Shown piece by piece: positions 1-64,000 of a stretch of 64,000 nt of DNA (within the stretch, counting starts at the first letter, position 1; every line of letters begins with the position of its first letter). The notes under the pieces were generated by a model. The model worked only from the letters and a program-made list of their open reading frames with translations, made no database searches and was not told the DNA's origin. Source of the DNA: Morchella semilibera. Lineage: Eukaryota; Ascomycota; Pezizomycetes; Pezizales; Morchellaceae. Where the stretch lies: the NCBI GenBank assembly GCA_009192285.1, contig WBVU01000010.1, positions 1,114,111-1,178,110 of the forward strand, written 5' to 3'. The translations under genes were made by a program, and so were the position numbers.

Positions 1-164
1 GTATTTAGTATATTGCTTTCCATACTTGGTTTCAGGGTTGCAGAACGAGTAGTCATACCGGTTCCAATAACGTTCCAACCGTCGGCCTCGAAAGCCTTGA
101 CACATTGACGACCGAGCTGGCCAGTGGCTCCGGTGATAAGGACGGTTTTCTCAGTAGAAGTCAT
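1..164 (-). CDS. MAT2B/RmlD-like NAD(P)-binding protein, 5' end only
   Basis: Partial gene running off the window. The minus strand opens with an ATG at 164 and a Rossmann nucleotide-binding start (TVLITGATGQLGRQ, residues 7-20) followed by EADGWNVIGTG. That glycine-rich GATGxLGR pattern and the following W-x-V-x-G-x-G resemble the N terminus of the methionine adenosyltransferase regulatory subunit beta / dTDP-4-dehydrorhamnose reductase family. Exon 1 probably ends at 59: a GTATGA donor follows, and a TACTAAA branch-site match lies within the last ten bases of the window, so the acceptor must lie just outside. NmrA-like or other short-chain reductases are alternatives, since only 35 codons are visible. 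Confidence 0.6.
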   Translation of the reverse strand, partial: MTSTEKTVLITGATGQLGRQCVKAFEADGWNVIGTGMTTRSATLKPSMESNILN

Positions 165-653
165 TTTTTCAGTTTTTGTTTCTGATGATGAAGATGGAGC
201 AGGTTTGTTTCGTTTGAGGGGAAAAGTAGGTACTCTACATGTATTAATAGTACTCAGGTAGGTATGGTTTCGGATCGGATAAACTCTTCGGGGCTGGGGT
301 GACGGGAGCCAAGGCTCTTCTGGTTACACTTGCGGGATTTTGGCTCATCTGGGATCACTCGGTGGCAGTTGTGGTTAGGGGTATCTTTACCTTTTTTTTT
401 TTTGTTTAATTCATACTCGTATACAGCCTTCCGGCTATGACGGCTGGGGTATCTTTACCTGCATATATACATGTACTTACGAAGCACGAGTTACTGGTGG
501 CTATAGTACTAAAATATGTCGTCAAGAATAACAGATAAATTATGCAGAGCTGTTTTTGATAACTACATGTATACAAGCATGTTCATATTTCTGACAAGTG
601 ACATATGTACATAGATATTTGTAGGTATAGGTATAAGTACAGCTTATATGTAT
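165..653. other. intergenic, AT-rich
   Basis: This region lies between the start of the reductase gene and the 3' end of the TilS gene. It holds a T-run near 392-402 and three copies of TACATGTA (about 236, 468 and 563). No coding potential was seen. Confidence 0.5.
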
Positions 654-2189
654 TCAATCCTTGAACCGGATTTCATACTTCGCATTCTGGAACTTCAATC
701 CCAGAGATGGCAGGGCAGCTATAACCTCGTCACCCTCGCCATAAATATCCTCATGCACATCCACTTTCCAGAATATAGCCGGTACAGTGAATCTCAAGGG
801 TCCCTTTATCTCGGAACCGAGGGCCTCTCCAACCCTTTGATGCATCCTTACGGAGATACTTTTTGCTTTACTCCTCAATGCCTTCATATCCGAGTCCTTG
901 AGGATACGGATGATGCTGCGGTGTCTCGGCGGCGTCTCTACTCTTATCCACCATCGGCCATCCCACAAAACCCACTCACTCATCCCCGCCCCTAGTACAT
1001 ACTCCTCCTGTTCCTTGTCCTGGTGCGAAAATGGTTCCCGCCTCAACTTCCAACTTTGGTCCCCGTAATAAGTCCATGTCAAACCCGCAGAAGTGAACGT
1101 ATTTATACTCTGTCTGTTCTGTGCGCCTAGTACCATCTTAAACGCATTTGTCATGTGCCTTGTCTCTACTCTGGCTGCTGGCGTCACCTTTTCTGTAATC
1201 ATGATCAACAATCTCTGAAGCACTGCAGGACTGATGTCCTTGAAAAGCTCCAGTCGGTTCTTTGGGAACTTGAATTCGAGCGCGCCAATTCTTTCTTTAA
1301 CGGTGATCTCACAGTGCTTTTCGATGAGGCTCTGCGCCTCCTCTCTTACGGAGCGATTACGATCTTCAGCGCGGGTTGCGAGAGAGACTAGGGATTCGCG
1401 CTGGAGGGCACGGGGGAGACGTGAGGGTTTCGTGAGAAGATGGCGCACAGTATTACGGCGGGTGTAGGTGGGGTCATGGTTTGTTTTGTCTTCAAACCAT
1501 TTAACTCCATTTTCGTCGCATGTTGCTTGTAGACGGTCCTGTACGCATGTAAATTATGGTAATTATTATAAGCCGTATAGACTTTAGACTTATGTAAGAA
1601 CTAAAAGGGCGTCAACGGATGACCATACCTTTCCTACAGTTAAGAAGGGCCTTCCCACAGCTATTTTATTCGCACTATAGATATCTCGAGACTCTGGAAT
1701 CCTCGAAAGATACTTCATGCCCCCCAGCCCATCCAACCTACTCCCGGAGATCAACCTCAGCATGACCGTTTCAGCCTGGTCATCTCCATGGTGCGCCAAC
1801 AAAATGTTATCCACTTCGTTCTTAATGCACGCCTTGGCCAGTGCTTTAAATCGGGCAGTCCGGGCTCTTGTCTCAAACCCCGCCTTGTCTATGTCATCCT
1901 CGCCCCAGGATAGCGGTATCACATGAGGGAGAAACCCGTATGACTCCAGGATGTCTGCGACGGAGGAGGCTTCATGCGAACTATCGGGCCGTGCGCCGTG
2001 ATCAATGATGAAGGCATGGACCTTGCAAATTTGCTTTTGTTTTAGGAGCTGATGAGTGAGATGTGACAGTGCCATTGAGTCGACTCCGCCGCTCACGGCG
2101 AGGCCTAGATGTTTGGGCACATTGGGCCAGAGGTTCTGCAAGAGGGATTTGTACTCGGGAAGCGATATTGGGAGAGCGCGGGGGGGCAT
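654..2189 (-). CDS. tilS: tRNA(Ile)-lysidine synthase-like protein (TilS/MesJ family)
   Basis: Two exons, 2189-1629 and 1538-654, joined in phase 0 across a 90-nt GT-AG intron, give 481 aa. The N-terminal PP-loop ATPase motif SGGVDS is at residues 33-38, with the IDHGARPDS and HHGDDQAET motifs typical of the MesJ/TilS N-terminal domain further on. Just after the intron comes the family's D-x-T-N-x-D-x-x-x-x-R-R-N-T-V-R element (about residues 198-215), which confirms the join. TilS uses ATP and lysine to convert C34 of tRNA-Ile(CAU) to lysidine. In fungi such proteins are presumed to act on the mitochondrial tRNA, which I infer rather than see. The start is the first ATG before the PP-loop. 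It is divergent from PET8. Confidence 0.9.
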
Positions 2190-2377
2190 GATTGGGAGGT
2201 TCTAGAAGTGGTGAAATAATCTCTTGAGGCCAATGATGAGATGAGCAACTGCCGCCAAGGTCTCAGAGCCTCGCCGCTGTAGCCTGTAATTTATCGGTAT
2301 CTACATACATGTATTTATCATATCTTTAGAATAATATATCTCCCTCACCTCCCTCAGTTCCACCCCCTCAAACCACA
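2190..2377. promoter_or_regulatory. bidirectional promoter region, TilS/PET8
   Basis: Only 188 bp separate the two divergent start codons, so both mitochondrial-function genes probably share this control region. It holds one TACATGTA palindrome near 2308 and a CT-rich leader just before the PET8 ATG. Confidence 0.5.
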
Positions 2378-3317
2378 ATGGACTCCTCAAAGTCCACCCC
2401 CTCAACCTCCCCCTTCGTCCGCTCCCTCCTCGTAAGTCCCCACCCCACTTCCGCGCACCACTCCACTCACAACTTAGGCCGGAGGTCTCGCCGGCACCGC
2501 AGTAGACCTCTCCCTTTTCCCGCTCGACACCCTCAAAACACGGCTTCAATCCGCCGGCGGCTTCTTCGCAAATGGCGGCTGGCATGGCGTCTACAAAGGT
2601 GTCGGTAGCGTTATTGCCGGGTCTGCTCCCGGTGCAGCACTCTTCTTCGTCACTTACGAGGGCGTGAAGTCGTACCTGTCGCCGGACGGCCAACCAGGGA
2701 CCTCAGCCCATCATATGATCGCGGCATCGCTAGGCGAGGTTGCCGCGTGTTCTGTGAGGGTGCCGACGGAGGTCATAAAGCAGCGCGCTCAGGCCTCCCA
2801 GTTCCCAAGCTCGTGGGCGGCACTGAAACATACGTTTACCGCTAATAAGAGCCCTGTGAGAATCTGGGCGGAGCTGTACAGAGGGTGGAGTGTCACAGTT
2901 ATGAGAGAAATTCCTTTTACGGTCATACAGTTCCCGCTGTGGGAGGCCATGAAGGAGTGGAGAGGGAGGCAGAAGGGCAGGAGGTGTAATCCGGGGGAGA
3001 GTGCGGTCTTTGGGAGTGCCAGTGGTGCGGTCGCAGCGGCGCTGACAACACCACTGGATGTGCTAAAGACGAGATTAATGTTAGCAAAACAGGTATGTGT
3101 TGAGAGAGTAGGTGAGCAGTCTACAGAGGTCAAGAGTGCTGATTAGGATGTTGAGTAGAAACAATCCGCTGCCTCGACGTTCAAGGGAATTGTCAAAGAA
3201 GAGGGAGTTTCAGCACTATTTAAAGGGATCGGCCCAAGAGTTCTCTGGATCTCCATTGGAGGAGCTATCTTCCTGGGGGCTTTTGATTCCGCAAAAGCTG
3301 CCCTGGAAAGATTTTAG
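2378..3317 (+). CDS. PET8: mitochondrial S-adenosylmethionine carrier (SLC25A26/Pet8 type)
   Basis: Three exons (2378-2431, 2478-3092, 3159-3317) joined in phase 0 encode 275 aa, close to the usual length for this family. All three mitochondrial-carrier signatures are present in order: PLDTLK (repeat 1), PTEVIK (repeat 2) and PLDVLK (repeat 3). The first repeat begins [20 protein letters not shown], and the SAM-carrier hallmark of F-P-L-D-T-x-K-T-R-L-Q-S-x-x-G-F fits Pet8/Sam5. The protein should sit in the inner mitochondrial membrane with six transmembrane helices and exchange cytosolic SAM for matrix S-adenosylhomocysteine. The third exon supplies helices 5-6 and ends ALERF. Another SLC25 carrier is possible but less likely given the repeat-1 sequence. 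Confidence 0.92.
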
Positions 3318-3712
3318 GGCTATATCGTTTATACCATTTCTAGGGAATATGGAATAAGGTGCGTGAGGCGTAATCACGTTGCAACACATGAGCAATTAGA
3401 GGATGGCCTGGTATTATTTGTAAATAGAAATACTATTATTGAGCATTGGAATAGTATGTGATTGATAGCGTTCTCTACACCTCATAAATATTCAGACTGT
3501 GAGTGATCAATCAAGAAGTAGCTAATTGAATGAATTAAACCTTCAAAATTTGCCTTCCAGTTATTAATTCGTACACAAAAAAACGCCAAAAGGATTCCCG
3601 GCTTGTATCGTAGGCTGGACTCCACTAAAAGAAACACCGGACACCCCCAGGTCCACCCCATCTGACCTGGACATCGGCAGCTGCCATCACCGAGAACTAA
3701 ACTGCGCATCCT
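3318..3712. other. intergenic between convergent PET8 and RPB10
   Basis: About 395 bp of 3'-flanking sequence between two genes pointing toward each other. No coding or repeat signal was seen. Confidence 0.5.
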
Positions 3713-4113
3713 CTATCGGGTGCGGTTACGTTCCTGGGGATTGTAACTATAGAAGCGCCAACCTAATCAGTCCTGTCCGCTCTCCCGGGCCTTGTGTAAA
3801 CATACCGTAAGAGCTTCTCGATTAAGTCGACGTGGGTCATTATCATTCTTCGGCAGCAGTAACGCTTGCAACCGAGCTGATCCATAGCATCACTGTTCGA
3901 GTAATATACTTAGGCCCTATTGTAAAGTCATGAAAGAGTAGATGAGCTTGCTTACCCTTCAGTGACATTCTCCTCCAGGAGCTGGAGGTAACGCTCCCAA
4001 AGATCTGCAACAACCTACTCTAGAGCGTTAGCTACTTTCACATACGAACAAGTAGGCATCGAATAACAAAAGTATACCTTCCCACACGAGAAGCAACGGA
4101 TTGGAATGATCAT
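3713..4113 (-). CDS. RPB10: RNA polymerase I/II/III shared subunit ABC10-beta
   Basis: Four very short exons (4113-4078, 4014-3956, 3892-3806, 3746-3713) join in phase to give 71 aa, the normal length of RPB10. Exon 1 encodes [12 protein letters not shown], the nearly invariant start with the first zinc ligand pair (Cys7, Cys10). Exon 3 gives the second pair in RYCCRRM, followed by the conserved [10 protein letters not shown], and exon 4 ends [10 protein letters not shown]. The protein is a zinc-binding core subunit of all three nuclear RNA polymerases. Introns of 63, 63 and 59 nt all have GT-AG ends. Because no exon exceeds 87 bp, the gene has no long open frame and is easily missed. Its start faces NAN1. 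Confidence 0.95.
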
Positions 4114-4450
4114 CTTTCCTGTAGGTGGTTGTTGTTAATTATTCGCGTAACGGTGAAAGAGTGTTGAAGGGGAAAAGAGATGGATCATCATCTGGATGAA
4201 ATGTCTATCGGTGTGCAAAAACACGCTAACCCTTGTCTGTCCCAAAACCGCCGAACCGCACACGCTGCTTGCTGCGCCAAGATTTCACACCCACGCTCCA
4301 AAAAAAATCCCTCCAGTCAGTGCAGACCAATCTTTTTTCCTCACGCAAAACCTTCCCTCTACATTACAGAATCCCACAACCCCAGTCCCCGCTCTTTAAT
4401 CCCGCCATTACGGTTAGGTTTTTGCGCTCGAACTGCCTCAATCGCAAGTT
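4114..4450. promoter_or_regulatory. bidirectional promoter region, RPB10/NAN1
   Basis: A 337-bp gap between the divergent starts of an RNA polymerase subunit and a ribosome-biogenesis factor. Both are growth-related, so shared control is plausible. I see A-rich and C-rich tracts but no motif I can name. Confidence 0.4.
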
Positions 4451-7400
4451 ATGACTTCCGACAAAAGGAAGACTGTAGCCGCAGGCAGCAGTGGTGAACC
4501 AAGGACTTTGGGATCCGCTTCAACTACTACTACACCAATTAATACTACAATCACGTCCCAGGAGTCAGAGAATAATAATGCAGACAAAGACATGACAGAA
4601 AAAACCTCTATAAAAAAACGCAAAAAACGCCAACGGAAGAGAAAGGGAAGGTCGCAAACTGCGAATGGCGTTGAAACCACCTCCACCACAGAGCAGCCCA
4701 AGGAATTGAAAAAAGAGAAAAAGAAGAGGAGCAAAAATTTGCAAGAAGATGGACGAGAAGACCCTGAAGGAACTAAAAGAGAGCTAGTACAGCGCACCAA
4801 AGATGTTCCCGAGAAGTGGAAGTTGTCGCCTTCGCTGGGAGGAAGGTTCTTGATGCTGGACCCAGTATTTACTAGAGATGAAAAGTACATCGTTCATACC
4901 TACTTTTTTTTTTGCGCACCTTTTAGTTGCGGTATATGTATGCTGATTCTTCTTGACTACTCACTGGTAAAGATTTATCCTCCTCGCACATGCAAAGTCG
5001 TTGAAAATATACTCGACAAAAACATCCCTCCTCGTCCGCAATATCCAGATCCCGTTAATAAAACCGACGGAAAGGATTACTTCATATCTTCTAGACCCCA
5101 TAAATGACAGCAGGGTTTACATTGAAACATCAAGCTCTCAATTATTGTTGTGGAACTGGGTAGATGGAAAGTTGTTCCAGAAGTGGGACCTTGGATTCCC
5201 CTCAGCTGGCCTCATTACCGTCTGCACAGATGAGAAGCCAGACGATGAGACTGTGGGTATTGTCTACGCAACCGATGTCAGCGGAAAGAATGGATTTTTG
5301 TACAGACTTGAGCTACCAAAGGACTCAAAAACTGAGATTAAGAAATCAATAATCTACAAATCACCATTTGGCGCGATTTCCGCCGCCCAGATTCACCTCC
5401 GTGGTACAATAGTCGCAATTACCTCCGAGAGGACCTTGATTATTGGAAACAAGCAGGCAGTAGAAGGTGCTGTGGATGAGAATACTGAGTGGGGAGCGTT
5501 CCGGACATTTCCAATGACCTTTGTAGTATCATGTATGGACTCGTATGTCCCGGCCGACAATAGTAGCAAAGGGAAATCAAAAAATAATAAAAAGGCAAAG
5601 ACTACTACGGTGGATTTGCTTGGGGATGTGGTTGTTGGAGACGATACCGGTGCCATGCACTTATTCCACAATGTTCTACGACTCCGGGAGGACCATAAAT
5701 TCCCAGAACAAGACCAAGTTATCAGGACCCTTCATTGGCATCGGAAGAAGGTCCGATCCGTCAAGTGGGCTTCCAATGGTATCTCATCTTTCTACAAACT
5801 TTTACAGGTCCCAAAATACTGATAATGTGACTTTAGGTAATTATATCATTTCCGGAGGTTCCGAGACTGTGTTGGTCATGTGGCAGATCGAAACCGGACA
5901 CAAGCAGTTCCTCCCTCACTTGGGTTCTATAATTGAACGCCTGGTCGTTTCACCCAAAGCCAATTGCTACGCAATTCTTCTCTCCGACAACTCTATCATG
6001 GTAATCTCAACGGCCGAGCTAAAAGCCAAAACCAACATCGCCGGTATTCAATCCCGCGTGTTCAACCCCACGGAAGCTCTCAAATCCAGAGTTCCCTGCG
6101 TCTTCCTCCCCACTACTGCTAACCGCCTACTCCTCGCCACACCCGCCTCCCAGATCGAAGGCAGCACTTCTGCACCCTATTTACAAACATTCGACACTTA
6201 CTCTGACCGCCACGTCGCACGGCAAGCCCTCACCCGCACCAATGCTACTAACTTTAACACAGGCCCTGACCAAGACTTTATCCTCGAACCCAATGTCACC
6301 CACATGGCCATCACCTCCGACGGGGCCTGGCTCGCAACCATTGACGAATGGAAGCCCCCGCAACGCAAGCCCGACAACGGCAGCAGCGAGTCTCCAATTA
6401 TCGAAGATGAGGGCCATGGGCGTGAAATATATCTGCGCTTCTGGAGGTGGACCGAGAAGAAGAGGATCTGGGAGCTTGTCACACGTGTGGACTCGCCGCA
6501 CCCCTCAGCAAGCGGTTTGGGGGCGGAGGAGGTCTTTGACCTGGTACCTGCGCCAAAGGGGCATGGGTTTGCTACAGTTGGTGCAGACGGGAGCGTCCGC
6601 ATCTGGAAATCCAAAGTGCGGACTCGGGCCGGGGGCATTGAGGCCAGGACCGCAGAGGGAGCACTCACATCCTGGGGCTGCAGGCGGATTATTATGTTCT
6701 CTAAAGGCCGCCGAGAGCTTGAGCTCTCCGCCTCCGCCCTACTCGACCTCGACGTCTCCCCCAAGCAATCCAAAAAGAGCGCCTCCCCTAAGCAATCCAA
6801 AAATAGCGCCTCCCCTGCCTACTGGAGCCACCTCACCTTCTCCGAAGACGGCTCCGTAATCGCCATTGCAACCCCCGCCCCCAGTCTCTCCCCCTCCACA
6901 GAAGAGGATACTACCATCCACCTCGCCGACTCCATCGCGGGCGCCGTCCGCCACTCCATCAGTGGGCTCCAGCTCGGCCGCGTCACCGGCCTCGGCATCC
7001 TCGAGCGCCACCTCATCGTCCTCGGCACCTCCAAGCTCCTTGTCTACAACCTCGTCAACAGCAGCATCCACTACGAAATCCCGCTCGAGACACTCAACGC
7101 CTCCTCCGCCGGTGGCCACCTCGCCATCGACCACCACAATTCCACCTTTGCAATCTCCCTCGCGCCGCGGAAGGCCAGCCAAAGCCATCGTGTGATTGTC
7201 TTCAATACGGACTCTGTCGCGCCCGTGCATGTGCAAGATATTGGTCTCCTGGCAGTGACCGCGCTGAAGTCGTCAGAGGGCGGAAAGGGCTACATGGCGC
7301 TGGATGCGGAGGCACGGATACAGTACATTTCACCTGTTCTGGCGCCCCACGTCTCTGTTGCACAACAGGCTTCAAGGGCAGATTTCAGCCTCGAGGACGA

Positions 7401-7731
7401 CGCGGAGGAGCCGTCGGGACTGTCTGGTGTGTACATGACGAACGGTGATGCTGCACACTCGGACAACGAGGATGAACCGGAGGCGATGGATGCCGACGGC
7501 GGCGAAGACGATGATGGCATAGTAGACCGTGTGGTGCCCCGGGAGGCGCTGGAGAGCATCTTTGATGCGGTACCCTCATATGCCGCGGGATCGGTCGAAG
7601 AGGCGTTTGAGAAGGTGTTGGCACTGTTTGTGAAGAAGCCTTTGGGGCTTGAAGATGATAATGAAGATGACGTTGAGGACGACGGCGAGGACGAGGACGA
7701 GGATGTCGAGATGCAGATGGTCGCTGTTTGA
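4451..7731 (+). CDS. NAN1: U3 snoRNP / t-UTP WD40 protein Nan1 (Utp17, WDR75)
   Basis: Three exons (4451-4884, 4973-5778, 5837-7731) join in frame to 1044 aa. The first 120 residues are a basic, low-complexity tail with a nuclear-localisation-like KKRKKRQRKRKGR run. WD40 propeller sequence follows: FILLAHAKSLKIYST, then RTLHWHRKKVRSVKWASNGNY, ISGGSETVLVMWQIETG, and FATVGADGSVRIWK. The C-terminal 100 residues are strongly acidic (EDDNEDDVEDDGEDEDED), as in other members. Nan1/Utp17 belongs to the UtpA (t-UTP) complex that binds nascent pre-rRNA and links rDNA transcription to 18S processing in the nucleolus. Splice phases close exactly at both introns. PWP2, another SSU-processome protein, lies 17 kb away. 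Confidence 0.9.
6757..6810 (+). repeat. 27-bp tandem duplication inside NAN1
   Basis: Two adjacent 27-bp units differ at only two bases and encode SPKQSKKSA then SPKQSKNSA. The duplication is in frame and sits in a low-complexity linker between propeller blades. Confidence 0.85.
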
Positions 7732-8559
7732 CCAGGATACATGTAGGGATTTCCTTTTGTTTTTTAAAAAAAAAGTTGAGGTTGTATCTTGTATCTATAC
7801 TATGCGCTGTCTGTTCATTTGTCTCTCTCCTTCTCTTTTTCTCTCTCTCTCTTTCTTTCCCTCTTTTTTTGGTCTTTTTTCGATTTCCTTTCCCCCTTTT
7901 TGTAAGATAACTATTTTACTCAAGCTTGGTGGTTGCGATTGTGTAGGGTGCGCAGGGTGGGGATGGGGGACAGGGGCGGGGGCGGGGTGTTAGAATACCT
8001 ATATACTTCTTCTGATGAGAGAGCGATATGGCTTTGTATTGTTATTTCGGGATATTTATTGGGGTTGGTTGGGAGAAGTTAAGTAGTAGATGGATCTGAA
8101 GGTTGTGAATACATGTAGGAAAGCATCATTTCAACAGGTTATTAAATTTTAAATAGTGTGGAGTATGAGGTCACGATGTGCAGAGTATAATATATTATTA
8201 CCCTTAAGTTATTGATTCCGACCTATAACAGGGGGTCAGAATTTGTATGTTAAGTCAATTATCTCCTGGGAGGTCAGCATTTACAATACAAGTCAATGAT
8301 CATTCAAACATGTCTCTTATCACAACAATCTGATTGTCTTGATCCCAGCCACAACGTCATGCACACAACAACCAAACACACAGCACAGCACAGCACAGCA
8401 ATCGATAGCTCCCAAAAGCACCACCAATAACCTAAAAACTAACAATCTCATACATATCTCCAATCCCCCCCCCCTCCCCTTCTCTCTCTCCTCCCCCTCT
8501 CCTCTCGCCCAATCCCAATACGCTACACTCCCCCACCCCCTCCCCCTCCCCTCCCCACG
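7732..8559. other. intergenic, NAN1 3' flank and VPS16 upstream region
   Basis: The first part is T- and CT-rich (about 7750-7905), consistent with a 3' UTR. The last 100 bp before the VPS16 start are a C/CT-rich leader. Two TACATGTA copies occur near 7738 and 8112. Confidence 0.5.
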
Positions 8560-11491
8560 ATGACCACCAACTCAGCTACCGCCGACTGGGAGCAAGTGGA
8601 GACAAATACTACCGCAAGATCCTGCTATACTCGTCGCTCTTCCCAGCCGATTTTTGACCTCTCAGACTACATTGTTGCCGGCGCGCCATATGGCGGTGCC
8701 CTCGGTGAGTTCCCACTCCAATTATGTTTTTATTTAGAGGTAAAGGTGGTGGCTGATGCAGCAGATAGCACTGTACCCGCGACGAGAACAAGCTCCAGAC
8801 GTACCGTGGGCCGGCGCAGGCAAAGGGAGGAATCGAGATCTACAGCTCTTCCGGAAGTCTAATCCGGCGCATACCAGTACGTTATCCCTAGCTATGAATT
8901 ATATAAAAATTGTTTGGAGGCTAATATGCTGCGGGGTGGGCAGTGGGATAAGGGCTCAATACGAGGACTAGGCTGGTCGGAGGATGAAAGCTGCTTGTCA
9001 TCACACAGGATGGGACCGTCCGATGCTACTATGATCTACAGGGCGACTTTGCGGAGTTTACGCTGGGAATGTATGTCTATCTAGTAGATCGTCTATAGTA
9101 GGAAGGATGCTATGCTATGAGGACCGCGCAACTGACGCTGACACTCCCCGCCTGTAGGACGCCGAGACCATCGGCGTCGTCGAGTGCCGTTTCTGGTCTA
9201 CCGGCTTTGTCGCCCTCCTCTCCAACAACCGCCCTTATTTCCGTCTCGCGCTACGACGAGCCCCGCCCACGCCTACTTGCTGATCCCTCACCTCACATTC
9301 CCCCCAACTCCCGCATCCACTCCTGGGAGCTCGTCCCGCCTCCTACACGCTCTCCCGGCACGTCCGAAGTCTTTGTCTCCACAGGGTCGACCATCCTCAT
9401 TGTCCGACGCGACCGAGGTGCAAGACCAGCTCCTGCAGAATGGGCCCTTCGTGCACATTCGCCGTGTCGCCCAACGGTAAGTACGTGGCACTATGCACTG
9501 GTGAGGGCAAGGTCTGGGTGATCAAGGCGGACTTCCAGGACAAGCTGAGCGAGTACGACACAGAGATGGGGGCAGCGCAGCTGCACGTGCGATGGAGTGG
9601 TGCGGGAATGACTCTGTAGTGCTGGCGTGGGCGGATGAGGTGCACATGATTGGGCCGCAGGGGGCGGCGCTGCCGGCACTACTACGACGGGTGGGTACAT
9701 CTGTGCCCGAGGTTGACGGCATAAAGCTGGTCTCTGCGGAGAAGTGCGAGTTCCTGCAGAAGGTCCCCGGTATTTCTTTCACCTCCTGATTTGAGCGCGG
9801 TGGATGAAGGCTAACGGAGGTTGTTGGTAGATGTCACGGAGGAAATTTTCAAGATTGGGAGCGACGGTCGCCGTCATCGATATTGCTTGATGCGGTGGAC
9901 CAGATGAGAGAAAGTCGCCGAAGGCAGATGACAATATTCAGCTAATCCGCTCGCAGCTGCCAGAGGCCGTGACGCCTGTGTAAAGGCTGCCGGCCACGAG
10001 TTCTCGCACCATTGCAGAAGCAGCTGTTGAAGGCCGCGAGCTTCGGGAAGAGCGTGCTGGAGCTGTACAGCTCAGACGAGTTCGTCGAAATGTGCGAAAC
10101 TCTGCGGGTTCTCAACGCCGTGCGCTTCTACGACGTTGGATGCCAATAACCTACGAACAGTACTCCCCCCTCCCCCTCCCCTCCCCGAAGTCCACTAATA
10201 AGTACTCCAGGTACCAACGCCTCACCCCCCGACAAACTCATCACCGCCTAACCTCACGCCGGCAGCACCTCCTCGCCCTCCGTGTCTCCGAATACCTCCG
10301 CCTCCCCACCGACAAAATTCACATCCACTGGGCCTGCCAAAAAGTGCGTCATTCGCACGACGACGAAGACGCCATCTGCCGCACTGTTGTTGCCCAAATT
10401 AACTGGCCTTCGCGGCATCTCCTTCGAGGAGATCGCCCGAACTGCCTACGACGAAGGCCGCAGCCGTCTAGCTACCCAACTCCTCAACCACGAGCCCGCG
10501 CGCCGGCCGCCAAGTTCCTCTCCTCCTGTCCATGTCCGAGGACGAGATCGCGCTCGACAAAGCCATCGAAAGCGGCGATACAGACCTCGTCTTCTACGTG
10601 CTCCTCCTGCTTAAAGCCAAACACCCGCTCGCCGCTTTCTTCCGCCTCATCAACGACCGCCCCGTGGCGGCCTCGCTCATCGAGGCCTCCGCACGCACAG
10701 AGGACCCAGAGCTGCTCAAAGACTTCTACTACGCCGACGACCGGCGAGCGGACGGCGCACTCGTAGTGTTCCGCGATGCTCTGTCGCAGAAGGAGCTAGT
10801 CGAGCGCATCGAGAAGACGAAGCTTGCTGCCAAACTCCTCTCCGACTCGAAAGATCACGGGCTTGAAGCACGCGCGCTGGAGGAGTCAGCACGACTTTTG
10901 CAGATGCAGGAGGTGTTTGAGAAAGATCTCGCCGGGGAGCGGTTTGCGGGGGAGAGCGTCAATGAGACGGTGTTTAAGCTGATCCGGATGGGGTACAACA
11001 GCCGGGCAAACAAGGTCAAGAGCGAGTTAAAGATCCCCGAGAAGCGGTTCTGGTGGTTGAAGCTGCGAGCGCTTGTTGCGAAGCGGGATTGGGGTGAGAT
11101 TGAGGAGTGGGGAAGGACGAAGAAGAGTCCAATTGGGTGGGAGGTTTGTGTTCCCCCCCACCTTCCTTCCTACTTATTTATACTGCTGCTGCTGTTGCTG
11201 CCATTAGTATTGGTTTTCTAATTTATGTTTCATCTTTCCAGCCCTTCTTCAACGAGTGCCTCTCCGCCGGCAACACCCAAAGCAGCGTCCAACTTCATCC
11301 CGAAATGCACAAACCTGCAACCAGCCGACAGGATGGACATGTGGGTACGTTGTGGGCTCGTCGTCAAGGCGGGCGAGGAGGCGTTCCGCGCAAAGGACGT
11401 AAATGCGCTCGAGATGCTGCGCACGAAGGCGACGGGCGCGCATGCGCTTGAGATTGAGAGGCTGCTGAGGCAGCTTAGGCCCGGGAAGTAG
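8560..11491 (+). CDS. VPS16: HOPS/CORVET core subunit Vps16, reading frame broken by single-base indels
   Basis: The encoded pieces spell a Vps16 N-domain ([60 protein letters not shown]) and C-domain ([19 protein letters not shown], then an intact stretch from about 10532 starting [20 protein letters not shown]). It ends [12 protein letters not shown] at 11491. Introns with good ends lie at 10160-10210 and 11144-11241. Within the exons the conserved reading moves between frames many times, with apparent one-base losses near 8577, 8990 and 9599 and one-base gains near 8655, 8777, 9232, 9404, 9460, 10225 and 11275. Vps16 binds Vps33 and tethers membranes before SNARE-mediated fusion at endosome and vacuole. 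Family identity is secure; whether the gene is truly damaged or the consensus is faulty is open. Confidence 0.82.
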
Positions 11492-12157
11492 TGTGTGATG
11501 TGGGGTTGATGTAGATTGTGGTCGGTGGTTTGAACCTCCTTTCTTTGTTTCTTTCTTTTCTCTCTCTTCCTTCCTCTCTTTTTTATTTAGTTATTGTAGC
11601 GGGCTGGCTTGTATGAATCAATGAACGAATTGCAAAGTTGTGTTAGTAGTAGTAGTAGTTATGTGTAGGGCAGTGAATGAGTCGGGGCTTAAGTATGTAG
11701 CTGGGAGTCGGTTTCCTTTTTTTTTTTTATGTTCTAATGTATTGGCTGATCTGATGAATGAACGTAATGGCACTTCTTAACTCACTTTGTTGTTTGGTGC
11801 TTCATGTTTTATCACTCATGGGGTAGTTGTATCATTTCCACCCTGCCCAGCCCTGTCTAAGATATAAACCCGGCAGCGTACCCTACCGTCATTTCCTTGC
11901 CTTGCTATTTTACCAGCCTGACCACCAGATTTCGAGGAGAACAGGAATGGTAAGCAGTAGAAGGCCTATACCACCCACCTAGAAAGATCCCACAGACTAT
12001 CAATCCCCATCCTTCCTACTCCACACACACACAAAACACACAAAAGAAAAAAAAAAATCATTACCCTCATTATTGACAAAAAAAAAATAAAAAAAAAGGG
12101 GGGGGGGGCTATCTAACCACTAGTGAGTGACCCACAAGCACGCAACCCACCCTACCT
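11492..12157. other. intergenic between convergent VPS16 and LSM4
   Basis: Contains CT-rich and poly-T tracts after VPS16, a short TAG repeat near 11645, and A-runs and a G-run (about 12046-12110). An ATG followed at once by GTAAGC near 11947 looks like a start next to a donor, but no matching downstream exon was found. Confidence 0.45.
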
Positions 12158-12799
12158 CTATGCACCCCCTCTCCCCCTGCCGCCCCGCGGGCCACCACGG
12201 CTACCCCGGTGCCCACCACCCCTGTACCCTCCGCGCTGTCCCTGCCCGCCTCCGCCGCCGCGGGGGCCGCCGTGGTCGCGTGTGTTCTGCGTCTGCGTCT
12301 CTTTGACGAGGTCGATGATCTCGTCGGGGACGCGGAGGTATTTGATCTACGGGTAGTAGCACTTGTTAGTTGAGAGCGTCGTGGTGGAGGAGAGGAGAGG
12401 AGAAGGGAGGGGATGTAGTACGTTACTCCCGCGGACATAGCATTCAGCGAGACGGAAGAATTTGTCGCCCTCCTGTCGCGCACACGCACACCCTGATTAG
12501 CACTCATTCATTCATTCATACAGCAGCCTTCCTGCGGCGAGCAGAGGGGAGGGAGGGGGGGGAGCAGAGCATACAGGACTAGTCTGGACCACCTCCTTGA
12601 GCGTAAGGTTCATCCACGTGTCGCAGTTGACGAGATGTCCGTTGAGTGTCTCTCCGTTCTTGAGCTCGACGAGCATTGGGTGGCCCTGCGCCGTGTTGAG
12701 GAGTGATAGTGGGAGCTGCCCGCGCATTGCGTTAGTTAGTTGGTTAGCTAGCCAGTTCAGTAAGGTTATGTATAATATATTGTGAGGCATAAGTACCAT
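12158..12799 (-). CDS. LSM4: U6 snRNA-associated Sm-like protein LSm4
   Basis: Four exons (12799-12797, 12715-12575, 12472-12422, 12346-12158) give 127 aa. The Sm fold is complete: [20 protein letters not shown], then [20 protein letters not shown] (Sm1), and [20 protein letters not shown] (Sm2). The tail after residue 85 is Gly/Arg-rich (RGG-type), as in other LSm4 proteins. LSm4 is part of the LSm1-7 ring (mRNA decapping, P-bodies) and the LSm2-8 ring (U6 snRNA). Exon 1 consists of the start codon alone: ATG is followed directly by GTACTT, and the next exon begins CTCCCACTA after a CAG acceptor, restoring the family's M-L-P-L-S-L-L start. Codon phases are exact and there is no frameshift, unlike both neighbours. 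Confidence 0.93.
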
Positions 12800-13381
12800 G
12801 GCTACAGAATTGCTGTAAGTATGTAGGTATGGCTGGAGGAGGATTTGGATGGTGAGAGAAAGGTGGGGTTGTATGTAAGTTGTAACTTGTGAGGTACATG
12901 CGTTGGTGGGTTGGTGGAGTGGCTTGGCGGGTAGGGTGGTGGCCTGGACTGGACTGGACTGACTACGGTACAGTAAGGCAAGTTTTTTCTTTTTTTTTTT
13001 GCTATCCGTCCTTTTACTTTTTTTTTGTTTTTTTCATTCCATGATTTGTGGCGGTAAAGTGTATTCGGTGGACTGTCTATTTTTCGGGAGTTTTGCCTCG
13101 ATATCCAGCGTTTGTAGAGCAAAAAATAAAAACGGGACTTCCGATGCTTGACACATGTACCCTACATGCCCAACCGATCATTACCACCCCGCCAATGCAC
13201 ACAAAAAAACACACCCCACCAACGACAAAAAAACCACACCCCACCAACGACAAAAAAGAAAAAGAAAAATCACTGCGCCTAATTGCGCGCTGTATTTACA
13301 TTATTTCCCCAGTTCTTTTTTTGAGATCTAACAGGAATATTTTACAAAGGTCCCGAGTGAGTAGATACAAAGACTTCTAAA
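12800..13381. other. intergenic, upstream of LSM4
   Basis: Includes T-rich tracts near 12985-13035 and a C/A-rich imperfect repeat near 13200-13260 in which a CACCCCACCAACGACAAAAAA-like unit recurs. No gene was seen. Confidence 0.45.
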
Positions 13382-14603
13382 CTACAACTTCTCACCGCTC
13401 TCTTCGACCGCCGCCGCCGCCGCCGCTTCCGCCTCCTTCCTCTTCTCCTTACCCTTCTGCTCCGGAAAAACAACCCCCCTATTCCTTTCTAGATACGCCC
13501 CTACTTTTGTCACAAGTACCGCCAGCCTCTCACTCTCCGACTTCAGCCACGGTGACAGCTCTGATTCCGCCAGCACATTCTTCGCCTGCAGCAACGCTTC
13601 CAGAACCACATTGTATCCCTTAACCAGCTGCAGGGCCATATAATACGAGTTTTTGACCTGGTTCATTGTCTCGCGCTCCCCATACTCCACCATCCTCGGC
13701 TCAAAGTCCACCTGCGCCCATGCAGCCTTCAGTTTCAGCGCCATCTCCTTCGTCTCATCCTTCAACCAAGGCTCAGTATTGAACTGCAGCGCCGCATCGG
13801 AGCGCATCCACAGCACCCCTCCCAGGACAATCGGATCATCGCAGTACCTCGTCGTCGACTCCGGCTCCAGCGTCAGCTCCCTCATCCCAATAATATCCAG
13901 CAGCGCGGCTCGCATCCCTGAGGCCCTGCATGATGCCCGCAATCTCCGACTTCAGTGGCGCTCACGCAGCGCCATCACAAAGTCACGGGCGAGGCGGCGC
14001 TGGAAGCGGAAGCCCGTCTTTGACGCGGACCGCGCAATGTCCATGATCACCTCGACGCGGCCCACACGGACAAGGTGGCGTACCATCTGGTGGAGGACCG
14101 TGCTGCTCAGAATGCCGTTGGCCTGGCAGTAGCCGCGGATGAGCTCTGGAAGGATGGCGTAGTCGGTCTTTTCGGTCATGAGCCCGAGGCCTTCTTGAAT
14201 TGCTTTGTAGGTGCGCCACGTACAGCAGGCACTGGGGTGAGGGTGTAAGGCTTCGCCGTCGAGCTCAATGGTGATGGGGTCGGATATGAGGCGGGCATGG
14301 TTTTCGGGGTGGAGGCAATGCGGTAATAGTTCTTGGGAAGGTGGATTGGGATGAAGTAGTTCTTGCAGAGGTCGCGGAGGAGTGTGTCGAGCTTTTCATT
14401 GGATGTGGGGGGGAACTTAGGGATGGGTCCTAGAGAAAGTCAGTTTTGATACCTGTGACCCCAGGAAGTACATACGGGTATCTCTCTGGGACAATTTGTG
14501 AAGTTGTGAATGCCCGGAGAGGGCTACGGAATGGAATTGATAGCAGCTGTGGGCTACTTCTGGACCCGAAAGTCCGGCGGAGAAGGCTCTGCACGGCAGC
14601 CAT
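13382..14603 (-). CDS. unrecognised probable mitochondrial protein, frame disrupted
   Basis: The start at 14603 gives an arginine-rich, acid-free N terminus (MAAVQSLLRRTFGSR, then FRSPLRAFTTSQIV) that looks like a mitochondrial presequence. After a short intron-like break near 14430-14460 the reading continues GPIPKFPPTSNEKLDTLLRD. It shifts frame near 14317 (to HPENHARLISDPITIELDG) and again near 13960-13915, then stays open to the stop at 13382. The middle section (residues about 110-180, with VLHQMVRHLVRVGRVEVIMD) has the alternating helical look of PPR-like repeats. I do not recognise the family and give no function. The divergent partner is a mitochondrial ribosomal protein gene. Confidence 0.5.
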
Positions 14604-14915
14604 TGTGTCCTGCTATTCTCTAGGGAGGAAGCCGGAAGAGTTGTTGGAGTAGAATGGACCGTTGGTAATAGAAACGGCCTGCGGGCTTCTCGTCGTGCGT
14701 AAATTAAATTCTGGCGGGGTGCATGGGCGTATCGCAGTTTTTAGTGATGTTCGCGGTCTTGGCACCCCGCCAAACGTTTTCCCCTTGCGCTAAGACAACA
14801 ACGACGGAAGAAGACGACATTCCGAGCAGTGAATCTGTTTTGCCCGTCCAGGAGCGCGGAGCTTTTGAAAAAAAAAAAAACACCAAATTATCCTCCGCCA
14901 AAGTCATCTGCAGCC
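14604..14915. promoter_or_regulatory. bidirectional promoter region of two mitochondrial-protein genes
   Basis: This 312-bp gap separates the divergent starts of the unrecognised mitochondrial gene and bL19m. It includes an A12-run near 14868-14880. No named motif was seen. Confidence 0.4.
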
Positions 14916-15580
14916 ATGATGTTTGGCCCATCACCACTGCGCTCAATGGCTTCATGTTTGTCGTCCACTCTCCCAGTCCCTCAAGGTCCCCGTACCGCGC
15001 AAGCCCTCCCTTCTCCCCACAACCTTCGCCCGGAACTTCATAGTCCGTAAGTCGCCATACCCCTCCCTCTCACCTTCAGCACCCCGCCTATTAACCTCGC
15101 CCCCCTTCCCAGCCCCAAGCGCGAAAAGCGCCGCATCAAAATCCACCCCCCAATCAAAGGACCACCCAAGAACCCTCTTCTCGCGCTGACCACCGCCGCC
15201 CTACAAACCCTCGACCCCACTGGGTCTCGCCAGAAGCTCTTCTCGCGCCACAACAAAACAGCATCCGTCCCGGCGACATTGTGCAGGTGCGGCGACGCAA
15301 TGGTGACCCCTTCTCGGGCGTGCTGCTCAACATCCGTCGCCGCGGCATTGACAGCTCGTTTCTACTCCGCGACCACTTGACCCGCGTGGGTGTCGAGATG
15401 TGGTTCAAGTTGTATAGCCCGGCCATTGAGGAGATTGATTTGGTGCAGAGGAAGGCGAAGAGAGCCAGAAGGGCTAAGCTGTACTACATGAGGCAGCCGA
15501 AACATGACTTTGGCTCCGTGGCAAATGTGGTCAGGGAGTACACAAGGCGTGTTAGGCCAATGCAGAAGAATAGGAGATAG
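14916..15580 (+). CDS. mitochondrial large-subunit ribosomal protein bL19m (Img1 family), one frameshift
   Basis: Exon 1 (14916-15046) encodes a presequence-like region; exon 2 starts at 15113 after a C-rich intron and reads PPKREKRRIKIHPPIKGPPK. The L19 core follows: SIRPGDIVQVRRRNGD, FSGVLLNIRRRGIDSSFLLR, GVEMWFKLYSPAIEEI, and it ends RPMQKNRR. Between ARHNK-type sequence and SIRPGD, near 15258, one base appears to be missing, so the two halves lie in different frames. bL19m sits at the subunit interface of the mitochondrial ribosome. The identity of the C-terminal half is firm, while the exact N terminus is uncertain because exon 1 could also have been read in another frame. Confidence 0.8.
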
Positions 15581-15951
15581 GTGGTGGGTTAGTGAGTGTA
15601 TATAGCCGTATACTTGAAGAAAGGGAATCCCGGTTTGGACTTTGGCTGTATGGTGGGCGCTAATTTGATGGTGATTCCTCTCATGAGTAACTGAGCTTTA
15701 GCAGTATACGGATACAATCTATTATGTACTAGATTGCATCCGTTTTAAAAGTTTCTATAATATGATTAGTCGGGCACATGAGAATACCGAAACTCTACCC
15801 AAAGGGTATAAATAAGGGGACATAGAGGAAGAATGCATAGAGGCCCCCGGGGGGGAGGGGAGCGTAGCCCCCAGTAACAGCTATACTAGAAGCCCAGGAG
15901 AACTTGATATCCATACTCCAAAGTAGAGAAGCACCTACGTACCGTAGAGAG

Positions 15952-15985
15952 ACACAACTTGCGGTCACGAGGTGGTAACCCCTAG
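15952..15985 (+). repeat. 34-bp dispersed repeat, copy 1
   Basis: Shares 30 of 34 bases with 16434-16467, including the exact stretch CGAGGTGGTAACCCCTAG. The four differences are all transitions. Confidence 0.7.
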
Positions 15986-16120
15986 CTCATCATCCGCCGA
16001 ACCATACAGAGCACCCAAGGCTAAAAAAATAATTAAATGATAAAAAAGCCGGCAACAAAAGACTTACGTGATGAGTATCATCCCTCAAGAGCGTCGCTAC
16101 CATATTGGGCATTCTCATCA

Positions 16121-16195
16121 CCGCTCCCACCAGGGTTTGAACCTGTATGTGGTCATATGACGAAGCCCAGTGTATTACCACTAGGCCACGCCACG
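16121..16195 (-). other. tRNA-like unit with A and B boxes (decayed tRNA or SINE head)
   Basis: On the minus strand, TGGCCTAGTGG (16188-16178) matches the RNA polymerase III A box and GGTTCAAACCC (16143-16133) the B box, at exact tRNA spacing. The T-stem forms four pairs. The acceptor arms do not pair and the D-stem is poor, so this is not a functional tRNA. A tRNA-derived SINE head or a decayed tRNA fits best. Confidence 0.5.
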
Positions 16196-16433
16196 ATGCT
16201 TTTGTTTGTTACGTTGTAATTTATGAGTGGAAAGATCCTTTCCTTGGCAACACATCAAAACCTGCGAACTGAATTGCATCACAGGGCAATGAAAGGTCAA
16301 ACTGGCGGTAATTGGGGGGGAGGGAGGCCGAAGGCCGCCGTATGAAATGTCTAGCTGCCAGAAATGGGAATTGGGAACTAGAGTACATGTATATGTACCT
16401 ACCATATAAGAGAGAGCTAGATGATTAAAACTT

Positions 16434-16467
16434 ACACAACTCGCAATCGCGAGGTGGTAACCCCTAG
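16434..16467 (+). repeat. 34-bp dispersed repeat, copy 2
   Basis: Partner of 15952-15985, in the same orientation. Together they bracket about 450 bp that hold the tRNA-like unit. A weaker related piece (GGTGGTAACGCCTA) is near 17060. Confidence 0.7.
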
Positions 16468-18679
16468 TATCTTGTACTATATTGATATCTGGATTAACGT
16501 GAGTAAGGAGCTGATTAGTAATGCACCGGTTTCTCTCCTGCCAAAGTGCCAAAGCCTTCGAGCTGTTGCATCAATCATGCACTGGTTCCTCGAGCTACTA
16601 AATAACGAGTGAGAACGTATGATTCCCACCGCCAACAGCCAGACCTAAAACCATAACGCAATTTTATTAGCCCAACACGCCCACGGAGACAAAAACGTAA
16701 AGACATTATCCGCTAGCGGTTAGTATGAAAGAGTTCCGTGTCATAAATCAATCTCATAATATAACCTAGCACCACTGTTTTTGTGGGGAACCGACTAACT
16801 ACGTATATGTAGACATACTCCATCATCGGTAACTGCAAACCATCCCTTCATTGAACCGCTTCTAGCATAAGACATGGTAATGCTATGCAATCCCCGCGAG
16901 TAAGCCGTGGGATTGAGAGGTGAGACATGCCAGCATCAAGAGTGTGAGGGGCAGCTGCAGGTCAGTGCGATACCGAACCCCAGTACATGTAGTTAAGGAG
17001 TGTCAGTATTTGTAGGTTTCTGTATGGTGGTGCTGATAGCAAGCTTAATTAATTGGCAGGGTGGTAACGCCTACATACTCAGCCAGAATACCCCTGCCCT
17101 CCCCGTAATATTAGGCACAAGGCTGAATCTATCGGGGACCTTATCTTCAAGACCTCCGAGTGATGATAAATGATGCGAGCCATTCCAAAATTAGAATAGG
17201 CTTCACTTGGCTACCCACCTATTAAGAACACTGGAACTTGTTATATAGGCCTCGTTCATGTACAGCGGTGTCTAGGAAGTTTCTGGAGCCCCTCATAGCA
17301 ACGCACTCGATTTTGATTCCACCAACAACCACAAACCCATATTGGCAAGACCTCCGGTATATGTAAAATGGACTCTGTTCTATACATTTATTTTTCTGGT
17401 ATCTCTATGTTAATGCAGTAGATCGTTTGCTGTTGACTGGAATTAATTGTCATGGTACTTCATGATCAAACAGCCACAAAGCTTAGGAAAACAGATCAAG
17501 GATAAACCTTCAAAATAGAGGTTTTCTAGAATTCTTTTTTTTTAGATATCTGTGATCCTTAGCAGTGTTTCCACTTACTAAAGGTTTACTCTTTACATAG
17601 TAGGGTGGGGGGGGGGGTGGCTCCGAAAACCTCGCTGTAATATAGAATTGATGTCTAGGGCTACAACTCTATCATTGATATACCCAACAATCTTACGTAC
17701 CAAAAGGGGATGTAACGGATAGCATAGTAATATGGTATCGTGAAAAACTTCCGAATTAAATCGGAATTTCAGCCATTATACCGTAGTGTTATGATATTCT
17801 AGCAGAAAAGGTACTGGATACATCCGCTTTTTTAGTAGTGTAGTTTAATGTGCGAGTAAGCTGTCGAGGTTCACAATCTGCTTGAACAGTTTGGGGAAAG
17901 GCCCTAGGCCTGAAACTCAAGATCGATCGCTGATTAATCATTGCACTAACCCCACATAGGCAACTTCATACAATTCCTCCCACGACCCCCTCCACCTTCG
18001 ATATCCGGGGCATTGACACGCTTTAAGAATGGATTTAGCCCTGTATCTCACTCCCAATGGTTTCAAGACTATGGTAGAACGAGACAATATAAGGCATAGT
18101 AAAAAGCTACCCTATTTTGTCTCGTGCTCATCAGTACCTCCTCGTAAAGACTCGCTGTCAACATATAGTCGTTTATATGTCCTTCACAGCGCTTCCCCCC
18201 ATGGAGACTCCGTCACTGAGCCTAGCCTGCACCATTATCTGGCGATACACCCACCCCATTCCATAAAGAGGGCAAACCTGACATCATGCCAAGAACGAGT
18301 GATGTTGTATGAACGGGCCTACTTGGCTTTGATTGACTAATGTATGCAACCCGAAGTTTATGACCGGCCTGGCCTGTAGACAGCGCACCACCATCCATAT
18401 CAGCCTGTGTTTCAACCAAAATACTTTGGAAAGTGGTGTAAATACCCCGCGACCGCCCGTCAACTGATCCCCGTGAGCTAGAGTACAATATATCCTGTTT
18501 GGTGCCAATCGTTGAAATTCCCCTCTGACACTATATATATCTTACATACTATACTTCGTAGATTAAAATAGGTACATACATGTAGGTCAGCACGGAGAAC
18601 TGTGTGGTCGATTATTACATGTACTTACTATCAAAGACTAAAGGGGATTGTATTACCTAATGTATATATATGTATCGTA

Positions 18680-18780
18680 CTAGGGTGTTGCAGAAAGTGA
18701 TCAGGATCTGATAAGACAAACACACGCATCCGTTACAACATTCACTTATCAGATTCTGATCACTTACCTACACACCCGAG
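18680..18780. mobile_element. 101-bp TA-flanked miniature inverted-repeat element A
   Basis: Terminal inverted repeats of about 36 bp begin CTAGGGTGT and end ACACCCGAG, with roughly 80% match. The inner 20 bp around GTGATCAG/CTGATCAC are nearly perfect. The unit is bounded by TA on both sides (18678-18679 and 18781-18782), as expected for a Tc1/mariner-type target duplication. It has no coding capacity. Confidence 0.65.
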
Positions 18781-18782
18781 TA

Positions 18783-18866
18783 CTACGGGTGTAGGGGTAA
18801 GTCTGGCGACACTGGCCGTAGTTGTAACAGTTCTTACTGTCGCCAGACTTACCCCTACACCCGTAG
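18783..18866. mobile_element. 84-bp TA-flanked miniature inverted-repeat element B
   Basis: Perfect terminal inverted repeats of 29 bp (start CTACGGGTGTAGGGG) surround a spacer of about 25 bp. TA lies on both sides, and the left TA is the right TA of element A. The ends resemble those of element A, which suggests one family. Confidence 0.7.
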
Positions 18867-19068
18867 TACATGTAGTCTATCTCCCGGGTGCCTAAGACAC
18901 CTGCGAAACCCCTCTCATGCATTAGTGTGGCCTATGTAGGAAATGATGAACCAAAGTAAGGCAGCAACCTACGAAGCTTATGGACTCCTTAAGTATTCTA
19001 AAGACTGATAATACAGCAAACTGCTTACAATTACCAATTACCCGGACGCTTTTGACAGCAAATACTCA

Positions 19069-19518
19069 AGATCACATGACCTTTATGCATGAGAGATAGA
19101 CATCCAGGAGATACTATCACCCGGAGGATTAAGATAGGTGGAGAATCTCTCTCATGCATAAGTATCATGTGATCTCGATTTTGGGTGAGGGTAATAGTCC
19201 GCCGCGTTTATTAGCCCTTGGAATACTATCCCATGGTAGGATAAAATGGTCAAATTCGCGACTTACCCAAAATATTATATCATACCCGTTCGGGGGGATA
19301 ATTGACAACATAATCAGCTTCTCAGCTCTTGATAATAGGAAAGTTGCCAGTTTCAGCAGAAGCACGGACCAGGTCGCGAATTTGACCATTTTATCCTCCT
19401 AAGGGATAGAATACGCACATTGCTGTTCTACTTTAGTTAATCACTTCCTGGATAGGGCACGCTAATGCATGAGAGATTCTCCAAGTGTCTTAATTCTCCA
19501 AGTGTCTTAATCCTCCAG
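19069..19518. repeat. nested foldback structure
   Basis: Several inverted repeats overlap here. Arms near 19069-19098 and 19148-19177 pair around AAGATCACATGA. Arms near 19126-19160 and 19462-19518 pair around GAGAATCTCTC and AGGATTAAGA. An inner pair of about 40 bp (19220-19261 and 19375-19414) pairs around GGATAAAATGGTCAAATTCG. The right outer arm carries a direct duplication of TCTCCAAGTGTCTTAAT. It looks like one or more foldback elements inserted into each other. Confidence 0.65.
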
Positions 19519-20399
19519 GCGGAAGACCGAGAGCAGTAAATTAAACACAATGCACGTGAGCATCTGTTATAGGTTGCCAAATGGAATGAAGAGACCAGCA
19601 GCAGAGCATGTGGCAGTCATGCACCTTTGTCAAGCATCTTATTTGATCTCTAGGCATTGGGTGCCAAACCACATCTCAATACATGTAGTACTACATGTAG
19701 TCTATCGATTAGATAAGGTTCGTGCCACCTGCAGATAAACTCGTCTTCTCGAACATTTTCAAGACATGCATACACGTATAAAAGCTTGCGGTCAATGGAA
19801 GACAGGTCACAAGTGTATTGAAATCAGTTGATCGTTCAACCAAGGAGTCCCATACCGCTCCTCTCCCGGTTACAACTAGTCAATCAATACCCCTGTCTAT
19901 AGTATTCAACAGAAATATACATACATTTTTTATTACATGGATCGGTACACTTCGATCCGATTTGCTACCGCAAAAACTGTCCAATTGTGGAAGTGAAAGG
20001 GGTTTCTTGCACAAGTGAAGAAGCCAATACCATAGTTGCTATCATCTCTTACAGTAAGTTTTATTTACGCATGTAGATGTGCCATCCCTTCTATTTACTA
20101 TGCTAGCTATATCACCAGTGGATACACCCAGTAGTACTTGTAGTATTTAGTACGGACACGATGTATAAAATATGTTTAAGTGTTATAGCACGTTTATCAA
20201 GATTGCCACACCCTTTACAAAGGCTACATGTATCTATTATGCCTGTTAATTCCTTGTTGGTGCCGAAATGTATAAAAGTACAAATTCGATCGACCGAGTG
20301 AGATATCATATGATTATATAACCAAACGCCCCACTATTAGCGATTTTTCTCCTGCAACACCACAGCTACCCAACCCCACCAATCTTCTCATAACCAACA

Positions 20400-21536
20400 A
20401 TGGCCTTCCGAGTCCCCGGAACCTCATTGCTCTCCTGGGGCAGCCCTCTTACCCGGTGGGTACTCCTCCCTGCCTTTGGTCGGCAATTCACCTCGACCGC
20501 CAACACCGCACTCCCGTTACCAGCGGCACTCAAGACGTCTGCGTCGTCACCGTCAAAGATCGCCGGGAGGAAGAGGGCGCGATATCAGTTTCGCCCGCCA
20601 CGATTCTATAGGGGTCCTTTCTCGCCCATACAGCCTCCTAAGCCGTCGTCGCCCAACTCAAGGCTGTTCGTGCCAGGGCCATTTACTTCTGAACGTAGGT
20701 CTTGCCCCGTTCAAATTTGGAGGCGCACGATGTGAATTGGAATAATTAAAACTACCTGGAATGGGGAGGATATCGCAGGTCTTCAGGATCATTACTACAC
20801 TACGCTGGCTCCAGACCTTTTGACAATGACATATGTCCACCTACCAAAAGGATACCAGCCCCGTGACTATTCATTCCGTCACCGAGAGTGGGACGACTCA
20901 TCCCCGTACCACGCCGGGCGTGGGACACGCCCGCCTCCTGGAAGAACGGCCCTTTACCCAGCTCCCCGGCCTCGTACACACCGTAATATTCCCAGGCTCA
21001 CTGGTATCACGGTACACACGATGGTGCGCGATGCTCTCAAGGATTCGGCGTTCTTACATGCGGCTGGTATGGTAGTGCAGAGTATTACCGGCGCAAGGGC
21101 GGAGGTGCATTACTCCAAGGTCAACATTGCTGCATTTGAGTTGCGTGCGCAGAAGGCATGTGCAGTTACGAGCACCGTCAAGGGCCCGTTGGCGTATAGG
21201 TTTATGAGCTCCTTAATTGATGTGGTATTGCCAAGGATAAAGGATTACGAGGGTGTGTCAATCAATTCTGGAGACTCGACGGGAAATATCAGTTTTGGCT
21301 TTACGCCCGAAACTGTTGCCCTCTTCCCCGAGATTGAAGGTGAGAACCCCATCCCCATACCGCCCAAATGACGATCGAATCACTGATTTAATGTAGTAAA
21401 CTATGATATGTACCCCCCAAGAATGGTTCCAGGTTTGCATGTGACTGTCCACACCTCTGCAAGGACTGATCGGGATGCAAGGCTACTTCTTATGTCGATG
21501 GGAGTGCCATTCAATCCCAAGCCAAAGAAGAAATAA
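20400..21536 (+). CDS. MRPL7: mitochondrial large-subunit ribosomal protein uL5m
   Basis: Three exons (20400-20694, 20779-21339, 21397-21536) join in phase to 331 aa, matching fungal uL5m proteins with long N-terminal extensions. The first 35 residues form a plausible mitochondrial presequence (WVLLPAFGRQFTSTAN). The L5 core has TGITVHTMVRDALKDS, then SITGARAEVHYSKVNIAAFE, VKGPLAYRFMSSLIDVVLPR, NISFGFTPETVALFPEIEVN and a C-terminal RMVPGLHVTVHTSARTDRDA followed by LLLMSMGVPFNPKPKKK. uL5m lies in the central protuberance of the mitochondrial ribosome and contacts the small subunit. Both introns are GT-AG with exact phase, and there are no frameshifts, in contrast to bL19m 5 kb upstream. The gap 21537-21952 to CAP2 shows nothing else. 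Confidence 0.93.
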
Positions 21537-21952
21537 CCCACGTGAGGGGTGGTAAGAATGTCCATATTTCTTTGAATTTTTAAGTACTGTGTTTCGGGGT
21601 ACGGATATTGTATTATAGGGGGCGTGGATAGATTAGTCTGCGAGAAATTCAGTCCAGACCTAAGAGCCAACAATGTATCAAGCTGCTGTGTTTCGAATGA
21701 TTTGGTATAATCGGATAGGAAGTACTAAGCATGGTATTGACGCTGATCGACCGAATAAAACTCGGCTACTGCGAACGAAAAGGGATGAATACATAAAAAT
21801 GAATAGGCGGGGTAATTAGGCTTTTAGAGAAATAGATTGTTAGTCTTGGATCACGGGTGGCCGAATAGCTTCTAAGAGTCAACTCTGCTTCCCTAATTTA
21901 ATAAAATATATATTTGCACTATGCTGGTATGCTTCTATAATGCCATTACTTC

Positions 21953-22978
21953 TTACCGCTTTCCCATTGAGGTAATCATCTCTTGGTGTACGGACCTATC
22001 CCTCTGTGCCTCTGTCAAGGAGTTGATGCCTGCAGTAAGTCCCGTGTTAGATCTCAAAACCAGGAAATTGCAGGATATATACATACTCCTAAGATCACCA
22101 ACAACATCTTTCGCCTTCCCAAAGTAAACTTCCTGGAGCAAGTTCCTCATTTTCAGCTCCATATCTTCCACCAACTTGCCGATATTCGCGATGTGCGAGG
22201 AATCGTCGTCGACCGGCAAGTTCTGCTCAATCTGCCGAGTCATGTTACCGGAAAGATCCATCTCACCCAAGGATTCATCACCACTGATCATATTCAAAAT
22301 AACAGTGGAAGTGAGCTTGTATTGGGCTGTCCGAGCTCTATCGGTTGCCTCGAAGACATGGATAGAATCCCAAGAACCAGTGGACTTATTTATTGACGAG
22401 ACAGCTGTACTCAAGTTAGCTTAGCAAACTTGAAATATAGTTGAAGATGGTAATTGCATTTCTTTAAAAGAACAACACCAGCAAAACCATCATCCAAGTT
22501 CCAGAAATAAACACTCGAAACACCGCCTTCGTAGTACCTATCCACCTTGTTAGTCTCCCTTATACTAAGAACCTAGTTTGAGTAGCCTACAGCTCACGGT
22601 AGATATCAAAGGCCTCGTTGGCCGCGACCTCCATCTTCCGGACCTTCTCACTAGGGAGAGTCCCATCGGTCAAAGGTGGATCAAACTCGTTGCTCCATGG
22701 GGACCTGTATGAATCTCCATCACGGTTGTAATCACATAGGAGATAGTCCCGCCCAGTTTTCTTACAACGTTGAACTTGAAGAGGTTGATCAACGGAAGAA
22801 AGGAGCTCTTCGGTGAGGTCTGGGACCAGATTTATCAATGCGTTGACATTGTTGGCCGTGTGTTTAGGATTGAGACGGCGGAGGAGATCGCTATAGTAGT
22901 CATCAGTAAGTGGTGGTTCGATTACAGAGCTTTTGTAATAACCTACAGAGCGGAATCAAAAGGGTCCAGAGAAGACAT
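21953..22978 (-). CDS. CAP2: F-actin-capping protein subunit beta
   Basis: Five exons (22978-22947, 22890-22591, 22537-22458, 22404-22087, 22029-21953) give 268 aa, the usual size. Conserved blocks in order: [39 protein letters not shown] then [72 protein letters not shown], and [19 protein letters not shown]. With the alpha subunit this protein caps actin barbed ends in cortical patches. The third intron (22457-22405) appears to start with GC rather than GT: no usable GT lies between the conserved VVLLKK and [10 protein letters not shown] segments, while ...AAAT|GCAATT...ACAG joins them as KKS in exact phase. It shares a 222-bp divergent promoter with a dynein light chain gene. Confidence 0.95.
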
Positions 22979-23200
22979 TGAGCTTATTTTTGAAGGGGAG
23001 ATGTGAATAGGAGTTGATTGCCAGGGCGGGGAGCTAGAGATAGGTGGGGTGTAGGACACGTGCAGGGTTGCTCCTTGGCAGGGTTACAGCAACGACATTA
23101 GAGCTTTTGGCTCTCTAAATTTTAGAAGCTAGTAAATACGTACCACACGAACGCTCAATAACAAATCTCCACGAGCCCCAACTACTGTCCAGATCTTGAA
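22979..23200. promoter_or_regulatory. bidirectional promoter region, CAP2/roadblock dynein light chain
   Basis: Only 222 bp separate the start codons of an actin-capping gene and a dynein light chain gene. Both serve cytoskeletal transport, so co-regulation is an inference from position. Confidence 0.45.
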
Positions 23201-23652
23201 ATGTCTTCCTTGGGCCCCTCGCTTACTGAAGACGAACTCACGTCTCTCCTGGCCCGTATATCTCAAAAGCAGTCTGTACAGTCGCTCATTATCCTTGATC
23301 GGTCCTCAGGCTCTATCATTCGCTCCTCCGGCTCGATTGCCGCCAATAGAAATTCGGAAACCCTTGTCGGAGAGTATGCGGGGATGGTTTGGAAATTTGT
23401 TAAGAGCGCTGAGGAAATGGTCGGTGGTATGGATGATGAGGTAGGTCTTTAAGCATAGCGTATGTGAAAGAAACCCTTGCTAATTTGCGTTAGGACGACC
23501 TGAAACTTTTGAGGGTCCGAACGAAGAGGCACGAATTAGTTATTGTACCAGGTAACTATTTGTGGATTTCTAGCTTTCGGTGCCTGTGCTGACTAGTTCC
23601 TTTAGATCCACGCTTTATCTTAATCGTTTTCCATGATACACCTACAGCTTGA
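23201..23652 (+). CDS. dynein light chain, roadblock/LC7 type
   Basis: Three exons (23201-23440, 23494-23551, 23606-23652) join in phase to 114 aa, close to the family's usual length of about 100. The roadblock/LC7 fold is visible: LTSLLARISQKQSVQSLIIL, then DRSSGSIIRSSG, VWKFVKSAEEM, and strand-forming RTKRHELVIVPDPRFILIV followed by FHDTP. These proteins dimerise on the dynein intermediate chain and help cargo loading. Introns of 53 and 54 nt have normal GT-AG ends. A related MglB/Ragulator-type roadblock protein is possible, but the sequence pattern and length favour the dynein subunit. Confidence 0.88.
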
Positions 23653-24078
23653 AGCTAGCTAGCAGCATGGTCTCTTATGGATTGGGTGGCGTTATAAGCA
23701 AGCGGTTTTATGGTAATGTTTTGGGTACACATAAAGGCATTTCTTTCCTTCTTTCATAGAGAGACTTTACGAGATTGATACCTACATTTTTGTTAGTGAC
23801 TTGTAATTAGAGTGGGTTCTTGATGAGCACACCGCATAATTTTACGCTCTTTGAGGTCGTTTAAGTATTCATTTATAGCTCGGATTCTCAACAATTCAGT
23901 TCCACTATTCTTACCTTAGCATATATATATATTTAAGGTTCTAGCTAACTACGATCGTTTGGTACTACAAAGCTATGGTCATAATATCAGTACTTAGTTC
24001 TAGATACTAATGTAGAATCCTAATACGTACCCTATTACATGAGTGACATCTCATGACGTACGCCAAAGATCGTAGAGA

Positions 24079-24209
24079 AATGCTCAGAATCTGGTGCACT
24101 ACAGCCTTGGCAACGTCCCGCCAAAAAACACTATCTACATGTAATTACAATTACCCTATATAGCAAGAGCCCGGTTTGTATAATATGCGATGCACCAGAT
24201 TCTGAGCAT
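24079..24209. repeat. 131-bp inverted-repeat element
   Basis: Arms of about 20 bp (24079-24098 and 24191-24209) are near perfect around GCTCAGAATCTGGTGCA. The interior is AT-rich and has no coding potential. A small foldback element is likely, but its outer limits are unclear. Confidence 0.55.
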
Positions 24210-24240
24210 GTTTCGGCCTAGCAGGCGATAAGTGCATGTA

Positions 24241-24467
24241 CAGCCCCGTTCGAAAAGTCCTGGCACCCCGGGTCAAAAGTACGGGGGTGTTTCTTCTATT
24301 TTCTAATTCTCCCATAACTGTGACTATAATAACAGAGAGCTACAATATCTTCATTACGGCCATACCTATCAATTTTTGAGTATGCGCAGGAGAAGTGGTT
24401 GCTGGTGGGTTAGAATTCATAAACAGACACAACAGAGTGGGGTGCCAGGACTTTTCGAACAGGGCTG
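24241..24467. mobile_element. 227-bp MITE with 29-bp TIRs and TA target duplication
   Basis: The terminal inverted repeats 24241-24269 and 24439-24467 match at 28 of 29 positions, starting CAGCCC and containing GTTCGAAAAGTCCTGGCACC. The dinucleotide TA stands directly outside each end. This is the structure of a non-autonomous Tc1/mariner-type element. The interior does not encode protein. Confidence 0.8.
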
Positions 24468-24968
24468 TATATATACATGTATCTAGTGGTAGTGTATGAC
24501 GAACCTCAAGGGTCCCCAAACAAGCCTCCTTGAAAATGGGTTAGGGTTCACTACAAGTGCAATGTGGAATTAGGTACTCAACTCATGCAGTTGAATCTCT
24601 CTATAAGGGTACGTCAGGACCAAAGATTAGTACCATTATAGGGCGCTTACCCTTATACTAAGGGTGATTTTGTATAAGGCATAAACCGTCATTGCTGACA
24701 CTCCTCATGTAAGACCGAAAGCCACACCGACAAGCACCATAGAATTTATTAGCACTAGCCACTCGTTGGACAGCGTTGTCTCGACGGTTTATGGGAAGGA
24801 GATTCGACTGGGTTGCCAAGCAATATCAAAATGTATGTAGGGCTACTCTAGTACCACTACATGTAGTTACCCTGCCTATAACAGAGCCTCAAAAAAAAAG
24901 TTCCCAAGCTCTTTGCGAAAGACCGAAATATCCAACCAACCCTCATTACCCATTGTTACAAAAAAAAA

Positions 24969-27869
24969 ATGAAAGTCGGCTTCAACGTAAGCTTCTCCCT
25001 ACTATACTTTTCCTTTTTAAGTTACTAAAAAGAATCTCCCAGTTCGCAAATTTACTTGGCACAGTGTATTGTCGCGGAAATCTCGTCTTCACACCAGATG
25101 GGAACTCTTTGCTTTCACCAGTAGGGAATAGGGTTTCGTGCTTCGACCTCATCAAGTTCGTTAACTCCTTGAACACGATTGGAAATTTTTTTTTTACTGA
25201 TTTCCGGGTCCGCAGCAATAAGTCCTTCACCTTTAGTTTCGAGCACCGGCATAACATCGCAAGATTAGCTCTTTCGCCTCAAGGAACACTATTGCTTTCA
25301 GTTGACGAAGGTCCTTCACAAACTATCCTAATTTCGATACATGTCCTGACTTAATTTTAGATGGCAAAGCTATCCTCACAAACTTCGTCCGTCGTACTAC
25401 CCTTCACTACTTCAATTTCAAGTCAAAAGTCACCGACCTGAAATTTTCACCAGATGGTAAACATTTTGCTGTAGCTGTGGGGCGTACAATCCAAGTCTGG
25501 CGTACACCGGGTGTTGATGAAGAACGGGAATTTGCGCCGTTCGTTAAACACAGAGAATACGTAGGACATTACGATGTCGTGAATAGCATTAGCTGGTCAA
25601 GTGACTCGAGGTTTTTCTTAACTGCATCAAAAGATTTGACGGCGAAGGTTTTTTCGTTGGATCCCATAGAGGGATTCGTACCGACTAGTCTGGCGGGGCA
25701 TAAGGATTCAGTCATTGGCTCTTACTTCTCAAAAGACCAGGAAACAATTTATACAGTAGGCAAGGACGGGGCATTATTTGAATGGAAGTGGAAACACCTA
25801 CCACCAAGGGGAGATGAGGATGAAGACATGGAAGAGGTAAAGGAGAGGCCAGAGAGGTGGATGATCACACAAAGACACTACTTTCAGCAAAACCACGCAA
25901 AAGTTAAGTGCGCTACATTTCATCAAGACTCAGCTTTACTGGTAGTCGGATTTGATTCGGGTATTTTTGGATTATATGAGATGCCAGACTTCAATATGAT
26001 TCACACCCTCAGTATCTCTCAACAAGGGATTGACTTTGTAACTACCAACAAGACCGGTGAATGGCTCGCCTTTGGAGCTTCAAAATTAGGACAACTGCTG
26101 GTATGGGAATGGCAATCAGAATCATATATTCTTAAACAACAAGGCCACTTCGACGCAATGAACTCGCTGGTGTACTCACCGGATGGACAACGGATCATCA
26201 CTACTGCCGATGATGGAAAGATCAAGGTCTGGGATGCACAATCAGGGTTTTGTATTGTCACATTCACAGAGCATACATCTGGTGTTACTGCCTGCGAGTT
26301 TTCCAAACGTGGAAACGTTCTGTTTACCGCCTCTCTCGACGGTAGTGTTCGAGCATGGGATCTGATCCGGTACAGAAACTTCAGAACCTTCACTGCCCCA
26401 AGCAGACTCCAGTTCTCAAGTCTTGCAGTCGATCCTTCCGGCGAGGTTGTCTCTGCAGGGAGCTTGGATAGTTTTGATATCCATCTTTGGAGTGTACAGA
26501 CCGGGCAGCTCCTCGAACAGCTCTCTGGGCATGAAGGTCCAGTCTCAACACTTTCTTTTGCACCAAATGGGAAAAGTCTTATTTCTGGCTCCTGGGACAG
26601 GACTGTACGAATCTGGAATATCTTCTCTCGAACCCAGACGAGCGAGCCGTTGCAGCAACAGACTGATGTACTTAAGGTTTGTTTCCGGCCTGATGCCCAG
26701 CAGATTGCAGTTAGCACGCTTGACGGGCAGCTCACATTCTGGGACGTTGAAAACGCCGAGCAAGTTGGCCATATTGACGGGCGAAAGGACATCTCTGGTG
26801 GACGCAAAGCAACTGACCGTACTACCGCTGCCAATGCTGCTGGCACAAAGCATTTCAACACACTTTGTTACTCTGCTGATGGAACATGTGTTCTTGCCGC
26901 TGGAAATAGCAAGTACATCTGCCTATATGATATCGCTTCTAGTAGCTTGGTCCGGAAGTTCACTGTCTCGGTCAACTTATCCATCGACGGTACCCAGGAA
27001 TTCCTAAACTCAAAGGACTTGACAGAGGCTGGTCCATTAGATCTTATCGATGACCAAGGAGAAGCCTCTGATCTTGAAGACCGAATCGACCGTACCCTTC
27101 CTGGTGCTTCTCGTGGTGATTTGTCACAGCGCAAAGTGCGGCCCGAGATACGTATCGCAGATGTTGCATTTTCCCCTACCGGAAGATCCTTCGCTGCAGC
27201 CTCAACGGAGGGCCTGTTAGTATACTCTCTTGACAATGTAGCCATTTTCGATCCCTTTGACCTCGACGTCGATGTAACCCCCGCATCTACACTTGCTGAG
27301 AAGGACTATGTAAAGGCGTTAGTGATGGCTTTCAGGCTCAATGAGAGATACCTCATTCACCGTGTATACGAGGCCATTCCAGCTGAGGATATCAGACTGG
27401 TAGTTAGAGATCTCCCGATAGTTTACCTGGCTCGACTGCTGCGATTCGTTGCTGAGATGGCAGAGGAGACGCCGCATGTTGAATTTGCGCTACTCTGGGT
27501 AGAGGCAGTTTTGAGTAAGCATGGAAGAGTCATTAAGGAGCGGAGGGGGGATTTCGAGACGGAAATGAGGAGTGTGGCAAAGAGTGTGCAGAGAATTCAA
27601 AGTGAACTGGCGAGGCTGTGAGGCTTGATTTCGTCCTCTCGTTTGGTTCATCAACTGACCTTCTCCCTTCTAGTGCCGATGAAAATGTTTACACGCTAGA
27701 GTTCCTCTTATCAGCGCCCGTACCCCAGAAGGGCTCCATAGAATCCCCGGATAAAAAGATGATAACAGAAAAAGGAGGATCTGATGACGAGAAGGAGGGT
27801 GAAGACGTGGAGATGGAGAATGGGAGCAACGAGGACGAATGGATCGGACTTGGTGATGATAGCGATTGA
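24969..27869 (+). CDS. PWP2: periodic tryptophan protein 2 (Utp1), SSU processome WD40 scaffold
   Basis: Five exons (24969-24986, 25043-25155, 25216-25310, 25361-27617, 27674-27869) join in frame to 892 aa. Two WD40 propellers fill residues 10-600, with many canonical blades such as GHKDSVIGSYFSKDQETIYT, YSPDGQRIITTADDGKIKVW and GHEGPVSTLSFAPNGKSLIS. The Utp12-type C-terminal domain follows (VKALVMAFRLNERYLIHRVY, then IVYLARLLRFVAEM), and the tail is acidic (DDEKEGEDVEMENGSNEDEW). PWP2/Utp1 is the scaffold of the UtpB complex in the 90S pre-ribosome and is needed for 18S rRNA processing. The start is fixed by the six-codon first exon MKVGFN, matching the family's M-K-x-x-F start, and by the join FANLLGTVYCRGNLVFTPDG. 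The last intron hides the acidic tail if it is missed. Confidence 0.95.
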
Positions 27870-30172
27870 ATAACTAGATTTGATTATGGGGTAGATAACG
27901 GACAAAACTCATACTTTGTGTCTCGTGTAAATTTAGTTGGTATTCCTCATAAGTAATTGGTCCTTAAGGTATGTATAACTCTTCAATGCGGACAACAACT
28001 ATGTGACGCCCAGGAATTTTACTCAAGGGAAAAGCGGCCACATTGATTCTGAAGGTTTCGGGCCACCTGTTAGTTTGAAGCCCCTGGTCCCGATTCCAGA
28101 CACCTAGGCCCCTGGCTTCGGCTCTAAACACCGGTGCAATTGGTACTGGAAGCTGGATACACATGTACCAATTAGGGGGAAATCCTGAAACGATGTCAGA
28201 GCTCATTTAGACTTACACGATCAGGAATGAACGCTAATGTTTATTATCAACACACACACACAAAACAATTCCTGCCACAGCTCAATTTCTCGGGAAAAAA
28301 AAAATTGATCGTCCTGAATATAATAGGAGGCGGCCTATGGTTATAGCACAGTTAAACCTGGAGTGGAAGCTCGAACGTCCTTTTACACGTAAATGGCAAT
28401 CCATCGCGCCGAGAGGTAGAGAAACACCTTCACCCTAGCCTATCCTTTCATTCAACAACCTCGAGAATTAACTCATACTCAATTAATTGTGGCAGAGAGT
28501 GTCTGCTCACCCCCACAATATTTGCTCTGGCTAGTGGACCTAATGCACTGCGGTTAGGCTCCCCATCCGACATGGGTGACGTGTCACAATATTTCTTCTA
28601 CTCACACTTGTTCCCCAAGATCAAGTTTCTTTTTTTTTTCATTAGTATGAATCAATCAGTTTTCCATTCAGCAGCCAGTCGGAGCAATGTATGAGGCCGA
28701 GTGATATACTATGACCTAATCTAAAAGGAATATTCACCGCTAGGACACCCCCAACGCAAGATGATTACTGATTATTTGCTAAGAGTGTCTCGGGAGACGC
28801 AGTAGTACCCTATTGAGTAGCTAGCGAGGACCAAAATTAAACTAAGATATTCAAACAAGGTGTACATGCAACTGAAGTAATAATCCTCGCCACTCGACAC
28901 ACAAGGAGCCCAGAGAAAACTATCCTCACCGCTGTTGTTTGCTTTTTTGAAGATCAAAGCTTACTTTAAACCCCTTAGACCTACGATGGCCCTCCTTAGT
29001 TAACGTGGTATTTTGAATATGCCGCATCCACCTCGTATTCAGATACCCGAAGATACTGGCGCCTGAATAACGGAACACATAGGACGTTTAGCATCCATAG
29101 CTACACCTATCCCGCTCATATATTGAAATATCGTTTGATTTGAGGTTTCATGTGGCTAATTACGCTATAGGATGTGCATTGCAAGCTTACTCCCAAATCC
29201 TAGCGAACACCTGTTAGAAATAAAGAAGTTTTAAACGTATGATTTGCACTTGGTGATGGCAGCCGCACCACTTATTGATTGGGTCCCCCCCGCTTCTCTA
29301 GTCTGCCAGCTCAGCTAGAGCTACTTTCTTCAGCCAAGGGGCTATCTGTTTGTGTAGTATTGGATCTGTTCCATCTCTACGCTTTGCCTGAGGAATTTTC
29401 TATTACCATAGATATTTCCTCCTGGCGAAATGGTTTGCGGAGATAAAGATCTATGGAAACTAAGATTTGAGTATTAAAGGTTCCAACGGTCCCCCCAAGA
29501 TTATATTCATAAAATCTCATCATAATTAGATGGAATTTGCTTAAGATACATATATCATATCATCCTTACACCTTTTTCTCTGTTACCAGCACCCTTTATA
29601 ATACGCTTTATCACTGTCTCCTCAAAATCTTCCAGACCCAGCGGACTCAGTTACCCTTCTTCGTAGCCTTCCGATATAAGAAACAAAAATAAAGATCTTG
29701 CAAAAAACATCTTCCCAATAAACACCCGGGGACCCGGAAAAACAATTCACTTCGCGCACAAAGAGCGTTCTCCCGGCCTAGAGGAGGTCCCACGGCGACC
29801 TTCGGAAGAGTACATTATTTTACATAAAGACCACTCGACTTCCTATACACACCACAGAGATTTTTTTATCTTTTTGGGCAAACTTTTGCCTTTCCACCCC
29901 GTCAACGCCATCGCATAGATGCCCCCGCCGGCCTAAGCAGCGGAGGTAGATACATGTATGCACACAATAAATATTCCAAATTTATAAGTCCTGGAATGTT
30001 TTAGTGCTGGCTGCAGAGGCGCATAAGAAGGGAGAAGCGGTGTCTAGGGGGGGGGGGGATGTGATAATTGATTTGGGTATTATTATAAAGGGTGTTGGTA
30101 ACAGAAAAAAAGTTGCAAGGGTGGTTGGGCTGTATCGAAAGTAGATTTTCATGTAGTTATATTAAACCGTAT

Positions 30173-30236
30173 GAACCACCACCGCCACCAGACTTGAGCA
30201 GCCAGAATTGCTCATGTCTGGTGGTGGTGGTGGTTC
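30173..30236. repeat. 64-bp hairpin with CCACCA/TGGTGG arms
   Basis: Arms of about 28 bp (GAACCACCACC... and ...GGTGGTGGTTC) pair with few mismatches around a loop of about 8-10 bases. On transcription this would form a strong stem. Confidence 0.65.
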
Positions 30237-33200
30237 GTGCGTTAGCACGTTAGCACGAGTCTAGGATTGGTGTCGAATCAAGAGTTTTGGGTGTGCGAGA
30301 TCTAGATTAGATCTAACGTTTTAAACCGGCGGGTATCGTGTCAGACCTATAGAAGAGTGTCAATCCCACATTTGTAAGAGGGTTTCCGTTGCCAAAGCTA
30401 TCCACCACCTTTTGAGATATTTAAGAAATTGATTCCACTCAAAAACACACGCATTTGAATAGTTTCCGGACTATCCCCTACTATAGTTTTCTAGGCCTGG
30501 CACAGTACTAGGTTAGAAACGTTATGTCCTCGTTGTAATTCCGTAATTCAGCAAAAAATTTACGTAATCACGATCTTGTTGGAGAACGGCGCTCTAGTTA
30601 GTAATAAAGTTAGCCAAGGCACGCGCAGAGAAATAGCAAGCTTCAATCACATGGAACTTTACACTCTTACAAGGCTCGGCGCATGTCTTGGCGCTGCGAG
30701 TCTGAATTATGGGACTAAAACGATCTGCCCCACAGGACAAACCCTTCCGTCCTACGTTTCCTTTGCCAAGATAACCCAATACAGATGGGGTTAGAGCGAA
30801 AAACTTGCATTGGCGTAGATAATGTGATGCATACGCTACAATGCTAGATCACTAAACTACAACAACTACAACAACAACAAGCTACTGCGGCAATTATAGA
30901 CCACATTCTAATTTTGATTTTATTAGATGTAATACGAAGTACTCTACATTTATCCTACCGGCCATACAAGATTGCAGCTCATGATTCGAATTTGGCAGTT
31001 ATGACCACCCATAATAGTGACTATGTCATAACGCAGATCAAGCCATAGAAAAGAGGGGCAGCAGCAAAAAGGGTCATCAGTTGCGGAACCTATCAGGCGA
31101 ACCAGGCCTATGACTAGTACTAAAGACAGCTTTCAACTCACTGCATCTGGGTCACAGCAACTACATGTATCTACATATAGCGTTTATTTATCGCTAGAAT
31201 ATATGGGTACAGTGGCAGGAGCGTAAACGTATGTACGTATACCTAATACAACTGGCTTACTACCAGAATTTCAGCCCCGATATAAAAACTCTTACGTCAA
31301 TAACTAATTAGAACTGAGAATCACCTTTTTGGTAATCATGATTATAGGGAAAGACCTATATTCATCCATTCAAAATTATCAACTTCACAATCCTAGCGGG
31401 GGGTTTATACTCCTACCTAGAACATTATCATGGCAATTAACACCGACGGCGTACTATGATGAATGTTGAAGTGGATACCTTGAACCTGTCTGGGCGGCAT
31501 AAATACATTGTTGAATTGGGTAGTGTATCGGACCTTTATAAATGGTGAGATCTATCGCTTTAGAACTTGCTTGAGATGGATCTTTGGTTCACCTGACATA
31601 CAAGTATGGGGGCGGTGGGGTCCGTAGGATGCATGCAGGGAATTAAAGCTTCTAGATTGTAAAACGGGTTATTGGAGACAAGTATGGACCCTTGCAAAAA
31701 TGGTAAAGTCGTTTCCCTTCGCTAATTGGAACAGGCCATCCAATCTGCTTCTCATCCCCTCATAACGCGTAATCACTATTCCACTGTCTGTGACCTGCCT
31801 ATCTGAGGATGAACGCCTCTCTATTGCCACACTTCCAGAGCTGTACTACATGTATGTATAGTACATACTACTTGAGGGGTATCCTTTCTTCGCCTATACT
31901 TGCATCTTCAAATTAATCAATCCAGCATTCGCTCGCGCGCACAGCGTTTAATAATTAAACGCGGTATATTTCTCTAAGCCAATGATCTATTTAGGTGACT
32001 TGCGCGAGTGACTAGTGTTCACGCGCCGTCACATTCGACTCCTATCTGCCTGGCTACGTGGGAAGTAGTAGGTACATATAGTTGACCTGTCCCATGCCCT
32101 TCCTTGGCATTAAAGCCTGTTATATGTCCCCACTTTATGAATTACTACTAATCAGGAGAAGGCTGAGCGCGGGGAAAAACAGTTGTACTTCGGGATTCCT
32201 GGCTTCCTGCTTGCGGCATAAATTGCAAACCGTTATCACTCTTCTGGATGCGGCCGCGACAGCGTGCATATTATGATTTGAATAATGTCGGGCTGACCTC
32301 AATCCCCCCCATCCCACTGGATAGACTAACCTAGTGATCTCTTGCAGGAAATCCGCATACCCGCCGAGAAGAAATATTGCACCAGAGATGCTGGTCAAAG
32401 GCCAATGAACAGAAATAACGGCTAAAACCTAACCCAAAATTACTTATGGATATTAAAAGAGTCAAATGATGGCACTAGAACCAGTCCTCGGTATTACCAC
32501 ACAGCGGCCTCTCTTTTCGAGTAAAGAAAACCAAGTCTAGCGCCAGGGGGCGCAAAACTCTGGTTGAGAGCTGGAATCTACCTGGCACTGATTCAGAAAA
32601 AATAGCTAATTGGGTCAATCAAAGTTTCAAGAATAATTACTAGCATATACTCAAGAGTGAGAAGGAAACTACAGTTTTTAGGGCTCGGTATTGCGTATGC
32701 AGAAGTCACATATGTCACAGCTTTTGTGTAGAAACGATTATGAGTCTCATGGGCTAAGTTATCAAAATACTATGCACGGCACACTACCAGCGGCCCTAGA
32801 AGATTTTTAAGACTAGGATCACAGCTACTATCCGGTCAATACTGAGATGGTTGGGTCTAGGTCCGGATTTAGGGCAGGTTATCGTTATGTTAGGGCCAGT
32901 GCTTTGGAAAAGCCAGCTCTGTTTCCATGTCGATCGAGAGCATAGAAGTCCTAATCTCCTGCACTTGCGTGTGGCCAAGGAATACCCGCAGGTAAACTCG
33001 GGGTGCTACTGACGAAGCCTTACAAGGCCTGCGAATTGCGCACCTTGATCCAGACACAAGTACGGAAGTCTTTGGCATGAAACCCTGCATAAACAAGGCT
33101 ACAGGGGAACGAAGGTCAGGGAAAGGCTACCAACTATCACTCAACCGCTCAATAAATTCCCTTTAGGAAAAGCCACTCATGTTTCAGCGATAATGAGCCA

Positions 33201-33264
33201 TCATAAGTGAATCGAGACTCGAGAAGGGCCCGTTTTAACCGGATTGAGTCGATCGTATCAGGTA

Positions 33265-33385
33265 CTTGCTTACCAGCAAAAGAACCCAAAAACGCAAGTG
33301 ACGGCAACAGGATAATCTGTAGGAGAGGACGGCGCCACTCCATACAAATTATCCTTACCACCTGGTTCTTTGACTGGTAAGCAAG
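33265..33385. mobile_element. 121-bp TA-flanked inverted-repeat element
   Basis: Arms start CTTGCTTACCAG and end CTGGTAAGCAAG, about 22 bp long with one or two mismatches. TA lies immediately outside both ends (33263-33264 and 33386-33387). The structure matches the other TA-flanked miniature elements here, though the end sequence differs. Confidence 0.6.
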
Positions 33386-34639
33386 TAGGTCTCAGGGTTG
33401 GTCTTCTTCGATCAACTAGCCAGCCCCCAACCGACCTCAGCACTGGCAGTATGTGGAGTTAAACCCCAGGACACTTGTAGTTGCATTATGATTAGTTATG
33501 GGACAGGAGGGAAAAAAAACTATCGACAGGACGTGGAAAAAGAGGAAAGATTAAGAGAAAAAAGAAAACCCAAATTGAGTCATTATAAACTATCATAATC
33601 AACTTAATAGGCTGATCACACCAGCGGAATACAAAGCCTCAAAATCGAATCCGAGCTTTAAAAAGAACAGTGTCTTGATTCAGTTTTATTCTTCAATCGA
33701 ATCAGAAATAATTATGGCACACACACTAGCGGGTTCACTTTGAGACTTTTAGTTCACAAATCAAGATTCGAGAGCCATGTGATGTTTAGCTTCCAAGAGG
33801 GTTTTCTGGTCTGATATCATTCCCACATTCAAGTTCGGGTTACCACCAGACTAATGGCAGTCAACACCATAAGAACAATAATACCGGACCCATGGCCAAT
33901 AGCTCTCTAGTACAGTGCAACCCCAATGGTGGCATATGGTCCAGGATGAAAACTCTTATGTCACTATCGTGGATATGCTTGTGCCAATTCGTTCGGGATT
34001 GGCCAACAACATGCTACTATCGAGAATATGCTGCAAAAGTTCTCGTGATTTTATACAAGGATTGGTCACGAGACGACTATAATTTGGCGACCACAAGAGA
34101 TGCAAAGATATGATGATTAGAGAGCTGAAGGTTATAGAACAGTACCTAGGCTTATGTCCTTGTTGCTGGCTTTCTGGATTAGACTTTTAGAAAGTTTCTG
34201 CTGGTTGGTATGCAGAAATCATGAAACTGCTGTCACCCCGCAATACTATCGAGTATCGGGTTCCACAGTACAGCGAAGTAGGGGAAAAAAAAGAAAATGC
34301 TGCAGTATCTTTAGTGCGTATACACCAGTTTCATAAAAATTCCTGGCAAAATGACATAACCATTATTCTTATTTAACTTTCCTATAATATTGTACAAAAA
34401 ACTCTAAATAAGTAAACCGCTAACACAGGGGGGCTAACGATGCAAGGAAATAGGAGAAACGAGTGTAAAGAAAGCCTCCGCGGCCGGATACACAACCAGA
34501 GGTAAAAGGTACATAAAAGCAATAAGGACTAACACATGACAACACTTTGCCCCTCCCCCCAATCGACGCCGTACGACCCATTTAAAGAAACGCGAGTAAT
34601 AATCTGAAGAAAAAAATTGACTACAAGTGACCCAGCTTT

Positions 34640-34694
34640 AAAAAAAAAAAAATGAAAAATGAAAAATGAAAAACGAAAAATGAAAAAAAAAAAA
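34640..34694 (+). repeat. short A-rich tandem repeat (GAAAAAT units)
   Basis: An A-run is followed by four to five copies of a seven-base GAAAAAT-like unit, then a second A-run. It lies just past the 3' end of TAF1. Confidence 0.8.
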
Positions 34695-34780
34695 GCCAAT
34701 ACCCCAAAACCCCATAGACAGCTGTGAATAGTTGTCTAACCTAAATTAGTAAAAATGCTTTTCCTGAAAAACATAACAGA

Positions 34781-37700
34781 TCAAGAGCCAGTAGGTGTGC
34801 CTGCAGGTGCAGGCGGACTCATCCCCAATTCTGCCCATGTTCCATTCAGTTTGGGGCATAATTTTTTGTTTGTACCTGTATCATTTATTAGCCCTCAACT
34901 TCTTAATAAGTATAACAACGTTTGCAGAAAATCTCTTACGGATATGCCCCGCTTGCCCGCAATTTGCACACTTCCTTGTGGTAGCAGTCTTTCCCGGAAC
35001 CGGCATCATGGTCATCGGGGAGCCCGGTGTTGTAGCCTCCGGCGACATGACATCGCCAGTACTAAAGCTCCCCTTCTTTCCCTGCCTTTCCCTTGCCTCT
35101 CTCCTTTCTTTATTCCTTTGTAATCTTTGCAGCTCAATCAATAGCCTCTTTTTATTCCTCTGATCCTCTTCGTCGTTGCCGGTAGGGACGATATTCTCGA
35201 CTCTAAAGTGCAGGGTCAGTAAGCTTCTTCTTGCTCTAGGTCGGTTTTCTCCTCATCCGCCTCTGTATGGGTACATACTGGGTCTTTTCGGCCTCGAGGT
35301 CCCGCCGCCGCTGGAGGTACTGTCGAATCACCTTGGGGTCTGTAACGAGTTCGACTTTGTTCTCGAGGTCACCTTTGTCGTTGCGGACTCGGCGAATGAT
35401 CTTGAGGACTTTGTTGCGTTGGTTAGTAGCGCTGAAACGGGAGAACTGACTCATCGTCTCGTCATCAGGGTTAAGCCATGGGCTTGGGCCGCCGGGGGTG
35501 ACAGCCTGGCTTCGTGGTGTCATGCCTTCCTCGAAGAGGTCGTCGACGTGCTCGTCACGCTGAGCGTCCTCGATTTCGAGGTCTGGTGGCTCAGTGGAAG
35601 ATAAACTCCTGTGCTGTGAGCGCCAGATCTGATCGATTGCTTCTTCGTATTGACGCTGCTGACGGGCAACATTATAGGAGTGCCCGCCGAGCTCCTTTAG
35701 GCGAGCCTTGTCCATCTTCTCCTCGACACTTTCGCCGACGGCTTTGAAACCTCCCTTCATGCTGGTCCTAACGAACGAGAACGCCTCGCCACGCCCACTA
35801 GGGTCACCTTCACCGTGCAGTTGCAGCATGGCTTTTCCTTGCGTGGCATTGATGAAGTTCTTTGTAGAGACCCAGGGAGTGAGCTGTGTCTCGAGACTCA
35901 TGCCGTCTTTATCGTCGTCTTCTTCATCCTCAACGGTCTTTGCGTACCCTGCGTCGGCGAGATTACGGACACCAACCTGCATTGCCTCAAGGAGACATAG
36001 GTCCTCAGGCTTAACCATGGCGCGGATAGCGGGCTCATCAGGGACAACCTCACCAGGCTTCATTTCCCAGAGGCCACTGCTCTTCTGGTATCCCATGAAT
36101 TCCTTGATCTTCTGCCTGTTCTGTAGATCATTGTTTTCTGGGAAATGTGCGGATATGTCTTTTACTGCAATGGCTTTGCCTTCTTTCCGTTTCACAACAC
36201 GGTAGCAGACCATCTTCAGCCTATTCTTGGCCGCGGTTGTCACCTTACGGGAGTGTGGACCTGGGACGTCAGTGACGGGGAGTAGCTGCCCAACTACATA
36301 TACATGCGGTATTGTGCGGAGGAAATAGTGGCTCTGGTTATCGTGCGTGTTCCGGATGACGACGAAATCCGTGCTCTTTGGTGCCTGCTTAAAGATCGGG
36401 GCACGACTCATGCGGTTATATAGTGTCGGAACCGTCTCTCCGGGGTCCACGGTCCCAAAGTTCCAGAATGGGGATCTGTCTTGGCTCATTAGTACCTGGG
36501 TCTCACCAATGTCGTATTTTGGGCGTGACTCGTCGTCGGGGCCCTTGCGGCGGTAGTAATTGATGAGACGGCTACCCATGCCGAAGTTTGACATGACGGT
36601 AGGGTACTCCTCTGAGTACTCGAGGAGAATGAAGTTGCAATTGTCCATGAGCGAGATGTCTTTGGTTGTGGCAAGAACTGTTTGAATATCTTTGCCTCGG
36701 TAGGTCTTTTTCTTGCGGCTCTTGATTTTAGAGAAGCGAATTTCCTGGTTGACATGGAAGTGGAGACTGGGTCGGTGGAAAGAGCGAGCTTCTTTAATAG
36801 AAAGCTTGGTTTTGTACTGTAAAAACTATTAGGAATGATCAAAATGCGTGTTTTAACAGGATATAACTTACGTATGGTGATTGTAATCTCAATGCAGGCA
36901 TGCTGTGCTCGATATTGAGCTGCCCGATAGTGCTTCTGACCTTGTTCTGGTGATTCTCTTTCAGCAGATCGTAGGCCTCATCGTTGCTGATGTTGTACCG
37001 CTGTGTAAGATCTTTATTGACCCTTCTCTTGAACTCACCGCCGATCTTCCGTGTTCGCCTGATCTCATTGGGCTGGCGGATATCTACAAGTAAATACGGA
37101 TCATTCAGGTCCAGTGTAACCTTCGCCGAGATAGATGTAAGATTCCCGTTAAAGATCGCCTCTTCGTCCAGCCACGAGTCGGGCAGCGAGTCCAGGAACT
37201 GGTCAATCTTAACCCTCTATATAACGATTTAGTATATAAAATAGGATATACCCTAGTAGGAGGCAGTAGAATACCACAAACCTTCTCCGGCCGGTTCTTG
37301 TCATTCCGGATCTCAACCACGTCAATGTCTACATCCTCATCGTCCAGGTCCCGCTTCGCCATGGCCGGCGGCGATGGTGGCGGTGTTGCCAGGATCGCCT
37401 CAATCTTGCTGTCCCAGTCGTCACAGGCCAGGACCAGGTCGCGTTCAAACGATGCATCCTTCTTTGCCTCCTCTGGGTCCGGCTTCTCTTCCTCCTGTTC
37501 GTCATCTGTCTCTATCTCCTCGATCTGCGGGGGAATGATGATGATCCTCCCCCGCCGCTCATCATCTCGCTCAATATATCCCTTAATTCCCACTGCACCC
37601 TTGGAGAATATTACGGAGTCGTCTGGCGCCATCTCAAAATTGATCTTTGTGGGGACACAAATTTTGGGCGCCTTTGGAAGAGTGGTACTGAGTGTGGCGG

Positions 37701-38349
37701 GCTTGCTCTTGAAGAGGGAGTTGAAGCTGAGGATCTTGTGAGGCTCAAAGTCGGGGAAGTACTGCTTTACGAGCTCTTGTTCGGTCCGTGTTGATTCCAT
37801 CATCTCCCCAGGGCTCATACCGAAGTCAATATCCTTAAACAACGTAGCGCCTGTCTTTGCTGCCTCGTCATCGTATAGCTTCCCAGAAGCCCCAGTACCA
37901 CCGCCGCCGCTACCACTGGCCGGAGCATCAACACCACCGAAATCTAGGCTCATGTCCATATCGAGCTCCCCACCGCCGCCGCCAGAGTCGTCAAGTGCGT
38001 CCATATCGCCAAATAGGTCATCAAGCTCATCGCCCAAAGCTGCCGACGGAGCTTCGCCCTCATTCATCAAATCAAAGAGCTCATCACCCTCTGCATCCTC
38101 GTCATCCAGCTGAGTGTCATTGGCTTCTATATTGTTGTTGGTAGAGTTATTGGCGGGCTCTTCTTCCTCGGGGAGGAGGTCGTCGTCGCTGATGTCTTCG
38201 TAGTCAACGGCGTCAGCTACCTTGCCAACGGTATCGCCGAAACTAAAGTCCCCGGGGACGTCGCCCGCAAGCGCGTCGCCGTTGAGAATTCCGTTTATGA
38301 GCGCGTCGTCGTCGTCGGCATGCGGGGGGGGTGATTTGGGCGTGGCCAT
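34781..38349 (-). CDS. TAF1: TFIID subunit 1 (TAF1 / TAFII-250 homologue)
   Basis: Five exons (38349-37282, 37216-36872, 36816-35279, 35202-34940, 34875-34781) join in phase to 1102 aa. The N terminus is acidic (DYEDISDDDLLPEEEE), as expected of the TBP-binding TAND region. The DUF3591 core follows (LHFHVNQEIRFSKIKSRKKK, NFILLEYSEEYPTVMSNFGM, then GSRLINYYRRK, and SSGLWEMKPGEVVPDEPAI). Near the C terminus is a CCHC zinc knuckle, CANCGQAGHI, then RTNKKLCPKLNGTW. TAF1 is the TFIID scaffold that contacts TBP, TAF7 and promoter DNA. No bromodomain is seen, as usual in fungal TAF1. The 76-nt intron at 35278-35203 is needed: reading through meets a stop at 35236, while splicing joins EKTQ to VENIVPTGND exactly in phase. 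Confidence 0.95.
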
Positions 38350-39392
38350 GATTATAGGTGCGCGATGTATGAGGGTAATGATGGGCAGGGTATAATGGGG
38401 GGTTGGAGAAGGCAGAAGTGGTGTGTGCGTTGATGGGTGCTGCGCTGGGTGCGAATATACTGGGGGTTCCACAACAAGGAGGTTGCCACAGGTCGTCCGT
38501 CACAGGTGAATAACGAGTGAGCGTTGGTGAGGTAAGATAAATTTATAAAGCAATCTTTCTTCCCCTTCAATTAAGTAATGCAGCTAATTCTTCCACTTCT
38601 ACTGCGGTTTTAAGTTATGATTTCATTTGGTATGTGTATGGTGAGGAGAGAACGTGGGTGTTTGGGGAGAGAGGGGGGGGGGGGATAAGGTAATGGAGGA
38701 GGATGAGTGATAGATATTGTATTGTAGTTAGAATGGAAGGGAGAACGCAGTGGATGCTTGTTGTATCTAAAGTACCTGTTATCATGTAAACACTAGCTGT
38801 CCATATTAATATCTACAAGTATGGTATAAAACATACCGTACCTGTACCCATATGTACCCTGCTACCCTACCTGTCATAGAACAAAACGCCGAGTGATGTC
38901 GCGTGCACCGGTCAACACCGATGTCTTGGTTAACGTTACCTGTATGTACCGACATTTACTACATGTAGCTATCACTTCTCCCACCCCCCTCCAATGACGA
39001 CACAGTCCAGGAGCTAGAGAGAGAGAGAGAGAGAAAACACATCACGTACGGAAAATTAATCTCTCTTTCTGGGGTTGTTACTACATGTATATTTACCCCC
39101 CTTCCAGAACTTATTATAATTATACTAATATCACTATTCTTACGACCACTACTATTCCTACTACTGTACTATCTATGAATTACTACTAGGATGTAGCAAA
39201 TAAAAGTTCAGACCTCATCTACCAATGGCATGCAACCATGAACAACGTAAAACAAACTCCATACACATGCAGATGCACCCCCCCCCCCCCCAAAAAAAAG
39301 AGGGGGGATAAAAAATAAAAAATAAAAAAATAAAAAATAAAAAAATAAAAAATAAAAAAAACATAGAGAACAAGAAAATCTCCACACGTGCA
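38350..39392. other. intergenic, TAF1 upstream
   Basis: Contains a G-run near 38670, a GA dinucleotide run near 39017-39034, a C-run near 39277-39290 and a long A/T repeat (39308-39361). No gene was seen. Confidence 0.5.
39308..39361. repeat. low-complexity TAAAAAA tandem tract
   Basis: About eight alternating six- to seven-base TAAAAA(A) units lie just downstream of the orphan membrane-protein gene. Confidence 0.85.
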
Positions 39393-40154
39393 CTAGACCT
39401 TCACCAACCCTACCCTCACTAATTCCTCTAATTCTCCCTCCAAATCCTGCCCCAACCATCTCTTCACCACTGCCCACCTTCCCCGAGCCCTCCTCCTTAC
39501 TGCCCCCCCCTTCATATCTAGTAGCCATAATCTCACCCACCTCTCCCTCAGCTTCCTCTCCACGCCCCTTGCTTCCCTCAGCTCACCCCTAACCCTCCCC
39601 CTTAATTCACCTCCCTCCACACTCCTACACGAACATTCCGTCCCTTCCAACACCTTCTCCAACTCCTCCACCCTCGCCCTCGCCCTCTCCGCTCCCTCCC
39701 GTGCCTCCCGAATGTGCGTAACATACCTTACTGGCCGACACCTCGCCATGACGGCAAACAGCGCGTCATTATCCAGATCCATCTCCGCCGGGAGTTTCAG
39801 CTCCCCCAGCCGCTCGTCGAGTATAGGCGTCGATGTTGGAGGCGGCGGCAAAGGGCCAGCGAACGGCCATGGGGCTAGTTCAAGGACGTATGCGCTCGTG
39901 TACAGGAGCGTCAGCAGGACCGTCGCCCCGATGAGCTGTGACGCACCCGCGTGGTTGAGGGTTGAGCGTACGGTGGGAGTTATGGTAGGCATGTGGGAGG
40001 TACTCGGAGTTAGGGAGAAGTAAGTTCTTTTTGGAGTTTGAAGTACTAATCGCGGGTGCATATGGAGTATTTGGCTTCTTCTGGGGAGCTGGGGGAGGGG
40101 TTTGAAGAGACAACGGTGACCAGCAAGGGCTCGGAGTAATATGGGGGGGTGCAT
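39393..40154 (-). CDS. uncharacterised single-pass membrane protein, probably mitochondrial
   Basis: A single uninterrupted frame of 253 aa; I do not recognise the family. The first 55 residues are rich in R/K/S/L with no acidic residue (MHPPILLRALAGHR, then PRRSQILHMHPRLVLQTPKR), which resembles a mitochondrial presequence. One hydrophobic segment, ASQLIGATVLLTLLYTSAYV (about residues 70-90), should span a membrane. The rest is highly charged and Arg/Glu-rich (REAREGAERARARVEELEKV), likely a long helix or coiled coil, ending VRVGLVKV. Internal ATGs at residues 32 and 55 could be the true start. The even codon content and lack of stops support a real gene, but no homologue can be named from sequence alone. 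Confidence 0.6.
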   Translation of the reverse strand: MHPPILLRALAGHRCLFKPLPQLPRRSQILHMHPRLVLQTPKRTYFSLTPSTSHMPTITPTVRSTLNHAGASQLIGATVLLTLLYTSAYVLELAPWPFAGPLPPPPTSTPILDERLGELKLPAEMDLDNDALFAVMARCRPVRYVTHIREAREGAERARARVEELEKVLEGTECSCRSVEGGELRGRVRGELREARGVERKLRERWVRLWLLDMKGGAVRRRARGRWAVVKRWLGQDLEGELEELVRVGLVKV

Positions 40155-42074
40155 GTTGTAGGTATGTTTTATAATGCTTTTTTTAACCCTTTGATTTATC
40201 GAGTCTTTTAGGTATAGGTACCCGTGGGTACTTGTATTTTATAGATGGGATATATCTGAAGCCGGTGTGGGGTAAAGTTTGAACAGGATAGATAACCTTC
40301 GTAAATGGAGGGAGTGTATCGCGTTTTATATCATATGCAGGTCTCTCCAACCTAATTTTAAAAAGGTACCAAGTTGAGGCTCTGCTCTACCCCCCCTCTG
40401 CCCATACTCCTGATTTAACCACACATGAATGCAAGAATGCGGCGCTGTCACTCGGAAAGAGTCACACCGCCAACTAGATAGATTTGTGAACAGGGTATGA
40501 TCTCATTCATAAGCGACTGGGATTGTGTTTTACACCAACCACTTGACCTGTGAGCATAATTCTCAATCGGCGTGCAGTATTATGATAGGATAGGTAAGCA
40601 TTGTGTGGTCGTAAGGTCGACTATCAGCACTCTACTCCAGAAGCACACTACATCATAGATCATGTCGCAGCCACCCCCGTGCTGCGGCGCCCACGGAAAC
40701 ATATCGTTATCCATCGAAAGAAGAAATATATTCTAAAAAAAGGGGGGCTCTACCGGATGGCTTCAGCAACGTGTGCCTACAAATCTCTCTGTGCAACTGC
40801 CCCGAGTGATGTCGCGTGATGAAACCAATAGGTATGGCCCTGGGTATATTACATGCAGTATGCACTGCACGGCGGGCGGCGTCAATCTCGGCTATGACTT
40901 TACACGCAGCTACCATTCTGCTAAGGGAGCAAACTTAGCCTCAGGGACCGATAAACCGGTCCGGACGGAGTACCGAAGGCGCCTGTGGGAAGTATGGAAT
41001 CTGATTTGCCTGCATACATGTATGTACGAGAAGTTGCCTCGGGGCTAACTGAGCCCCAGGAACGAGATACGACCCTGACATGTTCAAGGCTGAAAGTTGA
41101 AGGTTTGGCCTCGGCGGAGGTTAAGACTCCCAAATGCCAGGCCGTCCGGCATGCCACCCCTCCAAGGTAGGCTAGAGTGTTGCAACTATTGACAGAGTTC
41201 GTGCTTGGCAGACCATAACTTGCCTGTTTCAAGATTGGCCCTACATGAAGTTTTGTAAGGAGAACAGGTCTGATCCAGGTTTTATATGTTTAATGAAAAA
41301 AGCGCATTCCCCCTAATTCTATTCCATGGTCATCACCAGACCACTTTGCCAAGAAAACGAACCCAAGTTTACCCAAACGAAGCCTAAATTTATAGCGGAT
41401 ATCAATATTACATGTACCTTGAAAAAGTGGCACGCCAGACAGGCAAACTTTTTAGGTCCCAGACGTATCCTTAAAGGCTACATCTATATAGGTTAGAGGG
41501 CCATATAACCCTAACCCATATGTCACAACACTGAAACGCGGGGTGGATCGACGTGCAGGGCCGGACGAACCCTGTAACAAAAATTCACCAGATAAATGAA
41601 TGGGAGCACTTATGCCTAATATATGCTGGCCCGGGTTTCAACATTTTATTTCCCCCCCCTGACTCGCAAACCTTCCTTTTGACATGTATCAAGTTCCCGT
41701 TTCCCTTATAAGAGCTCGTGATTCCAATATCTGTTATCCCCGGCGTCTTTTACCCTAGGAAAGTGGAATGGATGCATATGCCATGTGATATAGCGGATGT
41801 ATTTCCTTCACCTTGATCGCAGCCTCTACGTCCTAGCTCTCCTCCCACCTTGTTTTCATAACTCGAGCCTCGTCGAGCAACCGATGAAGACGACGGAGTG
41901 GTGTTAGCCTTCTTTCTCTACGGCAAGGTCATTTACATTCATTATACCGCTAGCCGGTTCTTTTTTGACCCCTTTTTGTGTTTATTTGACTTTCTATTCT
42001 TCTGTACTCTTCTCGTTTCATTTCACTCTTGGGCGGGATCCTTGAGGGTTATTTGAACTCACCCGACTTCCATC
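40155..42074. other. 1.9-kb gene-free region
   Basis: No convincing coding sequence. A 17-bp string, CCGAGTGATGTCGCGTG (about 40802-40818), repeats one at about 38891-38907. TACATGTA copies lie near 41018 and 41409. Confidence 0.5.
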
Positions 42075-44238
42075 ATGGCTACGGATATATTACAAGAGCC
42101 GCCTAATTATGGTCACTTGCGGTTGGACAGCATTGGAAGGATATATATTACCATATTTGTACTCTGGACTCTGTTATTTGGTATTGGGTTAATGATCTTT
42201 CTCACTCATCGCCACCTTCCGTTCATTCGTTTGAAGAATGTTCCCCTCGTGTGTGCAGCATTAGTTATGCTGCACTTTCAATTGGGTTTCGATATGCTCA
42301 TATACCCTTCAAATGGCATTTTCCCTTGCAGTCTTGAGTTTTGGGTCATGAATACTTGTCTTCCGTAAGTTAGAGTTGATTTTCGACCACCAAATCTGTT
42401 AAAACATAATACTTATAATAAACATGCGCCAGGCTTGGGACCGCTCTCTTCCAGGCACAGAACATGCAACTTTTCAGTCTCTTTTGGGGACAAAAGCACC
42501 TCGTTTTGTTGCGCTCTAAAAGTCCAGGGTCCGCAAACTCCCTAAAACCTATGGGAACATGCCCTCCAGATAATATTATCCTCCGATGCTGGTATAAGTG
42601 GCGAGATACCTGTATCTTGAGGAAAACCTATATTGTTATTGCTATTGGCACTGCTCTGCAAGTATATATCCAAAGGCGGGATTTCAATTTATAACAATAT
42701 ATGCTAAGCGTACGAAAAAGCTCTTTGTGGCCTTGGCAATTTTTCTTGTTTCAAGACGCTTCCACTCGGGATTTGGACTTGTGGGGAAATCTGTTTCCCG
42801 CCTCCAATGCAGAGCTGGATGGGAATGGTATGCACTCCATGTACTCCGCATCTGGGCTTTCCATATTTCCTTAAATGTCATACAAAAGCGCAGTTTCTTG
42901 CGTGTAGAGCTACTAAAAAGCGATTTTGACGGATATATAGGATTCACTCAGGAATCTGGCAGTGGGTTTGGACATATGGTTACGGCCCCTTCATCCTCTT
43001 TAAGATTAGGAAGATTCAGGATACGCATAGATGGCGGCTACAGACAACTTTGGCCATACTTTTCAGGTTAGTTACTTTTAGGGGTGCCTTGTTGGGTTAG
43101 ATGGTTTCTCCCCCCTTCTTGATGCTTGTGGTGTTGGTGAGCTATTTTTAACAATTTTTATTGGCCCCTTCACACAGTCTGCCAGCTTTGCCATTATGGC
43201 TTTCGACTTGGTTCATACCAAATTTCTACATCATGAATTCTCACTGGCCTCCTAATCTATGGTAGGCTTCCTCCCTCTTAACCTCCCAATCACCCACCAA
43301 AGCCTCTGCTTACGGGGTTAGGTTTGTGCCCGGACTCGGAGCAATGGAATTTGTGATACTGTTTTTCCCTATTATCGAGATTTGGGAGTTCAAAAAACGC
43401 CAGCGTAAAGCGCGTGAAGAGCCTGGCCACACAAAATTCACTAAATACAGTATAGCAGCATTGGAACGAGCATTACATCACGACATCGACCGCTTGGAGG
43501 AATTTGCCGCTACTAAGGATTTTACCGGAGAAAATATCATATTTCTTAAGCGTGTTGAGAGTTGGAAGGAGAGTTGGAGACTGTCGGAGATCGAGGCTAG
43601 TGGTGAGAAGTTGACACCACTAGCTCTTCGCGCACGCTACGATACTGCTGAGTGTATATTCAGATCACTTATTCACCGTGAATCCTCTGCTTTCCCTCTC
43701 AATATCGAAGAGGAGATCTATCTTCCTTTGAGCAGGGTTTTTGGTGAATCCAACTACGGGTCCCAGAGATGTCTCCCCGTGCACAAACTTCCTTCTATAC
43801 CAAGGGCAGTAGCTCCATTTACAGATGGAATTCTGACAAGCGCGAGAAAAACACCCGAGAGCAGGTGTTTTTGGGAGACTCAAGGCCGTCGAGAATCCGA
43901 AGAGCAGGAATACAATGGTGAGGGGCCGCCAACACCACCACGAAAAAACTCGGTGGTGGTCCTACCACGTGAGCCGCCAATGCACTTCGATATCCACGTT
44001 TTTGATAGAGCAGAGGCAGCAGTCAAACAAATGGTTCTGACAAATACTTGGATTCGGTATGATTTTCTTAGTGGAAAGGGGGAACAATATACTAATATTA
44101 TTTGGGAGCATCATTAGTTACGTGGATTCCTTACCTCCCTCTGAGCGCTCTTTAATCGGCGTAGGACCCACGGTTTTGCCTAAAGCTAGCAGTGGAAGAA
44201 TTATTTCTGGAAAAAGGAATTCGAGGGGTTTTAGTTAG
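42075..44238 (+). CDS. seven-transmembrane protein with C-terminal RGS domain
   Basis: Seven exons (42075-42364, 42433-42661, 42721-42827, 42941-43066, 43178-43261, 43322-44056, 44118-44238) join in phase to 563 aa. The N-terminal half has about seven hydrophobic helices, including ITIFVLWTLLFGIGLMIFLT, PLVCAALVMLHFQLGFDML, LFVALAIFLV and FVILFFPIIEIW. Between helices are the motifs RRFHSGFGL, CRAGWEW and WQWVWTYGYGPFILFKIR, also seen in fungal 7TM-RGS proteins. An RGS domain follows (LEEFAATKDFTGENIIFLKR, later ARYDTAECIFRSLI, and finally FDRAEAAVKQMVLTNTWIRY before VDS). Such proteins are thought to combine sensing with acceleration of G-alpha GTP hydrolysis at the plasma membrane. The last intron has a perfect TACTAAT branch site; without it the protein would end about 20 residues after WIRY. 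Confidence 0.85.
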
Positions 44239-44870
44239 TGCACACCTACATACTAATAAGGAAGTGGAAGTATGGAATCGTGCCGGGCCTATATTCCACG
44301 CTCCCTGTGGTATTATCAAGATCTTTATTGCGTGTTCTAGTTCTAGTTTTACTTGCGGTATTGCTAGAATATATATACATGTACTTAATTACGAAAGTGT
44401 GCGCAAGTCTAAATTGCTGGCTGCGATTCATAAACTATCACTCGAGTGGTCGATTTCTTGGCGCTCTCACGTGACAGGTCTTAGTTACAGTATATACATG
44501 TTTATATTTAAAAGAAATCTCGCCTGATCATCTTTTTCTACGTAGTTAAGTATATAAAGCTCTTATGGGCATAAGTGGGTTCAGTCATATATAGCATTCG
44601 GTAGCATGCCGTTAGACTTTATACCTACATATACTTAGTATCTACATGTACTTAAATCTACTACTACCGCTTTTTGGGATTTAGCAGAGTAAGAAGTTCG
44701 TCCGGAAATCTCACACAGTTCTGGGTTTCTGGCTGTTGTTGAAATTGAGTTCAATAATCAGGGTCTGCCAACATGCAGCGCCAAGACCCGAGACTCGGTA
44801 GCTCCTCAACGTCACGACTTCAGATCTCCAAGCTCAACAATCAATACCGCGACTACTATCGGCTCCTGTC
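44239..44870. other. intergenic, upstream of VPS11
   Basis: AT-rich, with TACATGTA copies near 44378 and 44644. No other feature was recognised. Confidence 0.45.
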
Positions 44871-47800
44871 ATGGCATTGACTTCGGTATACCATTTCTTG
44901 CTTGATAAAGCTCCAGCTGTTGTTAACCTATAAATCTAGTGGAAATCCTTTAACTTCTTTACCGTCACCCCCGTCAAGGCACCTGACGAAGTCGACAAAA
45001 CACCTTCACGGCCGCTCTTTGAGGTCTGATCTTTCCTAACGAGTTTTGACTAGATACAACGAGCCTCTTGGATCTAACAGTCAATAGGGTACAGACATAA
45101 CTGCTATAGCTTCTGGCTCCGATAGCATATTTATTGGTACTTCTACGGGCCACATCCACGTCTGCAACTCCACTTTTAAGATTGTTCGCTCTTTTCACAC
45201 ACATGAGAACGACTACGACCACTCAGGGAGTATCAGGCATATCAAACAAGTTGAAGGAACAGCTCTTTTGGTCACAGTGAGCGAAGATCTAAGCAATGAA
45301 CCCGTGTTGAAGGTGTGGGCGCTAGATAAACCTGAAAAGAAAACCGGGTTTCCAAGATGCCAGACAACTGTAACTATCAACAACGGGAGAAGACAATTTC
45401 CTGTTAGTTTTGAAGCCATTCCAATGCCTAAAACGCGCTAATTTTAAGCAGATTTCTGCATTTGCGACCACCCCTTCACTATCCCTTGTCGCAGTTGGGT
45501 TTGCCAACGGATCGATCACCCTCATCCGTGGAGACCTGATCCACGACCGTGGGACAAAGCAGAGGATTATCTTTGAGTCTGAAGAGCCAATTACCAACCT
45601 GTGCTTTTCACCGCCTGCTACATCGCCTGTTACGGCTCCTGCCTCTGGATACAACCCGTATAGATACCACCCTGCAGCTGACGGTGGCGACACACTCTAT
45701 GTTTCTACAATAGGCCGTGTTTTAACACTGATCACCGCCGGGAAAGGTACAGGTCAGCCTGCCAGGGTGTTGGAATCCCAGGGATGTGGCCCTGGATGCA
45801 TGACCCCTGCGATCGACTTCTCCTCTGGCGATAAGGGACTCTCCGGAGAAGGTAGCGATATTGTTATCGCTAGAGACGACGCTATCTACTTCTATGGCCC
45901 TAACGGCCGCGGAGCTTGTTATGCATATGAAGGTCCGAAGGAAATGGTGAATGTATTCAAGAATTACATCTCACTAGTTTCGCCCCCAGCCACACAGCCA
46001 TCAACGGCAGCCCGAACTGGGGGTGTTTCTGATACCTTGAAAAGGCTTGTGGGGAGAGGTGCCCCAGCGGCAGCGGATGACCCTTTTGATGTCACAAAGT
46101 TCACGCTTCTGGACACAGAACTGAAGTTTGTGGCACATTCTGAGCGGTTGGTCTCCAGCGTCCGGAACGTTTTCAATTCATGGGGCGATTTATTCGTTCT
46201 GACTTTTGACGGGAAATTGTACCGGTACCACGAAGTGAGCTTGCAAGACAAGTTGGATATACTTTATGCTAGAAACTTGTATATCCTAGCCATTAATCTT
46301 GCACAAAAGGCCGGAGTAGGAGAGCCGAAGCTACGGGCAATCTATAGAAAATATGCAGATTACCTGTATGGGAAGGGCGACTGGGATGGATCAATGCAAT
46401 GGTACATTAAAGCCCTTGGTCCCGCAAACGAGGAGGGGGTAAGCACAGTTATTCGCAAATTTCTTGATACGCAAAGGATACACAATTTGATCGAATATCT
46501 CGAAGAGCTTCATATGCATAAGATTGCTACATCTGACCATACAACACTCTTACTAAACTGCTATGCTAAGCTAAAGGATATAGAAAAGTTGGAGAGGTTT
46601 ATCAAACAAACTTCAGGCGAGGGATTAATGTTTGATGTGGATACAGCAATTGCAATGTGCAGACAGGCGGGCTATTACGAACAGGCCGTGTACCTAGCGC
46701 AAAAACAGGGTGATCACGAAGTTGTCGTTGCTGTTATGGTAGAAAATTTGAACAGAATATCAGAGGCATTATCATATATCCAAGGGTTAGATCCTGAGAT
46801 GGTACATTCAACGCTCTACTACTTGTCAAAATTGATGCTGATTGATGCCTAGGCATATGCAAGCTTAATGAAGTATGCACGAACCTTCTTAAAAGAAACC
46901 CCAGAACGTACAACGGATTTCTTTGTCGAGTACTATACAGGGAGATATCTTCCAGGGAGCAAAATCACTTCAGAAATTCAAACACAGCATGGCAAACAGG
47001 AATCAGGGATACAAAGCTATCTCAATGCTTCTCTATTACAACAATTGCCATACATGGGGGGAGGGATAGGATCTACGGCAACCAACACACCAACAAATGC
47101 AGTCAACACTGGCCCATCTCCTAAGAACGTTCCAGAATCTGCAACGGGTGAGGGAACAACAGTACCACTTGCGCTGCCAAAAGCATATAGCGTTCCAAAA
47201 CCAAGGACGGCATTCTCTTCATTTGTGGAGCATCCAAAGGAATTTGTCTTGTTTTTGGAGAGGGTGCTTGAAGGTTCAGAGACTGGGGGTTACGGAATAA
47301 TGAATGAAGGTGACCGAATAGATATATATACCACACTTTTTGAAATATACCTGCAGCGGGCGAACGAAGAAGAGAAAAAAGAAGAGAAAGAGGAATGGGA
47401 GGCTAAGGCAAAGAAGATTATTGAAAGCGAAGAGGTGAGTTTTAATTGTTTCTCCACAGGATCTATTATGACCATCATTTATTGACTGAAGCCCTAAGAA
47501 ATTGATTGATACCTCTAATGTTCTTCTAATATCTCACTTATCGGATTTCCGCGACGGAACTGTACTTGTCCGAGAAAAGCAAGGTCTCCGATTTGATATT
47601 TTCAGATCCTGCTGTTCAGCTGGAGATACGGCTGGCGCTGTTCGTGCGCTTAAGAAATATGGTGCAGAAGAGCCTCAGTTGTATCTTGCTGCGCTATCAT
47701 ATTTTACCAGTAGCCCTAAGGTGCTCGGAGAAGTTGGTGAAGCTGAACTACAAAGAGTGTTGAAAGTCATTGATGAGCAGGGCTTGATGAAACCTCTGGA

Positions 47801-48444
47801 GGTTGTACAAACATTGAGTACAAATGCCGTTGCTACTGTTGGTATGGTGAAACGCTATCTAGGAGATACGATCGAGAGGGAGAGGAGGGAAATCCAGAAT
47901 GTGAGGAATCTCAGGATAATTATTAAACCTTCTAAATTACTAACTTTTTTTGATAGAACCGGAGAACGATCGAGAAGTACAAGGTGGAAACGGAGAGGAA
48001 GAGAGCAGAGATTGAAGACCTAGGCACGAAACCTAGTGTATTTCAGGCGCAGAGATGCCAAGCCTGCAAATTGCCGTTGGATCTTCCTACTGTGCACTTT
48101 CTGTGCAAGCATTCGTTCCATCAGAGGTTTGCCAGTCTTTTCTTTAAATTCGATATTATTTACTAAGGGGGAAACAACAGATGCCTCAACCAGGTTGATG
48201 ACAATGTGGAATGCTTGGAATGCGCACCCTCAAATCAGACCGTTCGGACGCTTCGCAAAGGTAAGGCCAATCTTAAACATTTCATCCCCTGTTAATACTG
48301 ATTTTGAATACAGCCCAAGACGAAACCTCAGATAGGCACGATTATTTCAAGATGTCACTTCAAGAATCGCGGGATAAATTCGGCACAATCAGTGATTTCT
48401 TCGGGAGAGGTGTTATGGCTGCGCCTCCTGTTATACCAAACTAA
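44871..48444 (+). CDS. VPS11: HOPS/CORVET core subunit Vps11 (Pep5), RING-type E3-like
   Basis: Nine exons (44871-44885, 44940-45023, 45088-45402, 45452-46801, 46853-47434, 47499-47900, 47957-48126, 48181-48260, 48314-48444) join in phase to 1042 aa. An N-terminal propeller (DITAIASGSDSIFIGTSTGH, ATTPSLSLVAVGFANGSITL) precedes a long alpha-solenoid (DLYARNLYILAINLAQ-like helices, KYADYLYGKGDWDGSMQWYI, GLRFDIFRSCCSAGDTAGAV, VVQTLSTNAVATVGMVKRYL). The C terminus has a RING-H2 domain: C-x-x-C in CQACKLPLDLPTVHFLCKHS, then FHQRC and CLEC. Vps11 links subcomplexes of HOPS and CORVET that tether late endosomes and vacuoles. It belongs to the same complexes as VPS16 at 8.5-11.5 kb but is intact. It is convergent with UFE1; the 325-bp gap 48445-48769 holds nothing I recognise. 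Confidence 0.95.
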
Positions 48445-48769
48445 CCTTAGCGTGATGTTGTCTTAGTATTTTAAAGGTGGTAATGACCAGAATGATTGTT
48501 GTGTTATGCCAGTGGGTTGGGTTATTTCTTTCCACTTATTTTACGAATTATAACCTTTTTATTGCAACGTATAGAGCCTTCCATGGTTCTCGAAAAACTG
48601 ATATATACCAGTCCTGCTGGCTCCCAATAACTATTACCGATTACCTAGGTTCAGAACTCAATATTTTGAATTCAAGATGTCTTTCACTCTTTACCCCAGA
48701 TAGCTATATAAAAAAAACGCCATGGCTCAATACTCCAATTTTAAGAGAGAATATTAGAAGGATAACGGT

Positions 48770-49925
48770 TCAAATAAACCAATCCCATACAAAGACAACA
48801 CCAGAGAAAACCACGGCTCCCCAGAAAGCTGTTCTAGCAATTGTAATTTTTTCACCAGCCTTTTTAAGCTCTTTATTGCCTCTCTCGACGTTCTCCGTAG
48901 TTTGCATCGCATCTTGAACTAGATTATCAATGTAGGCATTTTGGGTCGCCAAGTTCGTAGCCAGCTGTGTTTGAAGTGAAGAAATCTCAATGAGGGATTT
49001 TTCAGCAATTCTGTGGAGATAATAAGCAATAGTTACTAGTACTAGCTTTGACACCCACTTAGGTTTTGTACATACCTAACTTGGTCCAGTGCATCCTCGT
49101 AATGTTTGATTAACTCCCCATTCTCCTTCTCGAATAGCTGCAGTTGTTCTGGTGTAAGTTGTGCCTCGATACTTTTCTTTTCATCTTCTTCCATTATTGC
49201 AGCATTCCCCCCACCTAGGTTCGAACTTGACGCAAAACTTGGTATAAGCTGTTGTGGAGACGCCTTATTAAGCATGCTCTTGCCCTTCTCAACCTGCCGC
49301 TGTAGCCTAATCTCCTGTTGTCCCCGCTGAATCTCACTTGCTCTCGCCAGCTTCGTCTTCAAAAACCATAGCACCCCTTCCCTGTGTTGCTTGAGTGTCT
49401 CCAGTTTCCCTTCTTCATGCTTCTGTTCAGCGCTCTCATCACGGAATAACCCTCGAAGACCAGTCGTGAAACGGCGCCGTAACAGCGCATCCGCAGTTTG
49501 AGCACGTAGTGTTTCGGTGGATTCTAGCCGGTCGATAAGCGTCAAGAGCTCTTGAATCACACGTTTTGTTTCTGCATCAATTGCATCACGTTGGGCATCC
49601 GTAAGTGTATTGGCATTACTACTGGAGATAGATGATGTGGAGATGGTGCGTGGAAGATTTGGACGTGCGGAAGCTGTGGCAGTAGAAAGATAGGACTGCC
49701 GTATAGAAAGAAGGTAGACCCTCAGCGAGGAGATATGTGACTCCTAGTTTCCAGCCGGTCAGTGAAAAGGAAAAGCTGCTAGGGTTATAGTGGGTAAGTT
49801 ACAATTCGAAAAGCTTCTTTCAGAAATTCATCATTTGGTGTGGCAAGCTTTCGAGGTGTCGATATAAGGGCTACTGCTGGATGCTTTGATAGAAACTCAT
49901 TGAAAATAGGAGTTATATCAGTCAT
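48770..49925 (-). CDS. UFE1: ER t-SNARE Ufe1 (syntaxin 18 family)
   Basis: Three exons (49925-49803, 49743-49076, 49010-48770) join in phase to 343 aa, the normal size. The N terminus MTDITPIFNEFLSKHP matches the syntaxin-18 N-peptide that binds Sly1. A helical region follows (VIQELLTLIDRLESTETLRA), and the Qa-SNARE motif runs across the last intron (LIEISSLQTQLATNLATQNA, then YIDNLVQDAMQTTENVERGN). One C-terminal membrane anchor, TAFWGAVVFSGVVFVWDWFI, ends the protein. Ufe1 drives retrograde Golgi-to-ER fusion together with Sec20 and Use1. The central glutamine of the SNARE layer is consistent with a Qa type. It is divergent from DBP2 over 1.7 kb. Confidence 0.93.
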
Positions 49926-50198
49926 TATTATTGATTGTATGGAGTAGTAATGAAGGAACGAAGAAAGTCAAGTTGGCTACGTTGCAATAAACAAAACTGA
50001 CATCGGCCTATGAGGCTCTACACACATACATGTAATAAAAGCTTGGCTGTTTTAGCGCAACAAGTACATGTAACTACACTACTTCTAGATACAGTTAGTC
50101 CTGCACATAGAATAATAATCTACATGTAGTCTCGTCCCATCCCTATTTTGGTGTGGTTGGAGATGTAGGTAAAGCATGTAGTGTTTTATGTATTTAAT

Positions 50199-50229
50199 TA
50201 ACCCTAACTAACCCTAACTAAACCCTAAC
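50199..50229 (+). repeat. short interstitial telomere-like repeat
   Basis: Three CCCTAA-type units are separated by CTAA spacers (TAACCCTAACTAACCCTAAC, then TAAACCCTAAC). This is the C-strand of the TTAGGG telomere repeat used by most filamentous fungi, in degenerate form, followed by an A-run. Confidence 0.7.
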
Positions 50230-50515
50230 AAAAAAAAAAGTTGGAGTCCTAAAAAAATACCGATTGGGTCTGGGAACGAGACTAATAATAATAATTGATT
50301 CTATTCATGTAGATGCGTGTATTGACTATAATAAACTCAAATTCCATTATAAAGCAGAATCAAAGAAACCTTATATCTTGCTGTGGAGCCATTAATTGAT
50401 TGATTATATCACGATGGATGGCCGTACTGAAATTCATATTGCTAACAATAATGCTTTCTTCAAAATAAGAGAAAAAAGTAAAGTTGGATCCTTACATCTT
50501 CGACGGCTGCTGGTT

Positions 50516-50572
50516 TTTCCCTTTCCTTTCCTTTCCTTTCCTTTCCTTTCCTTTTTTCCTCTTCTTCTTCTT

Positions 50573-50606
<34 letters not shown>
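50516..50606. repeat. CTTTC pentanucleotide tract and poly-T run
   Basis: About seven copies of a TTTCC pentamer (50516-50553) are followed by CTT repeats and a 31-base T-run ending near 50606. It is simple sequence and prone to length errors. Confidence 0.9.
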
Positions 50607-50607
<1 letters not shown>

Positions 50608-50702
50608 GGCGGGGGGGAGGTTTTCAAGATACCGTGGTCATCTAATAAAAATTCTAGGTAAACCTGTAGACCCCTGAGGAGGTCTCTAAGTTCTATTTGT
50701 AC

Positions 50703-50795
50703 ACCTACTCGCCAAATTTTTAAGTCTGTTGATTTTTTAGGTGTAGTTGCCACGCAAAATATCAACAGACCTTAAAAATTGGCGAGTAGTTGCCT
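50703..50795. repeat. foldback element with about 30-bp arms
   Basis: Left arm 50703-50733 and right arm 50761-50790 pair around CTACTCGCCAAATTTTTAAG and CTGTTGAT with one or two gaps. The loop is about 28 bp. No clear TA flank was found. Confidence 0.65.
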
Positions 50796-51610
50796 TAGTC
50801 GCTACAAACAGTGTTCATTCAGATCAAACAAATGGAGAAATTAGACAAAGGAGTGTTTTTTAGGTTTTGGAGACATGGTGTGGGTTGCTTATCGGAGCTT
50901 CCTGGGAATCTTTCTAGACTATAAGCTCGGGGATTATATGTACTATGAGGAAATAGTTCTATATTATAGTTTTATCTTCTATCCCCCCCTTTTAAGGTGT
51001 GCTTGCCACAAAGTCTCTCTAGAAAGAACACCTTGGGCTCAAAACGCAGCGAAAGACGCCTGTCATCAAGTCTAGTTGTTTCCCCGTGATGCGGTGAAGC
51101 ACGTTCCAATCCTGACTCAGAATTGAGCTTTCTGGTGATAAGTGCAGAACTGTAGTGATCCGTTACCGTCCGAATTATACGCTGCAACTTTCACACAGCC
51201 TCTAAGCAAGTACTTATTTGGTGGCAAAGCGAGGTATGATCTAGAAGATGAGATTTCTTCCCTGTCAGGTAGATATCTTGGCATAGGAATCTGAACGCTA
51301 GCGCAAAGATACATGTAGGGTTACTCAGCACTACTTGGCGCAGAGATTTTTCATGACAAGGTCCGCCGCGCTTCCTTTTTATACTTCACAACATCCCCTT
51401 TCTCCCTTTTCCATCAACCTCCCATCCCACTCCCTTGCTTTTATTGAACGTTCACGCGTCAAATTAGCAATCTATCTCATCTCTCAAGTATCATATCTTT
51501 CTGTTCCCACAAAAGATTATATACATAAAAGCCTACTACTCATCGCATTCTTGTGATCGGTTAGGATATTCGTGCTTGAAAAAATTTCATTCACCTAGAC
51601 ACAGTACAAC

Positions 51611-54230
<2,620 letters not shown>

Positions 54231-57200
54231 CCTCACTTTCCAGCATAATAATTTTTCGGCAGGCCTAGATTTCTTCGCTTGGGGTTCTTATACTTTTTTT
54301 CTTTCTTTCATAGATTGGTTTACTCACATAAAAGGGGTTTCGTTTCAATCATTCATTTGATATTCAAAATAACGTTCACTATCGACATGTTTCGAGCTCT
54401 GCTTGGCAATTATGGCCTATCAGAGAATGATTCAAGATTCAATTGATGACAAGAATTTGATGGGGAACAATGAATGTTATAGTTACTTTTCGTATAGCAC
54501 TCAGTAGTAATAAATTCAGACCTGTCTAAAATAAAAAAAAGAATTAACCCGCGCATTTGTGTATGGCTGGACTCTGATGACGGAGGATAGCCATGGAATA
54601 CTGCAAAATAATGAGAGCTCCATCAAAAGTCTAAAATAACGTGTTGACAAGGGAGGGCCGAGATTGGGCTACCCAACAGGATCCCCCCGACTAAGACATG
54701 TAATGGTCACTCGCCTGAGCTGGAGCTTCTCCTCTTCGACATCCCCGTTTTAAGTTCTTGTTTCGGGGGACGGAGCGGAAAAACCTGAGCCTGAGTCTTT
54801 GACAGCAACAGGGCGGGTCTCGCCACATCTAGGTGAGGGGAACTGTCGATTTCTTCGGGAACGCAGTTTGCTTATGGGAATCCCGAGGCAGATACTGCAG
54901 TGAGCAATGAGGTCACTTTCGTGCGTAACCACGTCGAATATGATACATGTGGTTTCCGAAGGGCAGGACGCGTAGAACGCCGACATCACACACACACCGC
55001 GCGCCTCACAGTCCAAAGGATGAGACGAACACCCCCTCAGGTAAGGAGGAACCATACAACACACGATAGCACCACCTCTATAAATTTATTCAATTTTTTT
55101 ATTTTTATTTTCTCTTTTCACACATCCTATCAATTGATAGTCAGGGGGAAGGGATGATGGATGATGAACGGGTATGATGTAACGACTTGATGTACCAAAG
55201 TTGCCAGGATTGGGGGAATCAACTGGCCAAGAAGGAAGGGTTTCTTCGCCAGGAGATGATATCGGTAGCTATACATTGTACTTACCTAATATTTTGAGTA
55301 TGTCTGGTGAGGTGTGCTCCTTAGGCCTCACGACGCCGGATATTCCATGAAGAAGGGGCATGATCATGAATTAATAATGTAAGGAATATGGGAACCTGTG
55401 ATAATGACCACAACAGCACCAGCAACGAAGATGCTTCTGAATATCGCCAAGAGGAATGAAGCAATCGATCGGGCATATCTATCTACATGTATGTTTTTTT
55501 CATCCAATGGTTAATTGTTGGTGGGGTAGACGGATGTACCCTTGGGGGGGGGGGGGTGTTCCGGTCAAAAAAACCATTGAAACTTTATTTTGCCGCTATG
55601 CCGGCAAAGTGCCTGATACGGAGTAGCTCGAAGCGGCAAGCCGCCAACAAAAGATCCAGAAAAAACTCCGCCGCGTTGATTGACATTCGGCCAGACCCTG
55701 AGCTGTAGGTACTTTCTACATACATAAACCGGGCTCAACTAGGGCTCAAAGCAACTCTATGTATGGTTGAGAACCACGAGGTTTGTCAGAATGCTGGTTG
55801 AGACCTTAATTCAACGATGCTCAATTGACGCGATAGAGAAAGCCTAGAATACATGTAGATTAGAATGCTGTATGTCTGGTCTAAATCATCATACACGTGC
55901 GCGAGCACACACAGGCAGGACGACACAGCATATCCTGCATACCTCACTTCATCATACAGCAATTGCGCCCCGTGCGGATGCTTGTATCTTCCCTCTACCC
56001 CCCCCCCCCCCCCGCGCTCTCTCTCCATAAATTTCCCCCATGACACTACGGCGTCATACTCGGCCCAGATAATCGGCAATCAGACCGGCCTGGCCGAGTT
56101 CTTTCTTTGGGTGTTCTCCCTGAATAGGGCCACACCCTTCCGACCCGCGTGGATGGCTGGCTGTCTGCTTGGAATTTTACATTTACATTCAACACACGGA
56201 CAGAACTGTGGCTTGACTGCTTCTCTTTTCTTTTTTATCCCCACTTTCTCCATGGGACGACACCTCTAGCCGCCCATCATAACAGGACTGGCTTAGCAGA
56301 GAACAACCAATGGATCGATTATCGAATTCTACGAATCGGGCTATCGCCGCGTAACGCAATCAAAACCCAGTATTCCTTCCCAGCCACCCATCATCACTGG
56401 CACTGCACCACAAGCTGCTACTTACTGCCTACTGCTGCCCTCAACCCACCCCCCCCCCCCCGCTTTTGCGTTGAAACGAACAATGCCATCCTCCTAGGAA
56501 CAACACTGCGAACCCATCACCCCCCCCAAATCGTAAATTCGTAGTCGCCCAGGAAATGGGATACCAGATGCACGCAGGTAACGCCTTGTGGAATGTTCAA
56601 TGGAATGTTTCGACTCAAAAGTGCCATCGTCCGAAGCCACGGCCCTGGGTCGTTTTTTCGCGTTTCCATAGATATACGCCCCACCCTCCTTTAGTCCACT
56701 TCGCGTATTGTTGCTACTAATGGCACCACCGCGCATTTGTGTTTCCTGCATGGAGCTGTCATGTCTTTCAGGAAGTCATATTATTATTTTATTTTTTGCC
56801 ATTTTTTTATGTATGTACCTACACTTTTTATCCTGTTCGCCGTCCCCAGTGCCATCGTCACTTAAAGTTTACAGTGGGGTTTTGCGCTGCATGCGCCACA
56901 CTCGTGTTGTGTTCACGTGAGTAGCATCCATTCGCCCGCCACTGATTACCCATTTTTCTCGAGTTTTCCATGGCATGAAAAAAAAATATCCAGCTTCGCA
57001 CAATTTGGAATCCAGGCATTTTTTTAATTCCGCGTGATCTTTTGCACGCGGCCGTTGACCGCTGGATTTTTTCCCTTCAGAAAAAAAAAACTGTTGTCGC
57101 CAATCGAATTGTTCAGACGGAGTGCCTCATGTGATAGGTAGGGAAAGGACCGGAGAAGGAATGGAAAAGCTGTTGTTCCGGGGACTACTGAATAAATCTC

Positions 57201-59442
57201 CGAAGTAGTTCTCGTTTTGGTACTCTGATCCCTTGAGATCTTAATACTTGTCCTTGCAGCGTATCCCCCTGCGTGTGGGTGGTGGGCAGCCTAGCCACCT
57301 TCCCTTCCAGTTGTGAGAATCAGAGAACAACAAGCGACAGAGGCGGTGGTGATGAGGCAGGAAAGCGTAACCAGCGCGCTGGTTCTCGGTTCCACGGCAC
57401 CAGACCCCTCGACTCTTCTGTTACATTTTTCCAGAGACGCAGGAAGCAGGCAGCAGGCAGCAAAAAAAAATCCCAGTGTAATTAACCCTGCCTAACATGG
57501 AAGTGTGCATCGTCGGTCGTCGCAGGTTATCATAACCTCAAATATCACTTTTTCATCTCTCCACCAAAAAAAACGTGTGCATCGTCGCATGTTATGCTGT
57601 AACCGTTACTTTATTGTTCGCATTTCATAATAGATTGTCCTCGTTTTATCGTCCACAAACCAATTTTTATTCGTGTCTTTTACCGTGCTTTTAAAAGCAC
57701 CCCTCAGCGACTGAGTTCTCTATTGTCGTCATCCCACATTTTTTTTTTCTTCCTCGAGGGTTAACGGCACGCACACACGACACACTCACATCAAAGCGTC
57801 GTTGCAACCCTTGCGTGTTGAACTTGTCCAGTAGACTGAGGAGTGCCGTCGCATCTGTTCCCCTCAGAAGACTCAGAAAAGGTAATGGGGGGCATTGGGC
57901 AAAGATGAGCATTTATATTTTTTTATATCTTGCTCAAGATCAAAATCAATTGAACCTAGTACGCCTTATGTAATTAATTGTTTTTTGTTACAAGTCGCCC
58001 ACCCCCCAAAAAAGCCTTGCACTTTTTCTGCCTCTTCTTCCTTTGAATGGAATGCTTTTTTTTCCGTTCTGTTTTTGCTTTTTGCTCTCTTTGTTCCACA
58101 GTAGACAAAAGAAAATCTGATGCAGGCCGTTATTTCTAGTGGTAGAAATGGGAATCGCCGCCTGCGTGAGCCCCCCCCCCCCCCCAGTCCAGGATTTGAA
58201 CGCAACTCCAAGGTGCATGAACGGTCCAACCATCCCCGTTAATATCCTAGTATGCCCATGTATGCCACACTTGACTAGAAATTGCCTGGGCAAGAAATTA
58301 TTCCAAAACCCACCTGCTCCTCAGCAGTTGATCTGAGCTTCTTTTCTGAATTGTACACTGGCAGCGCTTTTGTGGAGATTTTGTAGAGACGACGAGGGGC
58401 CTCTCTCTCTTCTCTCTTCAGCTCTCTTCAACTCTCCTCCCGGGACCCTTTCTCCTCTCTCTCTCTCACCCTCTCTCTCTTTCTCACTCTCCCCCCCCCT
58501 CTCTCTCCTTCCTCTCCTCCTCCTCCTCCCCCCTCCCCCCTCCCCTTCTCCCCTCCTCTCTCTCTCTTCCTCTTCTCTCCGTCACTTCCGCCGGCCGTTT
58601 ACCACCGGGCCTATCCCCACAAGTGACTCCACTTAGTCAAATTCCGTCACCACTACCACTAGACCATTGAGTCGCTAGGGCCCAAGACTGTGCGTGTCGT
58701 AGTGTGCGTGTGTGTGTCGGAAAGAAAGTTAGAGGGCGGTCAAAAATTAGCCCTGTACTGTTAGTGTTGCCTCTTTTTTTTTTTTTAAATCAACAATCTT
58801 TAACCTTCGAAGAGGCGAAACAAAAATCTCAATCGCTCTTCCAACGGTCACCTTCCCTCCTAAACCCAAAGTCTTCCCATCCCATCCCATCCCACTTAGA
58901 AACCGTCACCCACATACCATCCTCAATCTCGCCTTACCGGGTTTTCTTGCACCCCTAAAGTCCACTTCGTTCGCCCAAGTGTGTGAGCTTACTTACATCT
59001 CATCCATCCATCCACCCTTCATCCATCCATCCCATCTCTGCACCCCTCCCCTCTAACCTAACCCCCCCCCCCTCAGTCTTGTATCCCTCCCCCTCCACAC
59101 TTTTTGTCCACTGTTTTGCCCTTTACCCTCACTTGTCACTTGTACACTTGTGTGTCCACCCCCCCTCCCCCCCCACGAAAACCCACCAGTCCGTTACTCT
59201 CTCTTCCGCCCCAACAAACCGTCACCCAACCACTACTTACATATACTTGCTACTTACCTAGTCATTGGCAATCGCACTCACACTCAAACTCAATAGTAGT
59301 ACTCCCACCGTTGCACCGACCATTGTTGCACCAACCTTACCTAGACGTCAGTCGACTAGATCAATTGTAAAATTTTGATCTTAGGCTTTGGAGATCCTCC
59401 CGCATCCATCCTTCCATCCAAGGACACTTCACCCAGAATAGC
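54231..59442. other. 5.2-kb region upstream of the Con7-like gene
   Basis: No protein-like frame was found. The first 1 kb is DBP2 3' flank. G- and C-runs occur near 55544, 56000, 56450 and 58170. From about 57,000 onward the DNA becomes pyrimidine-rich and includes the CT tract listed next. Such long leaders are common ahead of fungal developmental regulators, so part of it may be promoter or 5' UTR. Confidence 0.5.
58401..58580 (+). promoter_or_regulatory. CT-rich microsatellite tract upstream of the Con7-like gene
   Basis: About 180 bp are almost pure C/T on the plus strand, with repeated CTCTCT and CCTCCT units. Pyrimidine tracts often lie near transcription starts in filamentous fungi. 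Further C/T-rich stretches continue to 59,200. Confidence 0.6.
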
Positions 59443-61060
59443 ATGTCCCTTGCCTTCTCTACTGCTCCGGTCAACCATCACAACGGCTCTCACGCTCACT
59501 CCCAGCACTACGGATACAATCATTCTATGGATAGAGGGCCATCCGATTATCAACAATCAGGTTTGCCATCCTCAGCGTCCTACCCTTCTTACAATAGCCA
59601 ACAGCAACCAGAGCCTCAACCGGCAGACCAGCCTGCATCAAACTACCAGACCCCTTCTCAAGAAGTAAGGTCGACTTCGTCTACATACTCCTCATCTGCC
59701 ACTCCCTCATCAGAGTACGGAGGAGGCACTGTTAGTTCTTCTGCAAGGACACCTACTTTCCCGCCCGATTACAACTTAGGTGGTCATCGGTACTCAGAGG
59801 CGCCTCGCTACCACCCATCGAGCTCTACTGCCGGAGGTAGTTGCCATTCTCCCCTTGGGGTTTAGTGACCTGGTTCGAGTGGTGTACTAACCCTTGTTTA
59901 TTCAAAGACCCTAGTGTCCCTGCTCCGAGTCCACACTACGCACCCCCGACAAACCAGCAGTACGCACATTACCCGCCCCCCAATCCTCATCCAATGTCAG
60001 AAACATATTCCAACGGAGGCCATCCCAATCAATGGCGTCCTGAGTGGGGCACACCCTCAGGACAGCATTATATGAATGGCGCCCAGTATAATCCTCATGG
60101 CTCACCCACTGCAAGTGTGTCATCGCTCTCTCCAGGCGGTACACCAGTCAATCGCAATGTAAAACAAGCAGGACGTAAGCGCATTTCAGACCAAACTGCG
60201 CAACACCCACTTTCCCAGGTATACTCATTTGTACCTATCCCTGGTGCACAGCAGCACAAGCGGCCTCGTAGGCGCTATGAAGAAATTGAGCGCATGTACA
60301 AGTGTGGATACAATGGATGTGAGAAGGCATACGGAACACTGAATCATCTAAATGCACATGTGACAATGCAGAGCCACGGTGTCAAACGCACCCCAGAAGG
60401 TATTTTATTTTTCTATCACTATTGTCGCTTTATTTCCTTTTTTTTTCTTTTGTCACCGCTCCATTCATGCGTCTTGGCCTTTTTTCACTGGTCAATTGGG
60501 TGTTTGATTGGTTTGTATTGGTGGTGCTTTTGTACTCGGATGTGCCTCTTGACGCGTTCTGTTTAAAATCCTTAGCAGTTGTTAACGTGATCACGTGAAT
60601 AGAGTTCAAAGAGATCCGTAAGGAATGGAAGGCGCGTAAGAAGGAAGAAGAGGCTCAACGAAAAGCCCAGGAAGAAGCGGAGCGTCAACGAAGCACAGAG
60701 GGTGGATCAGCGACCGAGGTTGCCCAGGTAACTCCTGGTGCTGCCACTGCGACTACAAGTGCACAGTACACCGCTAGTGGCATGGCTCCTCGTCAACTCC
60801 CACCAATTGGCTACCAACAGCCTCCTGTACCTAGCGTTCACTACCCCGCAGCGCCAACAGCGACTATGGACCCAATGCAGCAATACCAGCAGCCCACGAT
60901 CTATAACACATATCAGCAGGCGTCATACCCACAAGGCCCGCAACAAATTTTCCCCGGTCAGGCCCGCCAAGCACCAATTCCACCTACGAATGAGGAGCCG
61001 GACGCCGATGCCGATGCAGATCCGGACGTCGCTTCGGCTCAATCGTCTTACAACCAATAA
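59443..61060 (+). CDS. con7: C2H2 zinc-finger transcription factor, Con7-like
   Basis: Three exons (59443-59836, 59908-60399, 60603-61060) join in phase to 447 aa. The N-terminal 260 residues are Ser/Pro/Gln/Tyr-rich and disordered. A conserved block YSFVPIPGAQQHKRPRRRYE leads into one C2H2 finger, MYKCGYNGCEKAYGTLNHLN, then AHVTMQSHGVKRTPE, followed by a basic helix EFKEIRKEWKARKKEEEAQR. This arrangement matches Con7-type regulators of spore formation and cell-wall genes in Pezizomycotina. The C terminus is Gln/Pro-rich and ends with an Asp/Ala run (PDADADADPD). The intron before EFKEIRKE has a CACGTGAATAG acceptor end and lies immediately after the finger. The family is clear; the exact orthology to Con7 is inferred from remembered family sequence. 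Confidence 0.85.
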
Positions 61061-64000
61061 ATAACATCAATCGGGGTTGTTATTGTCAAGCAGCAACCCC
61101 GTATTTATAAATACTATGCTTTTCGATAAATAAATTTTCACGACATCATGTGCGACGGCTGTCTCCTTCTCGGGTCACGGTTTATTATTTCCCCTTTTGT
61201 TTGGGCACTCTGTGGCGTGTTGATGGGTTGCAAGATGGGAAAGCAAATCAATATCCCCCCACTTATTTGTCAACCGCATCACAGGCCGCTTGCTTTTTCC
61301 CATCCCTCCACCCCTTTTTTTCTTGCTCCGCAAGAGGAATTCGGCACACCGTAAATTGTCTATTACTATTAGCTCGTTTTCAATGTTCATCTTTTTTTAA
61401 AGTTCGTGTACTGTTTCTTCGCCAGAAAAGAAAATATTTTCATGGGGGTTTTGGAGAGTATAGATCTCTACCTTTTTGCTGTTTCTCTTCTTTTTTTCTT
61501 AGGGGGCAGGGTTTCTTTTCTTTTAGATTGGGGGTCTGGTTACATTTCTTTCCTTTCATCGTTTTTTTTTTTATTATTGTTTGCACCTAGTCGACCTTAC
61601 CTTACGACTGGCTAGGGGGGGAGAAACAACGCGAAAGGAGGGAATTGTGCCAAACACCCAGTCTTGTATTGTTTCATTTCTAATCCTTCTCTGCACATGT
61701 TTTTTTACAGGGTGGCTAACTACTTATTGTTTTTAACTTTTCACATTCTGGAAAGTCCCCGGTTTTTTTGTTTCTTCGGGGCTGTTTGTTGATAATTACT
61801 TCCTGTGAGATTTGTAAAATAATGAGCATGTACCGGTAAATAAAGCACAATCGACCTCATTGCTTGCATTGTGTGAGCTGTCGTCATGTACATTTTGGTT
61901 TTTTTTTTTTTCCTCCTGTCTATTCATATCTAGCGCAACTATGCGAATAACTGATCTCTCTCTCTTTTTTTTTTTTGCTTCTTCCTGCCTAAACGCCTCC
62001 TCACGCACAGTCACACTTTATTTCTCCGCCCCAAGATTGACGCGAGAAAAGAAGCTTCTTTTTACGCCATCCGTTTTGCCTTGTCTGTCCGAAAACCTGG
62101 TTTGCGGTAATCGTCTATCTAACGCCTCACGCTAGAATCTCGTTCGCGAAATAGTTTAGCACATGCTTTTTTTGGCCGGGTCCTTACCTATAGCTTCCCC
62201 TCCCCACCATTCTAATCTTTGTTTTTCCTACTGCTTGCTTGCTTGCAGTTGGGGGGTGATTTGGCGGTGGTGGTGTTGATGGTGCGGTGCACTGGTGTTT
62301 CTAGTGCGCTTCTATATCAGCTTCTATCTAGGGAGGGTGGGGGCCTGGCTTTTCTTTTCTTTTCTTTTTTCTTTTCTTCTTTAGCTGCTACGGTCGCTGT
62401 GCGGCGGCGGTGCACTTGATTGCTTGCTTGCTGCGTTAAGGTAGGTAGAGCTAACTCGTTTGTGATAATAGGTTCTTTCTTTTTCTATATGCCTAAATGG
62501 AGCTACTACATAAGTGGCTGTTTATTAATCATTATCTATGTTATGGTACATGTATGTATGTATCTTACCAACAGCTAGGGCGAGTATGCAATATTACCGG
62601 TTTCCAAGTATGTATGTAGGCCTGTCCCATCCCTCAGTATGCGATGGGTGAAGAGTGGCTCACCCAGCACTAACCCCCCTCCCCCCTCAGGGATGGATAC
62701 TCAGTCGGTGGTGTTGTGTGCGCGAGGTGCGATATGATGAAGGATAGGATGAGGGTACATGTATCTAATATAAAAATTTATGGGGCTGACTGACATGACT
62801 GATATTATGATCCTCAGCTACATAGATGGGGCTAACTTAAACACATCGCATAGACACACAAGTAGACACCCAGGTAATGCACATTATGTGGAACCTTTTT
62901 ATAGACCTTTTACAGACTCAGGGTGATCATAGCCTAGCTTTTATGACTAGGATGGCACCCAAAATACAGACCCAATCAATCAATTAATAAAAACCTGCAA
63001 CTATGATCATCACCCCTCACGCCTTCCCAGACTCCGCACACGCAAGTATAACGACAACTGCTGAGATAGAAGGATAACATGGTAAGATATAGAAACACAC
63101 CAGCACCAAGTATCCTACTCTCTACGAGCACATAAAATCACCCCCCCCCCCCCCCATTCTTCAGCGGGGCCCAGGGAAAGGGGAAGGGTGGGGGGGAGAA
63201 GAGTCAAGAATGGTTTGCGGTCATTGTGCAGCCAGCAGCACTGCACCAGTGCCGGTAAATTGCATTTTTGTACACCCACAAAAACGTGCCTTCTCTTCCC
63301 GTGCTGTTGCATATTCCAGCCTGAGCTCACCCTGCAGCAGTACCACATGCAGGGCTCACTGCGTTACCAGCATATCTACAGCCGAAGGGAAGACTCAAAG
63401 GGCACAAAATAATAATAACAATATATTACCAAAGGTAATTTTATTAGGGCAAGCTCGGTAAGGAGCGAAAATCAGGAGGCACGGCATTCTGGACTCCCAC
63501 ATGATCCTTACCTGACACAGAGTGATACTCTTTGCACAGACGATCAATATTAAAGGGCTGGACTCGAACTGGACCATCTGGAACCCTCGGAAGTCGTAAG
63601 CTATGTTGGGCAAATATAGGAGCCGCAGATGCACATGATCCATCCGAACTTCTGCTCAGCTTTTAACAAACCTAACCCAAAGATGTGCCTTCTACTAAAA
63701 CGTACAATTATTATTGATTTGTTATCCCACCGCCAGCCAAACGTGCGTGTGGCTGAAGTTATCTCATGCCCATATCAGCTGCTAAACGGTTCCAACGCAA
63801 CCCTTAGATTTCGTTAGCTTCGATCATGTATGTAGCCTCTACCAAATCGTACCTCTTACAACATTCTTGCTGAGATTTGGGACACCCAACCCAGCTGCAG
63901 CGGCGGCCCGTTCCAGGATTTTTGCCCATATCCTAGTCATGTATAGCTATAGTTACATGCTGTCTAGAAAAATGGACAGGGCTTGAGGGGTACGCTGACA
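61061..64000. other. 2.9-kb terminal region without a recognised gene
   Basis: The first 1.3 kb is T-rich and probably includes the 3' UTR of the Con7-like gene. Beyond that are C- and G-runs (near 62680 and 63140), TACATGTA copies near 62548 and 62756, and a tRNA-B-box-like GTTCGAGTCC on the minus strand near 63553 that lacks a matching A box. Nothing else was supported. Confidence 0.5.

Follow-up and report, generated by a model that had tools for sequence, protein, structure and literature searches.

Several described systems resemble the sequence reported here. In Phytophthora, the octamer TACATGTA is motif-1, an abundant promoter motif for which a homodimeric transcription factor was proposed and a transposon footprint argued against (PMC3520976); it is also M93, with 4,150 copies in promoters of P. 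infestans (PMC3597505). The same sequence, written taCATGta, is described as an excision footprint of the transposon Tc1 in C. elegans, where such footprints are called rare (PMC3520976). HIP1 (GCGATCGC) of cyanobacteria is a highly iterated octameric palindrome (PMC4390886), and Stowaway/Tc1-mariner footprints of grasses are short residues left at emptied sites between two TAs, with several variants at one TA (PMC1925063). Here, we discuss TACATGTA in a 64,000-nucleotide stretch of Morchella semilibera (hereafter, the window) and in its assembly. Like motif-1/M93, the octamer occurs in great numbers in the non-coding DNA around genes; unlike motif-1/M93, it belongs to a fungus, with proteins and short introns that suggest a filamentous ascomycete, and shows no peak close to genes. 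The Phytophthora sister palindrome TACCGGTA (M94) was not enriched here (1 vs. 1.6), and no report of an excess of TACATGTA in a fungus was found among the literature matches listed.

The window contained 34 exact copies of TACATGTA, compared with 0.75 expected from 100 dinucleotide shuffles (largest shuffle: 3) and 0.8 to 1.2 from models of order 0 to 2, which agrees with a preliminary description that had claimed about 35 copies and an expectation of roughly one in 64 kb. Each of the 29 positions named there fell no more than 3 bases from an actual copy, namely 236–243, 468–475, 564–571, 2306–2313 and 18577–18584 (both within TACATACATGTA), 7738–7745 (16 bp beyond a predicted coding end, by gene calls), 8110–8117, 16384–16391 (within a dispersed repeat, by repeat alignment), 16984–16991, 18867–18874, 19680–19687 and its paired copy 19692–19699, 20225–20232, 24136–24143, 24474–24481, 24858–24865, 29951–29958, 31162–31169, 31847–31854, 38960–38967, 39082–39089, 41015–41022, 44376–44383, 50065–50072, 50121–50128, 55484–55491, 55850–55857, 62547–62554 (followed by TGTATGTA) and 62756–62763. 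Five further copies had gone unnamed: 18616–18623, 41409–41416, 44643–44650, 50027–50034 and 51310–51317.

The reported excess also holds genome-wide, far above expectation: the 56,756,124-base assembly contained 22,206 copies of TACATGTA, whereas its reversal, ATGTACAT, occurred 3,723 times, and approximately 670 copies of TACATGTA were expected when the window shuffle mean was scaled up. The assembly includes near-duplicate contigs, and distinct sites are therefore fewer than 22,206; contigs C9 and C10 were 99.95% alike over 9,962 bases, and L026/L027 proved to be a single locus present on a pair of nearly identical contigs, with five 1-base indels between them. When 8-mers were ranked by z-score in a 264 kb sample, TACATGTA came first among those built from at least three different letters, one- and two-letter words being excluded (95 seen vs. 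5.6 expected, order 3). In dominating the word counts of its genome as an octameric palindrome, it resembles HIP1 (PMC4390886). Among the 16 palindromes TANNNNTA, only TACATGTA (89 vs. 3.5) and the microsatellite TATATATA (42 vs. 9.0) were strongly enriched. General palindrome enrichment was ruled out by 63 other palindromes of equal G+C (216 seen vs. 185.5), and an artefact of base composition or other low-order structure by the shuffles, the Markov models and the comparison of coding with non-coding counts. The gene-space counts (variants, TANNTA words, upstream bias and TANNNNTA palindromes) omit the repeat-sharing loci L012, L014, L015, L018 and the joined L030–L035, plus L027, whereas the coding/intergenic, gap-density and pair-spacing counts keep repeat-sharing loci or L027; L001–L008, chosen for containing the motif, were excluded from densities.

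Only non-coding DNA carries this excess. Within 324 kb with HMM gene calls, 94 of the 95 copies were intergenic and one was in a presumed intron (intergenic DNA, 203 kb: 94 vs. 4.3 expected); none was in predicted coding sequence, as the preliminary description had noticed for coding exons. Chance alone would place only 0.3 to 0.9 copies in the 118,670 predicted coding bases, so that it is the excess that is confined to non-coding DNA, and depletion from coding DNA is not demonstrated. HIP1 is common in coding DNA, and the absence of TACATGTA from 119 kb of predicted coding sequence sets the two apart.

Confinement of the excess to non-coding DNA, together with the sharply defined palindromic form, would fit a reading in which TACATGTA is bound by an abundant homodimeric protein, a transcription factor or chromatin organizer, with selection retaining or creating copies in intergenic DNA. 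The octamer is that of motif-1 (PMC3520976) and M93 (PMC3597505). Its density was highest in divergent gaps (0.62 per kb, n = 12), followed by tandem (0.37, n = 26) and convergent ones (0.26, n = 9), with all loci included; for 47 further sites, the end of the locus truncated the gap. A weak upstream bias was also observed: 48 sites were upstream-nearest and 26 downstream-nearest (48/74 vs. 53% of bases upstream, p = 0.047). However, there was no sharp peak by genes: density fell to its minimum in the 300 bp next to predicted coding sequence (10 sites in 30.9 kb vs. 64 in 90.1 kb, p = 0.016), and the densest bin was 750–1000 bp upstream of genes (12 sites in 8.7 kb). In favor of a binding site, 2,666 pairs no more than 38 bp apart were counted genome-wide, approximately 10 times the number that 22,206 uniformly scattered sites would give, and 19 of the 100 pairs listed started 10 bp apart, one helical turn. 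Such clustering is not special to the octamer, as the reversed word formed 129 pairs within 38 bp vs. about 8 if its 3,723 copies were scattered uniformly. Moreover, 22 thousand copies are very many for a regulator, its one-step variants are enriched, and the insertion polymorphism at TA described below would be an unusual birth for a binding site. We consider a binding site, which the preliminary description had suggested, to be less likely than an excision scar but its main rival, kept in contention by the upstream bias, the 10-bp spacing and the Phytophthora promoter octamer. Were the copies nevertheless binding sites, the organism would have a still unnamed regulator or chromatin protein that recognizes a palindrome at thousands of places.

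An Irx-like reader of the TALE homeodomain type, as suggested for Phytophthora, is not supported. Ala50 marks Irx, and the sole Homeobox_KN match in the genome (E ≤ 0.001) reads WFINARRR, with Ile50, past an inferred intron.

The bases flanking TACATGTA show a TA-rich preference on both sides. Among 190 flanks, T was at −4 in 100 and A at −3 in 114, a palindromic preference, which points to a palindromic target around TA; beyond 4 bases, the pooled flanks showed little preference. Genome-wide, TANNTACATGTANNTA accounted for 3,317 copies (15%) vs. 251 (7%) for the reversed pattern. With both strands pooled, the preceding base was C in 69, A in 67, G in 36 and T in 18 of 190. Hence, CTACATGTA is common, but ATACATGTA is equally common.

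The copy at 16384 lies in a dispersed repeat (15717–16479) with dozens of genome copies, and 18 of 19 aligned copies of this repeat contained at least one TACATGTA. Alignment of these copies showed TA vs. TACATGTA at one place, where 13 distinct loci read CATAACTAGAGTAC (ACTAGAG) and two read CATAACTACATGTAGAGTAC (ACTACATGTAGAG), the difference being an exact, clean insertion of CATGTA at TA. The 13 empty loci correspond to 14 rows, with C9/C10 counted once, and the letters of CATAACTACATGTAGAGTAC in the second filled copy are from L044. The filled copies, L044 and L048, were only 87.3% alike and were not mutual nearest relatives, which makes two separate insertion events likely. At a second TA of the repeat, 10 of 13 loci were empty and three carried 6 additional bp, also readable as a tandem duplication of ATGTAC. 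Other insertions at TA that end in a second TA were GGTA, CGTA, CTTA (two copies), TCTA, TTTA and CATGTA, of which CGTA, TTTA and one or two of the CATGTA cases can likewise be read as tandem duplications. In a pairwise indel tally that excluded homopolymer insertions and was crowded by alignment variants in the TA-rich tail, insertions from TA to TA made up 10 of the 34 events at 4 bp, 7 of the 26 at 6 bp and 3 of the 25 at 10 bp, vs. 0 of the 47 at 3 bp, 0 of the 27 at 5 bp and 1 of the 22 at 7 bp. Short residues between two TAs, in several variants at one TA, recall the grass Stowaway footprints; those have ends of the CT...AG type at one locus (PMC1925063), whereas here one palindrome dominates genome-wide. 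An empty-site search for 130 sampled copies within the DNA sampled gave usable data from this repeat family only. Between copies in the repeat-rich loci, there were 10 insertions, the sole TA-type one being a tandem duplication.

The presence of TACATGTA in almost every aligned copy of this repeat raises the question of whether a single dispersed family left every copy behind, and the preliminary description had likewise suggested a recurring part of a decayed repeat. With 40-base flanks on both sides, only the copy at 16384, one of the 34 in the window, had a site-spanning match in approximately 350 kb of other DNA. A family dense enough to supply one copy per 2.5 kb should yield many matches to itself, and a single decayed family is therefore not supported; the limited likeness of the flanks also speaks against it. 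When 5.1 kb was searched genome-wide, at least one of its eight copies of TACATGTA was in the dispersed repeat (40 of 574 candidates scored). A second, 18867–18874, edges a small inverted-repeat element (18781–18868) with a match in C4, its first TA being the right-hand TA of that element. Repeat-sharing loci contained no TACATGTA vs. 28.6 expected. Common descent from one family is thus contradicted for the DNA examined and is, in our view, very improbable overall; nor are the sites explained by homologous copies of one transposon family, the explanation that, along with a genome-wide count near expectation, the preliminary description had named as refuting it.

Based on the insertion at TA and the flanks, we propose that most copies of TACATGTA are transposon excision scars that turned an intergenic TA into TA-CATG-TA, a reading to which we assign a probability of just under one half (about 0.48). 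The likeliest maker would be a DNA transposon of the Tc1 type, or small non-autonomous elements related to it. Tc1 excision leaves a two-base stagger. A Tc1-type element with ends CA...TG would insert at TA and duplicate it; upon its departure, the two-base stagger would leave CA and TG behind, and end joining would seal TA-CA-TG-TA, after which the scars would decay neutrally. The insertion seen in the dispersed repeat would then be typical of the other copies, and the TA-rich palindromic flanks would reflect target choice. The sequence is identical to the C. elegans Tc1 footprint TA-CA-TG-TA, and the likeness extends to a TA-flanked insertion at TA (in one repeat family), to the TA-rich palindromic flanks and to the DDE_3 transposases described below. 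It differs in that the C. elegans footprint is called rare (PMC3520976), whereas the Morchella octamer is the top 8-mer outlier of the sample, has 22,206 copies genome-wide, and its donor is putative. A scar from insertion at TA lies outside the three guesses of the preliminary description, namely a binding site, a piece of decayed repeat and a signal for replication or chromatin, yet is linked to transposons.

The variants of TACATGTA are consistent with such decay. In gene-space intergenic DNA, one-step transitions numbered 75 vs. 26.3 expected and transversions 73 vs. 46.3 (63 control palindromes of equal G+C: 1517 vs. 1381.5 and 2926 vs. 2829.3, respectively), and transitions led at all four half-site positions, which also tells against a selected binding site. 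These counts amount to nearly one decayed copy for each intact one, with transitions ahead, as neutral decay would predict. Against the scar reading, the genome-wide one-mismatch total for TACATGTA (38,153) was not above that of the reversed word (41,979), and the commonest one-step variant, TATATGTA, had a flanking TA on 16 of 76 sides, which was above background and below intact copies (38%). Among the 16 TANNTA words, TACATA ranked first by excess (119 vs. 55.3) and TATGTA fourth (121 vs. 63.9); we count both in favor of excision scars, because they would be one-ended scars of a CA...TG element. C-to-T repeat mutation (RIP) was rejected as a contributor, with TpA/ApT below 1 in every stretch measured.

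Every CATGTA insertion seen sits within approximately 10 bases of another TACATGTA, and the clear insertion case itself lies a few bases from an existing copy, a possible template. Slippage or microhomology repair at TA could thus have copied CATGTA from a nearby TACATGTA, producing clusters like a cryptic microsatellite without any transposon. The tandem-duplication readings of some insertions fit such local copying, as do the enrichment of the related words TACATACATG and GTATGTA in the 264 kb sample and the recurrence of TA at even spacings, most at 4 (1.56), and likewise of AT (1.37). However, sites mostly stand alone (the next TACATGTA lay a median of 595 bp away), and slippage would not single out CATG, as the enrichment among TANNNNTA palindromes does. 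We judge templated copying improbable, more so than a binding site. Counting against excision scars, the word TACATGTACATGTA, which would reuse the scar's own TA, did not occur in the gene-space sample; it was present in 8 clusters among 100 listed.

As for candidate makers of excision scars, the DDE_3 transposase family, which we take to cover Tc1-type elements, had 69 matches in the genome, 57 of them over the family cut-off; more than 10 lay in open reading frames 366 to 426 codons long, a number that includes matches on duplicated contigs. A search of approximately 341 kb (some loci overlapping) for TA-flanked elements with terminal repeats starting CA returned none (24-bp arms, ≤5 mismatches). 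The small TA-flanked elements that are present begin with CT, and the full scar predicted for them, TACTAGTA, was not enriched (4 vs. 3.3).

If TACATGTA is a scar, excision footprints can become the most over-represented non-coding word of a genome, motif finders that rank by abundance would mistake footprints for regulatory sites, and Phytophthora motif-1/M93 deserves re-examination. A wider proposal, which we advance only tentatively and regard as rather doubtful, is that the same 6-bp insertion, CATGTA, has reshaped the intergenic DNA at thousands of TA sites through a transposase of the Tc1 type, or a domesticated relative of one, that breaks and reseals TA; the Phytophthora motif would then be the same scar, perhaps later adopted as a binding site. 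In addition, scans for tRNAs and Rfam families gave no matches in the window or the repeat, an 18S query likewise returned none, and of rRNA only a broken 5.8S-like relic was seen.

We investigated the octamer palindrome TACATGTA (TA-CA-TG-TA), for which the preliminary description had claimed a strong excess in non-coding DNA. The window contained 34 copies, against a mean of 0.75 and a maximum of 3 in 100 dinucleotide-preserving shuffles, and the whole assembly (56,756,124 bases, 23 contigs) contained 22,206, against 3,723 for the reversed word (TACATGTA read backwards). Among 8-mers with at least three different letters, it had the top z-score in a 264-kb sample comprising the window and twenty 10-kb stretches, including the duplicate locus L027 (95 seen vs. 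5.6 expected). Genome-wide counts are inflated by duplicates, since some contigs are near-identical: C9, which carries the window, and C10 differed by five 1-base indels and zero substitutions over the 10 kb compared directly, matches at corresponding places suggest that C12 and C13 are likewise near-identical, and C21 and C22 are perhaps another such pair. The telomere-like CCTAACCC was also in excess in the 264-kb genome sample (27 vs. 5.4 expected).

The preliminary observation of no copies in coding exons held: a self-trained HMM predicted 37% of 324 kb as coding (short exons were likely missed), and TACATGTA was found 0 times in 118,670 coding bases, once in a presumed intron and 94 times in 203,348 intergenic bases, where an order 2 model predicted 4.3. 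Without the duplicate locus, 90 copies remained in 314 kb. Five repeat-sharing loci (L012, L014, L015, L018 and the joined 60-kb stretch L030-L035) were free of it across 47.5 kb of non-coding sequence, compared with 28.6 copies predicted from the rate elsewhere. Copies were sparser up to 300 bp from predicted coding sequence than farther away (10 in 30.9 kb vs. 64 in 90.1 kb; p = 0.016), and the nearest gene side was upstream for 48 sites and downstream for 26 (p = 0.047). Densities in divergent, tandem and convergent gaps were 0.62, 0.37 and 0.26 per kb, respectively, based on 47 of the 94 sites; the other 47 were in gaps truncated by a locus end. In Phytophthora, the same octamer has been described twice as an abundant promoter motif: PMC3520976 places it upstream of 12,070 genes from three species, and PMC3597505, which names it M93, counts 4,150 copies among P. 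infestans promoters. That TACATGTA is a protein binding site here is conceivable but rather unlikely. A second over-represented word, ATCACTCG/CGAGTGAT, occurred 44 times vs. 4.6 expected in the intergenic sample of gene-space loci; within 1.5 kb of genes, 18 copies lay downstream and 6 upstream.

We consider it about an even bet (roughly 0.5) that most TACATGTA copies are scars, in which a TA became TA-CATG-TA, most likely at excision of a Tc1-type DNA transposon with CA...TG ends, because a CA...TG-ended element is missing: no TA-flanked element with repeats starting CA was found in the approximately 341 kb searched. PMC3520976 identifies TA-CA-TG-TA as a Tc1 footprint in C. elegans and argues against a footprint origin of the motif, citing its conservation and abundance. 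Our results suggest that footprint origin and high abundance are compatible, though this is unproven for TACATGTA here. The genome had 69 matches to transposases of the DDE_3 family. The small TA-flanked inverted-repeat elements of the window start with CT, not CA, and their predicted full scar was not enriched. One, at 18781-18868 (88 bases including both TA; repeat starting CTACGGGTGTAGGGG), has 32-bp arms that are 100% complementary in the window copy and a relative at L009 4816-4903; a second, at 50706-50788, starts with CTCGCCAA and has an 89.8% match at L019 835-922. Nested inverted repeats at 18912-19475 (arms of 56 and 40 bp) suggest a decayed element with another inside.

Scars would be visible as insertions at TA. 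When a 5.1-kb stretch of the window was compared with the genome, scoring 40 of 574 candidates, one of its eight TACATGTA copies lay in a dispersed repeat at 15717-16479, with copies mostly 74 to 95% alike, and the copy at 18867 lay at one edge of a small inverted-repeat element that had a single match, on contig C4. After 18 further copies were aligned to the window copy of the dispersed repeat, one TA was TACATGTA in two copies and plain TA in the others aligning there. A genome-wide pattern at this first TA, allowing a gap of 0 to 30 bases, returned 33 rows. Of these, 14 (13 loci) were empty and 2 held six bases, read as CATGTA in the non-sister copies L044 and L048. The remaining 17 had scattered lengths and were on a par with the 23 matches to the reversed control; letters were readable in 4 of the 17, and one of the other 13 exceeded the empty form by 4 bases. 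Chance predicts about one row per given length. At a second TA, a similar search returned 15 rows, of which 11 (10 loci) were empty and the other 4 (3 loci) had six added bases, with no other lengths and 0 control matches; this change may alternatively be read as a tandem duplication. Insertions of 4 bases running from TA to TA were also present in this dispersed repeat. In other repeats of the sample, 1 of 10 insertions was TA-type, being a tandem duplication.

In intergenic DNA of the gene-space loci, meaning the sampled loci other than the five repeat-sharing ones and L027, 89 copies of TACATGTA were intact; its one-step variants there (63 control palindromes) exceeded expectation by about 75, transitions leading transversions at each of the four half-site positions, with C-to-T highest (38 vs. 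10.9 expected). This amounts to about one decayed copy per intact copy, close to that expected from a steady neutral process. However, a variant excess could come from a degenerate binding site as well, the flanking TA was kept on only 16 of 76 sides of the C-to-T variant, and the genome-wide one-mismatch total (38,153) did not exceed the 41,979 counted for the reversed word, a crude control.

On both sides, TACATGTA preferred T at -4 and A at -3, and in 38% of cases a TA was located 10 bases from its start to either side, vs. 5 to 14% for the remaining offsets listed. TANNTACATGTANNTA occurred 3,317 times genome-wide (15% of TACATGTA copies) and its reversed pattern 251 times (7% of the reversed word). 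Pairs of TACATGTA at most 38 bp apart numbered 2,666, about 10 times uniform scatter; reversed-word pairs numbered 129 vs. about 8, a larger relative excess, so clustering in itself does not set TACATGTA apart. Among 100 listed pairs, 19 had a start-to-start spacing of 10 bases, with varied intervening bases. Spread of TACATGTA by local templated copying seems quite improbable to us. Separately, a broken piece resembling 5.8S rRNA lay at L029 1501-1672; it scored 39.5 bits, under the family cut-off, and fitted its family well over the first 60 or so bases.
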